A stretch of 64,000 nt of DNA, from NCBI GenBank assembly GCA_017429695.1, contig JAFROK010000034.1, positions 1-64,000 of the forward strand, read 5' to 3'. Below, piece by piece: positions 1 to 64,000 of this stretch (position 1 is its first letter; each line of letters begins with the position of its first letter). The notes below the pieces were generated by a model. It saw only the letters and a list, made by a program, of their open reading frames with translations, was not told where the DNA came from and did not search any database. The translations under genes and the position numbers were made by a program. Origin of the DNA: Clostridia bacterium (lineage in GTDB: Bacteria; Bacillota; Clostridia; Christensenellales; Aristaeellaceae).

Positions 1-1
1 G

Positions 2-121
2 TACCTGATGCACATCTTCTCGGTGCTGCCGGATCGGTTTGCGAAGGATCCGAACGCGGATATCGAGGATCTGCTCCCTTGGAATGATGAAATCAAGGAT
101 CTTTGTAAGATGGGAGCGTAG
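2..121 (+). CDS. IS66-family transposase, C-terminal end (partial)
   Basis: Only the last 39 codons are in the window; the reading frame is open from base 2 and stops at TAG 119-121. The translated end carries LPDRF followed by EDLLPWN, matching the conserved C-terminal tail of IS66 transposases (family knowledge: a DDE transposase, TnpC). The stop lies 17 bases before a CGCTTAC terminus at 132-138, the usual right end of IS66 elements. This is therefore the intact 3' end of an element whose body lies left of the window. Whether the rest of the element is complete cannot be seen. Confidence 0.75.
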   Translation, partial: YLMHIFSVLPDRFAKDPNADIEDLLPWNDEIKDLCKMGA

Positions 122-138
122 GTTTATCTACCGCTTAC
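122..138 (+). mobile_element. IS66-type element right terminus
   Basis: The sequence ends in CGCTTAC at 132-138, the complement of the GTAAGCG that starts IS66 elements. From base 139 onward the sequence is coding for the IS110 transposase on the minus strand, so the element boundary is sharp. IS66 elements normally duplicate 8 bases of target; the candidate copy here is 139-146, but the partner copy lies outside the window. Confidence 0.65.
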
Positions 139-627
139 GATCTCTTTCACGATCCGCTGACGGTCAGCTGACAGTATTCGCAGGTCCGCATAGGCTCCGG
201 TCGGTACGTACGGTATGGAATATCTTCCATCCAGCACCAGTTTCGCGATGACTTTGGGATCCTTTCCGTCATTCTTGGTTGGATCGTTGTCATCCAGTTC
301 CTTCGTCTGCTTCACTGCGTAGGGGTTAACCATGACCAGCTTGATTCCCTGTTCCCGGAGATACCGGCCCAAGGTGAACCAGTAGTGTCCTGTGGGTTCG
401 ATCCCAACGATGATCTTGGTTTTGCCATGTCTCTCACATATGCCCTGCATCCAGTGGTTCAGTCTTCCAAAGCCCTCGCCGCTGTTGCTGAATTTGAAGA
501 TCCTGGCCAATTCGATTCCTCGCCAGTCGAAAGCCCTCGCGTAATGGTTTGTGCTTCCGATATCGATCCCTACCACCAAACTGGTTTCTTCTACTTGATT
601 AATCCGCTGGTTCTGTTTACAATTCAC
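124..627 (-). pseudogene. IS110-family transposase, N-terminal part, interrupted by IS66
   Basis: IS110 transposases are about 400 residues, with an N-terminal RuvC-like DEDD domain and a C-terminal domain carrying a catalytic serine. Here 167 codons remain. The DEDD domain is recognisable: GIDIG near residue 20 (first Asp), IEPTGHYW (Glu), and the pair of acidic residues in NDGKDPKVIA. The frame then runs into the IS66 terminus, which supplies the last four residues (VSGR) and the stop. The C-terminal half, including the serine, is missing from the window. The start is a GTG at 625-627, supported by GGAGG at 636-640. The protein is almost certainly inactive. Confidence 0.8.
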
Positions 628-752
628 TTGGAACGCCTCCTCACAGATTCTATGGTCCTTTGGTCGGGAACCATTTAGATTCTATGGGTTGGGGTTCCTT
701 TTTACAACCGCCGATTTAATCCCTTAACGGGAATGCTCCGTTCATGATTGGT
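628..752 (-). mobile_element. IS110 non-coding end, possible bridge-RNA region
   Basis: This is the stretch upstream of the IS110 transposase start, ending at the stop of the adjacent glycosyltransferase gene. On the transposase strand it holds an exact 11-base direct repeat, CCATAGAATCT, at 677-687 and 645-655 (period 32). A GGAACC/GGTTCC pair and an imperfect hairpin (ATGGT...ACCAT) lie around the repeats. In IS110-group elements the upstream end encodes the structured bridge RNA that guides target and donor choice, so these structures may be its remains. The outer boundary of the element could not be fixed. Confidence 0.35.
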
Positions 753-1970
753 TTAATCTTCTTTGTTCATGCCCAATAATAACGCGAAATATTCAGCATA
801 TTGCTTTTTCGCATCAAAAGAATCTATCACTCTTTTTCTGGCATTCTCCCGAAGTCTATAATACTCATTATCACTAAGAGAATAGATATATTTTATCGCT
901 TTACTAAGCATGTGTGGATTTCCTTCTGGATTAATCAATAAACCTGCATCATCCCCGACAATTTCTGAAATACCACCGATATTTCTTGCAATTACAGGAA
1001 TGCCATACGACATAGCCTCCATAATTGAGACAGGAATCCCTTCTGTGTCACTGCAATTGATAAAAGCAGAATAATCATGATCCTGATAATGTTTATGAAC
1101 ATCCGTTAGCGAAAGCTGTCCCAGAAAAAAGTGCTTCTGATTCTTTTTACACAGTTTTTTCTCAGCCAATTCGGATATTTGATCAAGCAACAATCCGCCT
1201 CCAATATGATACCATTCCAATTCGATATCATCGATTTCCTCAAGAGCATCGATCAATAAATCCAATCGTTTTAGCTGAATAACTGAAGAACATGTGATGA
1301 TTTTGAAAGGTTTCCTGTCAACTCTTGGGGAGTATTCCTTAGGCAATTCAATTCCTAGATGAGATATCCTTATTCTGTCCGAAGTTATTTCACTATGCCT
1401 GCGTAAAATGTATCTTTTTTCAACTTCGTTCACTGTATATATATAATCAATCTTCTCGAAAATTGTTTTTCTGAAGGGAAGACAACACCTTTCCTCATAA
1501 ACATCAAATCCATGACCTCTTGATGTTACTGAAATATGTGGATACCACTTTTTTAACATAACTGCTGAATAGGCACATTCGCTTAACCAGTAGCTCGCAA
1601 ATACTTCATCTTGATTGAGATCAAGTTCTTTAACTTTTCTGTATAGGGCATATCCATACGCGCGATAATAAAGCATTCTCCATAAACATCTGATAATAGG
1701 ATCAGGGCACACCCGTTTTGAAATCGCCTTTATTTCTCTTAATAGCATCTTGGGTGTCAAAGTTAAAAATCCCAGAACGTAATCCTTTACAACTGGTTTG
1801 ATCAGATATAATTCCCCATTCAGATGGATATTTCTTTTTTCATCATTTCCCCGGTAAAAACTAAATACCCTGAACTTGTCACCAACCAACTGATTTAGGT
1901 ATGGTATCTCATATTCAACAAACGTTTCTGAAGAACCATATGGAAATGATTCATAGATCAGATTAAGCAT
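753..1970 (-). CDS. GT4-family glycosyltransferase
   Basis: Predicted cytoplasmic retaining glycosyltransferase of the GT-B fold (405 residues), adding a sugar to the lipid-linked repeat unit of the surface polysaccharide. The C-terminal half carries the GT4 donor-site signature EGIPVSIMEAMSYGIPVIA, with the two spaced glutamates, followed by GGISEIV. The start chosen is the ATG at 1968-1970 (MLNLIYES), preceded by GGGGGA at good spacing; an in-frame ATG six codons upstream lacks a ribosome site. It is the last gene of the minus-strand locus before the insertion sequences, and its 3' end is complete. Donor and acceptor sugars cannot be told from sequence. Confidence 0.85.
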   Translation of the reverse strand: MLNLIYESFPYGSSETFVEYEIPYLNQLVGDKFRVFSFYRGNDEKRNIHLNGELYLIKPVVKDYVLGFLTLTPKMLLREIKAISKRVCPDPIIRCLWRMLYYRAYGYALYRKVKELDLNQDEVFASYWLSECAYSAVMLKKWYPHISVTSRGHGFDVYEERCCLPFRKTIFEKIDYIYTVNEVEKRYILRRHSEITSDRIRISHLGIELPKEYSPRVDRKPFKIITCSSVIQLKRLDLLIDALEEIDDIELEWYHIGGGLLLDQISELAEKKLCKKNQKHFFLGQLSLTDVHKHYQDHDYSAFINCSDTEGIPVSIMEAMSYGIPVIARNIGGISEIVGDDAGLLINPEGNPHMLSKAIKYIYSLSDNEYYRLRENARKRVIDSFDAKKQYAEYFALLLGMNKED

Positions 1971-2073
1971 TATGCTTCCCCCATACATTTACAGCAATGT
2001 CCGGACATGGCTACCTACAGAATGATGTATTTACGCAGTCCACTTTCTCCCACAGCTGTTCTCTTTGTAATCT

Positions 2074-3270
2074 TTACGGGCAATCTCTTATATATTTGCA
2101 GGCATGAATCTGTTTCGAAGCTTTATAGAATTCCTCATCACAATCATACTTCATAATTGATAATATCAGCGCATTCCAAATATATCTTACGATTAAAGCA
2201 TCCAAAAAGAATGAACTGAGTAATGCAGCAATTAAGACTCCTGCAATAACATGATTTCGTCTTGAAATATTGTAAAACAACATTGCAATATACGGAAAAA
2301 GCCAAAAGCAAAATCCTATGATCCCAACTTCATAAAGAACCAGCAAAAAAGTATTATGCACACCTTGCAATGTGCCTTTAAGCATTTGGAAAAAGGTTAT
2401 GGAACTTCCTACCCCGTGTCCAATAAACCATTGAGCATCAAAATCATCAAACATATCTTTCCAGAGTGTCAGCCTGCTCTGTCCATTATCGTATTTATCA
2501 GTATAGGTGCTGAATCCCAACAATCGTTCTGAGGTCCCTTCTGGCAATAAACTGATGGAATACCACACCAACACGATGGATACGCACAGAACCAGCACTT
2601 TTTTTATATCCAATTCTTTCAACTGCGGGAAATAAACAAAAAGCATTCCCGCCGCTAAACTAACCAATCCTCCTCGTGAACCTGTCAAAAAAGTTGTATA
2701 TACGGTCAACAAAAAAGCTGCTGCTGATATGATACGGTATGGCATTTTAAGATTTTTATTGATTATATATCCAAGAGAAATAACTGCACCCGGGACAATA
2801 TTGGCTGCCACCTGATTGGGATCAATCTCTCGTCCCATAAAAACAATTGTCGCTCTTACAGTGTATCGCGTCTCTCCGAATATGAAGAAAAGGATAGTTA
2901 GGCATATGCTACCCAGAAAGTACGCCAAAAGAAAATGATTAACATCCCTTTCTGACCAGTCTGTTTGAGTCAAAACGATAACAAGTAATCCCATCTCCAG
3001 ATAAGTTGTGAGATACCCAGACGTTTCACTGCTCGAATCACCCCACGCCAGACAAAGAATACAAATAGCGAGCCAAATAAGCAATGATATGGTGCTGGCC
3101 GTTAATCTGATTGATGAATAATTCCAGTTATATATAGACTCAATAGCCCAAAAAATTAAGATTAGCAGCCCAACATACTTAGTCGATGACACCAGCATAA
3201 CATTGAGTACTAATTCACATGGGCAGACAAAGAAATAGAGAACAGTTAACAATTTCTTTATTGCATTCAT
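2074..3270 (-). CDS. O-antigen ligase/polymerase-like membrane protein (Wzy type)
   Basis: A 398-residue polytopic membrane protein with about ten to twelve hydrophobic segments. It has the architecture of the Wzy_C / O-antigen ligase family. A long extracytoplasmic loop precedes HNTFLLVLYEVG, a motif position where such proteins carry conserved His/Asn, and TGSRGG lies in mid-protein. In a Wzy-dependent pathway it would polymerise lipid-linked repeat units on the outer face of the membrane. The start at 3270 has GGGAGA upstream at workable spacing. It lies between two GT4 genes. Sequence alone does not separate polymerase from ligase; the capsule/EPS context favours polymerase. Confidence 0.75.
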   Translation of the reverse strand: MNAIKKLLTVLYFFVCPCELVLNVMLVSSTKYVGLLILIFWAIESIYNWNYSSIRLTASTISLLIWLAICILCLAWGDSSSETSGYLTTYLEMGLLVIVLTQTDWSERDVNHFLLAYFLGSICLTILFFIFGETRYTVRATIVFMGREIDPNQVAANIVPGAVISLGYIINKNLKMPYRIISAAAFLLTVYTTFLTGSRGGLVSLAAGMLFVYFPQLKELDIKKVLVLCVSIVLVWYSISLLPEGTSERLLGFSTYTDKYDNGQSRLTLWKDMFDDFDAQWFIGHGVGSSITFFQMLKGTLQGVHNTFLLVLYEVGIIGFCFWLFPYIAMLFYNISRRNHVIAGVLIAALLSSFFLDALIVRYIWNALILSIMKYDCDEEFYKASKQIHACKYIRDCP

Positions 3271-3306
3271 AAAGCGTTTTCTCCCGAAAGCGGATCCCTT
3301 ATACCA

Positions 3307-4446
3307 TCATTTTTTCTGAATCCATTCAAATATTTTCAGAAATTGTTTTTCCCAGGACATATTGTTTTTTGCGTATTCTCTCATTCTATCCGACAATCCA
3401 TCTTCATTTTTTATTCTTCTGATGAATTCATCTATATACTCCATATTAACTGCTGAATCATCATCCGGAATCTTGATACACCAAGGCAAATCCTCATTTA
3501 AATGTGGATCTTCGTTTGCGTAAACAAATGGAAGTCCCCGTGCCATATATTCTCTGAGTTTTAAAACAGATCCGTTCTTAAATCCCCTTTTATGCATCGC
3601 CAAAGTACCCAAACCAATAGTCGCTCGATTGTACATTTCTGTCAAGGCATCACCGGTCATTCGTCCATGAAAGATAATTTGATTGGATAGTTCAAGTTTG
3701 TATGCTAGTTTTTTCCATCGGGCAAGTGATCCATCACCTTCATCGCCCACCAGATCAACTACATAATTTTTTGCCTGATTACTATTCCATTCAGCCATTC
3801 CATTTATGACGCGTTCATATCCCTGCCATTCGCACATGCTGGCAACGGCCAAAAGATGAATCTTTCCATCTCGCTTGGTTGGTTCTGCACGTGGTGGGAT
3901 AAGTGTAAGATCAATTCCATTATCAATATTCAGAAAAGGTCTACTCAAGTATTCATCCGCATGTTCTCCAATCCCGGTAAAAAGCGATACATATTTGGCA
4001 CTTCTTTTCCACCATTTTCTTGACATCATAAAATATAAGGTTCGCAAAGCATTCTTGGCTTTTTCCTTTTCAGGTGGAAAAGATGATATTTCCACAACCA
4101 ATTTTGAGCTGGCGCTTGCAGCTTTAATCATTCTGTAGCCTGGAAGATTCAGCGGCGAATGTCTGAAATATACTAGATCAAAATGTTCTCGAACGATGAC
4201 TTTCCTTGCAGCAGAATAAATATCGTAAAATACAATTGTATGAAAATATCCCGGAGCATGTCCGAACGTTGTTTTTTGTATTATTTTTCTTTCAGTTCCG
4301 TTATCCAAATACAAATTTTCTCTGTCAAAAGATATATAATATGGTTCATGTCCCAGTCTTCTAACAGCATTTATCTCACCATTTAGTTTCTGCATAATCG
4401 AATATTGATCCACTAGCGGATATTTCATAACGAAAAGTATTTTCAT
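3307..4446 (-). CDS. GT4-like glycosyltransferase
   Basis: A 379-residue predicted cytoplasmic glycosyltransferase. The N-terminus MKILFVMKYPLVDQYS is a typical GT-B opening. The C-terminal part has FKNGSVLKLREYMARGLP, which takes the place of the usual E-x7-E donor loop with a modified pattern (first Glu absent), so it is a divergent member. Two in-frame ATGs lie two codons apart; the inner one (4444-4446) has AGGGTGA at six bases and is preferred, since for the outer one the ribosome site would touch the start codon. It likely adds one sugar of the repeat unit; the specificity is unknown. Confidence 0.75.
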   Translation of the reverse strand: MKILFVMKYPLVDQYSIMQKLNGEINAVRRLGHEPYYISFDRENLYLDNGTERKIIQKTTFGHAPGYFHTIVFYDIYSAARKVIVREHFDLVYFRHSPLNLPGYRMIKAASASSKLVVEISSFPPEKEKAKNALRTLYFMMSRKWWKRSAKYVSLFTGIGEHADEYLSRPFLNIDNGIDLTLIPPRAEPTKRDGKIHLLAVASMCEWQGYERVINGMAEWNSNQAKNYVVDLVGDEGDGSLARWKKLAYKLELSNQIIFHGRMTGDALTEMYNRATIGLGTLAMHKRGFKNGSVLKLREYMARGLPFVYANEDPHLNEDLPWCIKIPDDDSAVNMEYIDEFIRRIKNEDGLSDRMREYAKNNMSWEKQFLKIFEWIQKK

Positions 4447-4512
4447 TATCATTCACCCTATTATAATAAGCATTTGTTTTTTATCAGAAAGCATGCCGCC
4501 ATTGATTTGTTA

Positions 4513-5373
4513 TCATTTTCTATGGGATCGAATCAGTATTTTTAGAAAATGCAATGGATAAAAGCGCTCTTTATAAACATCAATCGTTTGCCAGGTTCCG
4601 TCAAATGTTAAATGATGAGCTCGCTCAGGATTCATTGCCACACCTATGTATGTGGCCTCGATTCGTTGGACTTCATGTTCAACGTATGCTCCATTCTGGT
4701 TAAAGTTGTCAACTTGGTAAATAATCAATGCTTCCCCGTATTTTATGGAACAGTCCTGTGCAGGACGCATCAATTTTCCCTCTTCCAAATACAGCCGTCC
4801 ACCAGGTCGACCAACATTTTGATTATATCGTTTTTTTGATAATAACTTCACTTCCTGTTTTTCCATATTCAGGGAAAAAACGTGTATTTCATATCCTCCA
4901 GTCATAGAGTAAGTAATCAGATAATAGTCTTCTCCATCTTGATAAACCGTCGAATCCACATACTTATGTCCATTGATTAATGTCTTTTCTTTATGCCATT
5001 TGTTCGGGAAATCATCTGCCAAATACAGGTCCACCGTTCCATTTGCAGCAGATTCGGGAATCATATAATATCGACCTTGGTAAAGGAACACATCCGGATA
5101 ACTCATATGATATGAATTTTCGATAATAATACCTTGATTAACCGGTTTATCATCAACAAAGCGAAAATACCCTATGCAACCTTTTTCGCATTCCTTCCGA
5201 TATTGTTCAACAAAAATATAATGCTCATTTCCAACTTCCAAAGCAAACGGATCAGCGCACCATTGGTTTTCCGGAACATCTGTCAGTTGCCAGTTTTCTT
5301 GTTCCTTTTTCTTGTATGCAACATACCATTCACCGCCAGTAACTGCATTCTTCAACTTATTTACAATATTCAT
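4513..5373 (-). CDS. GINT1-N-like beta-propeller protein
   Basis: A 286-residue soluble protein with no signal peptide or membrane segment. The motif NQWCADPFALEVGNEHYIFVE and repeats such as SYPDVFLYQGRYYMIPESA and KYVDSTVYQDGEDYYLITY are the blades of a GH43/GH32-like five-bladed propeller. The match is to the N-terminal region of glucosamine inositolphosphorylceramide transferase 1. Bacterial proteins of this kind recur in polysaccharide loci, where their biochemical role is unproven; a glycosyl-transfer or sugar-binding role is inference. The start overlaps the 3' end of the preceding glycosyltransferase gene by 17 bases, with GAGGT upstream, so the two are likely translationally coupled. 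Confidence 0.6.
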   Translation of the reverse strand: MNIVNKLKNAVTGGEWYVAYKKKEQENWQLTDVPENQWCADPFALEVGNEHYIFVEQYRKECEKGCIGYFRFVDDKPVNQGIIIENSYHMSYPDVFLYQGRYYMIPESAANGTVDLYLADDFPNKWHKEKTLINGHKYVDSTVYQDGEDYYLITYSMTGGYEIHVFSLNMEKQEVKLLSKKRYNQNVGRPGGRLYLEEGKLMRPAQDCSIKYGEALIIYQVDNFNQNGAYVEHEVQRIEATYIGVAMNPERAHHLTFDGTWQTIDVYKERFYPLHFLKILIRSHRK

Positions 5374-6481
5374 TTACACCAAATACCTCTTTATATATTT
5401 CGTATAATTCTTTTTTCACTACATCCGAAGAATACATTTGTACTTTGCCGCGATTATGTTCCCCCATCTGCTTTCTCATTTCAGGATCATCCATGAGCTT
5501 ACGAAAAGCAGCAGCAAATGCACATGGATCGTTTGGATTGCATATAAAGCCACCCTCCTCATCAATCAGATCCCTGATTCCCCGTGTATCTGAACCCACA
5601 CAAGGCAATCCCAGATCCATAGCTTCCAGAACAGCCCGAGGCATCCCTTCTCGAAAAGACATCATGGTAAAGGCATCCGCTATTGATAGTATTTCCGGCA
5701 TATCAGTCCTGTATCCAGCAAGATGGAACTGTCCCGTGACCTTCAATTTCTCCGCCAGCTGTCTAAGATTATCTTCCTCCGGTCCAACGCCACACGCGAT
5801 ATAATGTACACTTTGTTTCTTCATCTCAGATAAGGCACGGATTATTACTTCAGTATTCTTATTCTTATTAAGTTCACCAGCGGAAACAATCACAAAAGCA
5901 TCTTCAGGAATATCAAGTTCCCTGCGTTTTTGCTGTTTATCAACATTTACCTTGACCCCAATATTCACACCAGCGCCATGAACCAGATATGGTTTTCGTC
6001 CACTGCGCAATTTCAGTCCCTGAGCAGCCTGATAATCTTCATCTGTTATTGTGATCAGTGCATCTGTGAAATGAGCCAGTATCTTTTCTTCCCACTTGTA
6101 CACAGTACGATTGATAAAAGGGGCTCCTTTGAAAAACAAGAATCCATGAGCGGCATAAATGACCGGACTTATCTTTTTCTTTTTTGCAGCCAAACGTGCT
6201 AATGCGCCGCCGATAGGAGTACTGCAAACAACTCCATCAATTTTGTACTTTTCGATAATATCCAGTAACTGCTTATATGCTTTCCTGTTATCTTGATTTA
6301 GAGGATTTGTATTGATACTAATCCGTTCAATAGGATATGGTATTTCTCCCCTGTCAGTTGATAGTTTTGAAAAGTCAGCCGCCCATACCACTTCATGCCC
6401 CAACTGAAGAATCGGTAAAGCAGCATTTTGAAAACCCAATGCATAAGTTTTCACTTTGTTTGATACTATCAGAATTCGCAT
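5357..6481 (-). CDS. GT4-family glycosyltransferase (EpsD/CapM-like)
   Basis: A 374-residue GT-B glycosyltransferase. The N-terminal acceptor domain begins MRILIVSNKVKTYALGF and includes YAAHGFLFFKGAP, typical of the EpsD/PglA-type subgroup. The donor domain has SAGELNKNKN and the GT4 signature REGMPRAVLEAMDLGLPCVG followed by RGIRDLI. GAGGG lies six bases upstream of the ATG at 6481. The gene overlaps the downstream propeller gene by 17 bases. It most likely transfers an N-acetylated hexosamine or similar sugar to the undecaprenyl-linked chain; the exact sugar is not predictable. Confidence 0.85.
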   Translation of the reverse strand: MRILIVSNKVKTYALGFQNAALPILQLGHEVVWAADFSKLSTDRGEIPYPIERISINTNPLNQDNRKAYKQLLDIIEKYKIDGVVCSTPIGGALARLAAKKKKISPVIYAAHGFLFFKGAPFINRTVYKWEEKILAHFTDALITITDEDYQAAQGLKLRSGRKPYLVHGAGVNIGVKVNVDKQQKRRELDIPEDAFVIVSAGELNKNKNTEVIIRALSEMKKQSVHYIACGVGPEEDNLRQLAEKLKVTGQFHLAGYRTDMPEILSIADAFTMMSFREGMPRAVLEAMDLGLPCVGSDTRGIRDLIDEEGGFICNPNDPCAFAAAFRKLMDDPEMRKQMGEHNRGKVQMYSSDVVKKELYEIYKEVFGVNEYCK

Positions 6482-6565
6482 TTGCTTCCCTCTTGTTTAT
6501 AAGTCTTCATGTTGTTTCAACATTTTGATTCATAGCTATCAGTGCATTAATATACTCAAGAAGCA

Positions 6566-7645
6566 TTAATTACAATAGAATTGTTTCAGATCATTCAGAT
6601 TGTTTATGCCATATTTATGATAACTAAACTCATCTTTTTCAATAGCGATTGTTCTATACCATTCCAAAATCATATCTATCGTAGGAGTTAATACATCAGC
6701 ATACTGGGCAATCTGTCTGATAATAGAAAGGCCATATGAGAAATCGGCTGTAAAATATCTGGAATGCAAATCAGGAATATATCCTTTGTCGGCTTTAATC
6801 ATCGGTGTTTTGATATTCTTGAAAGCATCAATTGATGATAGTTTTTCCGTCATTTTCTCCACAGTAGGACTTTCATAGTGAGTTTTTAGCGATTTCACGT
6901 ATTGCAGTGTAAACTCTGGCAGCTTTTGACAGATTTTTTGCACTTCATCATCACATGCGAAGAGTAGTTCCGATGATTGGTCATCCCACTCCTCATAGAA
7001 CAAAGGAACTGAATTGTAAAAGACACCCTCATGCCAATCATGAAACAATGAATACATTCTTGAAGTATGAAGAATTGGATTTGATGGTGTCATTGTCAGG
7101 TTTAAGTAATTTGGAATCACTGTGACTTTTTTCTCAAATATGTTGCTGATCAACTCTGCACATATTTTTGCCTTGCCCTTTGGAAAGGAAGCAATATGCA
7201 GTTCATCACGATATCCTATTGACTTAACGCTTTTCCCTTTCTCTACCAATCTTGCAATCGCCGGAACACGTTCAATGCCAAAGAAAGTATTGCCTCTTTT
7301 GATACATTCCATAAAGGCGCATTCGCTTCCGCCATTCCCTGGAACAACACCAATGATAGCATCTTTTTTTCCGTAGGTATAAACCAGATCGGCAGCGGAT
7401 TGTATCATCATTGCAGGCACAGTAACCATGATAAAATCCGCGGACTGAAAAGCAATACGTGGATCTTTAGTAGCAAGTTTAATATTGCCCTGATGAGTAA
7501 TATGACCATCATCATCAACAATACATAGATGACCATCATACAATTCTGGCTGCGAAGTGTAAACTGTAACCTTTTCGCCTTTTTCAGCGCTATGTACGGC
7601 AAATTGTGTACCAATATTTCCACCGCCGATAATTGTTATCTCCAT
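6566..7645 (-). CDS. Octopine/nopaline (opine) dehydrogenase-family protein
   Basis: A 359-residue NAD(P)-dependent dehydrogenase. The N-terminal Rossmann domain opens MEITIIGGGNIGTQFA (GxGxxG), followed by VTVPAMM and VPGNGG. The C-terminal helical domain carries TMTPSNPILHTSRM, where opine dehydrogenases place the catalytic His. Family members reductively join an amino acid to an oxo-acid; relatives of the fold reduce dihydroxyacetone phosphate. The gene lies 6 bases after the nucleotidyltransferase-aminotransferase gene, so it probably acts on the same small molecule. The product may be an opine-like or glycerol-like decoration of the polysaccharide. Its true substrate is unknown. Confidence 0.75.
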   Translation of the reverse strand: MEITIIGGGNIGTQFAVHSAEKGEKVTVYTSQPELYDGHLCIVDDDGHITHQGNIKLATKDPRIAFQSADFIMVTVPAMMIQSAADLVYTYGKKDAIIGVVPGNGGSECAFMECIKRGNTFFGIERVPAIARLVEKGKSVKSIGYRDELHIASFPKGKAKICAELISNIFEKKVTVIPNYLNLTMTPSNPILHTSRMYSLFHDWHEGVFYNSVPLFYEEWDDQSSELLFACDDEVQKICQKLPEFTLQYVKSLKTHYESPTVEKMTEKLSSIDAFKNIKTPMIKADKGYIPDLHSRYFTADFSYGLSIIRQIAQYADVLTPTIDMILEWYRTIAIEKDEFSYHKYGINNLNDLKQFYCN

Positions 7646-7651
7646 ATATAA

Positions 7652-9460
7652 TTATTTCAATTCCTCTCTGAGTGCAGAAATCAAAGTATCATTGTCTTCC
7701 GAATTACGAACGGCCAATCGCAGATAGTTATGCCCATTCGTTTTGGTGGTCAGTTCTTTTATTAATAAATTGTGTTTAATTAACAGTCTTTTTAATAGAT
7801 CCTTTGGAGAAATACTGTTATGTATTTCTACCATCACAAAATTGGCTTGGGATGGAATAACCTTTATTCCATTAATCATTGCCAGTTCTCTCTGGAATCG
7901 GTCCCGTTCAGTCCGGATTTTAACCAGGGCTGTTGCATAATCCTTTTTGTATTTCTCTGAGATTTGCATATAAAATTCGCCAAAAGAATTAATGTTCCAG
8001 ATTGCTACATCTTTCTTCATCTTTGCAATAGTTTCGCAATCTCCTGAAGCCAATACACCGAGGCGAAGTCCAGGAACACCATATGACTTTGAAATACTCT
8101 TCATGACATACAGATGTGGATTCTCCGTAAGAATCGCCTGATTAATTAGCGAATTGTCTGGTTCATCAGCAAAATCTGCAAAGGATTCATCAATCACAAG
8201 ACGAATTCCTTTATCTCGGCTCCAACTGATAAGTCGTAGCAGATCTGCTTTGGGAATATAATTTCCAGTGGGATTGTCTGGATTGATTAGAATCATATTT
8301 TGAATATCCTGATGCTCAAAATATGAAATCAAATCATCCGCAGTATACGCATAATCCTGCTTTTCCGGAACATAATCGACTGAATTATTACGGCTATAAC
8401 GGTTTGGATACTCATCAAATGTCGGTCTTATAAAACCCACTTTGCCATTCAAATTGCTCATCAGGCTTTTAATCAATTCAGCTGCGCCATTGCCAACAAG
8501 TATATTTTCCTGCCGAACGCTGAAGTTTTTTGCTGCCAGTAAACTATTAACACGCATACCAGAAGGATATTCTGTCAATAATGTATCAAAATTAGCTCGG
8601 ATCTCATCTTTCATCCTTTCTGAAGGAAAATAAGGATTCACCAAATAGCAGAAATCCAGTAGTTTAGGATATCTCCAGTATCCGCCATATCTTCCCTGAA
8701 GCAATCTGACTCGCTCATCATCATCCGGGATAAAAATAGATTCAGCAATGTCCAGGTCCTGAATGTCATCTATTTCGTACCATTTCTGACCATCCAAGCG
8801 TTTCGCTTTGATCTCAGAATCATCCAGCATAGTAATTACACGAAGGACCTGTTCATAATATTCGTTTTGTCCAAGAGCAGACTGATATGCCTCAAGAAAA
8901 GGAACATAGTATGCTTTAGAAAAATGCTTGCTGAATTTATAGATATTGACCGTCTTGTAGTAATCTTTTATCTCATTGAATTTAAAATGTTTTCCTGGCA
9001 CAAATGATTCTATGGAATCATCCGCCCCCAGCTTAACACAAGTACCATCCATCCATGATTCATATTTGTCCACAAGTGCAAGCGTCTCGCGTGGATCATT
9101 CAGCAAGGCTTCTATAACCGCATCTTCAAAAATCAAATCCGATTCAAAAAGAAGCGTATCTTCTTTACAAAGCCAATCCTTCGCTAATGCAAGAGAAAAA
9201 ATATTATTCGTTTTATCGTATACAGGATTCTCAATATATACAATTTCTGTTTGAATACCTAAGGTTTTAATATAATCAATCAATTTCTGCGCTTCATATC
9301 CAACAACAATAACAATTCGCGATAAATGGTGTTTCTCAATCTGATGCAACATACGATCAATCAAAGTAACGCCATTAACTTTTACCATGCATTTTGTATT
9401 GTTCTGGGTCAACTCCTTAAGCCGTTTTCCCATACCGGCTGCCAATATAATAGCTTGCAT
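7652..9460 (-). CDS. Nucleotidyltransferase-aminotransferase fusion
   Basis: A 602-residue two-domain enzyme. Residues 1 to about 235 are a sugar/alcohol-phosphate nucleotidyltransferase: AIILAAGMGKRL (nucleotide loop), CMVKVNGVTLIDRML, and the metal-binding Asp in ESDLIFED. It is closest in style to LicC-type cytidylyltransferases. Residues about 255-602 are a fold-type I PLP enzyme of the HisC/CobD group: NPDNPTGN near 395, DESFADF near 425, and the Schiff-base Lys in SISKSYGVPGLRLG near 458. The likely output is a CDP-activated amino-alkyl phosphate, by analogy with the Campylobacter PLP enzymes that make ethanolamine-phosphate or serinol-phosphate. GGAGG sits 7 bases before the start. Confidence 0.75.
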   Translation of the reverse strand: MQAIILAAGMGKRLKELTQNNTKCMVKVNGVTLIDRMLHQIEKHHLSRIVIVVGYEAQKLIDYIKTLGIQTEIVYIENPVYDKTNNIFSLALAKDWLCKEDTLLFESDLIFEDAVIEALLNDPRETLALVDKYESWMDGTCVKLGADDSIESFVPGKHFKFNEIKDYYKTVNIYKFSKHFSKAYYVPFLEAYQSALGQNEYYEQVLRVITMLDDSEIKAKRLDGQKWYEIDDIQDLDIAESIFIPDDDERVRLLQGRYGGYWRYPKLLDFCYLVNPYFPSERMKDEIRANFDTLLTEYPSGMRVNSLLAAKNFSVRQENILVGNGAAELIKSLMSNLNGKVGFIRPTFDEYPNRYSRNNSVDYVPEKQDYAYTADDLISYFEHQDIQNMILINPDNPTGNYIPKADLLRLISWSRDKGIRLVIDESFADFADEPDNSLINQAILTENPHLYVMKSISKSYGVPGLRLGVLASGDCETIAKMKKDVAIWNINSFGEFYMQISEKYKKDYATALVKIRTERDRFQRELAMINGIKVIPSQANFVMVEIHNSISPKDLLKRLLIKHNLLIKELTTKTNGHNYLRLAVRNSEDNDTLISALREELK

Positions 9461-9475
9461 CCAAAAACCTCCACA

Positions 9476-10645
9476 CTAATTTTGACCATCACCAATCAGT
9501 GCCTGAACAGCAGTTCTCACACCATTCCCACCATATTGATCATATTTTTCCTTAAATCTTCTGCTTCTTGCTTTCTGTTCTTCAAAATCAATAGAAGTAA
9601 TCATATCCAATAATTCTTCTTGAGTCCTGCATGATTTATTTGGCAATTCTTCATCCAATTCAAAATAAGTACCTCTTTCTTTCAGATAATCATCATAATC
9701 ATATGCAAAGCATAAAATCGGTCTTTCCAGTATAGCAAAATCGACCATTACTGAAGAATAGTCAGTTATTAATATATCCGATGCAATATAGAGATCATTA
9801 ATTTCCGGATAATCAGAATAATTCCTCAGAAAATCATTGAATTCGACATTCATTATCTTGGTTGTAATATGATGAGCTCTAAATAATACAACATATTCAT
9901 CTGACAATCGTTTTTCCCAATGCTTTAAGTCAATTGGTGGTTTTATGTCATAAGAACCGCCACCGTTTTTACTGTCCCTCCAAGTAGGAGCATAGAGAAT
10001 AACCTTTTTATTGGCGGGTAAACCCAGTTGTTTTTGCATTTGATATTTGTCTTTATCCCTGATTTGCCATAGCACATCATTACATGGTCTTCCGGATTCC
10101 AAAAAGCACTCATTTCTAGCTCGAAAAGAACGTTGAAATACATATTTGTCAAAATCACTTTGAACGCACAAATAATCCACAGATCTGAAATCAAAATCTT
10201 TCCTTCCCGGGCAATCGTTACCACATAGTTTTATTGCACTTCCATGCATTGTATATAGATATTTAGTCCTTTTCTTTTTATAGCTTAATCCTCTTTCAAA
10301 TTGTGTATTTGAAATCCAATATCCTGCCTTTAGTGCAGTAATGAAAAATTTGAGAGAATCCAGCTTTACAGATGGAATGTCAGAAAATTGATCCGGGTGT
10401 TCAAATGCCCAAATCATTTTATACTTCGAATATTGTGTGTTTGATTTCATGTATTCATAGATTGCCCTCGGGCTGTCATTGAATCTGGTTCCCATAAGTG
10501 AAATGAACACAATTAATGTGGGATCAGTCCTTACAAATAATCCGATAAACTTTATTATGGTACTCCCGCATATTCTATAGATCTTCTGAACAAACGAATT
10601 GTGTTTTACCAAAAATACTAATTTCTCTTTCACTGGAAAACTCAC
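9476..10645 (-). CDS. CDP-glycerol glycerophosphotransferase-family protein
   Basis: A 389-residue member of the Glyphos_transf family (TagB/TagF-like), which transfers an alcohol-phosphate from a CDP carrier onto a polysaccharide or teichoic-acid chain at the inner membrane face. Family marks are TMHGSAIKLCG (the HG motif), VILYAPTWRDS, and ITDYSSVMVDFAILERPILC near the C-terminus. There is no signal peptide; peripheral membrane attachment is expected. It lies 15 bases upstream of the nucleotidyltransferase-aminotransferase gene, which may make its CDP substrate. The start codon is GTG at 10643-10645 with only a weak ribosome site; a second GTG four codons in is possible. Confidence 0.8.
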   Translation of the reverse strand: MSFPVKEKLVFLVKHNSFVQKIYRICGSTIIKFIGLFVRTDPTLIVFISLMGTRFNDSPRAIYEYMKSNTQYSKYKMIWAFEHPDQFSDIPSVKLDSLKFFITALKAGYWISNTQFERGLSYKKKRTKYLYTMHGSAIKLCGNDCPGRKDFDFRSVDYLCVQSDFDKYVFQRSFRARNECFLESGRPCNDVLWQIRDKDKYQMQKQLGLPANKKVILYAPTWRDSKNGGGSYDIKPPIDLKHWEKRLSDEYVVLFRAHHITTKIMNVEFNDFLRNYSDYPEINDLYIASDILITDYSSVMVDFAILERPILCFAYDYDDYLKERGTYFELDEELPNKSCRTQEELLDMITSIDFEEQKARSRRFKEKYDQYGGNGVRTAVQALIGDGQN

Positions 10646-10709
10646 ACTCTTTTCGTCTTCTTAGGCTTTTCGCACTTTCAGATTACGGTGTGACATTATA
10701 TGGAGTCGA

Positions 10710-12083
10710 TTATTCTTGACTTCTTTTAGATTCATTTCTTTCCTTATAAGTCAGCATTACGCTCTCATCATCCAAGCCTTCCGTGCTGCGTTTATCAAAA
10801 AGAATACGTAATGTTTCAATAGCGATTCTCAGGTCCATAAACAAAGACGCACAGGAGCAGTACATCAGATCCATCAGCAGCTTGTCATATGGGGTTGTAT
10901 TGTATTTGCCATAGACTTGGGCATAACCGGTCAATCCCGCTTTAGCCTGCAGCCGAAGTCTGAATTCAGGAAGTTCTTCTTCATAAATCGAAGCTATCTC
11001 CGGTCGTTCTGGCCGTGGACCTACAATACTCATATCGCCTTTGAAAATGTTAATCAGCTGAGGCATTTCATCGACTCGGCAAGCCCGGATAATCCGGCCA
11101 ACCTTGGTAATTCGAGGATCATTTTCTCCGGAACTCAGCACAGCGCCGGTCATTTTTTCCGCATCGACACACATGCTACGGAATTTCAGGATCTTAAATT
11201 CCTTTCCGTTTTGCGTTAGTCTGGTTTGCTTGTAGAAAGCAGGACCGCCGTCCCGTTTGACTGCGATGATTGTCACCAGCATGATTGGTGAGAACAGTAC
11301 AAGCGCTATTCCTGAGAGCAAGATATCCATTAATCGTTTTATCGCTCGATACTCGGATAATGGCTGGAATCTTTTACTGCGAAGCATAGGCAAATGAAAC
11401 ATGTGCATTTGCTCTGCGCCACTCATCAGTACGTCTCCAATTCGTGGAATGATATATACCTGTAAATCCCGATACATACACTCCTTCAAGACCCTATTGC
11501 GTTCATGGCTGTGAATGCCACAAAGGAAAACAACTTCAGCCTGTTCCAGAAGATTAATGTTCTCAAGAACTTCCTCAATTGGCTTTACAGAGATGACTTC
11601 AAAGCGTTTTTCCATACCATACGCACTTACCAGGTTTTCTGCTCCTTGGCGCACATCATACACTACAAGCGTTTTTTGAGGGCGGTGATGTTTATAATAG
11701 TTCTTGTGCTCCAACCAACAGATTATCGGGATAATAGCGCACTGGCCCAGAAAGCAGAGTAATCCTGGAATCAAATTTGGAAACCAGATAGATAGCATCC
11801 AAATTCCAATCAATGCAACCACATCCGTCAAAGCCGCTGCTATTATTTGAGAATAAATTAATTCCGTCACACGCATAACAGATGAACGGAAGCCATCAAG
11901 TTTAAGGCATAATGAATAAAAAGTGACAAAGTAAACGATTATGACCAGACCGGATACCTGTCTGGATGTGGCTGTAAATGTAATCGGTTCGTAATATAAA
12001 AACCAACAAAGCAAAAAAGGAATAAGAACGATGAATGTATTCAATAATTTAATTATTGAAAGAGGAATCGTTTTTTTCTTCAT
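10710..12083 (-). CDS. Initiating sugar-1-phosphate transferase (polyprenyl glycosylphosphotransferase)
   Basis: Transfers a hexose-1-phosphate from a UDP-sugar to undecaprenyl phosphate, the first committed step of repeat-unit assembly. The N-terminal half (about 457 residues in total) has several membrane segments and a CoA-binding-like domain. The C-terminal half is the bacterial sugar transferase domain: KRLMDILLSGIALVLFSP, then KFRSM, CRVDEMPQLINIFKGDMSIV, GPRPERPE and GLTGYAQVYG. The start chosen is the ATG at 12081-12083 (MKKKTIPLS), with a weak GGGCGG upstream; a TTG at 12119 would add 12 residues. It follows the NusG-like gene by 63 bases. Confidence 0.9.
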   Translation of the reverse strand: MKKKTIPLSIIKLLNTFIVLIPFLLCWFLYYEPITFTATSRQVSGLVIIVYFVTFYSLCLKLDGFRSSVMRVTELIYSQIIAAALTDVVALIGIWMLSIWFPNLIPGLLCFLGQCAIIPIICWLEHKNYYKHHRPQKTLVVYDVRQGAENLVSAYGMEKRFEVISVKPIEEVLENINLLEQAEVVFLCGIHSHERNRVLKECMYRDLQVYIIPRIGDVLMSGAEQMHMFHLPMLRSKRFQPLSEYRAIKRLMDILLSGIALVLFSPIMLVTIIAVKRDGGPAFYKQTRLTQNGKEFKILKFRSMCVDAEKMTGAVLSSGENDPRITKVGRIIRACRVDEMPQLINIFKGDMSIVGPRPERPEIASIYEEELPEFRLRLQAKAGLTGYAQVYGKYNTTPYDKLLMDLMYCSCASLFMDLRIAIETLRILFDKRSTEGLDDESVMLTYKERNESKRSQE

Positions 12084-12146
12084 GTTTGATACCGCCCTGT
12101 TGTTGTTTATATATGACAATTAGTCATGAATTTATATATCCTTCTT

Positions 12147-12614
12147 TTAATTCATTTCGTACCCAATCCAGACTCTTCGAATTATTCCATCAAATTCATA
12201 TTCAATGCAACATCTTTTCCTGCCGCGATCCACTTTAATAATTCTGCCATGCAAGTCATGCCAGGACGGATCTGTTATAACGCAAAGATCTCCTTCCTGT
12301 GCAATAGGAACGTTTCCTATAATGCCATTCCTCTGATAGAGCATTTTCGCAAATTCAAGATCATTTCCAGTCAATTCCCCGTTTCCAAGCCATCGGAGGA
12401 TACCATTGATCGGAAAGTGCGGTATAATCTTTTCTTCCGAATATAGGAAAATGTATCCTGGAAGCCAATCATGCGATTCCTCAATCGGAACACCTTTCAC
12501 CCATTTTCGTTGAATAATCTGAGGAGAAATACAATGGCAACTAAAGTTACGACTAATTATATCTGCAATCGTACTACATCGATTTGTCTCGCAAAACAAG
12601 CAATATGCATGCAT
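12147..12614 (-). CDS. NusG-paralogue antitermination protein (LoaP-like)
   Basis: A 155-residue protein with the NusG N-terminal (NGN) domain and a C-terminal KOW motif. The opening MHAYCLFCETNRC matches the start of NGN domains, WLPGYIFLYSE is the conserved helix region (PGYvFv), and GDLCVITDPSWHDLHGRII is the KOW loop. Specialised NusG paralogues (LoaP, UpxY, RfaH) bind the elongating polymerase and carry it through long polysaccharide or antibiotic operons. The start chosen is the ATG at 12614, with AGGAG nine bases away; ATG 12623 would abut the ribosome site. It sits just before about 11 kb of assembly genes, its probable target. Confidence 0.8.
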   Translation of the reverse strand: MHAYCLFCETNRCSTIADIISRNFSCHCISPQIIQRKWVKGVPIEESHDWLPGYIFLYSEEKIIPHFPINGILRWLGNGELTGNDLEFAKMLYQRNGIIGNVPIAQEGDLCVITDPSWHDLHGRIIKVDRGRKRCCIEYEFDGIIRRVWIGYEMN

Positions 12615-12769
12615 CCGGCTCATCTCCTCTCCACTTTCAGGCACTGCTCCGCCTTCATACGCTTTCTTACACTAGATTTCCAAGCGAAAACGTATGCTTC
12701 AGAGGTCCGGATATGTATTCCTGTCATGACGACCTGCCACTCCGGTCAGTATCGTCGAACTCAGGAATC

Positions 12770-13834
12770 TCAGTCTTCCTTAAACAGGAATTCTTTCATA
12801 GCCTTGGCATTCTCTTCGTAATTAATCTTATGTCCTTTGGCCCCAGCTATTGTTTCATATGGCTCCTTTACTTCCAGTGGGAATACTATATGCTCCAAAT
12901 TTTCAAAAATGTTTACACCTTGCCGGGAACCCGCATAAGATGCACGTGCCAACGCAAGTGAAATAACTCGGATATCATCTTCAGACAGGTTATTATATGC
13001 CATCTGGAAAATCGGATCCATTTCCGCACGGAAGAAAACATAATCGCTTTCCTTCAGGTGATCAAGATTGATCACACGGCGTCCGTTCGGATTTGTCGGC
13101 TCGTCATAATCATCAGTATAAAGAACGGCCTTCTCACGAACCACTTTACCAACACTGTTAAACAGTTCAGCGATTACTTTTACTTCCCGTTCGCAACAAT
13201 TGTATACTGAATCATACTGAAGCCATCCATATCCAACTGCCTGCAAGCCATTCAGGTGGGTATCCGGACCATATTCGGTCAGATAATAGTCATCTGCCAA
13301 ATCATCTGCTTGCATCGGACTGAGCAATCCCAAATCCGCCATTGCTGTGATATTTTCCTTTTTAGACGCAACCATTTCATTCAGCGCATTACGTTCAGCC
13401 CTGGAAATATCAAGAGTAACACCGCCATATGAATCAATCAAGGATGCAAGGTTCAGATAGTTCAATGACATAAAAAGTTTAATATCCATATCAAAATTAG
13501 CATTAAATACTTTCATAGTTTCTTCAGGACCATTGTTACGATATGGCATATCAATCTTTTGAGGTGCGTCATATCCTGGATACTGGATAAACGTATCCCA
13601 AGTCAACATCATCAGGCGGATCTTGCCAGTGTCTGGATTCATGGATATAACCATCATCGTATTTCCGGAATTGCCGCCTTCATTGTTCATTCCTTCGTTA
13701 CAAACCAGGATAAAGTCAATCCAGCCTCGCTCATCTTCAACATCCTCCAGCGTCTCTTCAGCAATGACAGGCACGGCAAACAACAGCAGGCATATAGCCA
13801 GCACCATCGCTGTTAATTTGAGTATCTGTTTCAT
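12770..13834 (-). CDS. LCP (LytR-CpsA-Psr)-like exported protein, degenerate active site
   Basis: LCP enzymes move undecaprenyl-linked glycopolymers onto peptidoglycan outside the membrane. This 354-residue protein has a signal peptide (to about residue 25) and a recognisable LCP frame. FILVCNEGM, NTMMVISMNPDTGKIRLM, DTFIQYPG, KIDMPYRNNGPEE and LASLIDSYGGVTLDIS follow the family order. However, the phosphate-binding residues are changed: the usual SIPRDT reads MLTWDT, the SxSIML aspartate is Asn, and the ARxR pair in the C-terminal motif is replaced by GWLQ. It may bind but not transfer polymer. GAGGTG precedes the start. It lies 36 bases after the YD-repeat gene. Confidence 0.7.
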   Translation of the reverse strand: MKQILKLTAMVLAICLLLFAVPVIAEETLEDVEDERGWIDFILVCNEGMNNEGGNSGNTMMVISMNPDTGKIRLMMLTWDTFIQYPGYDAPQKIDMPYRNNGPEETMKVFNANFDMDIKLFMSLNYLNLASLIDSYGGVTLDISRAERNALNEMVASKKENITAMADLGLLSPMQADDLADDYYLTEYGPDTHLNGLQAVGYGWLQYDSVYNCCEREVKVIAELFNSVGKVVREKAVLYTDDYDEPTNPNGRRVINLDHLKESDYVFFRAEMDPIFQMAYNNLSEDDIRVISLALARASYAGSRQGVNIFENLEHIVFPLEVKEPYETIAGAKGHKINYEENAKAMKEFLFKED

Positions 13835-13870
13835 AAGTCACCTCTGTTGGATAATTATTCATTCTTCGGT

Positions 13871-16800
13871 TTAATCAACTGGGAGCGGGTTTAGATCTTT
13901 ATCAAAGCGGCTGGTAACAACAAGGTTCCCATCACTATCATAGTAACCGTTCCAACTGGCGATACCATTCTTGTTGTTGGTGCGTTGATTATAGCGATCC
14001 CTGAAGTTTTCAGAAATTAATCTTCCTTCACTGTCATAACCGCGTTCCACGCTGGAATAGCCTTCTGCACAATCTGTCCGTGCATGAATCTCATCATAAT
14101 AGGCTTCAAAAACACGATTCCCATTTTCATCTTCTTCATATTCCAGAATCGCATATGCATATGTGGTCATGATTGGTGATTCATTCTGATCAATATAGGT
14201 GATTTCATGCGTTCTTGCAATAGGATAATAAACCGTTGTCATACCCCATGCGCCATTCAACGCTTGTATGGGTTCTCCATTCTCATCTTCATAATAGCGG
14301 TAGTATTTTTCTGCAGAGGTGTAATCGCTCAGGTCATAGTCATAAAGAACCTTTGCATATCCTTCTTCATTTAGGGTGGGATTCCCTTCTGCATTGAGCC
14401 ATGTCTTCAATTCCAGATTTGCGTAAGCATTGTATTCCTTACTGATACCATAAACACCATCTACACAGATACCATTCCCATTCTCATCGAAATATCGAAT
14501 CAGGGAAATCTGGTCACGACTGGTATACTCACGCGTCACTTTGTTACAGCCTTCTGGGCCAATTGTTGGATTCCCTTTAGCATCATAATAAATACTTTCG
14601 ATTGCACGGTCATAGCGGTCGTATGTTTGAATGATGATAGCATATACATCGTCTGCAGTGGCTGTTTCATCTTCTACCCGCATCTTATATGTTTCTGTCT
14701 CCGGATCTTCAGAAAGCAAAGTCCTCCGGCTGTATCGGAAAGGTGTAACAGCGATTCCTTCTGCTTTTTCCTGGGCGCTGGAAATCTGGGCAGAACGATT
14801 GTCAGTGCCAAGAACCGCAGCCGGTTTGGCGAACTCATTCAGATAGTATTCTTCTGCAACACGTCCGCTTTCTGTATAACTGATCACATGAGACGCATAA
14901 CCGTCTTTACATGATACCAGGGCATTGGCACTGTCATAGAAGTCTTCACTGAGCAGACGGCCTTCAGAATCCCAGTCCATCAGTACACTGGCATAGGTCT
15001 CATCTGCTGGAACAACGCCCATCTGTTTGGTGTTATAATAGCGCTGAGAAGTCAGATTGCCCAGGTCATCATACTCATATACAATACTGGCATATCCCAT
15101 TTTGGTATCTACTGGATTACCTTCTGTATCATAATAGACTTCTTCAGTCACATTGCCAATCGTGTTATATTTCAAAGACATGCTAGCATATCCACGAAGG
15201 CTCATATAAGGATTGCCAGATTTATCGAAATAACTCACAGATGTTTCACGACCAGCCAAATCATAAGTGTAACGTATTTCAGCATACTGTCCGGAATAGA
15301 ATACAGGTTGTCCGGTTTCATCGAAATATTTAACTGACAGAATTCTTCCATCTCGATCAACATCACGTTTCAGCCAGGAATATTGTCGACTGGAATGGAT
15401 CGCCGGTTTTCCAAAAGCAGTTAAAAGATGTTCTTCAATGCAGTTGTTTCGTTCGTCATATGTATAAACCACTTCGCTATAACCATATGCGCACCATGTC
15501 AGATTGCCCTGTTTGTCATAGTAAGATTCCCGGGTTTTATTATCATTATTGTCATATTCATACCCAACGGCACTGTATTCGCTGGGTAGTTTTACCGGCC
15601 GGCCTTCCTCATCCATATACTCCTGCCGAACCAATCGTTTACGCGCATCCCATGTATTCTTTAAAGATGAATATCCGGAAGAGCACTTGACCGGTACATT
15701 ATTCAAATCCAAATATGTTTCAATCAGGATGTTACCATTCTTGTCTACTGTACGTCGTAAACCGGCATAACCAGCGCCAATATATGTACGTTTATACTGC
15801 TCATCCAGATACCAGATCTGAGTAATATACTGATTTTCATCATATGTGTATTCTGAAGCAGCATAACCATTCTTAAATAGTATCGGTTGTCCGGATGTAT
15901 CCACAAATGTTGTGCGCCAGACTTTGCCCTGAACACCGTATTCATACTTGATACCAGCATATCCGGCTGAAATCTGATGTGGCAACCCGTTGATATCTAA
16001 ATATGTTTCGCTGGTGCAGCGATCTTGTATATCATAAGAATACACAATAGAAGCATACCCCATAGCAGTCTCCACTGGTTGCAGAGCAGCACTCAGATAA
16101 TCGAGCCGTTTCCGGTTTCCACGTGCGTCATATGTAATTCGCATTGAAGTGAATCGATTCGTAAGAGACGAAAGTCTTTCATATTCATCCAAATACTGTT
16201 CAACAATCACATGATTATTTTTATCATATTCGCGTTGCCAAACACTAAAGCCTTCAGGAACGCGCACCAGTTTATCGTCTTCGTCAAGATAACGTACCTG
16301 GAGTGTGTTTCCTGCGTTATCATACACATAGCCAATAGCAGAGAATCCGCGGTTTGTCATGATACGCTTCATATCCGCATCCAGATAACTTTCCTGCGTT
16401 AGCCGCTGGCGTGCGTCGTAGGTATACTCGATTGCCGCATATCCATCCTCAATCATCACAATATCGTCATTGAGATAATAGGTGGACAGAATGCAGTTAT
16501 TGGCAGAATCATACTCATGTTTGATTTTATTGTATCCTGCTTTCAGGATGGTTGGTTGGCCTTCGAAGATATACCAGGCCTCTTCCGTGCAGTTGCCGTT
16601 GGCATCCCGCTCATAGGTTATGTAGCTGTACAGGCTTTCCTGCAGAATAAATCGTTCATCCTTGCCAAAATAAGCAACGCTTGTCAGGAATCCCTGATCA
16701 TTCCAGGTTTTTATCATCCGGGCATAACCAGAAGTCTGTTCAATCAGGTTCCCTTTCCCGTCAGAAAACTCTTCCGTTAGCAGATTGCCCATCTTGTCAT

Positions 16801-19800
16801 AAGTGCATTCACGAAGGGCAAATCCCTTTGTAGAAACAACCGGCTCATTGTTCACGTCAAAATATTCTTCTGTCAGAATATTGCCCATGTGATCATAAGT
16901 GTAAACCAATGAAGCATAATCGCCTCGGAGCATGTATGGTGTTCCGGTTGCATCAAGATACTTTTCACTGAGCAACCGGTTTTCTCCATCGTACTTCCGT
17001 TCAATCTGAGCCGCACCGGCTTTCACATCCGTAACACGGTCGTTTCGGTCGTAGTATACTTCACGAACCAGGTTACCGTTAAAATCATACTCACAGACGA
17101 AAGAGGCATACCCCTTCAGACACTCTGTCTTTTTGCCTTCTGCATCAAAGTATTTTTCAGATAACAGCCGATTCTCTGTATCCCAGGAATAAACAGCCTT
17201 ATGGTAGCCATCGGAAATATCGACAGGCAGAAGGTCCTGACCAAAATAGGCTTCTTCAGTTTTATTTCCGGCGTAATCATATTTCAGTTCCATCCGGGCA
17301 TAGCCCAAAGCCGTATCAACTGGACGGCGATCTGCACCAAGATAAGTGATCGACGTCAGAAGTTCGCTGTCATTATATGACTGGGTCAGCACAGCATAAC
17401 CATCCGGATTAACCTGTAGTGAACCATCTTCATTGTACCGAGCTTCCTCCAGAACATTGCCCATCCGGTCACAACGACGCTCAAAACGGGCGTATCCGAC
17501 AGATGAAGGTGCGGCAAGATTACCCTCTGTATCATAATAAGCACGAACAAGTAAAGTGCCGTTAATATCATATTGTTGTTCAACAGATGCATATCCATCT
17601 GGCAATAATATCGGATTACCTGTTTCATTCAGATAGTCGGTCCTTTTCAGCAAGCCACTCAAATTATCATATTCCATTCGTCGAGCTGCATATCCATTTC
17701 CGATCTGGATCGGCTGCAAATCAGGTCCGAAATATGCTTCATAAAGCATATGATGATTTCCATCGTACTCCCTCTCGATCTTCGAGCAACCATTTACCAT
17801 TGCCGGTTCATCAGCTGAATTATAATAGGCAACAGTTGTTATATTGCCGTCCAGGTCATAGGCATAACGCACAGATGCATAGCCCTCCGGTTGGGTCAGC
17901 ACAGAACCATCTGCTGAAAAGTATTTTTCTGCTGTATGATGGCCGGAATAATCATAACGATGTGCCTGTGCAGCATATCGTCCACTGACAGTAACCAGGT
18001 TACGTTCCTCATCCAGCGTCGCTTCCCAAAGCAGGTTGCCTGCGGAAGTATATTCTCGAAGCAGAGTTGCATAACCGGAAGAGCATTTGAAAGGAAGGCC
18101 ATCTGCGTCAAAATGTTGAACAGACGTCTGCACCATGTTTCCGTCATATTTGTAAACTGAACGATGCGCCCCAGTGGAAACAGAAACGTCTGGTCTTCCT
18201 TTCTCATCCAGAAATTCCTCATATAACAATAGATTGTCCTGAGGACCACCATAGTTCATTTTTCTGGCATAGCAGCCATCAATACTCTCGCAAGGTTTCC
18301 CATCTTTGTCAAAATATGCTTCATAAACCGGCGGTTCATCCATTCTGTTACCAGCGTACCGATATCGGATTGTCGCAAACTGACGTTCATCATTCCGAAC
18401 TGGTTTCCAGTTTGCATCCATATATGTAGTTTCTGTGACCTGCCCATAACTGTTTCTCTTATTCACCAGTCCGGCATAGCCTGCTTTGACCTGTATCAAT
18501 TTCATGTCGGTCCCAAAATATTTTTCATGTGCTATATTGTCCTGAAAAAGGTCCCATAATTCCCGATTCCCTCGTGTTATCTTTGCAATTCGAGGTATGT
18601 AATACTTGTATTCAACTCTGGCAAAGCCACCCATGTACATGGTATATTCATCTACGGTATCATAATAAGTGATGCGATAGTCATAATCTTTCCCATTGTA
18701 TTCATGTTCTGACATGGAGTAACCATAAGTGGTCATCGTCCGTTGATCATCCGCACCAAAGTATCGTTCAAAATGAATCTTATCTGAATTTGGATAATAC
18801 TCAAAAGTCACTTTAGCATATCCGGTAAGCACTTTCACCAAATTGCCATCTGTTCCATAAAAGGCTGTTTCAATAACACGATCTTGTTCATCATATTGGT
18901 GAGATACAGATGCATAACCATCGGAAGAAAGAATGGGTTCGCCGTTCATATCATAATAGTCAGTTCGAATCAGATTACAGTGATCATCATAAGCATTTAC
19001 CTGTCTATGCCAGCGTTCGGAACCAAGTATTCTGTTTCCTTCAGCATCATAGATTTCTTCTGAAAGAAGAAGAAAATTTAACTCAGTTTCTTCCTGTTGT
19101 TCACTTGCTGGAAGTAGCATATCCCATGCATTATACTCAATTCGAATTCCATGGATCAGATACTCTTCTGTCGTATATTCGCAGACAGTTACTGCACCAC
19201 CATCAACACCAACCAGCGGTGAATCATCTGCGTCCAGATATTTTGTCCTAACTGTATATTTATCCTCGCCTTTTTCATGTGTATAAACAATCCGGGCATA
19301 TCCACCGGTTGGACGAGTCAGTTTCCCTGCTGCATCAAAATATTCAGTGGAAAGCAAATGTGCCGTACTATCCCAGGTATTCCGCATGTAGCTGTAAGTT
19401 CCTGGAATATCAGCACGCTTACCCGAAGCATCATATCGGTCTTCCGTCACCAAACAGGTTTCCCCATTTTGTTTTGAAAAATAAGTCCACTCTGTCCGAG
19501 CATATCCAACGTCAGTATTTACAATCAATTCACCATTTACACCATAATATGTTTCGGACAGTTTGTTACCATGTTCATCCCATGTATACTCCGCCCGATA
19601 AAAGCCGCGATTATTTACAGCAGGATTTCCATTCAGGTCATGACTTGTCTCGCTGGTCAGGCATCCATTTTCATCCCATACACAATCCGTCTGCGTCATC
19701 TCAGGCATGTCCAAAGCATCTTCTGCTGTCACCCCAGCAAAAGTGCAAACAAATATCATAAGACAGATTATCAGGACCAGTTTCATCGTTTCAGCTTTTC

Positions 19801-19813
19801 CTGCTATTCTCAT
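13871..19813 (-). CDS. Exported giant YD-like repeat protein
   Basis: A 1980-residue protein with a signal peptide (charged start, hydrophobic core to about residue 33, cut after VTA). The rest is about 55 tandem units of roughly 33-37 residues. Each unit contains GYA, then an aromatic-rich strand ending in YD, then GN, then E.Y.D, then G.P. This resembles RHS/YD repeats and YwqK-type beta repeats in spacing, so an elongated beta structure is expected. No toxin domain, LPxTG signal or transmembrane anchor is seen at the C-terminus. The ATG at 19813 has AAGGTG seven bases upstream; a TTG at 19828 is less likely. Its place between the chain-length kinase and LCP genes suggests a role in polymer export or display; no function is known to me. 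Confidence 0.75.
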   Translation of the reverse strand: MRIAGKAETMKLVLIICLMIFVCTFAGVTAEDALDMPEMTQTDCVWDENGCLTSETSHDLNGNPAVNNRGFYRAEYTWDEHGNKLSETYYGVNGELIVNTDVGYARTEWTYFSKQNGETCLVTEDRYDASGKRADIPGTYSYMRNTWDSTAHLLSTEYFDAAGKLTRPTGGYARIVYTHEKGEDKYTVRTKYLDADDSPLVGVDGGAVTVCEYTTEEYLIHGIRIEYNAWDMLLPASEQQEETELNFLLLSEEIYDAEGNRILGSERWHRQVNAYDDHCNLIRTDYYDMNGEPILSSDGYASVSHQYDEQDRVIETAFYGTDGNLVKVLTGYAKVTFEYYPNSDKIHFERYFGADDQRTMTTYGYSMSEHEYNGKDYDYRITYYDTVDEYTMYMGGFARVEYKYYIPRIAKITRGNRELWDLFQDNIAHEKYFGTDMKLIQVKAGYAGLVNKRNSYGQVTETTYMDANWKPVRNDERQFATIRYRYAGNRMDEPPVYEAYFDKDGKPCESIDGCYARKMNYGGPQDNLLLYEEFLDEKGRPDVSVSTGAHRSVYKYDGNMVQTSVQHFDADGLPFKCSSGYATLLREYTSAGNLLWEATLDEERNLVTVSGRYAAQAHRYDYSGHHTAEKYFSADGSVLTQPEGYASVRYAYDLDGNITTVAYYNSADEPAMVNGCSKIEREYDGNHHMLYEAYFGPDLQPIQIGNGYAARRMEYDNLSGLLKRTDYLNETGNPILLPDGYASVEQQYDINGTLLVRAYYDTEGNLAAPSSVGYARFERRCDRMGNVLEEARYNEDGSLQVNPDGYAVLTQSYNDSELLTSITYLGADRRPVDTALGYARMELKYDYAGNKTEEAYFGQDLLPVDISDGYHKAVYSWDTENRLLSEKYFDAEGKKTECLKGYASFVCEYDFNGNLVREVYYDRNDRVTDVKAGAAQIERKYDGENRLLSEKYLDATGTPYMLRGDYASLVYTYDHMGNILTEEYFDVNNEPVVSTKGFALRECTYDKMGNLLTEEFSDGKGNLIEQTSGYARMIKTWNDQGFLTSVAYFGKDERFILQESLYSYITYERDANGNCTEEAWYIFEGQPTILKAGYNKIKHEYDSANNCILSTYYLNDDIVMIEDGYAAIEYTYDARQRLTQESYLDADMKRIMTNRGFSAIGYVYDNAGNTLQVRYLDEDDKLVRVPEGFSVWQREYDKNNHVIVEQYLDEYERLSSLTNRFTSMRITYDARGNRKRLDYLSAALQPVETAMGYASIVYSYDIQDRCTSETYLDINGLPHQISAGYAGIKYEYGVQGKVWRTTFVDTSGQPILFKNGYAASEYTYDENQYITQIWYLDEQYKRTYIGAGYAGLRRTVDKNGNILIETYLDLNNVPVKCSSGYSSLKNTWDARKRLVRQEYMDEEGRPVKLPSEYSAVGYEYDNNDNKTRESYYDKQGNLTWCAYGYSEVVYTYDERNNCIEEHLLTAFGKPAIHSSRQYSWLKRDVDRDGRILSVKYFDETGQPVFYSGQYAEIRYTYDLAGRETSVSYFDKSGNPYMSLRGYASMSLKYNTIGNVTEEVYYDTEGNPVDTKMGYASIVYEYDDLGNLTSQRYYNTKQMGVVPADETYASVLMDWDSEGRLLSEDFYDSANALVSCKDGYASHVISYTESGRVAEEYYLNEFAKPAAVLGTDNRSAQISSAQEKAEGIAVTPFRYSRRTLLSEDPETETYKMRVEDETATADDVYAIIIQTYDRYDRAIESIYYDAKGNPTIGPEGCNKVTREYTSRDQISLIRYFDENGNGICVDGVYGISKEYNAYANLELKTWLNAEGNPTLNEEGYAKVLYDYDLSDYTSAEKYYRYYEDENGEPIQALNGAWGMTTVYYPIARTHEITYIDQNESPIMTTYAYAILEYEEDENGNRVFEAYYDEIHARTDCAEGYSSVERGYDSEGRLISENFRDRYNQRTNNKNGIASWNGYYDSDGNLVVTSRFDKDLNPLPVD

Positions 19814-19842
19814 CGGTTTCACCTTCAAAAGAAATAAACTCC

Positions 19843-21306
19843 TTATTCATCCGGGAACTCATTTGCTTTGCGCCGATCTTTTTGCGTTTCATAATTTCCA
19901 TAATATTTCTTGTAATACTTCCGCCCATAATATTTCCCTTGCTTCAGCTTTTCTCCATAGAAAACAAAGCCGAGCATATTCATACCCGTCATTTCGGCGG
20001 AAACTAATGCTTTTCGAATTTCCCGGTGATCCGTATAATTCTCACGAACAACCAGTACGCATCCGGCAACTTCCGTTGGGAAAGTCAGCGGATCTGCCAC
20101 AATGTTAATTGGTGGCGTATCCATCAAAACAATGTCAAATTCCTGTTGAATTTCCTTCAGTAAAACCGGTACTGTCGGTAGGCCAAGTAACTCTGCTGGG
20201 TTAGGTGGCAAATGACCCGCAGGCAGAATATTCAGGTTTTTCCATTCGGTAGCCAGTACAGCATCCCACCATGTGCTGGTTTCAATCAACACATCCGACA
20301 ATCCAGTTTTATCTCTATCATATTCGAAATATTCCCTTTGACAAGCCCGGCGCATGTCCGCATCTACTAATAGAACACGTTTCCCGCTCATGGCGCAAGA
20401 AATCGCCAGATTGGCTGTAATTGTGGATTTTCCTTCACCTGAGATGGCACTGGTGACAACGACAATTTTGTTTTCCTTGCCAGCCAACGTATACAGCAGA
20501 TTCATTCGCAATTTTGCATAGCTTTCGCTCATTTCCATTGGACTATTATCGCGTAAAAGGAATGTTGCAGCATTCTTGTCGTTCTTCTTTTTACGCTGAA
20601 TCCCAGCGAGTACCGGCGGTGTATAATAGTCTGTCAGACTATCCATATCAGTTACCTTGTGATTCAACAGGAAGAGCAATACCAGAATTCCTGCAGCCAA
20701 TACAGCACCACCTGCAGCGCCTAGCATACCCCTGTTTGTTGCAGAACGATAGTCCGGATAAGCAGGCATCACCGGCGTTTCAAACACTGCCATTTCTCCC
20801 GCAATAACCACGTTCTTGATTTCTTCCGGAGCTACATCAGCAACGGCATTGCAAATAGCCCATGAAAGATCCGGGTATCTGGTTGTACTGCGAATCTCAA
20901 GTAGACTAGTATTTGAAATAGCAGCCATTGACAGGGTAGAAGCAATATAATTTGCTGTAAGTCCTGGATACTTCGCAATAATAGGGATATAATCATCATA
21001 TGATCTTAACCGTTTCATTACAGCATCCAAGACTGTATCGCTTTTAACCAAAACCTTATATGTATTCATTAACTGAACCGCAGAATCTAAATCATTAGCG
21101 TTCGTATACTGATAGTTGACGAGATTGGGGTTGCCATTGCGCACTATCACAGTCGCAACTGCAGTATAAGTATCTTTCTGGTAATATTTGGTATAACAAT
21201 ACAATCCTGCAAAGCCAATGGCGGCACAAAGAATGATGATCCAGATATGTTTTAACAGATAAAAGGCAAGCTTTCTGATATTGATCCGCTGTGGCCGGTT
21301 ATCCAT
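19843..21306 (-). CDS. Polysaccharide co-polymerase fused to BY-type tyrosine kinase
   Basis: Controls polymer chain length by cycling autophosphorylation. In 487 residues it joins a Wzz-like domain (membrane segment near residues 20-40, an extracytoplasmic part, a second segment near 215-235) to a cytoplasmic bacterial tyrosine kinase. The kinase has Walker A SGEGKST near residue 290, Walker A' VLLVDADMR and Walker B VLMDTPP. A C-terminal tyrosine cluster (YYGRKYYKKYYGNYE) supplies the autophosphorylation sites. In most Bacillota these two parts are separate proteins; here they are one chain. The start at 21306 has AAGGAG upstream. It is the first gene of the locus; no matching CpsB/Wzb phosphatase is in the window. 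Confidence 0.9.
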   Translation of the reverse strand: MDNRPQRINIRKLAFYLLKHIWIIILCAAIGFAGLYCYTKYYQKDTYTAVATVIVRNGNPNLVNYQYTNANDLDSAVQLMNTYKVLVKSDTVLDAVMKRLRSYDDYIPIIAKYPGLTANYIASTLSMAAISNTSLLEIRSTTRYPDLSWAICNAVADVAPEEIKNVVIAGEMAVFETPVMPAYPDYRSATNRGMLGAAGGAVLAAGILVLLFLLNHKVTDMDSLTDYYTPPVLAGIQRKKKNDKNAATFLLRDNSPMEMSESYAKLRMNLLYTLAGKENKIVVVTSAISGEGKSTITANLAISCAMSGKRVLLVDADMRRACQREYFEYDRDKTGLSDVLIETSTWWDAVLATEWKNLNILPAGHLPPNPAELLGLPTVPVLLKEIQQEFDIVLMDTPPINIVADPLTFPTEVAGCVLVVRENYTDHREIRKALVSAEMTGMNMLGFVFYGEKLKQGKYYGRKYYKKYYGNYETQKDRRKANEFPDE

Positions 21307-21372
21307 CAATTTCAGCTCCTTGAATTCATAATGCCTATGGATGAAATGGGCATAATCCACCCATTAATCCAA

Positions 21373-21378
21373 ATTATA
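21373..21378 (-). promoter_or_regulatory. Possible -10 box for the polysaccharide locus
   Basis: A perfect TATAAT on the minus strand lies about 67 bases upstream of the start of the chain-length kinase gene, inside the 259-base divergent spacer. No good -35 is seen at the right distance, so this is tentative. Confidence 0.3.
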
Positions 21379-21494
21379 TATTAACATGATTGGACCGTTT
21401 CGTCTACTTAAAATCACTGCTTCTGGGACTGTTTCGGCGGTTAAGAGCTAAAATGTACGTACTTGTAATTGTATTTTTTTTGTATTTCAATTTC

Positions 21495-21523
21495 TTGACA
21501 GAATTATTAATTTATGGCAGGAT
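21495..21523 (+). promoter_or_regulatory. Possible promoter for the small membrane protein gene
   Basis: A perfect TTGACA at 21495-21500 is followed 17 bases later by CAGGAT, a weak -10 (3 of 6). It is oriented toward the gene that starts at 21566. Confidence 0.35.
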
Positions 21524-21565
21524 GAGGTGGATATTTCCGGATATTGGGTGATGGAGGAATCGTGA

Positions 21566-22216
21566 ATGGAAAAGGCTGCTTGGTCTGAAGAAGATAACCT
21601 GATGGTTGTTCATTCCCGGCTTTCGTATAAGAGAACAATTCGGGTGATGTGCTTTTTGCTGGCTTTGGGATTAATTTTACTTGCTGTGGGGCTGGCCAGC
21701 CGCACCGTGCTGAACCGGGGCGTTTCTACCATGCTGAAGTCAGAACTGCTGACTTCTGATGCGGAGAGTGCGAAGAAACTGGATGATCTGGCCCGGGAGG
21801 GTTCAGTGAAGATGGTATCCGCGCTGGTGCAGAACGATTATGATGGGTTCTTCAGTGCCAACGCCCTGATTTCGGATGATATCTATGATCTCATCGGAAA
21901 CCCCAATACGAAAGATAACCTGGTAGGATATTTCTTCAGAGCTGCGCGGAACAGGAATCTGGATGTGGCGCGTTTTGCGCGGGAAACGATGATTACCACG
22001 GTTGGATCCTACTGGTTTGCGCTGCAGGCTGCGATTTATTATAAAGAAATGATGATTGCCGGAGCGGCGCTGATTGTGATTTCACTGTTGGGAATCTTCA
22101 TGAAGGGTGCCCGGTTCCGGGATCTGCGATTCAGCAAATGCTGGCCAATCCTGCTGGTGCTGCTGGTATGTGTTGCAGGTGTGATTATTGCCGGGAAGAT
22201 TGATATTAAGCTCTGA
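21566..22216 (+). CDS. Small membrane protein of unknown function
   Basis: A 216-residue protein I do not recognise. It has a cytoplasmic charged N-terminus, a first membrane segment near residues 27-46, an extracytoplasmic region of about 110 residues, and two more segments near 160-178 and 192-210. The outer region is rich in acidic residues and in helical character. GGAGG seven bases before the ATG supports the start. It is transcribed away from the polysaccharide locus and toward the Na/phosphate transporter gene, ending at a clear terminator, so it appears to be a single-gene unit. Confidence 0.7.
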   Translation: MEKAAWSEEDNLMVVHSRLSYKRTIRVMCFLLALGLILLAVGLASRTVLNRGVSTMLKSELLTSDAESAKKLDDLAREGSVKMVSALVQNDYDGFFSANALISDDIYDLIGNPNTKDNLVGYFFRAARNRNLDVARFARETMITTVGSYWFALQAAIYYKEMMIAGAALIVISLLGIFMKGARFRDLRFSKCWPILLVLLVCVAGVIIAGKIDIKL

Positions 22217-22236
22217 GTATTTTTTCTGTGTAGAAT

Positions 22237-22272
22237 AAACGGATGGTTCGTTTGTTTGAACCATCCGTTTTG
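22237..22272 (+). terminator. Rho-independent terminator, probably bidirectional
   Basis: A perfect 13-base stem, AAACGGATGGTTC (22237-22249) and its complement (22258-22270), with an 8-base loop. It runs into a short T tract on the plus strand and a TTTATTCT stretch on the minus strand. It lies between two convergent genes. Confidence 0.8.
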
Positions 22273-22344
22273 CTTATGTCTGTTTCCTTGCTTTTCCGTT
22301 TTTGTTTTTGTTGATTCTGTTGTTTTATTGTTTCTGTTCCTTTT

Positions 22345-24177
22345 TCAGATCTCCATCGCCAGCTGTTCAGCGGTGGGCTGTTCCTCGGCCTTCAGCATGT
22401 CGAAGTACTGTTTGCGGGTTTCGGCCAGGACCTTGCGGTAGGCAGCGTCGCCGTTTTCGTCCAGGGTTTCGAGGTACATGTGTTCTCTGGAGGCGAGTTC
22501 GGGGTGAACGCGGACCAGGGTGGCCATGCCGGCATTGGAGCAGATGCCGCCGATGCGCTTGTATTCGGCCATCAGGTTGGAGAAGGCGGCATCGGCCAGC
22601 AGGGAGCATTCTCCAGCGCTCATGCGTTTGAAGTGGTTCTGGGTCATTTCGCTGATCAGGTCGTTGACCACATGGACCTTGGGCTCAATCATGGCGGCGG
22701 AAGCTTCGCTCCGTTCGGTCAGGGCACGCTCTGTGTCCTGAAGAACTTCCTGCAATAGTGTCTGCAGGGCTCTCAGTTCCCGCTTGCAGGTATCGGAGAA
22801 GGTGGTTTCGTTTTTCCAAAGGTCTTCTGCCAGATCGGCAATCTTGATGGCCTGGTCTCCCAGGCGCTCGTATTCTGTGGAAACCTTGTAATACTGATTC
22901 AGGATGGCGACGAAATACTCGTTCTGCAGGTGCGGAAGCAGCTGGACCTGGTACCGGCTCAGATGGTCCATCAGGCGGTCAATCTGCATTTCGTCCCGGT
23001 TGATTTCCTCCTGCCGGTCTTTGGAGAATTCATCCAGCTGCAGGTGGGCTTTATCCAGATTGCCCTTGGCCAGGCGGAACATGGTGGTCAGGGTGTCGTA
23101 GCAGCTGCGCAGGGCCAGGGCCGGGGTGTTGAAGAACACGGGGTTCAGGCCTTCGACCAGGCTGTCGTACTGAGTCTCCGTCACCTTGTTCTTCCGGACG
23201 ATCTTGTCGCTCAGCTTTTCATAGGTGGTGAGCATCGGGAAGAGGCAGATGGCACAGGCCAGGTTGAAAATCGTATTGGTGTTGGCGATCATACCGGAGT
23301 TGACCGTTGCGTCCCACAGGTCGTCCAGCAGTCCCAGGTTGTGGATAATCGTAATGGAAACCAGAACCAGGACGGTTTCACTCAGGTTGAACAGGATATT
23401 CACGATACCGACCCGCCGGGCCTCCCGGTTGGCGCCGATGGAGCAGACGATCGCCGTCGTTACGCAGTCGCCCAGGTAGATACCAACAATGACGGAGTAA
23501 ATTGCTTTGAACGTCAGGGCGCCGCTGGCGGAGAACGCCTGCAGGATACCGATGGTTGCCGAAGAGCTTTGCAGCATGAATGCCACGCCCGCGCCGGTCA
23601 GGTAACCCAGGAACGGGTTGTCCCCTAGCCCGGAGAACATCTGGTCCACCATGCCGGACTTCTGCAGCGCCGCCACAGCGCTGGTCATGTTCAGCAGGCC
23701 GGAAAACAGGATGCCGAAGCCAATGGCGATGTTGCCGACGGACCGGGCATTTTTGAAGAAATTGGCCATGATCAGGATAATACCGATGATGAGTGCGATC
23801 GGGGCCAGAGTGGACGGCTGGAAAATGCGCAGGAAAGATGTTTCACCGGAGGCGTTGATGTCCAGCAGGCGGATAATCTGTCCGGTCACCGTCGTACCGA
23901 CATTCGCGCCGATAATAATGCCCAGGGACTGGTGCAGTGTCAGGATACCGGCGGCCACCAGGCCCGAGGTAATGACAATGGTTGCTGTGGATGACTGGAT
24001 CAGTGCGGTCACCGCAATGCCCAGAATAAAGGCTTTGATCGGGTTGTCCGTCACCTTCTCCATGACGTTCTTCAGGGTGCCGGAGGAGTTTTCCTTCAGG
24101 GAATCCCCCATCAGGCGCATGCCGTAAAGGAACATGGCCAGGCCGCCGAGAAGGGACAGGATATCAAAGAAACTCAT
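22345..24177 (-). CDS. Na/phosphate cotransporter with PhoU-like C-terminus
   Basis: A 610-residue transporter of the PNaS family (YjbB/NptA-like), which imports or exports phosphate with sodium. Two inverted repeats are seen, each with the signature QSS motif: LIQSSTATIV near residue 61 and MLQSSSATIG near residue 207. About eight to nine membrane segments fill residues 1-320. The C-terminal 270 residues are helical and PhoU-like, with REMH-type heptads, as in other long members. The chosen start MSFFDILSLLGG at 24177 has GGAGG five bases upstream; an upstream extension lacks one. The gene faces its own divergent spacer and ends at a shared terminator. Confidence 0.9.
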   Translation of the reverse strand: MSFFDILSLLGGLAMFLYGMRLMGDSLKENSSGTLKNVMEKVTDNPIKAFILGIAVTALIQSSTATIVITSGLVAAGILTLHQSLGIIIGANVGTTVTGQIIRLLDINASGETSFLRIFQPSTLAPIALIIGIILIMANFFKNARSVGNIAIGFGILFSGLLNMTSAVAALQKSGMVDQMFSGLGDNPFLGYLTGAGVAFMLQSSSATIGILQAFSASGALTFKAIYSVIVGIYLGDCVTTAIVCSIGANREARRVGIVNILFNLSETVLVLVSITIIHNLGLLDDLWDATVNSGMIANTNTIFNLACAICLFPMLTTYEKLSDKIVRKNKVTETQYDSLVEGLNPVFFNTPALALRSCYDTLTTMFRLAKGNLDKAHLQLDEFSKDRQEEINRDEMQIDRLMDHLSRYQVQLLPHLQNEYFVAILNQYYKVSTEYERLGDQAIKIADLAEDLWKNETTFSDTCKRELRALQTLLQEVLQDTERALTERSEASAAMIEPKVHVVNDLISEMTQNHFKRMSAGECSLLADAAFSNLMAEYKRIGGICSNAGMATLVRVHPELASREHMYLETLDENGDAAYRKVLAETRKQYFDMLKAEEQPTAEQLAMEI

Positions 24178-24530
24178 AGCGCCTCCGCTTGTTGTTTCAC
24201 TTCGCTTGATTGTACGCCGCATACCAGCGCAGTTTATATGATACCATTCTTTTTGGCAAAAGTACATATGAAATCGTTTGCTTCATTTGCCATGCTATCG
24301 CTTACTTTATCTGCTATACCATCATTTGCTTCGTTTGTTGTGCTGTCGTTTTGCTACGTTTGTTGTGCGTTTGTCTCATTTGGTGTGCCTGCCGATTCCG
24401 TTTTGCTTTTTGCTTGTGTCTTCCCTTTGGATTTATCTTGTCATATGCTCGCCCGGCATGGTATAATCCCGGCATAAGAAAAGCGAAACAGGGGTCTTTT
24501 GTACTGGAAACCGGGAAGAGGGGGTTCTTC
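24178..24530. promoter_or_regulatory. 353-base divergent spacer with tandem pyrimidine-rich repeats
   Basis: The spacer between the phosphate transporter and the c-di-GMP protein. Its middle (about 24260-24430) is strongly T/C-rich on the plus strand and holds near-identical 16-mers at 24328-24343 and 24353-24368 (GCT, then T or A, then CGTTTGTTGTGC), plus degenerate further copies. The right side has a good plus-strand promoter. On the minus strand, TATAAA at 24233-24238 could be a -10 for the transporter, but its -35 is poor. Confidence 0.45.
24438..24467 (+). promoter_or_regulatory. Sigma-A-type promoter of the c-di-GMP protein gene
   Basis: TTGTCA at 24438-24443 (5 of 6) and a perfect TATAAT at 24462-24467 are separated by 18 bases. 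Transcription would start about 55 bases before the ATG at 24531. Confidence 0.6.
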
Positions 24531-27500
24531 ATGAACACCATCCATAAGACAATCGGCGTCTGCCTTGCGCAGGCGCATACATCGCTGAAAACAGAGTTGG
24601 TCGGTGAATTGGACCGGGCCGCCCGGGAGTGCGGATATGGGATTACGGCCTTCAACAGTTCGCTGGACTATTTCTGGTCCCAGAAGGGGGACCATATCAC
24701 CGCCTGCATTTACGATATGATCCGGTTCGATATGCTCTCCGCCCTGGTGATTCTGCATGACAATATCTACGATCTGCACCTGATGAACTACCTGGTCCAG
24801 AGCGCACAGAAGCAGGGAATCCCCGTATTCTACCTGGGCGGCACCCGGGAGGACTGTATCAGCATTACGGACGATTATGAGGAGCCGTACAAGGAACTGG
24901 TCCGCCATGTGATCCGGGACCACGGTGTCCGGGATACGTTCTATATTGCCGGGCTGCGAAACGAGGACAATTCCGTCCGCCGCCTCCGGTATTACAAAGA
25001 GGTGCTGGCGGAGTTCGGCATCCCCTGCCCGGATGAAAACGTCGCCTACGGGCAGTACCTGGATACCGCGGCCGTAGATATCGTCCGGGAATTGATTGAC
25101 AGTGGTCGTCTGCCCCGGGCGATCCTCTGTGCCAATGACAGCATGGCCGCCGGCGTATGCGACGAGCTGAAGGCGCATGATATCCGCGTCCCGGAGGATG
25201 TGATCGTCACCGGGTTTGACGGAACGCCAACTTCCTATCTCGGCACACCCCAGCTGACCACCTGCACCGCCAATCCCGAGGGCCTGGCCCGCCTGGTCAC
25301 GGACCTGATCTGCCGCTTTTATGCCGGCGAACAGCTGGAAAAAGCCTATACCCATCAATATAAAACCGTCATCATGGAATCCTGCGGCTGCGCGCATCTC
25401 CACCACCCGCGGTTTAACGCCATGCGCACCTACCGCCAGGCGGAATCCTTCGTCAGCCACGAGAACAACCTGTATTATTCCCTGGAGCAGACGCTGGAGC
25501 TGCGGGACAGGCTGGAAATCTTCCGGAAACTCTCCGCCATCCTCCTGCCGGATTCCGCGCTGTACATCAACAGAAGCCTGCTGGAAGCGGAACCCGGCGA
25601 GGAATACAGCGCCAACCGGATCGAGGATGAGCTGATCATGATTCCCTACCGGAAGCCGGACCAGCAGCTGCTGTTCAGGAAGGTATACCGGAAGGACATG
25701 CCGCTTCCCGAACCGGACATGAGCGGCACCCATATCCTGAATGTGATTCATTCCGACGTTCTGGTCTTCGGCTATTATGCCGCCCATACAACCGACCTGG
25801 AAGCGGATGCCCAGCTGATCAAACGCATGGCGGATGTGATGAGCATGTTCTTCTGCATCCTGGAAGGCAGGCGGCAGGCGGCGCAGCTGAAGGCCCGCCT
25901 GGACAACAACCTCTACCTGGATTCCCGCACCGGCCTGTCGAACCTCAAGGGCATCACCCGCTGGTTCCACCAGTATGTGGCCGATCCGGATAACCACAAA
26001 AAGCTCCTGGCCCTGTCCGTCTATGCCATTCCCCGTTATTCCTATTTCTTCGAAACCTACGGCATGGAGGAAACGGAAAGCATCGTCCATACGGTAACGG
26101 ACGCACTGCGTTTCGCCAACCCGGAAGCCATCATGATCGCCCGCCTGGGCGAAGACCAGTTTGCCGTCGTGGACTGCGCGGATACCCAGAAAGCGATTTC
26201 CGCGGCCATCGACCGCGCAACGCATGAATTCTTCGTCCGGATGGAAACCTATAACGCCCAAAGCGAAAAGGACTATTATCTGGAAGTCAACTGCGGCTGC
26301 ACTACGCTGGATTCCGGCTGGGAAAGCACATCCATGGAAAACCTGATCCACCTGGCCGTCGGTGAAATGTACCTGAACCGCCTTCGGGACGGCTCCCGCC
26401 AGGAGATTGCCAAATCACAGACCGGTCTCGGACTGTACAGCTCCCTGACGCTGCTGCTGGAAAAAAACCTGATCCGCTATTTCTTCCAGCCCATCGTGGA
26501 TGCCCGCACCGGGCAGATCTTCGCCTACGAGGCCCTGATGCGGACCGACGGCGGCATCCAGATGAATCCCCTGCAGATCCTGGCCGCAGCCAGGGAATAT
26601 AACCGCCTGGACGAGGTCGAACGCGTCACGGTCCTGGGCATCATCGAACAGTATGTGCATAATTACCGGGCCTTCAACGGCTGCAAGGTGTTTATCAACT
26701 CCATTCCCGGCCACTTCCTGTCGAAGGCCGACTGTACGGAGCTCATCTCCCGCTACGGCAGCTACCTGGACTGTTTTGTCATCGAGCTGACCGAAGATGA
26801 GCCGACGACGGATGACGAGCTGATGCGCATCAAACAGCTGAGCCGTCCGGGCAGCCAGATGCAGATCGCCATTGACGATTATGGCACCGGCCACAGCAAC
26901 ATCGTCAATCTCCTGCGCTATACCCCGCAGATTATCAAAATCGACCGGGCCCTGATCGCCGGTATCGACCGGGACGATAATAAGCAGCTTTTCGTCCGGA
27001 ATACCATCGAGTTTGCCCACCAGAACGGCATCAAAGCCCTGGCCGAAGGCGTTGAGACGGTTGCGGAGCTCAGCACGGTTGTCTCCTTCGGCATCGACCT
27101 GATTCAGGGATACTACACCGGACGTCCCGCACCCCGGCCGGTTCAGGTGGTCAATGAAAACGTCCGCAACGAAATTATCCAGGCCCGGCTGGCCTCGGTC
27201 CAGTATGACAGCATGCCGCTGACCTACACCATGAAGGACGGGGAAACCGTGGACGTAGTCGAGCTGCGCCTGCAGCAGATCAACTGCGTCCACGTAGGTT
27301 CCGGCTCCTTTACCCTCCGGGGCGACCCGGCCCAGACTGTCGATATCATCCTCCGCGTCGATGACCATTCCGATGCGGAAATCACCTTCGAGGATATCAG
27401 CATCCGCGGCGCCACGGAGCCCACCATGATTCTGGGCCAGTACAGCCGCGTCACGCTGAACCTGATCGGCCGGAACACCATGAAAAAGGAAGGCATCATT

Positions 27501-28412
27501 GTGCCCGCCAATTCCTGCCTGACCGTCCAGGGCAGCGGCAGCCTGCATATCAACAACAACCGCAACTATTCTGCCGGCATCGGCGCCCGCTATAACGATC
27601 CCTACGGGACCATCATCCTCGACGTATCCGGAAAAATCTCCTTCACCTCCGCCGGGGACCGGGTAGTCTGCATCGGCGGCGGCCGCAGTGCCGGCGACGG
27701 CATCCGCCTGATCCGCGGCACCTATGAAATGTCTGCCAGCGGCATCAACGTCCTGTGCCTGGGTTCCTCCCTGGGCGATGCCTCTGTCACCATCGGGAAG
27801 GTCAACCTGACGGCCCGGGGCGAAGGCAATGAAGTCCTGCTCATCGGCAGTATTTCCGGCCGGGCTTCAATCGTTTCCGCTGGAGACCTGCGGCTGAATG
27901 CCGCCTGCGAGCGCGCCACCGGCATCGGCACCATCAGCGGCATCGCGGAGATTACGCTGGAGGACGGCAGCGCCATCGTCTCCGTCAGCTGCGACAGCGG
28001 TGCCGCCGTCGGCACCTTCAGCGGCGAATATACCTTGACCAGCCGCAACACCATGCTATGGCTCCACGGTGAAGGCAACCAGGTGGTCGGCCTTGGCAGC
28101 CTGATGGGCGCCGGTACGGCCCGGATTGAAAGCGGTGAAGTCTACGGGGATCTGCTGGCCGCGGATCGTATGATGCTAGGCAATCCGGAATCCCGCTGCA
28201 TTATCACCGGCGGCAACATCCACCTCCCGGCGGATCCGAGCGTTCACCCGGTCAGTCCGGACGGATCTCCCCTGGTATACATGACGCCCCATGAAGATCA
28301 ATATGAACAGACCTTCCGGGATTCAAAGGAAACCTGGACCTACCGTGCTGTCCGGAATGCTGAAGGAATGCTCGGCATCTTCGTTCCTTTCTTCGGGGAC
28401 AACAAGCCCTGA
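24531..28412 (+). CDS. LacI-type sensor-GGDEF-EAL protein with beta-solenoid tail
   Basis: A 1293-residue cytoplasmic c-di-GMP protein with no signal peptide or membrane segment. Residues 1-290 are a periplasmic-binding-like sensor of the LacI class without its DNA-binding helix (LCANDSMAAG, then DVIVTGFDGTP). Residues 300-460 are a helical or GAF-like linker. The GGDEF domain (about 461-630) has a changed motif, LGEDQF, so cyclase activity is unlikely. The EAL domain (about 636-866) keeps YEALMR, FINSIP, ELTED, IDDYGTGHSN, IKID, EGVET and QGYY, so it should hydrolyse c-di-GMP. Residues 900-1240 form a Gly-rich beta-solenoid. GAGGGGG precedes the ATG. An upstream in-frame extension lacks a ribosome site and spans the promoter. 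Confidence 0.85.
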   Translation: MNTIHKTIGVCLAQAHTSLKTELVGELDRAARECGYGITAFNSSLDYFWSQKGDHITACIYDMIRFDMLSALVILHDNIYDLHLMNYLVQSAQKQGIPVFYLGGTREDCISITDDYEEPYKELVRHVIRDHGVRDTFYIAGLRNEDNSVRRLRYYKEVLAEFGIPCPDENVAYGQYLDTAAVDIVRELIDSGRLPRAILCANDSMAAGVCDELKAHDIRVPEDVIVTGFDGTPTSYLGTPQLTTCTANPEGLARLVTDLICRFYAGEQLEKAYTHQYKTVIMESCGCAHLHHPRFNAMRTYRQAESFVSHENNLYYSLEQTLELRDRLEIFRKLSAILLPDSALYINRSLLEAEPGEEYSANRIEDELIMIPYRKPDQQLLFRKVYRKDMPLPEPDMSGTHILNVIHSDVLVFGYYAAHTTDLEADAQLIKRMADVMSMFFCILEGRRQAAQLKARLDNNLYLDSRTGLSNLKGITRWFHQYVADPDNHKKLLALSVYAIPRYSYFFETYGMEETESIVHTVTDALRFANPEAIMIARLGEDQFAVVDCADTQKAISAAIDRATHEFFVRMETYNAQSEKDYYLEVNCGCTTLDSGWESTSMENLIHLAVGEMYLNRLRDGSRQEIAKSQTGLGLYSSLTLLLEKNLIRYFFQPIVDARTGQIFAYEALMRTDGGIQMNPLQILAAAREYNRLDEVERVTVLGIIEQYVHNYRAFNGCKVFINSIPGHFLSKADCTELISRYGSYLDCFVIELTEDEPTTDDELMRIKQLSRPGSQMQIAIDDYGTGHSNIVNLLRYTPQIIKIDRALIAGIDRDDNKQLFVRNTIEFAHQNGIKALAEGVETVAELSTVVSFGIDLIQGYYTGRPAPRPVQVVNENVRNEIIQARLASVQYDSMPLTYTMKDGETVDVVELRLQQINCVHVGSGSFTLRGDPAQTVDIILRVDDHSDAEITFEDISIRGATEPTMILGQYSRVTLNLIGRNTMKKEGIIVPANSCLTVQGSGSLHINNNRNYSAGIGARYNDPYGTIILDVSGKISFTSAGDRVVCIGGGRSAGDGIRLIRGTYEMSASGINVLCLGSSLGDASVTIGKVNLTARGEGNEVLLIGSISGRASIVSAGDLRLNAACERATGIGTISGIAEITLEDGSAIVSVSCDSGAAVGTFSGEYTLTSRNTMLWLHGEGNQVVGLGSLMGAGTARIESGEVYGDLLAADRMMLGNPESRCIITGGNIHLPADPSVHPVSPDGSPLVYMTPHEDQYEQTFRDSKETWTYRAVRNAEGMLGIFVPFFGDNKP

Positions 28413-28437
28413 TTACTCCCGGTTTTTTCGCATAATG

Positions 28438-28489
28438 AAACACCGCAGGATTCCGCGGGTCTCCCCGTTTCATCCTGCGGTGTTTTTTG
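28438..28489 (+). terminator. Strong Rho-independent terminator between convergent genes
   Basis: A perfect 14-base stem, AAACACCGCAGGAT (28438-28451) with its complement (28472-28485), a 20-base loop, and a run of six T ending at 28488. It ends the c-di-GMP gene; its opposite face may help end the minus-strand operon that stops at 28510. Confidence 0.85.
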
Positions 28490-28509
28490 TGTCTGCCTGT
28501 CAGGTCTTT

Positions 28510-30039
28510 TTATTCAAACTGCGCAATCAGGGTAATATCCCTGTCCATGATGAACCAGTCCTCTATCTGGGTGCCATCCTCGAACACCCAGCCGGTGAAC
28601 GTCTTTCCTTCCACTGCCGGTTCTTCGATCAGGAACATATTCACCGTCGAATCGCAGGGGATATCGTATGTCTCCTCCTGGAGGCCTTCACCGCGGACGG
28701 TCATTTTGAACGTCAGCATCCCCAGCCGGTCCATGTTTGCATTGATCCATTCCCGCCGGAGATTGGTCCACTGCCGGATGTGTTCGATTTCTTCCTCAAG
28801 GCTGCGCCCCGTCATATCCAGTTCCGTCTTGGACGGACGCCATTTCTCATCGTCCCTCTGCCAGGAATCCCGGATAATATCAGCGGTCCGGTCCAGGATA
28901 CCGCCTTCCTTCACGATTTCCTCCAGCTTCGCGTCCAGCACCTGCCAGCGTTCCTCCAGCACCGTCCGGAACTCCGGCATGGTGCGCAGCTGATCCGCCC
29001 ATACGAACGTGGTGTTGTTGAACCCGATGTTCTGCATCGTTTCAATCTGCGCATTGCCCCAGCTTTCGTCAAAGTCCCATACCGGCCCGAAGTGCAGTTT
29101 GCCTTCGCTGCCGTCGGCCTCATAGCGCTTCTTGAACATATGCGCGCTGTCGGTCCGCCATGCATCGGCATTCACAGTGAATTCCATCATCCACCAGTAG
29201 TCCGCCAGGCTCTGCACGTCCACATACTCCCCGATCTTTTCCCAGTCACCGCTGTAGATCGCGTCCTCAGCCTTCTGGATATAGTCCCGGATATACTGTT
29301 TCTGGACATCGTTCTGATAGCCGTCCTCCGGATCAAAGCTGGGTTCCATGTTGCCGAGCTGCAGTCCCTTGGCAGTCTCGAAGGTGTTCACGCTTTCCCA
29401 GTCGTCCGGGCAGAACTCCATCAGGTACCCGCCCTGGATCTCCGGCAGTTCGCTGTTCTCTTCCTTCAGTTCGTCAATCGCCACCCGGTGCTTGCTGATC
29501 TGAACCTGTTCGCACAGATAGTAGGTCCCAATGTATTCGCCGTTCATCACCACATCGGCATACACGCCCTGGGTGATGTATTCAAGCCCCATCTGGTCCG
29601 CCAGCCACTCCGTCAGCCAGTTGCGCATCATACTGTTGTCGTAGTAATTGGCCAGCAGCACCCAGGTCTTGCTCTTGCCCATGCCGAACAGGTCCTGTTT
29701 TTCCTCAAACTTGATCTTGTAGGGATTCTTGGGCAGGTTCCAGGTGCCGTTGCCCCGGCCCCGGATATACTTCATCTTCAGGCCTGTCACGTTTTCCTGT
29801 ATAAAACGGCCCTCAAACTCCCCGCTGTATCCCTCCGGCACGGCGATGTTCATCGTACCGGTGCACTTATAGCTGTGGTCCTCGCTGTTGTGCAGCTTGT
29901 CAATCTCCGCCTGGCCCCCGTCAATGTTCAGGTAAATCACCGGCAGGTCCTTCGGCTGATAAACCGCTTCCTCCGCGCACGCAGCGAAGGCAACCAGCAG
30001 CAGCGCCGCCGCCAGCAGCAAAATCCAGGTTTTCTTCAT
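28510..30039 (-). CDS. cotH-like: CotH-family kinase-like exported protein
   Basis: A 509-residue member of the CotH family, whose spore members phosphorylate serines of coat proteins. A signal peptide or weak lipobox lies at residues 1-23. Family marks follow in order: IRGRGNGTWNLPKNPYKIKF, LANYYDNSMMRNWL, GEYIGTYYLCEQV, GYLMEFCPDDW, and the metal-binding region FGPVWDFDESWG. The last 60 residues are a Listeria-Bacteroides-type repeat (TGWVFEDGTQIEDWF), also found in the giant protein upstream. The start at 30039 (MKKTW) is preferred over an ATG seven codons earlier. It is the last gene of the exported-protein operon, 38 bases after the zeta-like gene. Confidence 0.8.
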   Translation of the reverse strand: MKKTWILLLAAALLLVAFAACAEEAVYQPKDLPVIYLNIDGGQAEIDKLHNSEDHSYKCTGTMNIAVPEGYSGEFEGRFIQENVTGLKMKYIRGRGNGTWNLPKNPYKIKFEEKQDLFGMGKSKTWVLLANYYDNSMMRNWLTEWLADQMGLEYITQGVYADVVMNGEYIGTYYLCEQVQISKHRVAIDELKEENSELPEIQGGYLMEFCPDDWESVNTFETAKGLQLGNMEPSFDPEDGYQNDVQKQYIRDYIQKAEDAIYSGDWEKIGEYVDVQSLADYWWMMEFTVNADAWRTDSAHMFKKRYEADGSEGKLHFGPVWDFDESWGNAQIETMQNIGFNNTTFVWADQLRTMPEFRTVLEERWQVLDAKLEEIVKEGGILDRTADIIRDSWQRDDEKWRPSKTELDMTGRSLEEEIEHIRQWTNLRREWINANMDRLGMLTFKMTVRGEGLQEETYDIPCDSTVNMFLIEEPAVEGKTFTGWVFEDGTQIEDWFIMDRDITLIAQFE

Positions 30040-30077
30040 TTTCACTCGGATCCTTTCCATGTGTGCTGTTTCGTTTT

Positions 30078-31037
30078 TTATGCGGCAGGCGCCAGTTCTT
30101 CCGCCTCTTCCTCCACATAAGGTTCGCCGAAAGCGTTGGTCATCGTCTTGAACGCTTCGTATACGTCCACCACACCCGCGCCGAAATCGAACGCGACCTT
30201 GCTGTTGATCAGCTGGCCGCCGCCCAGTTCACGCATCACGACGCGCGCGGCCGCTTCGTTGGGCTTGGCTTCCTTGAATTTTACCTTCACATTGTAGCCG
30301 GCTTCTTCAAAGGGCCGGATGTATTTTTCCATCAGTTCTTCCAGGTTGGTACCGACAATGGGCAGGATCGCGTTCGTGCCCTTCATGTCGCCCGCCAGGA
30401 ATTCCTGCACCGCTTCGTCAAAGATGTTCATACCCTCGAAGTGGATCGCGTCCGCACCGGCGCCGTGGCTTTCAATGTATTCCGGAATCTGTTCCTTGAT
30501 CATATCCGGATCCAGGATAAACGCGTTCATCGCGTTGCTGTCCGGGTTCACGATCCGGGTGGACTTACCGCTGGCCGGCAGCCCCAGCACCAGTTCCATC
30601 TTATACTCCCTGCTCAGTTCGCCGGTCGGCAGCTGGCTGTAAACAGCACTTCCGTCGTCCCTGATGCGTTCCACGGTCGCGGAGCCCAGCCCCAGGAACC
30701 AGCTCTTCAGTTCTTCCCGCAGCGCTTTGCGCTCCGGCGTATCGATCTCCGCGGTGTTGCCATACAGCGCCTTGTAGTAAGCGGACAGTTCATCCAGCTG
30801 CGCCACCACGTGATTTGCCTTCAGTTCCTCCATTGTCGGATAATCGCCGGCAATAATCTGCTGCAACAGCGCCCGGGCTTCGTCCGTGTCGATCATCGGA
30901 TGGTCCTCTGATACTTCCCAGGTCACAGGCTTTACGCCTTCCGACAGTTCCGGCAGCTGTTTTTCCTCCGCCAGGGCGCATCCCAACGCCAGCAGCAGTA
31001 CCAGGCACAGCGCCATTAGTTTCCGCATTGTCTTCAT
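30078..31037 (-). CDS. Exported zeta-toxin-like P-loop kinase
   Basis: A 319-residue protein with a clear signal peptide (cut after ALA near residue 23). Residues about 150-290 match zeta-toxin-type kinases: Walker A LGLPASGKST near 154-162, and the substrate-side acidic motif FILDPDMIKEQIPEY, which holds the catalytic Asp position. Classical zeta toxins phosphorylate UDP-N-acetylglucosamine in the cytoplasm and pair with an epsilon antitoxin. Here there is no antitoxin gene, and the protein should leave the cell. The N-terminal 120 residues are helical and unassigned; the C-terminus is acidic. GGAGG lies eight bases before the start. Its substrate is unknown. Confidence 0.75.
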   Translation of the reverse strand: MKTMRKLMALCLVLLLALGCALAEEKQLPELSEGVKPVTWEVSEDHPMIDTDEARALLQQIIAGDYPTMEELKANHVVAQLDELSAYYKALYGNTAEIDTPERKALREELKSWFLGLGSATVERIRDDGSAVYSQLPTGELSREYKMELVLGLPASGKSTRIVNPDSNAMNAFILDPDMIKEQIPEYIESHGAGADAIHFEGMNIFDEAVQEFLAGDMKGTNAILPIVGTNLEELMEKYIRPFEEAGYNVKVKFKEAKPNEAAARVVMRELGGGQLINSKVAFDFGAGVVDVYEAFKTMTNAFGEPYVEEEAEELAPAA

Positions 31038-31061
31038 AGATCATTCCTCCATCATATATAG

Positions 31062-32729
31062 TTACGGTGCGGTCTGCACAGCCACAATCCGTTCCTGCCC
31101 GTACGGCGCTTCGTATTCCGCTCCGATCACGCCGCCAAGGTTATTCTTAATGAAATTGGTCAGGATCTCACGGTCTGTTTCTTCAGATTCCCAGATGATC
31201 TTTCCGCCGTCAAAGGCAGTATGCCCGTCGCCATGGTCCACCATGACGTAGCTCAGGCTGGCCACTTTATAAATTTTATCCGGATCCAGCGGTTCACCGC
31301 CCACCAGCACGTTCTTCACGCGGCGCTCGCCTGCCACGCCGGTAAACATGCCGTCGTCATTCTTCGTGCAGGTGCTTTCGATGTATGTGTGAATCTCATA
31401 GCTCAACCCGGCCACATGCAGGAACGCACCGTTCTCCTCAGGCACCGCGCTCGCTCCCCATTCCAGGGCATCCAGCAGCTGCTGCCCGGTCACTTCAGCC
31501 ATCATCATCTTGTTGCCGAAGGGGAAAACCGCCAGCAGGTCATAGGCTGTAATCTTACCCGCCTCAATACTCGTCCGGATACAGCCGCCATTGGCAACGG
31601 CCACGTCCGCGCCGCTTGCCGCCAGGAAAGCGTCTGCTACGAAATCGCCCAGGTTCGTTTCCGCCATACGGATCAGGCGGATCGGCTGTCCGCTTGAATC
31701 CTTCGCTTCCGGGTCATCAATCGTCAGCTTCACAGCAGATGTACCGACCTCCGCGGAAAGCGTTTCCGTAACCCATGCGGATTTCTCCAGCATGAGGTCG
31801 TTTAATTCGTTTTCAATTCCCAGCAGTGCGGGGACATTCAAATCGTTATCCCATTTGTACAGACCGGTATCCACACTGCCGTCCTTGGCAGAAATCTGCA
31901 GCCAGCCGATGCAGGCCATCTTCGTGCCGCAGGCCTGGCGGATCACCGTTTCACCGTCCTTGTTCTTCATAACTACCTTGTTGGTGTCGTGGCTGTGCCC
32001 GTCCAGCACAGCATTGATCCCGTTCGTGTGTTCAATCACGTCGGAATACAGGTACGGCTTCACGGAAGCTTCATTCCCCAGGTGGGCAATCAGGAAAACA
32101 TATTGCGCGCCTTCCGCCCGGGCGTCGTCCACGGCCTTCTGAACCGCGGCATAGAATTCCGATCCGTCGCCGCCCTGGGTAAAGTCATAGATGAAGTTGC
32201 CTTTCTCATCCTGGAAATACCGCGGCGTGGAAGACACCAGTGTTTCCGGCGTCGACGCACCGACAAAGGCGATCTTCACCCCTTCAAATTCCTTGATGAT
32301 GTACGGGTCAAACACCAGTTTTCCTTCCTTGCGGAAATTGCAGCTGATGTAGGGGAAGTTTGCCGCCTCCGCCAGCTCAAAAAACCGGTCCATGCCATAA
32401 TCAAATTCATGGTTGCCCGGAACCGCCGCGTCATATCCGACAGCATTCATCAGTTCAATGGGCAGCATTCCCTGCGTCATCACGCCGATGGCTTCTCCCT
32501 GCACAGCGTCACCGTCGTCCACCAGCAGCACATGTTTGCCCCTCGCCTCTGCGGTATCCTTGATGGCCTTCAGGCCTACCAGCGTAAAGCCCTGGTCAAC
32601 TCCGCAGTGAATGTCGCTGGTAAACAGCACAAGCACGTCGTGCGTCAGCCCCTCCGCCGCTGCAAGCCCGATTCCCAGGCAAACCGCCAGAATCAGCAAC
32701 AGTCCCGCAATCTTCCGAATTCCCTTCAC
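31062..32729 (-). CDS. Exported 5'-nucleotidase / metallophosphatase (UshA-like)
   Basis: A 555-residue extracellular nucleotidase. The N-terminal calcineurin-like domain has its full metal set: FTSDIH, LLVDDGDAVQG, PGNHEFDYG, AHLGNE and DGHSHD. The C-terminal 5'-nucleotidase domain begins near ETNLGDFVADAFLAASGAD and includes AVFPFGNKM. A signal peptide covers about residues 1-26. The start chosen is the GTG at 32727-32729, with AAGGGG just upstream; a GTG 11 codons earlier has no ribosome site. It stands 20 bases after the protease gene and 24 bases before the zeta-like gene. It would release nucleosides and phosphate from nucleotides outside the cell. Confidence 0.88.
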   Translation of the reverse strand: MKGIRKIAGLLLILAVCLGIGLAAAEGLTHDVLVLFTSDIHCGVDQGFTLVGLKAIKDTAEARGKHVLLVDDGDAVQGEAIGVMTQGMLPIELMNAVGYDAAVPGNHEFDYGMDRFFELAEAANFPYISCNFRKEGKLVFDPYIIKEFEGVKIAFVGASTPETLVSSTPRYFQDEKGNFIYDFTQGGDGSEFYAAVQKAVDDARAEGAQYVFLIAHLGNEASVKPYLYSDVIEHTNGINAVLDGHSHDTNKVVMKNKDGETVIRQACGTKMACIGWLQISAKDGSVDTGLYKWDNDLNVPALLGIENELNDLMLEKSAWVTETLSAEVGTSAVKLTIDDPEAKDSSGQPIRLIRMAETNLGDFVADAFLAASGADVAVANGGCIRTSIEAGKITAYDLLAVFPFGNKMMMAEVTGQQLLDALEWGASAVPEENGAFLHVAGLSYEIHTYIESTCTKNDDGMFTGVAGERRVKNVLVGGEPLDPDKIYKVASLSYVMVDHGDGHTAFDGGKIIWESEETDREILTNFIKNNLGGVIGAEYEAPYGQERIVAVQTAP

Positions 32730-32749
32730 AAAACCCCTTCTTTCTTTTA

Positions 32750-34825
32750 TTATCTTTCCCACTTCGGTTCCACAGAGCCTTCCCAGGTAAACCCTTCCGG
32801 GAAAGTCATCGTCTCCCCGTCCCAGTGGATTTCAATCATTCCCAGCCGCATGGTCCGCATGAACATATCCCGCAGCTCATACTGGATATAATATATTCCC
32901 GCGGGCAGCGTAACCTCCGTCATTTCCAGCTGGCGGTACATCGTCAGCTCCGGGCCGCTGGCATACGATGTCAGGTCATCTTTCTCCTTTCCTTCCACCG
33001 GATACAGCAGCCGGTATTTCCGGCCCGCCACCATCGCCAGTTCCTCAACGCTTCGGCTCATCAGCGTGCTGTTATCGTCATATCCGTTCCAGATGCCGTA
33101 TACTTCATATTCGCTCGTTTCCCGGTCAATCTTCCGCCCGCAGCGCAGGATCGCGTTTTCCGAATTGATCTGGATCGGAATATTGTACAGCCGGAACTTG
33201 TCATCGCTCTGCACCAGGTCAATGCAGCAGATTTCCCCGTCAATGGCCGGCCAGTGCATCGGGTCGCTCGGCCGCAGCAACATTTCAAAATCTTCCGAAA
33301 ACTCAATGCCACAGTCCGTAATGCCCAGCCGCTCAATCTCGCCGGTTCCCTCGTTCAGCTTATACAGGCGAAAATACAGGTCATCCAGGTTCGTATTCGT
33401 GCCCTTGAAGCACAGGGCCGGCATACCGCTGCTCGTCATCTTTTTTTCAATGACCACCCGGAACGCATCAATGTCGTCAATTTCCGGCACCCGGTTCACC
33501 TGCTCATATACCCAGTCCGGCGCGGTCCATTCCGTAATCGCGTCCAGGTAGCTCAGGTAATAGGGCTCCGGAAAGTTCCTGGCATAAATATTCAGTTCGT
33601 CTGCCGTAAAGTCTGCCGGATAACAGAAGCTCAGTCCCCGCGCCTCGCTGCGGCCGGATCCGCGTGAAATATAAACCACCGTCTCCTGCAGGGCATTCAT
33701 CACCTGATCCAGGTAGTCCGTCTGAATATAGTTGCTCAGCTGCGGAAAATAAATCAGGCTGCCGAGGTCCCTCATGTTCTGGAGGCCGCTGCCGTATTCC
33801 TCCGCTTTGTAAATATACTTGGTGCAAAGGTTGGCCAGGCCGGGGGACTGTTTCATCGCATTGCCCACCAGCCGGAACAGGTTCCCGCAGGCGCTGATCA
33901 GCCCGTCAATTTTGGAAAGGTCGATCACCGACCAGGTCATCAGGGACTTGGCCATGTTGTCCGCCTCGTTGGCATACTTGACGGCCGTCATGTCGCAGAC
34001 GCACCGTCCCAGCCATTCGCCGTCCATTGTCGGATGATGAATCAGCGCCTGGAGCCAGTCCTGGAAGGCCGTGCCTTTCCCCGGTACGGTTTCCTCCGAG
34101 GCCACCAGCCATTTCGCATTGTCCCGGAGTGCCCAGGCCGTTTCAATGTTCGCCATCAGGCAGGCGTCGATGACGATGGTCTCAAACGTCACACCACAGT
34201 CATCCAGCGCCTGGTTCAGCTCATAGATATACATCTCATCGCCGTCATATAGTTCATCGATGAACATGCCGTAAGCGCCGTCGCCATGATCCCACAGCAC
34301 CAGGCAGTACTTTTTAGCCGGTGCCGTCTCCACACCCCAGCGGATAAAGTCCGTCAGGGTTTCCGGATCCGCCATGCTCTGCCGGGGCAGGGTTTCCATC
34401 AGCTCAAATCCATGAAAGGCTTCCCCTCCCTCGTCATCGGGCCAGAAGCTCAGCTGCCAGCGCTGAATGGCATGCGTGTCCATCTTCATATTCAGGCCTT
34501 CGGTATGCCATTTCCTTGCTCCGCCGGTTTCCAGCAGGATGTTCACCCGCTCAATATCCTTCAGCATCTCCGCCGGAGGGGTGTTTTCCTTTGAAAACAG
34601 CGGCATGTAGTCATATGAATACTGAACCTCCTGGATCTCTTTCAGGTTCAGGGATGCATAGGCATATTTGGATTCCAGGTCGGATCCGCAGAAATAGAGC
34701 AGCACCGTCCATTCCGCAATGTCCTCATCCGCCGATGCCGCCGGCGCGCTCTCCGCTGCGCACGGAAAGAGCGCCATGCAGGCCAGGCCGGCCAGGATCA
34801 GCATCAGCACCAGCATCTTTCTCAT
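32750..34825 (-). CDS. Exported clostripain-family (C11) cysteine protease
   Basis: A 691-residue protein with a signal peptide (residues 1-24, cut near AAES). The peptidase C11 core has YFCGSDLES near residue 44, the catalytic His in LVLWDHGDGAYG near residue 178 and the catalytic Cys in IDACLMAN near residue 220; ASEETVPGKG follows. C11 enzymes cut after Arg or Lys and often self-activate. The C-terminal 250 residues are beta-rich and unassigned. The ATG overlaps the stop of the giant protein gene by four bases (ATGA), which indicates translational coupling. The protease may process the giant protein; this is inference from position. Confidence 0.85.
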   Translation of the reverse strand: MRKMLVLMLILAGLACMALFPCAAESAPAASADEDIAEWTVLLYFCGSDLESKYAYASLNLKEIQEVQYSYDYMPLFSKENTPPAEMLKDIERVNILLETGGARKWHTEGLNMKMDTHAIQRWQLSFWPDDEGGEAFHGFELMETLPRQSMADPETLTDFIRWGVETAPAKKYCLVLWDHGDGAYGMFIDELYDGDEMYIYELNQALDDCGVTFETIVIDACLMANIETAWALRDNAKWLVASEETVPGKGTAFQDWLQALIHHPTMDGEWLGRCVCDMTAVKYANEADNMAKSLMTWSVIDLSKIDGLISACGNLFRLVGNAMKQSPGLANLCTKYIYKAEEYGSGLQNMRDLGSLIYFPQLSNYIQTDYLDQVMNALQETVVYISRGSGRSEARGLSFCYPADFTADELNIYARNFPEPYYLSYLDAITEWTAPDWVYEQVNRVPEIDDIDAFRVVIEKKMTSSGMPALCFKGTNTNLDDLYFRLYKLNEGTGEIERLGITDCGIEFSEDFEMLLRPSDPMHWPAIDGEICCIDLVQSDDKFRLYNIPIQINSENAILRCGRKIDRETSEYEVYGIWNGYDDNSTLMSRSVEELAMVAGRKYRLLYPVEGKEKDDLTSYASGPELTMYRQLEMTEVTLPAGIYYIQYELRDMFMRTMRLGMIEIHWDGETMTFPEGFTWEGSVEPKWER

Positions 34826-35660
34826 TTGGTGTTCCCTTCTGCAATCGTATAAATCAGCTTTCCGTTTTCATCCTCAGAGAAGGTGCACACCCGGTCGGTC
34901 ACTTCTTCGCCTTCGCGCAGCACATGTACCTCCCGGCCCTTCCGGTCGGTCATCTTCTCTTCGGTTTCCGCTTCTTCTGCCGTTTCCTTTGCCGCGGGCA
35001 GGATCAGCAGGTCAATGTCGTTGTTGGCCCGCACCAGGATCTCCGCCGGGCTCATCGATTGTTTCTTTCCGTCTTTCGCCTCTTCGTTTATGTCCGTTTC
35101 TCCTGTGCACAGGACTATAATGAACTCACAGTCTTCCTTCTTCATATCATCCAGGTACCGTGCCGCCTCAATGGCCGGTGATCCGCTCCTGTTGTCCGGA
35201 TGTGCAAACAGGAAGCCTTCCGTTTCCGGCGCGTCGCTTCCGCGGAACACCAGTCCCAGAATACCGATTTTGTGCTCGTTTCCGTTTACGCTGATCGTCC
35301 GGATCACATAGGGCATAAATACGTTCTCGCCTGCCTCATGGATTCCGTCCGTTCCGTCGTAGTATACGTTGGCGGCTGTCACCGGCGCTTCCATTTCGGT
35401 CAGTGCGATGCCGAGCGCAGTCTCGTCTCCGCTGTATGCGGTGAATACCGGCGCCACAGCGTCATGTTCAGTATCCAGGATCAGCGCAGCCAGCGCTTCC
35501 GCCGGGTTGTCATTTTCCAGAATCTGTGCCGCGTCTCCGGCCTGTTTCAGGTCAAAGGTACCAGTCAGTACCACATAATCCTTGCCGTACTGCTTGCGCA
35601 GCGCCTGGATCTTTTCGCTGTTGGCCTTCAGCATGTCCTTCAGGCTGATTTCTTCGTCCG
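34822..35660 (-). other. Pseudo-metallophosphatase domain of the giant protein
   Basis: This C-terminal domain lines up with the N-terminal domain of the adjacent nucleotidase by order and spacing. LKQAGDAAQILENDNPAEAL takes the place of DDGDAVQGEAIGVM, and HDAVAPVFTAYSGDETAL takes the place of YDAAVPGNHEFDYGMDRF. Then IGILGL lies where the nucleotidase has IAFVGA, and EFIIVLCTGE where it has QYVFLIAHLG. Every metal ligand seen in the nucleotidase (D, N, H) is lost. Confidence 0.6.
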
Positions 35661-38600
35661 CCTGTGCCGCCGGCACAACCGCTCCCGCAGCCACAGCCAC
35701 CGGCACGGAAGCCCCGCCGCCTTCGTATGTGCGGACATACAGGATCTCGGAAGGTTTGCCGGCCAGCGTGGTGTCGGTTTCCTTCATCCGCGCAATAATC
35801 CGGTAAGTCGTGCCTTCCTTCAGTCCCGTGAAGTGGCCCGAATCCTGCCATGTCTTTCCGCCGTCAATGCTGTATTCCTCGCCCGGCCGTGTATAGATGT
35901 CAATGGTCTTCGTGCCCCTGCGCCGCAGCACCGGCTTCTCCGCCTGGGCGCCTTCCTTTTTCTCCGGTTCGGGCGTGGGTTCAGGTTCGGGTTCAGGAGT
36001 CGGTTCCGGTTCGGGTTCGGGCGTGGGTTCAGGTTCAGGAGTGGGTTCAGGTGCCGGCGCGGGCTTGATCGCGGCCCACAGGGCACGGATCCACAATCCG
36101 GTCGCCGGTGTCACCGGCATGAATTCCGGTATCTTCTGGTCCCATCCTTCAAAGATGTATCCCGTGCGGGTCGGATCGTCCGGCGCGGTAATCTCGCTGC
36201 CGTAATCCTGCGTAATATCCGGAATCTCGTTTCCGCCGTCCGTGTTGAAGTGAATCGTATACTGATTGATAATCCACTGGGCAATGGACGTACCGTCCAT
36301 TCCCGGCATCCGGGTCGGAATCGGCGGCGTCCAGCCATTAAATGTATGGCCTTCCTTCGTCGGATCCTCCGGCGGGGTGATTTCGGTGTCGTAGTCCTGG
36401 GTAATGGGATCCACCGGCGTACCGCCGTCCGTGTCAAAGCTGATCGTATACTGGTTGATCTTCCACTGCGCCTTGACCGTCATGTCTTCCGCCGGCATCT
36501 TTTCAGGAATCTCCGGCACCCATCCGGTAAAGGTATATCCGGTCTTTACCGGATCCTCCGGCTTTGTGATTTCGGTGTCATATTTCTGGGTAATCGGCTC
36601 AATTTCGTTTCCGCCGTCCGTGTCGAAGGTAATCGTGAATTCGTCCGGCTCCCACAGGGCATACAGCGTCACTTCATCAAAGTCGATATCGCTCAGGTTC
36701 TTCACTGTATCGCCATCGCTGAAGGGCAGGCCGGTGCCATCCGCCGCCAGGTTCCACCGCAGGAACCGGTAGCCCTTCCGGGTAAACGTATTCGCCGGCA
36801 GGGTCTCCTCGACGCTGTAATACGTCTCCACGGGTTCCATTTCCCCAGTTCCACCGTTCGGGTCAAAAATGATATCGTATGTGTATCTCAGGAAAGTCAC
36901 GCCGATCGTAATTTCACCTGCAGGCATCGTAAAGCGGTAGATTCCGTCTGCGTCCGGACGCATATAAGGTGATTCCGTTGAATTTACATTAATCACCCAG
37001 CCGGTCCTGTACCCCTTGTCCGGCGCAATGATCATCTGAACGGTGTCGCCCACGCTGGCTGTAGCGGGATAAGCCCACGCGCTGCCGCGAACCTCACCCT
37101 TGTCGCTCGTGGCGGCAATCACCTTAATTTCATAGCGGATCGGTGTCCACTGGGCATACAGCGTCACCGTGCCGCTCTCCGCCAGGTTCTTCACCACCGC
37201 GCCGTCACTGAAGTTATCTCCGGTTCCCTTCTCATTGGTGCTCCAGCCTTCAAAGGTATACCCTGGCCGTGTAAACGTATTGGGATTCAGCGCTTCCTCC
37301 GCGTCGTACACGAAGGCCTGGTCTTCCATTGTGCCTTCCGCGTCCTTCGCGTTGGGATCAAACTTCACCGTATAGTCGTTGGCTGTAAACAGCGCGCTGA
37401 TCGTGACGCCGCTGGCCGGCATGGTAAAGATGTAGTTGCCGTCCGCGTCCTTATCTTTAATTGGTTCGCCCAGGATCGCAGCCAGCAGCCCGCGCCGTCC
37501 GCTCTTCGTCCAGTTCAGCAGGTTCAGCGAATATCCCGTATCCGGTGTAATATGCAGCGTAATGGTATCCTCATAGGTACCGTACGCGTTCGGATCGGTG
37601 GTTACGCTGCCATGGGTGCTGATGATATTGATCGGATAGCTGCTCTTCTCCCAGATGGCTTTCAGCGTCAGGGTGACGTTGTCTTCCTCTGTCAGGTTCG
37701 TCACGCGTTGATAATCCAGCAGCGTTTTTTCGCCGAACTGCCATCCCTTGAAGTCGTATCCCTCAACGGTGTAGCCATTCGGCTGCAGCCGTTTCGTTTC
37801 GCCATACTGGAACGTCTGGTCCTCCATTGTTCCTTCCGCCGTCCTGCCGTCCGGTACATTGGCATCGAAACTCACCGTATAAGTATACGGAATGAATTCA
37901 GACTTAACCTCCACGCCGCTGGCAGGCATCGTGAACGTATATTCATTTTGATTGGTTCCAGGTCTCGGGCTTTGTTCCGGAGTGATAACAGGTGCTTCTT
38001 TCAGCTTATGTCCCTTCTCCGGAGTAGCGATCAGGGTAATCTCCTCGCCGCTCTTCCCTGCCAGTTTGCTGGGCGTCACGGTTCCGTTCCCGGTTGTCTT
38101 AAGCACAATGGGATAGCCGAAAGTTGCAGTAATTGTCAGCGCTTCCGGAACTGAAATCATACTGCCAGGCAGTGCAAACTGAGCTTCCGTATCCGTACTG
38201 GTCTGCCACTTCCATCCGGCAAACTTCATGCCGTCAGGCACCGGGAACATATTCTCCGGCAGCGGATACTCCTTCTCTCCGGTCTGCTCCGCCTGCTCAG
38301 TATGGGCCACAACAGCCGGATCAGTATACTCAGGTATGTAGGTCACTGTCACAAGGGTGCCGCAGGGCAGCAGCATCTTCCCAGCCAGTTTCGCCGGATC
38401 AGTCGTTTCTCCATCCGGTGTTTTTGGATAAATGGTATAGGGATTCAGGCTCTTAAATTCCTTCACCAGCTTCACCGTGCCGGAATAGCTGTCCGCATAT
38501 ACGCTCATCCGGTTCTTGTTCGCCCAGTTCAACGTGATGCTGCTACCCTGGATGCCGGCGGCGTTCGTTCCGCCGTGGTAGGCGGATACATGGCCGCCAT

Positions 38601-41600
38601 TGATCGTCACGGATCCGCTGCCGCCGATGCCGGCGCCGCTGCCAATACCGCGTACAGAGATAATACCACCGTTAATCGTCAGCTCTCCGCTGTTGCTGAT
38701 GGCGGCAGCATCGTCCGATGCGTCTTCTGCCGTTGAAGCAACGGCGCTCAGCCGGCCGCTTCCGCCACTCTGGCTCCAGATCGTCAGGGCCCCATTCTCA
38801 ATTTTTAGGCCTGCCGGCAGCGTCAGGGAGGCGCCGTCCATCAGGATCAGGTTCACATGGCCGCCCTTCACCAACAGCTGTTCCGGAATGTTCACACTGC
38901 CTTCCACAGCATACCATCCGCCGCCTGTAATGTTCAGCTCCGTTGTGTTACCTGTCAGCATTTCACATGGCGCGGAGCTCCCTGTATTGCCACCTGCATC
39001 CACATACGGGATATTCCGGCGTACCTTAATCGTACAGGTGTCGGAATGTACACCGTCTGCCGACATGGCGGTAATCGTCACGTCGCCGGTAGCAAGAGCA
39101 GTTACTGTCGCATTCTTCGAATCAGCAAGATTCACATTCACTGTCGCAACAGACGTATCGCTGCTCTGCCAGGTCACATTCTGCTCCAGGGCGGCTGCCG
39201 GTGTTACCGTGGCGGTCAATCCCAGTGTGTCGCCGACTTTCAGCTGTGTTGAGTCCAGCTTTAACGTTACTTCTTCTACAGGAATCGGTGCGAACGCCGC
39301 CATCACCGTTACATCTTTAGCCGGCATACTGAAGGTATAAGGCGCCGGCATCAGGTTAATCGATTCGGATTCACCCTTCGGCAGATAAGCCAGGGTACTC
39401 AGCTGATAATGATAATCCCGTGGTGTTGCGGTCAGTGTTACTGATTCTCCATAAGGTGCCGTATTTCCCGTATTGGTAGTCACGGTTCCTTTTTCCGGTT
39501 TTGCAATTTGAATGGTGATATTGTACTCCCGGGGTTCAAATTCAGCATGAATTGTCACATTTGCCGCCGGCATCACAAAGGAATAGATATCCTCGACATC
39601 CGATTCAACCAGATTAACCTGTTTATCCACGCCATCCGCGTGATATGCATAATACAAGGTCTTCACCCGGTATCCGGTTGCCGGCTTCGGATTCACCCGG
39701 ACCGTTTCATTCGGATAGGCTTCAGGGCGGTCGGCTGTAATACTGCCGTAGGAAAGACCGCTGGCAATATTAACTTTATATGCGCCTTCCACTGCCACGA
39801 GACAGTATGCTGAAGCGCCGCCCGTTGCCTTGGCGGTAATCCGGCATATGCCTTCAGTATGGGTTGTCACCTTGCCGTTCTGGTCCACCGTGGCCACCGT
39901 CTCATCACTTGACGCCCATGTCAGGGTCTGCAGCGCTTCCCGCGGTTCCACATAGGCGAACAGCTGGAATTCACTGCCGGGCTTCGCCGTCACCGAGCCG
40001 CGGCTCATCACGACGTTTTCTCCCGGGATCGGTTCAAATGTCGCGTTCAATGTAACATTTGCTGCCGGCATCCGGAAGGTATAAACCTTCTCCGATTCTG
40101 CAGTCAGATCCGTCTGGGTGGCATACCCGGAAGCCTGATAGGTCATGGATGTTACCCGGTAACCATTCGACGGTTCCGGATATACTGTAATTGTTTCGTC
40201 ATATTGATAGGGATATTGATAAGCATAGGGTCCTCCCCGCTCAGGCAACCATGAAATATTGTTTCCGTTCGTCATGACACCTTTTTGGATACCGTAATCA
40301 TTCGCAGTCCACTGCGCAGAGAAAACCTGATCCGTTTCTTTGATCTTAAGATCATTATCCGGAATCGGATCCCATTTGCTGAACGTAAATCCGGTTTTTG
40401 TCGGATTATTTGGTTTTGTCACAGAGGTTCCGGTAATGCCGACAAATGTCCTGACCGGATCATGATAATTCGGTGTAAACGTGCCACCATTGGCATCAAA
40501 TGTAATTGTACATTGGGTGGCTTCAACCGGCCTCCACTTAGCCGTAATGGTCTTGTTCTCTGCGGGCATCGTACCCGGAATAGCCGGATTCCATCCGTCG
40601 AAAATGTTCCCATTTTTCTGGGGATTCGCCGGAGCGGTAATCTTTGTTCCGTAGTCCTGGGTAATCGGCGCGATATACGACCCACCGTCCGTGTTGAAGA
40701 TAATCGTATACTGGTTGATCTTCCACCGGGCTGTATAGGTCACATCTTTTGCAGGCATTGTCGGAAGAATCACATCATCCCAGCCAAGGAAGGTATACCC
40801 TTCCCTCACCAATTCGGTTTCGGCCGGTGCTGAGATGGAAGCCCCGTAAACCTTCTGTTCGGTGATGACCTTGTAACCCAAATCGAATGTCAGCGTATAC
40901 TGGTTCTGGACGAATTCAGCACTGATTGTCACATTTGCCGCAGGCATTGTGAAGGAATAATCATCCGACGGATTGGCCATCAGGTCCGTTGTTGTGGCAA
41001 ACCCTTCCGCCTGGTAATACAGCTTGTCCAGATGATAATCGTGTGCTGTATCCGGAACTGCATTTACCGTAACCGTTTCCCCCGCAAGCGCTTTCCCGGC
41101 CGGGGTTGAGGTAACATCACCGAGTCCGGTCTTTTGTGTCGTCAGCGTATACGGACTGATAACCGCCACGAAACAGGTGGCATATACAGTCTCCGACACA
41201 GCTGCCTTAATGGTATACTCACCCGCCACAGCACCTGTCGCTACGTCCACAACGCCGTTCTCATTCACAGTCACTAAGTTGTCCGGCCCGCTAACTGACC
41301 ACGTCACATTCTGTGGTGCATCTTCCGGCATCACAATCGCATACAGCGTAAATGTAGTTCCACGTCCGACGGTTACCGATCCGCGATTCAACTGAATGTC
41401 CGTCGGCACTACAGCTTCAAACACAGCAGTAATCGTAACATTCGCCGCCGGCATTGTCAGGGTATACGGTTTTTCGCTGTTCAGGTCAATTTCCGTCGTC
41501 GTGGTCCCGTAAGTATAACTTAGGCCTGTCAGTTTATTGTGTGCATTCGGCGTTGCGTAGATCGTGACGATATCGCCGTAATGGTACTGTGCTGCACCTG

Positions 41601-44600
41601 TGTTCGCAGGCACCAAGGTCAGGCTGCCGTTTCCAGTCGTATCGCAGGTGATGGTATAGCCTACCGGCGTCCACTTGGCGTAAACCGTTGTATCCGCTGT
41701 CGGCATGGTTTCCGGTACATCCTGCCATCCGTCAAATGTATATCCCGTTCTGCTCGGTGACCACTCTGTCGGTACCGTCACGGTTGTTCCGGCTTCCTGG
41801 GTAATCCGTTTGTAACCCGTAGCGTCTGCAAATGTACCGCCATTGGCATTGAAAGTAATGGAGTACTGCGTGGGCGTTGCTTTTTCCGTCCACTGAGCAG
41901 TAATCGTCTGGTTTGCTGCCGGCATAACCGGCGGAATATCTTTATCCCATCCGGTAAAGGTATAGCCTTCCTTGGTAGGTTGATCCGGAGCATTCACCGG
42001 CGTTGCATAATCCTGGGTAATCGGCGCAATATATGATCCGCCCTTCGTATCAAAGGTAATCGTATACCGGTTAATCTCCCACCGGGCCGCAAACGACAAG
42101 TCCTTCGCTGGCATCGTAGCGGGAACGATATCGCTCCATCCGAGGAAAGTGTAGCCGGTCCTGTCGTCTGTCTGCGGCGGAGTAATGGGGTCCCCGAAGG
42201 CCTTCTGCTCAGTCACCACTTGGCCGCCATACCCCAGGTCAAAGGTAAGCGTATACAGGTTCTGCGTAAATTCCGCATCCACTGTTACGTCTGCGTTCGG
42301 CATTAGGAAGGAATACGGCTCCTCGCTTTCCGCCAGCAGGTCCGTCGGTGTTGTCGCGCCTTCCGGTTTGTAGGTCAGCCGTGTCAGCCGGTATTCAGTT
42401 GTATCCGGTGTCGGGGTTACCTGAATCGTTTTGCCTCTCAACGCTGAGGTTGGGTTAACCGTCACGGTGCCGCCGGTAATGCCGGATGCAACCGACACAT
42501 TGTGTTCTCCTTCAACAACAACCGTGCAGGTGGCTGTCAGTTCCGCGCTGTTCGCATTCTTGGCTACTGTTGTCGCGGTAATTACACATTCGCCTGTGGC
42601 AACTGCCGTTACTTTGCCGGTATTCAAATCTACCGTCGCCACGTTGGCATCGCTGCTTGTCCAGGTCACAGTCTGCAGCGCGCCTTCCGGTGCTACAACC
42701 GCCTGCAGCATCAATTCCTCGCCAGGCAGCATACTCACTGTGTCCGGTATAACCATAATTCCAGTCACCGGGATCGCAGTAAATACCACGCTGATCAAAA
42801 TTTCATGCAGATTCGCTGCAGGAATCGTAAATGAATACGGCTTTTCATCCTGACTGATATCGCTGGTTATTCCATTTGCGGTATAGGTCATAGCAGAAAT
42901 CTCATATCCTGTATCCGGCGTAGCATAGATTGTTATCGTATCACCATAATAGTAAATTTCTCCATCTGTATTTTCCGGGTATAGTGAAACAGTACCGTTT
43001 CCGCTCGTTTGCAGACTAATCGTGTGCTCTTCCGGTCTCCACTTAGCGAATGTGAATACATCGTGTGCCGGCATTTTCCCTGAGAATTCAGGATCCCATC
43101 CAGCCCAGTTATAGCCGGGTTTTAACGGCTGAGGAACTTCAAAAGATTCTCCAGCAATCTTTGTATAAGACAGGGTCTCCTTCCCACCTTCAAATTTACC
43201 GCCATTTGCATTGAATACAACTGTATATGTTTGTTCAGTCTCTCCATCATCTTCCCACTGTGCCTTGAGATCAATATCATGATTTGGCATGGTAGTCGGC
43301 AGATTATCCAGGCTTTCACCAATTACCAACTTCCATCCCTTAAAAACAAACCCGCTCTTGATCGTAACTTGATCCTTAACTGCGTCCTTAACACTGTTGC
43401 CAAAATCCACCTGAATCGGCGCAACATAGCTGCCACCATCGGTAATGAAGGTGATCGTATACTGTTCCGCCTTCCACAAGGCTGTGATTGCTAAATCTTT
43501 TGCAGGCATTCTTGTCGGAATTGCCTGATTCCAAGCGATAAAGTCATAGCCTTCTTTTGTCGGATCTGCCGGTTTTTCAGTAGCTACGATTGTTTCATTA
43601 TAATTCTTCGTAATGGCAGCATACGGCGTGTTGTCATCTTTGAAGAACCGGATCGTATACTGCTTCGGTGTAAACGTTGCGTTCACAACCACGTTCGCCT
43701 TGGGCATATGGAACACACAGGTGCCGCCTTCTTCACCCAGGCTGTCGATAACTACTATCACCTGCTGTGTTTCGCCTTCGGGCGTATAAGTCAGGCTTAC
43801 TTCTTCCAGGGAATATCCCTCGTCCGGGAACGCAGTCAGCATGACTTCACTATCCGCTTTTGCTTCTGTATGGTCCACAAGTGCCCGGCCGCCGGTTCCC
43901 GCTATAACGGTGATATTGTATTCCGGCTGCGTAACCTCGCCGAAAATCGCGTAAACCGTTACCGGCGCCGCAGGCATAACAAATGTATATTCTCCGTCTT
44001 CCCCGGTCACTTTGTTCCAGGTCAGTGTTTCATTTTCTGTATAGATGCGCAGTTCATTCATCACATATCCGCCGTACGGCAATGCGGTTACGGTAACCGT
44101 TTCGCCATAGTGTGCTTCCTGGACAGAGGTACCGACAGTACCCTGCGTCATGTCACAGAAGGATGTAATCGGGTATTCCAACGCAGTCCACATGGCCCGG
44201 ATCGTCATGTTGTAGTCAGGCATGGTGGCCGGAATGGACGGAACCCATCCGGCAAACACATAACCGGTTTTTTCCGGATCCAGGGGACGTTCAATCTTCT
44301 TTCCGTAATCCAGTTCAACTGCCGGTATCAAGGTGCCGCCGTCCGTATCAAAGGTTATCGTATACCGGTTGATCCGCCAAATGGCTTTAACCGTCATGTC
44401 GTCCGCCGGCATGGTAGCCGGAATTGCCGGTTCCCATCCGAGGAAGGTATACCCGGTCCGTATCGGATCTTGCGGCGGATTGATCTTTGTGCCGTAATCC
44501 TGGGTAATCGCCGGTACTGCACTTCCGCCGTTGGCATTGAATGTGATCGTATAGCGGTTAATCTTCCACCGGGCGGTGAATAAGATGTCTTCCGCCGGCA

Positions 44601-47600
44601 TGGTTGCCGGAATTTCACCGTCCCAGCCCATAAAGGTATACCCTGTCCGCTGCGGATCAGCAGGTTTGGTTACCGCTGTGCCGTATTCCCCGACCACATA
44701 AATCGGGTTGTCACCGTTTGCCGGATCAAAGATAAGAGCGTGTTCATCAATCGCAAATGAAGCATGAACAATGATATCCGCTTCCGGCATTTCAAAGGTA
44801 TATGGTGCGTCCATCGGGATATTCCAGGATCTTGTACTTTGTTTTTCCCGCCAGTACAAGTCCATCAGGTGATACCCTTCGCCCGGAATCACTTGCAGCG
44901 TAACCATGGTGCCGGGTTCCGCATCCGTCCGGTCTGCAATCACGCGGCCCTGTCCGGAGACTGCTGTTTCAATATCATAGGATGTTTTCTCCGGTTCGGT
45001 CACAATAACCAGGCAGGATGCTGTGTAATGTTGGGCATTTCCTTCTTTATCCAGCCACGTCTCTGCTGTGGATACGGTAATCGTCGTATGTCCCACGCCG
45101 ACAGGGGTCACTACACCGTTTGCGTCCACAGTAGCCACATCATTGCCGCTGACTTCCTGGTTACCATCAAAGCGTGTGCTCTTCCAGGTAACAGCTGAAT
45201 TGAACGCGTCTTTGGGCTGCACCGTTGCCTGCAGCGTCAGCGTCCTGGGATTGGCCGTGTCAAGGGTCAGATAGGCAATGCTCTGGTCCAGGGTTACGCC
45301 CGTCACCGGAATCTGTTCAAAATTCGCGTTAACGGTAATCGTCGCCGCATCTGTCGCGGGAATCGTGAATGTATACGGTTTTTCATTCAGATCAATAACG
45401 GTGCTGTTCCCGTCCACGGTATATGACAGGTTGGTCAGGCGGTTCTTTTCATTCGGAACCGCGGTAAACGTAACCTTTTCGCCGGTGTCATACTTTCTGT
45501 TGTCACCGATATCCGGGTTCAGGGTTACCGTGCCAGTGCCGTTTCCGGTCTTGTTCACCGCGATCGTATGCTTTTTCGGCGTCCATGTAGCGTTTGCTGT
45601 CACATTGTGGCTCGGCATGGTTTCAGGCTTTGAGGAATCGGGCGACCATTCCCATCCGGTAAAGGTATATCCTGTCCGTGTCGGGTTTGCAGGCAAGGTA
45701 ACCGCGTCTCCGTAGTTATACGTCTGCCTTCTGTAGAGTGCGCCTTCGCTCCGGTAGATAACCGTATATTGGTTCACTTTCCATTGCGCGGCAAATCGGA
45801 TGTTCCGGGCCGGCATCCGGGCCGGAATTTCCCCGTAGATCCATCCAAGGAAGGTATGGCCTTCCCATACCGGATCGTCCGGTATTACGATAACTGAATT
45901 GTAATCCTGCGTCTTCGTAATGGCCGGCTGTCCGTTTTTGAGATCGAACGTGATCGTATACTGGTTGATCTCCCACCGGGCATGAACGGTGATGTCGTTG
46001 GCCGGCATGGTATCCGGTATTTCCGTATCCCATCCTTTGAATGTATAGCCTGTCCGTGTCGGATCCTTCGGAGACGTCACCTTGGCGCCGTAATCAAGCG
46101 TCATCGACGGAATGGTGCTTCCGCCGGCGGTATCAAAGATGATCGTATACTTGTTCGGCGTCCATTTCGCAGTAAACGTCTTATCCTCTAACATCTTGCC
46201 GGGTACTGAGGGATCCCAGCCGCTGAAGGTATAACCGGTTCTCGAAGGATTGGCCGGCGGATTCACCGCTGTGCCATACCGCTGGGTAATCGCCGCATAC
46301 ACATTTCCTTCATTGATAAAGGTATAGGTATAGCTGTTCTGTGCGAATACCGGTGTCACAATGACGCTGGTATTAGGCATGATAAGCTCATAAATGAGCT
46401 CAGACGAAACCGCCACAGGTTCAATGATCTTGTTAATCCTGTTGCCGTTCGGTTCTGTATATTCATAGGACAATGTCGTCAGGCTGCAATGGTCATCCGG
46501 CGCAACTTTGAATCGGATGATATCCCCCATTTTATAGTGATTTGGTTTGGTTGATGTAGTTACAGCTGATTGGATGGTCACATTGCCGTATTCTGCCGGT
46601 ACGATTGTCAGGCTGTGTTCTGTTCCGGGATGATTATCAACAGTAATTTGAACAGAGGCAGATATGCTTTCGTTAATATCTGATTTCGCTGTAATGGTAC
46701 AAGTACCGCGCTCCAGCCCCGTAACAACACCGGAAGGAGACACTTTCGCAACAGTCGGATCGCTGCTTACCCAGTTAACCTTTTGATACACACCTGCTGG
46801 CGCTACAACAGCATACAGCACCGTCGAATCGCCTTTATATACCGTCACATTTGTATCCGGGGTTACTTCTGTCTGATCGTCAAGATACAGCTTCACACCA
46901 GTCGGAGGAATCTTCTCAAATACCGCATGCATGGTGATATGACCGGCCGGCATGGTAAATTGTGCACTTTGTTTCCCGTCCGTGTCTGTATTGATCTGAG
47001 GATAGCTCAGCGTTGTCCTGCCCTGGCTTGTTTTGTACTCATAATAGAAACTTTTTACTTTGTAGTATTCATCAGGGATAAAGTTCACATCTATCCTTGT
47101 TCCCATTGGAACGGGACCTTCCGGCTCCCAGCGAATGGCGCCGTTTCCGTTGGTCTTGCCGAAGATATAATACTCATTCTGTTCCCAGATGGCAGTGAAA
47201 GACAGGTCCTTCTCCGGCATCAGGACCGGAACCGTCGCATTCCAGCGCAGGAAGGTATATCCTTCCCGAACCGGTGTTTCCCAATTGATCACTGTGTTGA
47301 TTTGCTGTGTAACGGTCAGCATCCCGGATCCGTTACTGCTGAAAGTACCGCCGTTGGCGTCATAAGTAATGGTATACTCAGGCGTCTTCCATTTGGCCGT
47401 ATAGGTCATATCGGTTGCAGGCATCCGTTTCGGCAGTTCCGGATTCCATCCGTCAAACTGCATTTTATCCTTTACCGGATCTTTGGGCGGTGTGATCAGG
47501 GAACCGTAATCCTGGGTAATTTTTGCGTATTCCTGATCTTCATTCATGAACGTTATGGTAACTTTGTAACTCTTCCATTGTGCAACCAGGGTCACATGGC

Positions 47601-50600
47601 CGCCGATCACATTCGTAATGTTCTGAACAGCTTCCTTGTCACCGTATGTTTTTCCGGTTTCACTGTCCAGCCATTTGTCAAACTGGCAGTTTTCCCGCTG
47701 GAACTTGTTTTCATACAACGGCGTGGCTGCCGCGCCATAGACGAATACCTGGTCTTCCATAACACCCGTGACGCCTTCCTCCACGCCCGGATCAAAGGAA
47801 ACAGTGTATGTGTTGGCTGCAAAGGACATGGTCACGGTCACATCACCTGCCGGCACTGCGAAAGCATAAACACCGTAAAGGTTTTCCATGGGTTTCGTCT
47901 CGCCGTTGCAGGTATAGGAGGCTTCATTTACATGCCAGCCATCCTGCTTCATTTTGACCGTTACATAGATGGCATCGCTGTATTGGGCTTCCGTTTTATT
48001 CAGCGTTACTTCGGCAATGTCCGGGTTTTTATTGTCCAGTGTAATGTGATAGATCGGGTTATTCCACTGGGCATACATGATGATGGTATCGTCGTTCCGC
48101 TGGGTCAGTTTCGATACTTCTTCTTCATCACGATAGTATTTCCCGTCGCTGCCCAGCCAGCCGGTAAATGTACCGCCGGGAATGTAATAGATGTTTTTGC
48201 TCAGTTTCTGCTTCTGCAGATAAGAGGTGAACTCCATGTCCGGCATGCCCTCTCCGCCTTCGGGCACTCTTCCGCCATTCGCGTCAAAACGAACAAAATA
48301 TTTACACTCAATCTTCTCGAATTCGGCGCCGACTTTAATGGCGTTTTGCGGCATGCTCAGGATGTATGTTTCCATCGAAATGCCTTTTTTTGTTCCGCCG
48401 GTCGTGTAGTAGAGGCTCTTCAGCCGGTATCCCTCATCCGGCGTCACGATAAACTGAACATTGTCTCCGGGTGCCGCGGATTCAACCGCACAACCCAGGG
48501 TACCGCCGGATTCCGGCTGTATAAGCGTAATCGAATACTTAGTCAGAGCAGCAGTGACAAACACCTTGCTGGTAGCCTTGAATTTGCTTTCCACCGTTGT
48601 CGCGGTAATGGTCACATATTCGCCGTCACCTGTCTGGCTGACGCCCTTTACCAGGCCGGTTTGATCGACCGTGGCGAAGCTCGCATTACTGGTCGTCCAT
48701 GTCACTTCCGGATGAGCGGCATCGGCTGGCTCAACATGTGCCGTCAGCTGTACCGTCTCCCGGGCGGGGACTGTAACTTCTTCCGGCTCAACCGTCACAC
48801 CGATCACCGCCGTGTTCTTCATGATCACAGCTGAATTAATCGTGCTTTCGTTTTTGTCCACCAGATATGAGCCGCTGTCAGTATCCACATGGCCGCCTTC
48901 TGGCGTGGTAACGTCCAGCGGCTTTTCAATCGTCAGGGCATATCCATCCCCTGCCTGGATTGCGGAAGAATAACCGCCTTCCGGACATTCAGCGGAAACC
49001 CGTGTCGATTCACCGGTAATCAGGATATTCTCCGAGGAATAGATCGGGCTGTACTGGCAGCTCACAGTCACCCTGCTGCTCCGGATCGTCAGCGATTCGT
49101 CATTATCAATGCCGTTGTACCCGCCGTTCGTCGTAACACGGCTGTCCTGAATCACGCATGCACCTTCCGTTTTGATGCCGTTGGGCATTGCGTACCCCGG
49201 AAGGCCTTCCGCTTTATGAACATCAATGGTGATATCCGCACCATCCAGTGTCAGTGATCCGCCGGTATAGATACCAAAGGCATCCGTGTCAATCGATATA
49301 TTTTTACCGTTAATAATCAGATCGTCTTTGGAGTAAATACCCGCATAATGCGGATTGAAGTTTCCGGATTCTTTCTTCGCGCTGATCTGGATGTTGTTCA
49401 GCGTCAGGGTATTGGTAGCCGGGTTGTATTTTGCGCTGCCGTCTTTCAGGATGTCCCCTTTGTTTTCATCGGTAACTTTTACATTGCCCACATATACTTC
49501 ATAGGAGGAATTGGCAAACTGGGCGGTCAGCGTGGTATCGCCTGTAATGGTAATACTCCCCTCTTTGACAGGATCACCGCTGCCATTCACCAGCCAGCCC
49601 GAGAAGGACATGCCTTCCGGAGGGGTAAAGCTGCAGCCCGGCAGCGGATAGGTGGCACCCAATGCCACCGTTTTGGATGGCATGGTTTCCCCTGCAACCG
49701 GTCGGCTGGACATAAATGTAATGACTGCACCCTGGCCCAGTACCGCTTCCCCGGAACCGTTCAGCGAAACAAGATAACGCGGATCGTCACTGAAGAAAGA
49801 GGTTTCACTTCCGCCGTACTGTTTCAGGCCTGAAGTAAAGGTATAAGGATACTGGGATGTTTCGACCGTTACACCGATCAGCGCGCTGCTGCTCAGCTTT
49901 TCGCCGATAGCAATCCGGCCGCCGGCTTCCAGCATTGCATTGGATTCTGTCTTCAGGAGCGGATCGGAAATATTTCCCCGGATCACCGCCATTCCGTTGA
50001 CTCCCAGAACGCTGCGTGTATTTTTACACTGGTAAATACCACCGCCTGCACCGTTGCTTTGGTTTTCGGTAATCATACCGCCTTGAATCACCAGCCAGCA
50101 GGTATTATAAATGGCGCCGCCCTTTTCTCCGGCATAGTTTTCACGGATTGTTCCGCCATGGATATCTACAAGACCACCGTTATTATATATAGCGCCTCCG
50201 TCTCCTTCGTACGCCACGTTCCGGGTGATGGAGCCGCCGGTCATTTTAAATGTGGCATTCGTTCCCATATAAATACCGCCGGCGCCCTTGAAGGAGGTGT
50301 TTCCGGTAACGCTGCCGCTTTTCAGAGTTAACTCTCCGAAGTTACGGATTCCGCCGCCGGGGGAACTGCATGCGCCACCGGTAATCCGTCCGGTTTGTCC
50401 TTCGCTGTTGTCCTGAATCGTCAGTTTTGCGGTCGTTGCCACCGTAATCACATTTCCGTTGGACCACCAGGTGAAGCCGTCGAAATCCTGCCCTGCCTGA
50501 TACTTACCGCGGTCCATCGTATGGCCGTTCAGGTCCAGGATAATATCCTTTTTGGCGCTGATCTGAATCGCGTTATCGTCAGCTTCCGCTGTAATATCCG

Positions 50601-53600
50601 CCTCCAGCATGGCTGTAACCTGGCCTTGTCCCGCACCGTCAATCACAGCCTGCAGCGTTTTCCAGTTGTAGATATGGATTGTGTCACATGGTTTGAGGGT
50701 TTTCCCGTTGATTGAAGAAAAACTGGAAACTTTGCCGGGCATCAGGATATCCATCCCGTCATCCGCGTTTACAAACGGACGTTCCAGCGTGACTGTCCCG
50801 GCATAGGACGGGGACTTCAATCGCATGGTATTCTTGCTTTCATCCGTCCAAGTCAGGATAATATTGGTGGACTTGATTCCTTTATACTGAATCTTGGATA
50901 TCTCGATATCACCGCCGCTGATCTTCAGCACATCGGACGAATTATCCGAATCTGATCCGATGCCGGATACATTCGCGGTTTTGTCCTTGCCGTTCACACG
51001 GATATAGCCGCCGGTAATCGTAATAATGCCGCCGGTGCCACAGTAACCGGCGCCGATCACCGCACCTCTGAGAGCGCCGTTATTGGCATATACCGTGCCG
51101 CCGTTAATCGTAATTTTGTCAACGCTGCCCATAAAGCCACCGCCGATTGCAGCGCCCACATAGTTGTCACCGGTGGCCGTTACCACGCCGCCGTTGATTG
51201 TAATATTACCGCTGTTTCCGTTTTCACCGCCGCCGATAGCAGCGCCGTTCATTCTGGCTTTTGCGGTCACATTGCCGCCGTTGATTGTGATCTTACCGCC
51301 GTTTCCGTAGTAACCGCCGCCAATAGCCGCCGAGTAGTACTTTTCCGATTCTGCGGTAATATGGCCGCCGTTGATTTCAATGGTGCCGCACTGGACTCCA
51401 CCGGAAAAGCCGGATTGCGAACCGCCGATAGCGGCACCATTATGAGAAGCTGTTCCCGCGGTCAGGCTGCCGCTCTGCCCCTCCTGAGCCCAGATTTTCA
51501 GTGATTGCTTCTCACCGACTCCAATTCCGTTTTTCGCTGACAGGTTTGCGTTATCACAAAGAATCAGGTTCTCATCTGTACCGGTACTAATCCGGTCTTC
51601 GATTGTTACCGTACCATATACGGCATGTCCGTAATTTCCGCCGGATACCCATATGTTGGTTTTCGGATCCACAAAGCAGCAGTCCATCCACAGCGGACTT
51701 CCATTGGCCGTTACATATCTGACGCTATAGATTGCCGTCAGGTAGATATCTTCCGTCAGGACCATGCTCCCGGTCGTTTCCGGATCAATCCACTTCGGAT
51801 CGTTTTTACCCAGCAGCCAGGTCTTAAACCGGATATTGCTGTTGAAATCTTCTGCCTTGGGGAAGGCAAATTCGTTCCCTTTAACTGCTTGTTCGGTAAC
51901 ATCCGATCCGATATTGGCGCCGTAATGACAGGTCACGTTGACCGGATATCCCAGCACGGCGCCGCCGCTGGCCTTCACATCCACAATAAAAGTATTGTCA
52001 TTACTGAAGAAGTGGGTTTTATGCTCCGCCGGTGTCAGTACAGTTGTAAATTCCACCGGCTTTTCATTTGTCGGTTTCTCCTGGGTGGTAATGCCAATCC
52101 GGGCTTCTTCCCCAAGCCGTCCTGGCAGTTTGATCTTCTGGCCTTTGATCAGGTAGACGTCACAATCCTTGTTAGGTCCCTCGTTATCAAATATCCGGAC
52201 GTTGCCGCTGATTTTCAGTTCGGCGTATTCATCGTGAACATCCACACCGCCGATGCCGTCGGTTCCGAGCGCGGCATTCCTGTCGATCAGGGTGCCTCTC
52301 AGTTCCAGTGCACCATGCTGATTCAGATACACCGCGCCGCCGCTGAGTCCCGCTTCGTTGTTACTGATTCCGCCACCGTTCATGGTGACCGTGGCGTTCA
52401 CAATGCAGAACCCACCGCCGTTGCCGCCGGTTTTGTTCTCCTTGTCGTATCTCGCTTTGTTTTGGTCAAAATAGCTTTCACCGGAAATGTCAACCGTGGA
52501 GTTACCGGTAACATACATGGCGCCGCCGTTGCCGTACGAAATGCATTGCCAGATCGAGACGGTTTTTAGCGTCGCCGTAGTAGCGCCTTCCATGAAAATG
52601 CCGCCGCCATAGCCGCCCTCTTCCGTTGTCTTGCAGTTGGTGATCGAGCAGTCATCAAGATAGAGGCTGCCTTTGCTCATGACAATGCCACCGCCTGCCA
52701 GTGTGGCACTGCAGTCTTTGATGTAGCAGCTGATCATTGTCAGAGATCCTGATTTGTTGTAGATGGCGCCTCCCTTGGAGTGCATGCGGTCGCTTGTGCA
52801 GTTTTTGATATCGATATTCTGCATAACCAGTGTACCGTTATTAACGATACCACCGCCATGATCCGTATTTCTGCCGTTGCTGAGTACGCCGGCTTTCCCG
52901 CGGCTGACCAGCTGCAGCGAGCCGTTATTGATCAGGATGCAGCCATCCTTTTCCGCCGTTTTGTTCTTCAGGTTCCGGTCCAGGGAATGCCCCTGAAGGT
53001 CAATTGTAATGTCCTGTCCCTCTTTCACGAGGAGCGCAGTCTGACCCGCTTCAGCAGTACAGTCTGCAAGCACTTTCAGTTCGGCGCCATTTTCCGCGTT
53101 GGTAATGGCATCCTGAAGGGTTTCCCAGTTATAGATACCTTCCGCCGGAACAATAATCTTGCCGTCGATACCCGATAGTTTTGTTTCGGGCAGATGGATT
53201 CCTTTGTCCGGAAGCGTCATGAAGTAATTTTCAAGCTTGATTCCCTGAATATACGTATCGGCAGATATACGCATCCCTTTCCGGGTTTCCTTTGTCCATG
53301 ACAGGGTAACAGAACTCGGGTACTTCGTATTGACTCCGTTACCGATACCATGGCCGCCGTTGGATCCCTTGGCGGTAATATTGCCGCCGGTAATGGTGAT
53401 CGTGCCGCCATAGAAGCCCTGGCCGCCGGAACCGATACCGGCGCCGCCGTTCCGGCCTTCAGCCGTAATCGTTCCGCCGGAAATGTCAATCATTCCGGGG
53501 TCTCCCTGATAACCGCCGCCGATGCCGGCACCACCGTTGGTGCTGTTTCCTTCGTCGCCGGCACCACCGACAGCAGTGATCGTACCGCCCGAAATCTCAA

Positions 53601-56600
53601 CCTGCCCGCCGTTCGTGCTTCCGCCGTTGCCGATGGCGGCAGCGTACTGTCCGCCGGTGGCAGTAACTGTACCGCCGGTAATGGTGACCGTTCCGCTGTT
53701 ATCCGTAATCCTCCAGCCGATGCCGGGAGACATGTATCCGCCGGTTGCGTCCACTGTGCCGCGGTTGATGATCACTGTTCCGCCAAGACCAGTATGGCCG
53801 CCTCCGATGGCCACCGCCTCACCAGTGTTTTTTGCGTCGATTACGCCGCCGTTCACGATCAGTGTGCCAGCCTTGTCTTTGTTCTGGTTTCCGCCGATCA
53901 GTGCGTTCAGTGTCTTGCCGTGTGCAGTAATTCTGCCCGTCTGTCCCGGCTGGCCGTAAATGGTCAGGCTGGCGCCGCTGCCGACATGGATACCTTCCGG
54001 AACGATCAGTTCGCAGCCGTTTTTCAGGATCAGTTTGACCGCGCCCTGGATTTCAATACGCTGATTGAAATTCATCTTACCGTCAATCACATACCAGGCA
54101 TCTGTCCAGGTAGTATCGCCTGATTTCACGACATGATAGATATAGGCACTCTGTTCCTTGCCGTTTTCATCCTCATAGGGCATGCCATAGTGAGCGGTCA
54201 GTGTTGTGTTGTCAACCGCTGTAATCCTGTCGCCCGGTTTCTTAAGAACCGTGTCGCCGTTAACAGTCCATCCGGCAAAATTCAGTTCGGCCGGCGGAGT
54301 GAAAGTGCATTCCGGCAGGGTAAAATACGTCCCGGCAGCTGCGTACATGGGATCCATTGTCCCGCTTCCGCCCTCGGTTTCGAAATATATCGTTGCTTTT
54401 TCGCCCAGAACAAGTCTGTCCTGTTCGTCCACACCTGTGCAGAACTCATTCCTTAAGGCATGGAAATATTTCCCGTCTTCCACGGAAGGCAGTTCTTTTG
54501 AAAGGATGACCGGACTTAACATGGTCGGACTCCGGTCTGCATTAACAGCAATGCTGGCAGCTGCCCCCAGCGACTCTTTTACCTGAATCTTGGTTTCCTG
54601 CAGTTCTGTATTGTATGAAGTCCTGCTCTTTCCAATATAGAGACAGTCAATCTCCGGATTGCCGCTGAGGAACAGATTGACTTCAGGAAATACATATACA
54701 CCGTCGCCGTTGATCGTTTTTGAAACATTATTCTTGATCGTGCCGCCGGAAATATCCAGCGTGCATCCTGTACGGGCATAAATTGCCCCGGCGCCTCCTT
54801 CACCGTATGTCGTACCGGCGGTATTCCCGGTGATGGTTCCGCCTTTGATGGTTACGACCGCACCATCATTGATTCCGATGGCGCCACCACTGTATGATTC
54901 GTTATTGGTAATGCTGCCGCCGGTCATGGTGAACTCTGCTGAATTATTGACGCCAACGCCGCCGCCGCTGCCGGTAATCGTTTTATTCCCGGTAATAATG
55001 CCGCTTTCAAAAGTCAAATGTCCCAGCACAAAAACGCCGCCACCCAGGCCAATGGCATCCCCGCCGGTAATCTTGCCATCCTGTTTCGGACTTGTGTCGC
55101 GGATCGTCAGCCACGCATCCTTTTCCACGATCAGTACATGCCCGCCATCTGTCCGTTCTGTCAGGTTCCGGTTCAGGTCACATCCGTTCAGGTCCAGGAT
55201 AACCTTTGTTCCGCTCAGAACCCGCAGCTCCGTATCTTTTTCTGTCGCGGTAAGGCTCATCGTCAGTTGAAGTGTCAGTTCCGTATCTGCTTCTGCGTTT
55301 TTCAGAAGCGTCTGGAGCTTGTCCCAGCTTTCGATCTCTTTGGAGAAGTATTTCAGATCGGACCCGTTCAGGTTCGTCATGTTCTTATAGGTTTTCTTGT
55401 AGAAAATATTGCTCCTGTTGGTGTCATAGAATTCCGCGCCGAACTGGACGCCGGTGGCGTTATAGGTAGTCACGGTCACCTGGATTTCTTTCTTGGTGGC
55501 GTCGCTCCAGGTCATGTAAACGTTGGCTTCCGATGCCCCGGTACCGTATCCGACGCTGTTCGCATTGGTTGCGCCGCCGATGAACCGGACGCTGGCGGCA
55601 TTGGCCTTGGCGCCGCCGCCGATGCCCGCGCCACCGCCGTTGCCGGTTGCCGTCACCGTACCGCCGCTGATTTCGATGGTACTGCCGTTGGTGCCGACAC
55701 TCTGGAAAGCGCCGCTGCCGATGCCCGCGCCGCCGTTTTGACCGCCGGTGGCGGTCACTTTACCGCCTTTGATGCTGATATCCCCGCTGCTGGCGGCAGC
55801 GCCGCTGCCGATGCCCGCGCCGGCGCCCATGCCGGTGGCATTTACTTCACCGCCGGTAATTTCAACCTTTGCACCGGCACCGCTTCCGCCGCCGATGGCG
55901 GCCGCGCCGTTGCCGGCTGTCGCGTTCACGATGCCGCCGGAAATGATAATCTGGCTGACACTCTTGCCGTTGGCGCCGCCGATTGCCGCCGCGCCTTCGC
56001 CGCCGGTGGCAGTCACTGTTCCGCCGTGGATATAGATAGAACCGCCGGCCGTGTTCGCGTTTCCGCCGATACCGGCATTATTCCTGTCCACGCTGTCGAT
56101 CAGCAGAATGCCGCCGTTATCCTGCTGGCCCCAGATATGGAGATTGGAACCGGCAGGCACATAGATGCCCTTGGCCGCCCGCAGCGTTACGCCATTGCAG
56201 AGAATCAGGTTGACCGTTGTATTTTCAGGAATGCTGATCCGGTTCCCCAGGGTAATATTGTCGCTGGCCACATACCAGTCGTCGCTCCAGCGGGTGGATA
56301 CGTCCTCAGTCACCGAAGTATAGTCTTCGCAGTATTCTTCCTTGTAGTTACCCGTATCATCCTTTTTCGCGCCGACATATTTGACTTTGTACAGAGCCGT
56401 CAGGTCGATCATCGTGCTGTTGACCGGAATTTTGTCACCCGGCTGCTTCTGCTGCGTTTCATTCGACGCTTTCCATCCAATAAAGCCGTCCTTGCCGAAA
56501 CTGAATCCACTCTCCGGCAGGATGTATGCACCGCCGCAGACCGCACTCACGTCCTCCATGGTCCCGGCTGAAGCACCGCCCGGTGAGCAATAGAACCGGA

Positions 56601-58662
56601 TGGTGGACTTCAGACCCAGAATGACATGGTCGTAAGCGTCGTAGCCGATCGCGTACTTCGGATCATCGCTGACCAGTTTTTCCATATCTGAATCACGGTC
56701 AACGCTGTTCATGATCATTAGTGGTGCATCCGCTGTAATGGTTTTATTGGTCCGGATTCCGATCCGGGCATCACTGCTCAGCGGATCAGTAATGACCAGC
56801 GTTCCGCCGTTCATTCCGAGGTTTTTATATTCAGAATTGTAGCGGTTATTATCTGTAATCTTTGTGCTGCCGCCAATCTTTAGCGTACCTTCATTATGAA
56901 TGGCATAAACATTATTAGGAGAACTGTTGTATTGATTTCCCGTAATGTAAGCATTGTTTAGCGTCAGGGTAGCGTTCGGTGAAATATGAATCACGGAAGT
57001 CCGTTCCGTAGTGTTTCCGGTAACGGATCCGCCGTTCATCGTCACATTGCCGCCTTCGGCAATATAGATAGCGGCGCCGTCACTCGTGGAATAGTTGCCC
57101 TGGATATTGACATTGTTCAGGATCAGCGTTCCGGCCACATAGAAGGCACCGCCGGCATTCAGGCTGTTGCCGCCTGTAATGATTCCGCCTTCGCCGTTAA
57201 TCGTCAGCGTCGCACCGGCAGGAATGTAGAAATGGCCACCGTTGCTCGCCTTGTTCTCGCTAAGTCCCCTGTCCAGGGTATAACCGGCCATATTGAGCTC
57301 GTATCTTCTTCCGGAAGAGAGTGTCACCATCTTATCGTTGCCGTACAGGCCTAATGTATACCCAAACAGCGTAAATGAATAATAGTCAAGCAGCTTATTG
57401 GCCATTTTGGACCATTTGTAAGTTTCAGTTTCGCCGGATGCGGCGCCCAGCAGTGCTGTTTCGCCGGAAGCGGTGGCAGGAGACTTAGTCATCCGAAGAA
57501 CGCTTCTTACGTTTCGGACAGATTCGGTCACTGCTTCCTCAATAGTGATGGTATTCGTATTGGTCTCAGATGAGGTGCCTCTTGTCGGTTCGGTGTTTTC
57601 TGTTATCGGCTGCAGGTTGGTCGGCGTCGCATAGCCGGTTCCGTCTTCCGGTATCTCCTGCAGATCGGTCGGAGTGACAAAGCCGGTTCCATCTTCGGTC
57701 ACAACCGTTCCGTCAGTTACGGGGTTGGGATCTTCCTCCGGTTTTTCTTCAGTAACCGTGCCCGTTTCGGTTTTGGATCCCGTTTGGGTTCCGGTTTTCG
57801 TTCCGGCCTGGGGCTGGGTCCCGTTGTCGGTTCCTTTGTTTGTTTCGTTCTGGGTTTCGTTGTTGGTCCCGTCGTTGGATTCGTTGTTGGTGGTCTGATC
57901 GTTGGTTTCGTCTTTGATCTCGTTATTGGTTTCGTCTTTATTTTCGTCGTTGGTTTCTTTGTCAGCTTCGTCTTTTGTTTCGTCTTTGGTTTCGTCATTG
58001 GTCCCTTGATCGGTTTCGCTGCCGGTTTTTTCCGCCGGTGCTTCCTCTGTCAGGGTCATCACTTTGACCACATCATATACGCCGGTTTCGGACAGGTTGA
58101 AAGAGATCTTGTTCTGGTCAGTATCCAGTCTGGAAGAAATGCGGGTGGCCCGGTCCTCCGGTTTCTCCCCTTCTTCTTTGCAGTTCAGCACATAAGCGGA
58201 CAGTTTGCCTTCCGGATAGGTTTCTTTCAGTTCATTGATTTCCGGGTCCGTCATTTCCACCTGAATGGTGCCGTTCAGTTCGGCGCCGGTAAAGCTGTAG
58301 AGGGTATGGCGGATCAGGGTGGTTTCACTGGCTTCGATGTTCAGTACTTTTTCTGCGTCTTCGGTAAACGTCACCTTGTTCCCGGTACGGGCAACCGACA
58401 GCTGGGCATCCTCCGCCACCACGCCGGCCTCCGCCGTCACCTTCACCTGAACGCCGTCCACGTTAGTGATCAGCATATAGGGGACCGTTTCGGCTTCGCC
58501 CTGGTCTGAAGGCGTCACATAGCCGTCGGCAGCCTGTGTGTCCTCTATGGGAAGCGTATTATCGTTTTCCGCCCATGAAGCGGGAGTAATCGGGCTGATG
58601 GCAAGCATGAAAGACAAAAGCAGCGAGAGCCTGCGTTTCCTTCTTTGCCAGATCGTTTCCAT
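34822..58662 (-). CDS. 7946-residue exported multi-repeat surface protein
   Basis: One unbroken frame of 23.8 kb. In order: signal peptide (residues 1-31); a 180-residue domain; an Asn/Glu/Thr/Lys linker (about 214-314); four super-repeats of beta-solenoid plus Listeria-Bacteroides repeat (about 414-3050); a further carbohydrate-binding-like solenoid (3050-3280); a long tract of InlB B (Flg_new) repeats with seven BIG2 domains (3290-7520); a Pro-Glu linker (about 7535-7566); a fibronectin-like domain (7580-7650); and a degenerate nucleotidase-like domain (7670-7946). No LPxTG, SLH or choline-binding anchor is seen. AAAGGAG precedes the ATG. It is the first gene of the exported-protein operon. 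The likely role is adhesion or a cell-surface scaffold. Confidence 0.85.
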   Translation of the reverse strand: METIWQRRKRRLSLLLSFMLAISPITPASWAENDNTLPIEDTQAADGYVTPSDQGEAETVPYMLITNVDGVQVKVTAEAGVVAEDAQLSVARTGNKVTFTEDAEKVLNIEASETTLIRHTLYSFTGAELNGTIQVEMTDPEINELKETYPEGKLSAYVLNCKEEGEKPEDRATRISSRLDTDQNKISFNLSETGVYDVVKVMTLTEEAPAEKTGSETDQGTNDETKDETKDEADKETNDENKDETNNEIKDETNDQTTNNESNDGTNNETQNETNKGTDNGTQPQAGTKTGTQTGSKTETGTVTEEKPEEDPNPVTDGTVVTEDGTGFVTPTDLQEIPEDGTGYATPTNLQPITENTEPTRGTSSETNTNTITIEEAVTESVRNVRSVLRMTKSPATASGETALLGAASGETETYKWSKMANKLLDYYSFTLFGYTLGLYGNDKMVTLSSGRRYELNMAGYTLDRGLSENKASNGGHFYIPAGATLTINGEGGIITGGNSLNAGGAFYVAGTLILNNVNIQGNYSTSDGAAIYIAEGGNVTMNGGSVTGNTTERTSVIHISPNATLTLNNAYITGNQYNSSPNNVYAIHNEGTLKIGGSTKITDNNRYNSEYKNLGMNGGTLVITDPLSSDARIGIRTNKTITADAPLMIMNSVDRDSDMEKLVSDDPKYAIGYDAYDHVILGLKSTIRFYCSPGGASAGTMEDVSAVCGGAYILPESGFSFGKDGFIGWKASNETQQKQPGDKIPVNSTMIDLTALYKVKYVGAKKDDTGNYKEEYCEDYTSVTEDVSTRWSDDWYVASDNITLGNRISIPENTTVNLILCNGVTLRAAKGIYVPAGSNLHIWGQQDNGGILLIDSVDRNNAGIGGNANTAGGSIYIHGGTVTATGGEGAAAIGGANGKSVSQIIISGGIVNATAGNGAAAIGGGSGAGAKVEITGGEVNATGMGAGAGIGSGAAASSGDISIKGGKVTATGGQNGGAGIGSGAFQSVGTNGSTIEISGGTVTATGNGGGAGIGGGAKANAASVRFIGGATNANSVGYGTGASEANVYMTWSDATKKEIQVTVTTYNATGVQFGAEFYDTNRSNIFYKKTYKNMTNLNGSDLKYFSKEIESWDKLQTLLKNAEADTELTLQLTMSLTATEKDTELRVLSGTKVILDLNGCDLNRNLTERTDGGHVLIVEKDAWLTIRDTSPKQDGKITGGDAIGLGGGVFVLGHLTFESGIITGNKTITGSGGGVGVNNSAEFTMTGGSITNNESYSGGAIGINDGAVVTIKGGTITGNTAGTTYGEGGAGAIYARTGCTLDISGGTIKNNVSKTINGDGVYVFPEVNLFLSGNPEIDCLYIGKSRTSYNTELQETKIQVKESLGAAASIAVNADRSPTMLSPVILSKELPSVEDGKYFHALRNEFCTGVDEQDRLVLGEKATIYFETEGGSGTMDPMYAAAGTYFTLPECTFTPPAELNFAGWTVNGDTVLKKPGDRITAVDNTTLTAHYGMPYEDENGKEQSAYIYHVVKSGDTTWTDAWYVIDGKMNFNQRIEIQGAVKLILKNGCELIVPEGIHVGSGASLTIYGQPGQTGRITAHGKTLNALIGGNQNKDKAGTLIVNGGVIDAKNTGEAVAIGGGHTGLGGTVIINRGTVDATGGYMSPGIGWRITDNSGTVTITGGTVTATGGQYAAAIGNGGSTNGGQVEISGGTITAVGGAGDEGNSTNGGAGIGGGYQGDPGMIDISGGTITAEGRNGGAGIGSGGQGFYGGTITITGGNITAKGSNGGHGIGNGVNTKYPSSVTLSWTKETRKGMRISADTYIQGIKLENYFMTLPDKGIHLPETKLSGIDGKIIVPAEGIYNWETLQDAITNAENGAELKVLADCTAEAGQTALLVKEGQDITIDLQGHSLDRNLKNKTAEKDGCILINNGSLQLVSRGKAGVLSNGRNTDHGGGIVNNGTLVMQNIDIKNCTSDRMHSKGGAIYNKSGSLTMISCYIKDCSATLAGGGIVMSKGSLYLDDCSITNCKTTEEGGYGGGIFMEGATTATLKTVSIWQCISYGNGGAMYVTGNSTVDISGESYFDQNKARYDKENKTGGNGGGFCIVNATVTMNGGGISNNEAGLSGGAVYLNQHGALELRGTLIDRNAALGTDGIGGVDVHDEYAELKISGNVRIFDNEGPNKDCDVYLIKGQKIKLPGRLGEEARIGITTQEKPTNEKPVEFTTVLTPAEHKTHFFSNDNTFIVDVKASGGAVLGYPVNVTCHYGANIGSDVTEQAVKGNEFAFPKAEDFNSNIRFKTWLLGKNDPKWIDPETTGSMVLTEDIYLTAIYSVRYVTANGSPLWMDCCFVDPKTNIWVSGGNYGHAVYGTVTIEDRISTGTDENLILCDNANLSAKNGIGVGEKQSLKIWAQEGQSGSLTAGTASHNGAAIGGSQSGFSGGVQCGTIEINGGHITAESEKYYSAAIGGGYYGNGGKITINGGNVTAKARMNGAAIGGGENGNSGNITINGGVVTATGDNYVGAAIGGGFMGSVDKITINGGTVYANNGALRGAVIGAGYCGTGGIITITGGYIRVNGKDKTANVSGIGSDSDNSSDVLKISGGDIEISKIQYKGIKSTNIILTWTDESKNTMRLKSPSYAGTVTLERPFVNADDGMDILMPGKVSSFSSINGKTLKPCDTIHIYNWKTLQAVIDGAGQGQVTAMLEADITAEADDNAIQISAKKDIILDLNGHTMDRGKYQAGQDFDGFTWWSNGNVITVATTAKLTIQDNSEGQTGRITGGACSSPGGGIRNFGELTLKSGSVTGNTSFKGAGGIYMGTNATFKMTGGSITRNVAYEGDGGAIYNNGGLVDIHGGTIRENYAGEKGGAIYNTCWLVIQGGMITENQSNGAGGGIYQCKNTRSVLGVNGMAVIRGNISDPLLKTESNAMLEAGGRIAIGEKLSSSALIGVTVETSQYPYTFTSGLKQYGGSETSFFSDDPRYLVSLNGSGEAVLGQGAVITFMSSRPVAGETMPSKTVALGATYPLPGCSFTPPEGMSFSGWLVNGSGDPVKEGSITITGDTTLTAQFANSSYEVYVGNVKVTDENKGDILKDGSAKYNPATNTLTLNNIQISAKKESGNFNPHYAGIYSKDDLIINGKNISIDTDAFGIYTGGSLTLDGADITIDVHKAEGLPGYAMPNGIKTEGACVIQDSRVTTNGGYNGIDNDESLTIRSSRVTVSCQYSPIYSSENILITGESTRVSAECPEGGYSSAIQAGDGYALTIEKPLDVTTPEGGHVDTDSGSYLVDKNESTINSAVIMKNTAVIGVTVEPEEVTVPARETVQLTAHVEPADAAHPEVTWTTSNASFATVDQTGLVKGVSQTGDGEYVTITATTVESKFKATSKVFVTAALTKYSITLIQPESGGTLGCAVESAAPGDNVQFIVTPDEGYRLKSLYYTTGGTKKGISMETYILSMPQNAIKVGAEFEKIECKYFVRFDANGGRVPEGGEGMPDMEFTSYLQKQKLSKNIYYIPGGTFTGWLGSDGKYYRDEEEVSKLTQRNDDTIIMYAQWNNPIYHITLDNKNPDIAEVTLNKTEAQYSDAIYVTVKMKQDGWHVNEASYTCNGETKPMENLYGVYAFAVPAGDVTVTMSFAANTYTVSFDPGVEEGVTGVMEDQVFVYGAAATPLYENKFQRENCQFDKWLDSETGKTYGDKEAVQNITNVIGGHVTLVAQWKSYKVTITFMNEDQEYAKITQDYGSLITPPKDPVKDKMQFDGWNPELPKRMPATDMTYTAKWKTPEYTITYDANGGTFSSNGSGMLTVTQQINTVINWETPVREGYTFLRWNATVPVLMPEKDLSFTAIWEQNEYYIFGKTNGNGAIRWEPEGPVPMGTRIDVNFIPDEYYKVKSFYYEYKTSQGRTTLSYPQINTDTDGKQSAQFTMPAGHITMHAVFEKIPPTGVKLYLDDQTEVTPDTNVTVYKGDSTVLYAVVAPAGVYQKVNWVSSDPTVAKVSPSGVVTGLERGTCTITAKSDINESISASVQITVDNHPGTEHSLTIVPAEYGNVTIQSAVTTSTKPNHYKMGDIIRFKVAPDDHCSLTTLSYEYTEPNGNRINKIIEPVAVSSELIYELIMPNTSVIVTPVFAQNSYTYTFINEGNVYAAITQRYGTAVNPPANPSRTGYTFSGWDPSVPGKMLEDKTFTAKWTPNKYTIIFDTAGGSTIPSMTLDYGAKVTSPKDPTRTGYTFKGWDTEIPDTMPANDITVHARWEINQYTITFDLKNGQPAITKTQDYNSVIVIPDDPVWEGHTFLGWIYGEIPARMPARNIRFAAQWKVNQYTVIYRSEGALYRRQTYNYGDAVTLPANPTRTGYTFTGWEWSPDSSKPETMPSHNVTANATWTPKKHTIAVNKTGNGTGTVTLNPDIGDNRKYDTGEKVTFTAVPNEKNRLTNLSYTVDGNSTVIDLNEKPYTFTIPATDAATITVNANFEQIPVTGVTLDQSIAYLTLDTANPRTLTLQATVQPKDAFNSAVTWKSTRFDGNQEVSGNDVATVDANGVVTPVGVGHTTITVSTAETWLDKEGNAQHYTASCLVIVTEPEKTSYDIETAVSGQGRVIADRTDAEPGTMVTLQVIPGEGYHLMDLYWREKQSTRSWNIPMDAPYTFEMPEADIIVHASFAIDEHALIFDPANGDNPIYVVGEYGTAVTKPADPQRTGYTFMGWDGEIPATMPAEDILFTARWKINRYTITFNANGGSAVPAITQDYGTKINPPQDPIRTGYTFLGWEPAIPATMPADDMTVKAIWRINRYTITFDTDGGTLIPAVELDYGKKIERPLDPEKTGYVFAGWVPSIPATMPDYNMTIRAMWTALEYPITSFCDMTQGTVGTSVQEAHYGETVTVTALPYGGYVMNELRIYTENETLTWNKVTGEDGEYTFVMPAAPVTVYAIFGEVTQPEYNITVIAGTGGRALVDHTEAKADSEVMLTAFPDEGYSLEEVSLTYTPEGETQQVIVVIDSLGEEGGTCVFHMPKANVVVNATFTPKQYTIRFFKDDNTPYAAITKNYNETIVATEKPADPTKEGYDFIAWNQAIPTRMPAKDLAITALWKAEQYTITFITDGGSYVAPIQVDFGNSVKDAVKDQVTIKSGFVFKGWKLVIGESLDNLPTTMPNHDIDLKAQWEDDGETEQTYTVVFNANGGKFEGGKETLSYTKIAGESFEVPQPLKPGYNWAGWDPEFSGKMPAHDVFTFAKWRPEEHTISLQTSGNGTVSLYPENTDGEIYYYGDTITIYATPDTGYEISAMTYTANGITSDISQDEKPYSFTIPAANLHEILISVVFTAIPVTGIMVIPDTVSMLPGEELMLQAVVAPEGALQTVTWTSSDANVATVDLNTGKVTAVATGECVITATTVAKNANSAELTATCTVVVEGEHNVSVASGITGGTVTVNPTSALRGKTIQVTPTPDTTEYRLTRLTYKPEGATTPTDLLAESEEPYSFLMPNADVTVDAEFTQNLYTLTFDLGYGGQVVTEQKAFGDPITPPQTDDRTGYTFLGWSDIVPATMPAKDLSFAARWEINRYTITFDTKGGSYIAPITQDYATPVNAPDQPTKEGYTFTGWDKDIPPVMPAANQTITAQWTEKATPTQYSITFNANGGTFADATGYKRITQEAGTTVTVPTEWSPSRTGYTFDGWQDVPETMPTADTTVYAKWTPVGYTITCDTTGNGSLTLVPANTGAAQYHYGDIVTIYATPNAHNKLTGLSYTYGTTTTEIDLNSEKPYTLTMPAANVTITAVFEAVVPTDIQLNRGSVTVGRGTTFTLYAIVMPEDAPQNVTWSVSGPDNLVTVNENGVVDVATGAVAGEYTIKAAVSETVYATCFVAVISPYTLTTQKTGLGDVTSTPAGKALAGETVTVNAVPDTAHDYHLDKLYYQAEGFATTTDLMANPSDDYSFTMPAANVTISAEFVQNQYTLTFDLGYKVITEQKVYGASISAPAETELVREGYTFLGWDDVILPTMPAKDVTYTARWKINQYTIIFNTDGGSYIAPITQDYGTKITAPANPQKNGNIFDGWNPAIPGTMPAENKTITAKWRPVEATQCTITFDANGGTFTPNYHDPVRTFVGITGTSVTKPNNPTKTGFTFSKWDPIPDNDLKIKETDQVFSAQWTANDYGIQKGVMTNGNNISWLPERGGPYAYQYPYQYDETITVYPEPSNGYRVTSMTYQASGYATQTDLTAESEKVYTFRMPAANVTLNATFEPIPGENVVMSRGSVTAKPGSEFQLFAYVEPREALQTLTWASSDETVATVDQNGKVTTHTEGICRITAKATGGASAYCLVAVEGAYKVNIASGLSYGSITADRPEAYPNETVRVNPKPATGYRVKTLYYAYHADGVDKQVNLVESDVEDIYSFVMPAANVTIHAEFEPREYNITIQIAKPEKGTVTTNTGNTAPYGESVTLTATPRDYHYQLSTLAYLPKGESESINLMPAPYTFSMPAKDVTVMAAFAPIPVEEVTLKLDSTQLKVGDTLGLTATVTPAAALEQNVTWQSSDTSVATVNVNLADSKNATVTALATGDVTITAMSADGVHSDTCTIKVRRNIPYVDAGGNTGSSAPCEMLTGNTTELNITGGGWYAVEGSVNIPEQLLVKGGHVNLILMDGASLTLPAGLKIENGALTIWSQSGGSGRLSAVASTAEDASDDAAAISNSGELTINGGIISVRGIGSGAGIGGSGSVTINGGHVSAYHGGTNAAGIQGSSITLNWANKNRMSVYADSYSGTVKLVKEFKSLNPYTIYPKTPDGETTDPAKLAGKMLLPCGTLVTVTYIPEYTDPAVVAHTEQAEQTGEKEYPLPENMFPVPDGMKFAGWKWQTSTDTEAQFALPGSMISVPEALTITATFGYPIVLKTTGNGTVTPSKLAGKSGEEITLIATPEKGHKLKEAPVITPEQSPRPGTNQNEYTFTMPASGVEVKSEFIPYTYTVSFDANVPDGRTAEGTMEDQTFQYGETKRLQPNGYTVEGYDFKGWQFGEKTLLDYQRVTNLTEEDNVTLTLKAIWEKSSYPINIISTHGSVTTDPNAYGTYEDTITLHITPDTGYSLNLLNWTKSGRRGLLAAILGEPIKDKDADGNYIFTMPASGVTISALFTANDYTVKFDPNAKDAEGTMEDQAFVYDAEEALNPNTFTRPGYTFEGWSTNEKGTGDNFSDGAVVKNLAESGTVTLYAQWTPIRYEIKVIAATSDKGEVRGSAWAYPATASVGDTVQMIIAPDKGYRTGWVINVNSTESPYMRPDADGIYRFTMPAGEITIGVTFLRYTYDIIFDPNGGTGEMEPVETYYSVEETLPANTFTRKGYRFLRWNLAADGTGLPFSDGDTVKNLSDIDFDEVTLYALWEPDEFTITFDTDGGNEIEPITQKYDTEITKPEDPVKTGYTFTGWVPEIPEKMPAEDMTVKAQWKINQYTISFDTDGGTPVDPITQDYDTEITPPEDPTKEGHTFNGWTPPIPTRMPGMDGTSIAQWIINQYTIHFNTDGGNEIPDITQDYGSEITAPDDPTRTGYIFEGWDQKIPEFMPVTPATGLWIRALWAAIKPAPAPEPTPEPEPTPEPEPEPTPEPEPEPTPEPEKKEGAQAEKPVLRRRGTKTIDIYTRPGEEYSIDGGKTWQDSGHFTGLKEGTTYRIIARMKETDTTLAGKPSEILYVRTYEGGGASVPVAVAAGAVVPAAQADEEISLKDMLKANSEKIQALRKQYGKDYVVLTGTFDLKQAGDAAQILENDNPAEALAALILDTEHDAVAPVFTAYSGDETALGIALTEMEAPVTAANVYYDGTDGIHEAGENVFMPYVIRTISVNGNEHKIGILGLVFRGSDAPETEGFLFAHPDNRSGSPAIEAARYLDDMKKEDCEFIIVLCTGETDINEEAKDGKKQSMSPAEILVRANNDIDLLILPAAKETAEEAETEEKMTDRKGREVHVLREGEEVTDRVCTFSEDENGKLIYTIAEGNTK
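35964..36056 (-). repeat. Pro-Glu-Thr linker repeat
   Basis: The DNA repeats a GGTTCGGGTTCGGG-type unit that encodes PEPTPEPEPEP, an extended spacer between the InlB-repeat tract and the C-terminal domains of the giant protein. Confidence 0.9.
36090..48550 (-). repeat. InlB B (Listeria-Bacteroides) repeat and BIG2 tract
   Basis: Dozens of roughly 65-75 residue units carry YTITFDTDGG, ITQDYGT, GYTFTGWDP and IPATMPA. They alternate with TYTFxMPAANVT-type beta units. Seven BIG2 (Ig-like) domains are spaced through the tract, each with VTWxSSDxxVATV followed by G.CTITA or a close variant. The unit order looks shuffled rather than strictly tandem, as expected for old duplications. Confidence 0.85.
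49500..57420 (-). repeat. Four super-repeats of beta-solenoid modules
   Basis: Each super-repeat opens with a strand that ends in LDLNGHxxDRxL, followed by a solenoid of NGGxxxITGNxA turns. Next comes one Listeria-Bacteroides repeat (GTMxxxxAxxGxxYxLPxCxFTPP), then WYVxDGxxxxxxRI and a second solenoid rich in INGGTVTATGGxGAAAIGGG. Copies begin near 57420, 55340, 53130 and 50670; the fourth lacks the second solenoid. Confidence 0.75.
57720..58020 (-). repeat. Low-complexity Asn/Glu/Thr/Lys linker
   Basis: The DNA repeats a TTGGTTTCGTC-type unit that encodes strings such as NDETKDETKDE, NNETQNETN and TGTQTGSKT. It is a flexible, highly charged spacer between the N-terminal domain and the first solenoid of the giant protein. 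Confidence 0.85.
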
Positions 58663-58804
58663 GTGCTTTCTGCTCCTTTGTTACGGATTCTTCAATCCAT
58701 GGTACAAACGGATAATTGGTTACATGTATACAGAGTAATTTTATCACATGTAAGGCGGAAAAGTCCATAAAAACATACTGAAAAGTACATATAAAACATA
58801 CGAA

Positions 58805-58834
58805 AGCAGGCCACGCGTTTCCGCGTGGCCTGCT
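58805..58834 (-). terminator. Rho-independent terminator of the LktA-like gene
   Basis: A perfect 13-base stem, AGCAGGCCACGCG (58805-58817) and its complement (58822-58834), with a TTTC loop. On the minus strand it is followed by TTTCGTATGTTTT. It lies 28 bases after the stop of the upstream adhesin gene, so the giant protein gene must have its own promoter in 58663-58804; no convincing -35/-10 pair was found there. Confidence 0.8.
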
Positions 58835-58862
58835 GACCTTGGTTTTTGTTTTTCTTTGGAGA

Positions 58863-61800
58863 TCAGGCGGCGTCTTCGCCGTCATCTCCGGCCTGGAATG
58901 TTTCATCTTCCGGAATCTGCTGCCATTCGTCATCCACCATCTGGAAGCGGGTTCCGCCGATGTCGACCGCTGAATCCTTTCCGGTCCATTCCGGCCATAC
59001 CGGCTGGCCTTCCTTGATGGTGACCTGGAGGTCGCCGCTCCGGATGCCCTCGATCCGTGTGTAGTTGCTGTCGAAGACGTCTCCGTCGAAGGTCGCGTGG
59101 TATCCGCCCAGGATGTCCACTTTGCCGTCCGTGCCGTCGCACATGATAATCGCGTGATCCGCCAGGGTGTAGACCGGCTTGTCCGCGCCTTCCAGGTACT
59201 GTCCGCGCAGGACGATCTTCATGGCACTCGGCATTTCCATCTTGCGGCCGGCCAGCACGTCGGTCCAGCACTTCACCAGGCTCTGCTCGCCATCCGGGGT
59301 GTCGAAGAAGATCACGTTGTACTTCTCTTCGCCCATCCGGTCAGACTTGCTGTCGCGGTATAAATACAGGGAGGTATCCACGCCGAACTCTTCGGTTTCG
59401 GCCATCCGCTTGCTGGTCCGGCAAGCGTCAATTTCGTCGGTTTCTTCGTTATACACCAGGCAGATCAGCGGCTGATCCGGATCCTCCGCGGTTTCAGGCC
59501 AGTTACCGATCCAGAACATCCTGATACCGGGTACCGGTTCGCCCGATTCGTCCTCCAGCAGCGTTTCAATGATCTCGCCTACCGGCAGGTCGTTGCCTTC
59601 CAGGGCGAAGTCGTTCACTTCCTGAGTATCTGCCATCAGCGTACGGATATATCCGCTCTGCAGGCTGTCCAGCAGCCATTTGCCGGATACTTCGTTCAGG
59701 TACAGCTCGTAATCCGCGTTGGACGGCAGCGTCAGCACGCCGGTGTTCAGATCCAGCGATCCGGTGCTGCCCACGGGGATGACGGGGTTGTTGATGGCAT
59801 TCGCCGTCAGGGCTGTCAGGATTTCGATGTCCAGGTTCCGTCCGTCGCCGAACAGGTCGCCTTCAAGCACATCCACCGCGTACTGCAGGGCGCCCGATCC
59901 GTTGGTGTACAGGCGTGCGGCGTTGGGCATCAGGTAGGTGTTCAGGAAGGTCTCGCTGTTGGTCCACAGGCGGTAAGACTTCACCTTATTCGGGTTCAGG
60001 GTCACGTCCTTCATCAGCATGGACTTGAGCTCCAGCACGAAGAGCCTGCCGGCTTCGTTGTAATCTTCTTCGCCATAGCGGGCCTTGGTAATGCTGCCGG
60101 CGTTGGAGACCGAGCGGGCGATTTCGCCGATCGGACTCAGGGCCTTCTTGAAGGCGTCTTCATACCGCTTGTCAATGCCTTCCTGGACGGTCCGGTCGAT
60201 GTCGTATTCGGTGCCCGTTCCGCAGAAGTCGCAGCGGTTGGCGACGTACCACTTAATGATGGAGATCTCATTCGCCTTCGTCAGGGAGATGCCCAGAATC
60301 TCAATGCGCTTGTAGTCGGTCTCGCAGTCCTGGTTGATGGAGTTCTTCGGACTGACTGTCTCATGAACCACCTTGCCGCCGTTGTGTGTGGTGAATTTCA
60401 CGTTCGCGGTGTTGTAGGAGCGGATCTGGTTGATCATCTGTCCGGTGATCCGTGAATCCGGCTGGACCTTACCGAGCGCAGCCATCAGCTTGGTGTAGGA
60501 CCGGGAGACGATGTGCGCCTTCTTGCTGGCGTCTCCGCTCTTCAGGGTACCGCCGTTGTCGGCGTAGATGTAGATGTTGTTGCCTTCCAGGTCAGCGTCG
60601 TCAATCCATACGCCGTTCAGCAGGTCGGCCGCGTTCCAGGCATTGGCGTTGGAGACGCCGGCGCCACCCGCGCCGATGGAGGAAGCGTACGCGTAGACCG
60701 CCATATACTCATTGGAGGCATTGACAGTCAGGTTACCGGCCACGGACTTGACGCTTGTCCGGGCGCGGGTTGCGGTGCCCTTGCCAGCATCCGGATCCTT
60801 GTTGATCTCGACGATCGCCTGGAACTTCAGGGTGTTCTTCGCCACGGTGTTGGGCATCGGAATACCCGCTGCAGCGTCAACTGTCGCCTTGGTCACAATA
60901 CCGGCGTTGTACTCGTTGGCATCATTGTGACTGGTCGCCCGGGAATCGAGCAGCAGGTCGCCCTGGGACTCGATCTTCGCCAGTTTGTCAATCAGCACTT
61001 CGGTGTAGGTCTTCACGTTCGCGTAAGCCTTGGCGTCGCCCAGTGCGACGAGACCGCCGCTGGATACGGTTGCTTCGGTATGGATGTTATCGCCCATACC
61101 GGAGGAAGCGAGGATCGTCAGGGTATTGCCTTCTCCGTCCGTATGGATGGAGGCGCCTTCACCGACGTTGACGCGGGCCACGCGGTAGATGTTGTTCTCT
61201 GCCTTCGCGGCGGAACCTTCGACAACGCTGCCGCCGGTCATCTTGGTGGAGGCGTGCGCCAGGGTGCGCTGCGCGGTTTCGATCTTAATGTTACCGTTCG
61301 CGCTCACTTCGGATCCGCCGCCGAAGTCAATGTTGTTCTCCTGGTCGATGCTGTTCTTACCCATCATGGTGTTGAAGTTCATCGTCAGGGAGTAGTTGGA
61401 GGTATCCACCTTGGAGGTTGCCTGCGGCGCATCGTTGCTGGTGATGTTGATGTCGCCGCCCGTCGCCCGCAGTCTCGCGTCGCGGCCGACACTGATCAGG
61501 GTGTTATAGAAGGACTCGGTCGGCGTGCTCGTCTTCTTAACGGAAGCCAGGCCGTAGTTCGTGCCCTGGTCAAGCCATGCAACGGCGCTGCCGGAGTTGT
61601 TCGTCGTGATATCGATGGACTTCGCTGTCAGGGAATTGCCCTTGCCGATCACGATCGACACCGTCTGCCGGTCTTTCCGTTCACCGACCCTGGCCGTGAC
61701 GTTGGAGGAGCTGGTATCCACGATGGACAGCTTGCCGGGCGTAGCGCCGCGGGCATCCGCAATTGTGCTGGTCTCCGCCTTCAGGGTCGCCTTGCCGCTG

Positions 61801-64000
61801 ATCACAGCACGCATACCTTCGAACACAACGCTGAAGGTATCAGTGCTGACCGCATTGGCGTCCAGGGAGCCTGCCGCCACGAGGGTCACCGTGGTCGGGC
61901 CGTCCGTCCGGGCAATGGAGCCGGTCTGCGTGCCTTCCAGGATACCGGAGTAGATGTTCAGGCTGGCCGCAGTCAGCTTGTTCTGGTCCGCATTGTAAAT
62001 GTCAGCCTTCCTGGGTCTGTCAACGAGCTTGGTCTTCCATTCTGTCACCGATTCCTCGATCCACTCATAGTACTCGCCGACCTCGATCTTGTCGACATCC
62101 TGCTTGCGCCTGGATATCTGAATCCGTTTGCCGTCATTTTCCGGAACGCAGGTGTTCTTCAGTTCCTTTTCGGGATTGTTCGCATCGTAGATGATCACTT
62201 CACCGGTGCTGTACTGAACGACGATTCCCTTCTGCTTCTGTACGACGCCGTTGTCATCCCGCACCACGTGCTCACCGTATTTGAGCACTTCGTAGTTGAA
62301 GTGGCCCTGGACTGTGGTGACGTATTCACCTTCATCGATCTTGTCGTATTCAATGGCTGTGCCGACCGGGCCGCCGACCAGTGCCGCGGTGTTCTGCATA
62401 TTCTCGCGGGAGATGGCACGGCTGACATCCAGGTGGGCCAGGTCAAGGGCGAATCCCTTGTCCGTACCGGTGGAAGCGATGGTCGCGTTGGCGGTGGCGC
62501 TGTTAGCCACGGACTGTACGTCCACCTTGCCCGTCACATCCAGGATGCCGCCCACCCGCAGGTGCGCTTCCTGTTTCTGGGAAGTATCAGCCTTGGCGAT
62601 ATTCGCGCCGAGTTTCGCGCCGCCGACAGAAACTGCCGCGTAGCGTACATCTGCGCTCGTATTCACAGCGCCGGTGGACAGTACGTTCACGTTGCCTCCC
62701 ACCGTCGCAACACCCTTGACCGCTTCGAATCCGGAAGCTACCTCAGCAGTGTTCTTTGCCATGGCCACGTTCACGGCCAGGCTGGCCAGGCTGACGTCCA
62801 CACCGCGCTTGGAAGGAGTCACCTTGGCGCTGTTGTTCACGATATAATCGGTCTTCACATCCACGTCGCCGCCGATGTTTGTTTCCGTTCCGCTTACAAC
62901 CACCATCGTGCTGAACAGTTCCTGGCTGTAGGCGCCGGCGAACCGGGCCGAAGCACTGATGAAGTCGAAGCTCTGGTTGGAGATATCCGCTGTTACCGTG
63001 TCAGTTGCGATGTTCACGGACTTGATGGCGCCGAAGTTGTTTTCGCCTTCGAATTCCGCTTTGACAATGCTCCTTGCGCGTCCGTAGGCGATCGCCGCGT
63101 TGACCTTGACGCTCAGCAGGCTGCCGCCGCCGGTCACCATGTTCGCGGTGGTTTCGGCAATCTGGCTCGCATTGAGGTTCACAGTGCCGGTAACGGTGGT
63201 ATCACCGCTCAGTTTGACTTCGGTGCGGTTATCCGCGTCGTTCAGGGAAACCACAGCGGAAACCGCCACGTCTGCCAGGCCGATGGAGAGGCCCTTCAGG
63301 GCAGCCGTTGTATCCGCCTCACCGCCGCCCTGGACTGTCATGTTGCCGCCGACCTTCACGGTCTTTGCGCCGGTCAGGTAGGCGTAGTTCTTGGTGTTGT
63401 TCCGGGCGATAGCCGCGTTCATGCCGACGGAGATCAGGCCCATGTTACCGGAGATGGTGTGGGCGACCGCGTTCGTGTAGCGATGCTCGCCGACGCCGGT
63501 CATGATGTCCAGGTTGCCGGTCAGGTCGATCTTGGAGTCGGTTACGAATGCGCGGTTCTCCGCGTGCAGGTCGGCGTAGTTCACGCTCAGGCCGACCGCG
63601 ATGGCGCCGACCTGGACAGCCGCCAGGCTGGAGGTCGCTTCCGCGCCGATGTCGCCGATCACGGACATGTTGTTCGCGGTAACGTTCGCGTTGGTGACGC
63701 CCGCTTTGGCCTTGGTGTCGTTGAAGGCCAGCAGCACGTTGCCGCCTACCGCCACGCCGCCCGCGGCCACAGCCAGTACCTTCGGAACCGCCGCGCTGAC
63801 CGTGTCGTTGTAAACCTTAATGTCGCCCGCGGCGGTGATGGTGGATTCCTTATCCGCGCCGCCGATATGGGTGTTGATATCCGCATCCACGTCATTGACC
63901 GCCGCGTTCAGGGCGACGCCGACGCCGCCGACCGATACGCCCAGCAGATAGCTGTTCGCCGTAGTCTTGCTGGCCGCGTTCACGATGATGTCCTTACCGG
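58863..64000 (-). CDS. LktA-like filamentous beta-solenoid adhesin (5' end outside window)
   Basis: About 1711 C-terminal residues of a longer protein; the frame is open to the right edge, and the first internal GTG at 63983 is not a real start. Residues up to about 900 are solenoid turns of the type seen in LktA/filamentous haemagglutinin adhesins, with strings of GDI, GNL, VGGNVNV and STGAVNTSADV. A charged insert near residues 590-660 and a His/Cys-containing region (NRCDFCGTGTEYD) break the pattern. The last 350 residues are non-repetitive, ending in a very acidic tail. No anchor motif is seen. The gene is followed by a strong terminator. Confidence 0.75.
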   Translation of the reverse strand, partial: GKDIIVNAASKTTANSYLLGVSVGGVGVALNAAVNDVDADINTHIGGADKESTITAAGDIKVYNDTVSAAVPKVLAVAAGGVAVGGNVLLAFNDTKAKAGVTNANVTANNMSVIGDIGAEATSSLAAVQVGAIAVGLSVNYADLHAENRAFVTDSKIDLTGNLDIMTGVGEHRYTNAVAHTISGNMGLISVGMNAAIARNNTKNYAYLTGAKTVKVGGNMTVQGGGEADTTAALKGLSIGLADVAVSAVVSLNDADNRTEVKLSGDTTVTGTVNLNASQIAETTANMVTGGGSLLSVKVNAAIAYGRARSIVKAEFEGENNFGAIKSVNIATDTVTADISNQSFDFISASARFAGAYSQELFSTMVVVSGTETNIGGDVDVKTDYIVNNSAKVTPSKRGVDVSLASLAVNVAMAKNTAEVASGFEAVKGVATVGGNVNVLSTGAVNTSADVRYAAVSVGGAKLGANIAKADTSQKQEAHLRVGGILDVTGKVDVQSVANSATANATIASTGTDKGFALDLAHLDVSRAISRENMQNTAALVGGPVGTAIEYDKIDEGEYVTTVQGHFNYEVLKYGEHVVRDDNGVVQKQKGIVVQYSTGEVIIYDANNPEKELKNTCVPENDGKRIQISRRKQDVDKIEVGEYYEWIEESVTEWKTKLVDRPRKADIYNADQNKLTAASLNIYSGILEGTQTGSIARTDGPTTVTLVAAGSLDANAVSTDTFSVVFEGMRAVISGKATLKAETSTIADARGATPGKLSIVDTSSSNVTARVGERKDRQTVSIVIGKGNSLTAKSIDITTNNSGSAVAWLDQGTNYGLASVKKTSTPTESFYNTLISVGRDARLRATGGDINITSNDAPQATSKVDTSNYSLTMNFNTMMGKNSIDQENNIDFGGGSEVSANGNIKIETAQRTLAHASTKMTGGSVVEGSAAKAENNIYRVARVNVGEGASIHTDGEGNTLTILASSGMGDNIHTEATVSSGGLVALGDAKAYANVKTYTEVLIDKLAKIESQGDLLLDSRATSHNDANEYNAGIVTKATVDAAAGIPMPNTVAKNTLKFQAIVEINKDPDAGKGTATRARTSVKSVAGNLTVNASNEYMAVYAYASSIGAGGAGVSNANAWNAADLLNGVWIDDADLEGNNIYIYADNGGTLKSGDASKKAHIVSRSYTKLMAALGKVQPDSRITGQMINQIRSYNTANVKFTTHNGGKVVHETVSPKNSINQDCETDYKRIEILGISLTKANEISIIKWYVANRCDFCGTGTEYDIDRTVQEGIDKRYEDAFKKALSPIGEIARSVSNAGSITKARYGEEDYNEAGRLFVLELKSMLMKDVTLNPNKVKSYRLWTNSETFLNTYLMPNAARLYTNGSGALQYAVDVLEGDLFGDGRNLDIEILTALTANAINNPVIPVGSTGSLDLNTGVLTLPSNADYELYLNEVSGKWLLDSLQSGYIRTLMADTQEVNDFALEGNDLPVGEIIETLLEDESGEPVPGIRMFWIGNWPETAEDPDQPLICLVYNEETDEIDACRTSKRMAETEEFGVDTSLYLYRDSKSDRMGEEKYNVIFFDTPDGEQSLVKCWTDVLAGRKMEMPSAMKIVLRGQYLEGADKPVYTLADHAIIMCDGTDGKVDILGGYHATFDGDVFDSNYTRIEGIRSGDLQVTIKEGQPVWPEWTGKDSAVDIGGTRFQMVDDEWQQIPEDETFQAGDDGEDAA

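Follow-up and report, generated by a model that had tools for sequence, protein, structure and literature searches.

Kinases placed outside the bacterial membrane raise an energy question because extracellular ATP is thought to be scarce. Several described systems resemble parts of the locus studied here. The zeta/PezT toxins (PF06414) are UDP-GlcNAc 3'-kinases, and they contact that substrate through Thr118-x-Arg120-Thr121 (excerpt of PMC3062530). AvrRxo1, a type III effector, is a secreted zeta-fold 3'-NADP kinase which, by the description in an excerpt of PMC5087710, keeps the ATP-binding residues and has lost the UDP-GlcNAc-binding ones. UshA and the ecto-5'-nucleotidases (PF00149 plus PF02872) work outside the cytoplasm, clostripain and PmC11 are C11 peptidases with HGDG and DAC motifs in their catalytic core, and the spore-coat kinase CotH of B. 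subtilis has D228 as its catalytic Asp (excerpt of PMC7821199). In the locus described below, relatives of these enzymes stand together in one operon behind a giant surface protein. An export-like zeta-fold kinase, present in many gut Clostridia and repeatedly tied to phosphohydrolases of varied folds, would offer a testable case of an extracytoplasmic kinase for which candidate substrates are at hand.

Operon structure

In the window (the whole stretch of 64,000 nucleotides that we analysed, with zero N letters), the ORF listing places five successive minus-strand ORFs at 28510-58662, the operon-like arrangement that a sequence-only reading had proposed. They encode a giant surface protein (34822-58662, 7946 aa), a C11 peptidase (32750-34825, 691 aa; Pfam Peptidase_C11, 7e-30), a 5'-nucleotidase (31062-32762, 566 aa; 5_nucleotid_C, 4.5e-37, and Metallophos, 1.5e-9), a zeta-like kinase (30078-31037, 319 aa; Zeta_toxin, 3.9e-7) and a CotH protein (28510-30060, 516 aa; CotH, 4e-38). 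These matches, with the repeat domains of the giant, bear out the family names given in that reading, and the export it suggested agrees with a signal-peptide-like hydrophobic N-terminal segment in all five products, as judged by eye. Its account of the junctions holds in part: the giant and C11 genes do overlap by 4 bases, but the supposed gaps of 20-40 bases are in fact 24 (nucleotidase-zeta), 17 (zeta-CotH) and, between C11 and nucleotidase, a 13-base overlap that becomes a 20-base gap if translation starts at the later GTG at 32729.

Upstream of the operon, a terminator-like hairpin of 13 bp followed by a T-rich stretch (58805-58834, minus strand) separates it from a second giant. For the stretch that holds this hairpin (58780-58860) the folding energy is -33.8 kcal/mol (z -6.8), and a simple terminator pattern scan missed it. 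A promoter-like site (9/12; 58738-58767) precedes the giant, and another terminator-like hairpin, found by eye, follows CotH (28441-28482, minus strand), its inner short stem being picked up by the pattern scan. The hairpins and the promoter-like site fit one transcription unit; the pattern scans by themselves are hardly above chance, giving in 28300-35000 six terminator-like sites where 5.0 are expected and seven promoter-like ones, mostly on the plus strand, where 3.1 are expected.

The second giant is a neighbour outside the operon: the window holds its C-terminal 1711 aa (58863-63998, minus strand), and the exported protein, 6498 aa in all, runs on in the contig. On the other side, about 4.2 kb from the operon end, lies a Na+/phosphate cotransporter gene (22345-24267), which we rejected as a member of the system, no match to it being listed at the 46 zeta loci considered below. 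Two minus-strand ORFs (24441-26351 and 26415-27548) were treated as spurious because they lack a Pfam match and are antisense to a LacI-type/GGDEF/EAL gene at 24210-28412.

The zeta-fold kinase family

The window's zeta protein scores 30.2 bits against a Pfam cut-off of 22.3, and its G030 homologue 53.5 bits. Every genome scanned with the same model, 61 of 61 relatives and 14 of 14 controls, also has matches, although most are weak and short; the family name therefore rests on the longer match in the window and on motifs common to L153, a clear zeta homologue that served as our yardstick. Behind a family-specific N-terminal region of about 110 aa come a Walker A motif (GLPASGKST), D176/D178, H199/E201 and R265/R269, so that Walker A, DxD and HxE stand in the same order as in the zeta/PezT toxins, with which Pfam groups the protein in a common P-loop family. 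By motif order, D176 equates to Asp67 of the toxin (PMC3062530).

Relatives were collected with two peptide patterns, both lying in the zeta domain and taken from a five-row alignment that included two fusion rows; a scan seeded in this way may carry ascertainment bias and misses relatives without these patterns. It gave 46 homologous loci besides the window, including L069, a weak match (31%) with no signal-like start. Four of them (L033, L036, L061, L066) are the records behind genomes G038, G005, G030 and G003, two sets are near copies (L026/L028 and L048/L050/L067), and the Atopobiaceae, Synergistaceae and Selenomonadaceae labels of some MAGs may be binning errors. Named isolates also contribute loci: Lachnospiraceae bacterium P6B14 (L046), NK4A144 (L048) and Ruminococcus sp. 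YE71 (L040). The tree and residue counts omit L066 (at a contig end) and L069 and include the window, giving 45 sequences. In these, D176 and E201 are invariant (45/45 each) and K158, D178, R265 and R269 are each present in 43. The ATP-site and catalytic residues of the family are kept. A hydrophobic start (12 residues of mean hydropathy at least 1.9 within the first 60-odd residues) is present in 41 of the 43 zeta ORFs whose N-terminus is uncut. About a dozen show, by eye, a lipobox-like Cys, and the domain is fused to LysM in L049 and to Big_2 in L045 and L046.

What the family lacks is the toxin's substrate motif: [TS]xR[TS] occurs in none of the 45 in the corresponding segment, as set by motif order. 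L153 is likewise without TxRT, so this absence sets the family apart from the UDP-GlcNAc kinases and not from all PF06414 proteins. Unlike zeta/PezT, moreover, the operon's protein has an export-like N-terminus, phosphohydrolase partners and no antitoxin gene in its operon; among the window's four smaller genes there is no non-overlapping same-strand ORF of at least 40 aa that could encode an epsilon/PezA-type antitoxin. One ORF of 57 aa follows CotH. Because of the export-like N-terminus, the missing TxRT and the operon without antitoxin gene, we judge a classical zeta toxin unlikely. An export-like zeta-fold kinase that is repeatedly tied to phosphohydrolases also suggests that a protein may match the 'zeta toxin' model without being part of a toxin-antitoxin system. 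A sequence comparison with solved structures gave no convincing relative of the family.

AvrRxo1 is like it in being a zeta-fold kinase outside its producer and in having kept an ATP site without the UDP-GlcNAc contacts, but it is a type III effector, while the operon's zeta comes from gut bacteria and resembles a signal-peptide-bearing protein or a lipoprotein. We know of no nucleotidase partner of AvrRxo1. Could the nucleotidase and zeta proteins nevertheless be weapons, exported or held at the surface and directed at neighbouring bacteria in the manner of polymorphic toxins? Zeta kinases are named, in an excerpt of PMC12419801, as effector domains in polymorphic toxin systems and allied ones, and genes for NHLM-type exporters lie, by sequence likeness, at L025 and L038 (a family scanned in G026 only). 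Yet the window's four smaller genes leave no room for a further non-overlapping same-strand ORF of at least 40 aa between them, the family includes a dozen or so lipoprotein-like homologues and one with LysM, and TxRT is absent from all 45; we regard this antagonistic role as decidedly improbable.

Phosphohydrolase partners of the zeta domain

At 15 of the 46 loci a nucleotidase is fused to zeta (9 loci) or adjoins it on the same strand (6 loci), although in L025, one of the fusions, most of the nucleotidase is missing. Measured by tblastn distance, 14 of the 46 have a nucleotidase within 350 bp of zeta, on the same strand in all 14; from the density in 28 same-genus genomes, chance would place one within 2 kb at about 0.15 loci. 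The fifteenth is L045, whose nucleotidase ORF overlaps zeta by 4 bp and has no signal-like start of its own. Gene order varies, zeta preceding the nucleotidase in L042 and L045, and the tree of the 45 zeta sequences requires 6 changes for the 'fused' state and 7 for the 'adjacent' one. Thus, the coupling was gained or lost repeatedly. Since zeta homologues occur in just 5 of 44 same-genus genomes, the pair is accessory.

The operon's nucleotidase itself has the motifs SDIH, DGD, GNHE, AHL and GHSH and a C-terminal domain; of the 14 NCBIfam models that it matches, it reaches the cut-off of none. It shares with UshA the two-domain architecture, the metal-site motifs and an extracytoplasmic place, but differs in its tight operon with a zeta-fold kinase, to which it is elsewhere fused at its C-terminus.

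Other phosphohydrolases take its place at five further zeta loci, where DHH, HAD or SpoIIE proteins are found. In L026 and L028 (a near copy of L026), a signal-bearing DHH/DHHA2 protein lies 18 bp upstream of zeta, and in L030 one lies 9 bp downstream; L045 and L046 have a HAD domain fused to zeta; and SpoIIE proteins overlap zeta in L047, where the SpoIIE protein probably faces the cytoplasm, or lie 3 bp away in L056. A Pfam scan of 13 zeta-neighbour proteins showed 4 phosphohydrolases and 9 proteins that are not, and examination of the boundaries found no phosphohydrolase partner at 26 of the 46 loci.

From the genes, their export-like N-termini, the catalytic motifs and the recurrent pairings, we infer the following substrates and direction of phosphotransfer. 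Outside the membrane, the zeta domain would phosphorylate a small acceptor, probably other than UDP-GlcNAc; candidates are a nucleotide or sugar-nucleotide, a surface sugar or a scavenged metabolite. The linked phosphohydrolase would clear nucleotide and phosphate by-products and recover nucleoside and phosphate. It is an awkward property for the partner of a kinase that a nucleotidase would consume extracellular ATP. The nucleotidase-zeta pair may be an unrecognised route of handling phosphate outside the cell.

On a wider scale, the pairings could reflect an unrecognised extracytoplasmic system widespread in gut and rumen Clostridia, in which an exported, often lipoprotein-like zeta-fold kinase has been coupled again and again, and independently, by fusion or cotranscription, to phosphohydrolases of unrelated fold: 5'-nucleotidase metallophosphoesterases, DHH pyrophosphatase-like proteins, HAD proteins and possibly SpoIIE. 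The hydrolase would pull phosphotransfer forward or recycle the nucleotide, and in some species the system would be wired to giants, with one class of giants using a dead phosphoesterase for binding. We consider this generalisation possible, without calling it probable.

The same recurrence of phosphohydrolases would also suit plain phosphate salvage. Here, zeta would be a nucleotide-binding or ATP-hydrolysing module that, with a nucleotidase, pyrophosphatase or HAD protein, breaks down extracellular nucleotides to yield phosphate and nucleosides, and the nearby cotransporter gene would take its natural place. However, matches to that cotransporter are not listed at the 46 zeta loci, and the presumed catalytic Asp and the other kinase residues are near-invariant, beyond the needs of mere binding; we think salvage unlikely.

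Giant proteins and C11 peptidases

The giant has a signal-like start, an acidic/Thr-rich linker, a beta-helix-type region, Big_2 domains, InlB-type repeats, a P/E-rich linker and a degenerate C-terminal domain. Scanned as two halves, it matches Beta_helix_3, Big_2, Flg_new and Flg_new_2 in Pfam; there are 6 Big_2 stretches and, of InlB type at E <= 0.01, 24 Flg_new and 15 Flg_new_2. It has no LPxTG motif.

New here is the way in which it ends. The last ~270 aa (34822-35634, minus strand) are a metallophosphoesterase domain in degenerate form. Exported proteins of the 2',3'-cyclic-nucleotide phosphodiesterase/5'-nucleotidase type have its homologue as their N-terminal domain, and it is 29-32% identical to five such proteins of ~770-800 aa with intact motifs. 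Against the operon's own nucleotidase family, a single hhalign comparison gave a probability of 94.5 (E 8e-8). The domain has no Pfam match at E <= 0.01, and a phmmer search of the PDB returned nothing relevant (best E 1.3). In all three giants compared, DxH, GNHE, xHGG and GHDH are replaced and the Asp of GDxxQG is retained. With four of the five two-metal motifs gone, an active phosphoesterase was rejected, and the domain is probably a pseudo-enzyme, retained as a binding or anchoring module.

The C11 peptidase, one of four copies in this genome, has its His in HGDG (from residue 180) and its Cys in DAC (from residue 220). It shares this catalytic core with clostripain and PmC11 and differs from them in a C-terminal region of its own, ~290 aa without a Pfam match, and in its linkage to giant genes. 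Close C11 genes (E<1e-140) number 11, this genome supplying four of them. The fetched stretches of 9 include a giant, which directly adjoins in 6 and is ~6-7 kb distant in two (G000:C37 and G026:C57), and the 4-base overlap of giant and C11 recurs in G030. No giant was found in the fetched stretches of the other two (G030:C126 and G010:C3), nor for two more distant C11 genes (G033, G011). In G010 the contig runs just 0.9 kb beyond C3. We infer from this adjacency that the peptidase probably matures or trims the giant after export; indeed, the dead phosphoesterase on giants and the giant-C11 linkage both point to a step of maturation or anchoring.

CotH and the unity of the operon

The operon's CotH shares with the Bacillus kinase the CotH Pfam domain (4e-38), but it has a signal-peptide-like start and comes with a giant that lacks a Ser-rich tract like those of CotB/CotG. 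Its own sequence contains the Asp-rich motifs NADAWRTD and WDFD. No solved CotH matches it by sequence. At the 46 other zeta loci tblastn gave no match to it (E <= 1e-4), and the stretches that hold its three closest orthologues (63, 63 and 53%) show no match to giant, C11, nucleotidase or zeta. CotH is apparently a lineage-specific addition to the operon. A weak link exists in G010, where a more distant homologue (34%) and a C11 gene of the opposite strand are ~7 kb apart.

The sequence-only reading had taken all five genes for one system in which CotH and zeta would phosphorylate the giant or surface glycans while nucleotidase and protease counteract or process. The operon and an apparently common compartment are in its favour, as are the C-terminus of CotH, similar by eye to the giant's InlB-type repeats, the phosphoesterase-derived domain of the giant and the CotH homologue near C11 in G010. 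But CotH is unlinked at the 46 zeta loci and in its three nearest orthologues, the giant offers no CotB/CotG-like stretch rich in Ser, Lys and Arg (no 40 residues hold more than 10 Ser or more than 14 Ser+Lys+Arg), it is with phosphohydrolases that zeta repeatedly pairs, and zeta-fold kinases with described substrates act on small molecules (excerpts of PMC3062530 and PMC5087710). Phosphorylation of the giant is, of all the explanations weighed here, the one we find hardest to credit. The co-occurrence expected by that reading does extend to giant-C11 and nucleotidase-zeta, and fails for CotH.

Because CotH is unmatched at the zeta loci and its nearest orthologues stand apart, a single five-gene system was rejected. 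The operon is real, and its relatives split it in three: giant with C11, nucleotidase with zeta, and CotH. We tentatively favour, with somewhat less than even confidence, a layered arrangement in which a putative extracytoplasmic phosphotransfer and nucleotide-clearing pair is stacked on an adhesin-protease pair, with CotH as the lineage-specific extra. Alternatively, genes for unrelated exported proteins may have gathered by chance on one promoter, with meaning only in the pairwise associations. The unlinked CotH of the loci examined would be expected then, as would the fact that giant, C11, nucleotidase and zeta are together in none of the 5 other same-genus genomes with zeta. We hold such accretion to be rather unlikely, since the larger grouping does recur. 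In L032, from another species, giant, C11 and nucleotidase-zeta are consecutive and in the window's order; in G038 a single gene separates a nucleotidase-zeta fusion from a giant; and the fusion in L025 lies ~9 kb from a giant C-terminus.

Organization of the operon

The 64-kb window opens a 132-kb contig of a draft genome (3.03 Mb, 88% complete). ORF calls and Pfam bear out the five minus-strand genes that the sequence-only reading had drawn at 28510-58662: a giant of 7946 aa (34822-58662), a C11 peptidase, a 5'-nucleotidase, a zeta-like P-loop protein (zeta) and a CotH protein. At the junctions, genes overlap by 4 bases, overlap by 13 (a gap of 20 if a later GTG start is used) or are separated by 24 and 17 bases. 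A stable hairpin lies between the operon and a second giant upstream, and CotH is followed by a hairpin downstream. Judging from this layout, the five genes likely form one operon.

A probably exported zeta protein and its phosphohydrolase partners

Zeta homologues occur in five of 44 other same-genus genomes, of which one has a partial copy and one a copy divided between contig ends; in G038 and G030, zeta is fused to the nucleotidase C-terminus. Scanning an 84,980-species genome collection with a five-row alignment, via two peptide patterns, yielded 46 zeta loci, mostly labelled Clostridia. Nine carry a nucleotidase-zeta fusion (L025, without most of the nucleotidase, L031, L032, L033, L034, L044, L058, L060 and L061), and in six the nucleotidase adjoins zeta on the same strand (L029, L042, L045, L050, L056 and L067). 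By tblastn distance, the nucleotidase lies at most 350 bp from zeta at 14 of the 46 loci, on the same strand in all 14; at L045 the match starts 699 bp away, within an ORF whose overlap with zeta is 4 bp. At three loci the distance is 2.8 to 6.7 kb, with the nucleotidase on the strand opposite zeta in L035 and L066 and on zeta's own strand in L047. PF02872 matches number 62 in the 75.6 Mb of 28 genomes of the genus, the window's own among them; at this density, applied also to zeta loci from other families, chance would place about 0.15 nucleotidases within 2 kb of the 46 zeta genes. On a tree of 45 zeta sequences, the fused state takes 6 changes and the adjacent state 7.

Other phosphohydrolases accompany zeta as well. 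DHH/DHHA2 proteins (inorganic-pyrophosphatase-like), a usually cytoplasmic family, adjoin zeta here with signal-like starts at L026 (8641-9714), L028 (7735-8811; assigned from L026, of which it is a near copy) and L030 (3132-4325). A HAD phosphatase is fused to zeta in L045 and L046 (Big_2-HAD-zeta), and SpoIIE proteins adjoin it in L047 and L056. Altogether, a nucleotidase, DHH or HAD partner is present at 19 of the 46 loci, or at 20 when SpoIIE is counted. Pfam covered 27 visually selected proteins, 14 of them zeta ORFs and 13 neighbors; loci outside this set may have further partners. Four of the 13 neighbors are phosphohydrolases. Of the other nine, one has no Pfam match, one has a Nif11 leader and one is a TPR protein; the rest are surface proteins with domains of the dockerin, LRR, Ig, SH3, peptidoglycan-binding or choline-binding type. 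At L040, an exported, lipoprotein-like zeta gene is preceded, 87 bp upstream, by the gene for a 761-aa protein (7403-9688) whose leader is Nif11/NHLP-like by a weak Pfam match (E 0.0056).

A hydrophobic 12-residue segment with a mean hydropathy of at least 1.9 is found near the start of 41 of 43 zeta ORFs (the 46 less L031, L034 and L066, whose N-termini are cut by contig ends), a crude measure that scores the nucleotidase's start in fusions; L027 (1.6) and L069 (0.5) fall below. About a dozen zeta proteins have a lipobox-like Cys by eye, and that of L049 ends in a LysM domain. Residues K158, D176, D178, H199, E201, R265 and R269 of the window's protein are each kept in 43 to 45 of 45 zeta sequences. 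A [TS]xR[TS] motif of the kind through which zeta toxin contacts UDP-GlcNAc (PMC3062530) appears in the corresponding segment of none of the 45. The window's zeta has DPDxxKxxIPEY and HxE in common with L153 (96 bits), a relative's protein that is clearly a zeta homologue; L153, too, is without the motif. A kept ATP site together with a lost UDP-GlcNAc site has been described for AvrRxo1, a secreted zeta-fold kinase (PMC5087710). We regard a toxin role of zeta as less likely than the two readings that follow.

We tentatively envision, with somewhat less than even confidence, that zeta transfers phosphate outside the cytoplasm, to an acceptor that is probably not UDP-GlcNAc, and that its partner hydrolase would clear or recycle nucleotide and phosphate; in the window, the two would be transcribed together with the giant adhesin and its protease. 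In the Golgi lumen, nucleotidases clear transferase by-products, a possible analogy for the hydrolase. The main rival is nucleotide salvage, with a zeta domain that would hydrolyse ATP. Searches of a paper library that leaves out preprints and most subscription papers turned up no account of an exported pairing of zeta with a nucleotidase.

Giants and C11 peptidases

Searching 61 genomes gave 11 close C11 genes (E<1e-140), four of them, the operon's copy counted, from the window's own genome. A homologue of either giant lies within the stretch fetched for 9 of the 11 and directly adjoins C11 in 6: the window, G030:C118, G017:C5, G025:C124, G000:C8 and G012:C9 (genome:contig, G000 being the window's own). 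G030:C118 shows the same 4-base overlap as the window; the two genes are divergent at G000:C8, and C11 is upstream of the giant at G012:C9. One ORF intervenes at G000:C31:79632, and the giant is about 6-7 kb from C11 at G000:C37 and G026:C57. No giant was found in the stretches fetched around G030:C126 and G010:C3, nor around the more distant C11 genes of G033 and G011. Six giant-C11 cases are in other genomes, locus L032 included; five involve the second-giant type and one (G030) the window's type. Because of this genetic linkage, we propose that C11 may mature the giants.

The second giant, an exported protein of 6498 aa, spans 58863-63998 and continues in contig C31 to 78359 (L022); Pfam finds nothing at E <= 0.01 in its last 1706 aa. 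In L145 (G026:C57, 8693-19998), consecutive genes encode a second-giant homologue, a radical SAM/SPASM-type protein, two NHLM-type bacteriocin exporters (TIGR03796 above cut-off, TIGR03797 slightly below) and a C11 peptidase; by sequence likeness, similar genes occur near zeta in L025 and L038.

The association of giant and C11 with nucleotidase and zeta is recurrent but uncommon, as three arrangements attest. L032, from another species record, follows the window's order with a second-giant-type protein, a C11 peptidase (55%) and a nucleotidase-zeta fusion, spaced 107 and 30 bases apart. In G038, one gene (a TPR protein) separates the fusion from a giant. In L025, about 9 kb separate the short fusion from the C-terminus of a giant, and the intervening genes resemble the NHLM-type exporters of G026.

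By Pfam, the window's giant comprises a beta-helix-type region (PF18889), Big_2 and long InlB-type repeat arrays (Flg_new, Flg_new_2); no LPxTG motif was found in it. Its last ~270 residues match (E 4e-25 to 5e-34) the N-terminal part of signal-bearing proteins, ~770-800 aa long, from seven genomes of the genus. L103, the one such protein scanned, matched 2',3'-cyclic-nucleotide phosphodiesterase/5'-nucleotidase models under their cut-offs. We aligned the three giants with this domain (window, G000 contig 37, G030 contig 118), five of the seven proteins and five nucleotidases: the DxH, GNHE, xHGG and GHDH motifs, carried by all five ~770-800-aa proteins, are replaced in all three giants, which retain the Asp of GDxxQG. 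Pfam alone does not detect this phosphoesterase-like domain; in a single hhalign comparison, the three-giant profile matched the operon's own nucleotidase family (probability 94.5, E 8e-8). We read the domain as a putative pseudo-phosphoesterase.

CotH and the surroundings

Around the CotH orthologues in G008, G030 and G019 (63, 63 and 53% identity), 20, 12.7 and 17.3 kb were examined without any match to giant, C11, nucleotidase or zeta, and the window's CotH has no match at E <= 1e-4 in the 46 zeta loci. In L147 (G010:C3), close to where the contig ends, a distant homologue (34%; 846-2339) is separated by about 7 kb from a C11 gene on the opposite strand (9194-11344). Four further CotH-domain genes are present in the window's own genome. 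That the operon's kinases phosphorylate the giant, as had been suggested, now seems less likely than either extracytoplasmic phosphotransfer or salvage. By eye, the C-terminal ~60 residues of CotH (28510-28700) resemble an InlB-type repeat, the giant's repeat class; close orthologues are similar, and Pfam does not pick the repeat up.

A plus-strand gene converging on the operon (24210-28412) fuses a LacI-type ligand-binding domain to GGDEF and EAL (c-di-GMP signalling); divergent from it is a Na+/phosphate cotransporter with a PhoU domain (22345-24267). Positions 1-22000 hold polysaccharide cluster genes (Wzz/ATPase, sugar-transferase, LytR-family) at 37-45% G+C, against 49-60% across the remaining window, and were possibly acquired horizontally. 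Adjoining these genes is a minus-strand ORF of 1985 aa (13871-19828) with a marginal RHS-repeat match, under cut-off.
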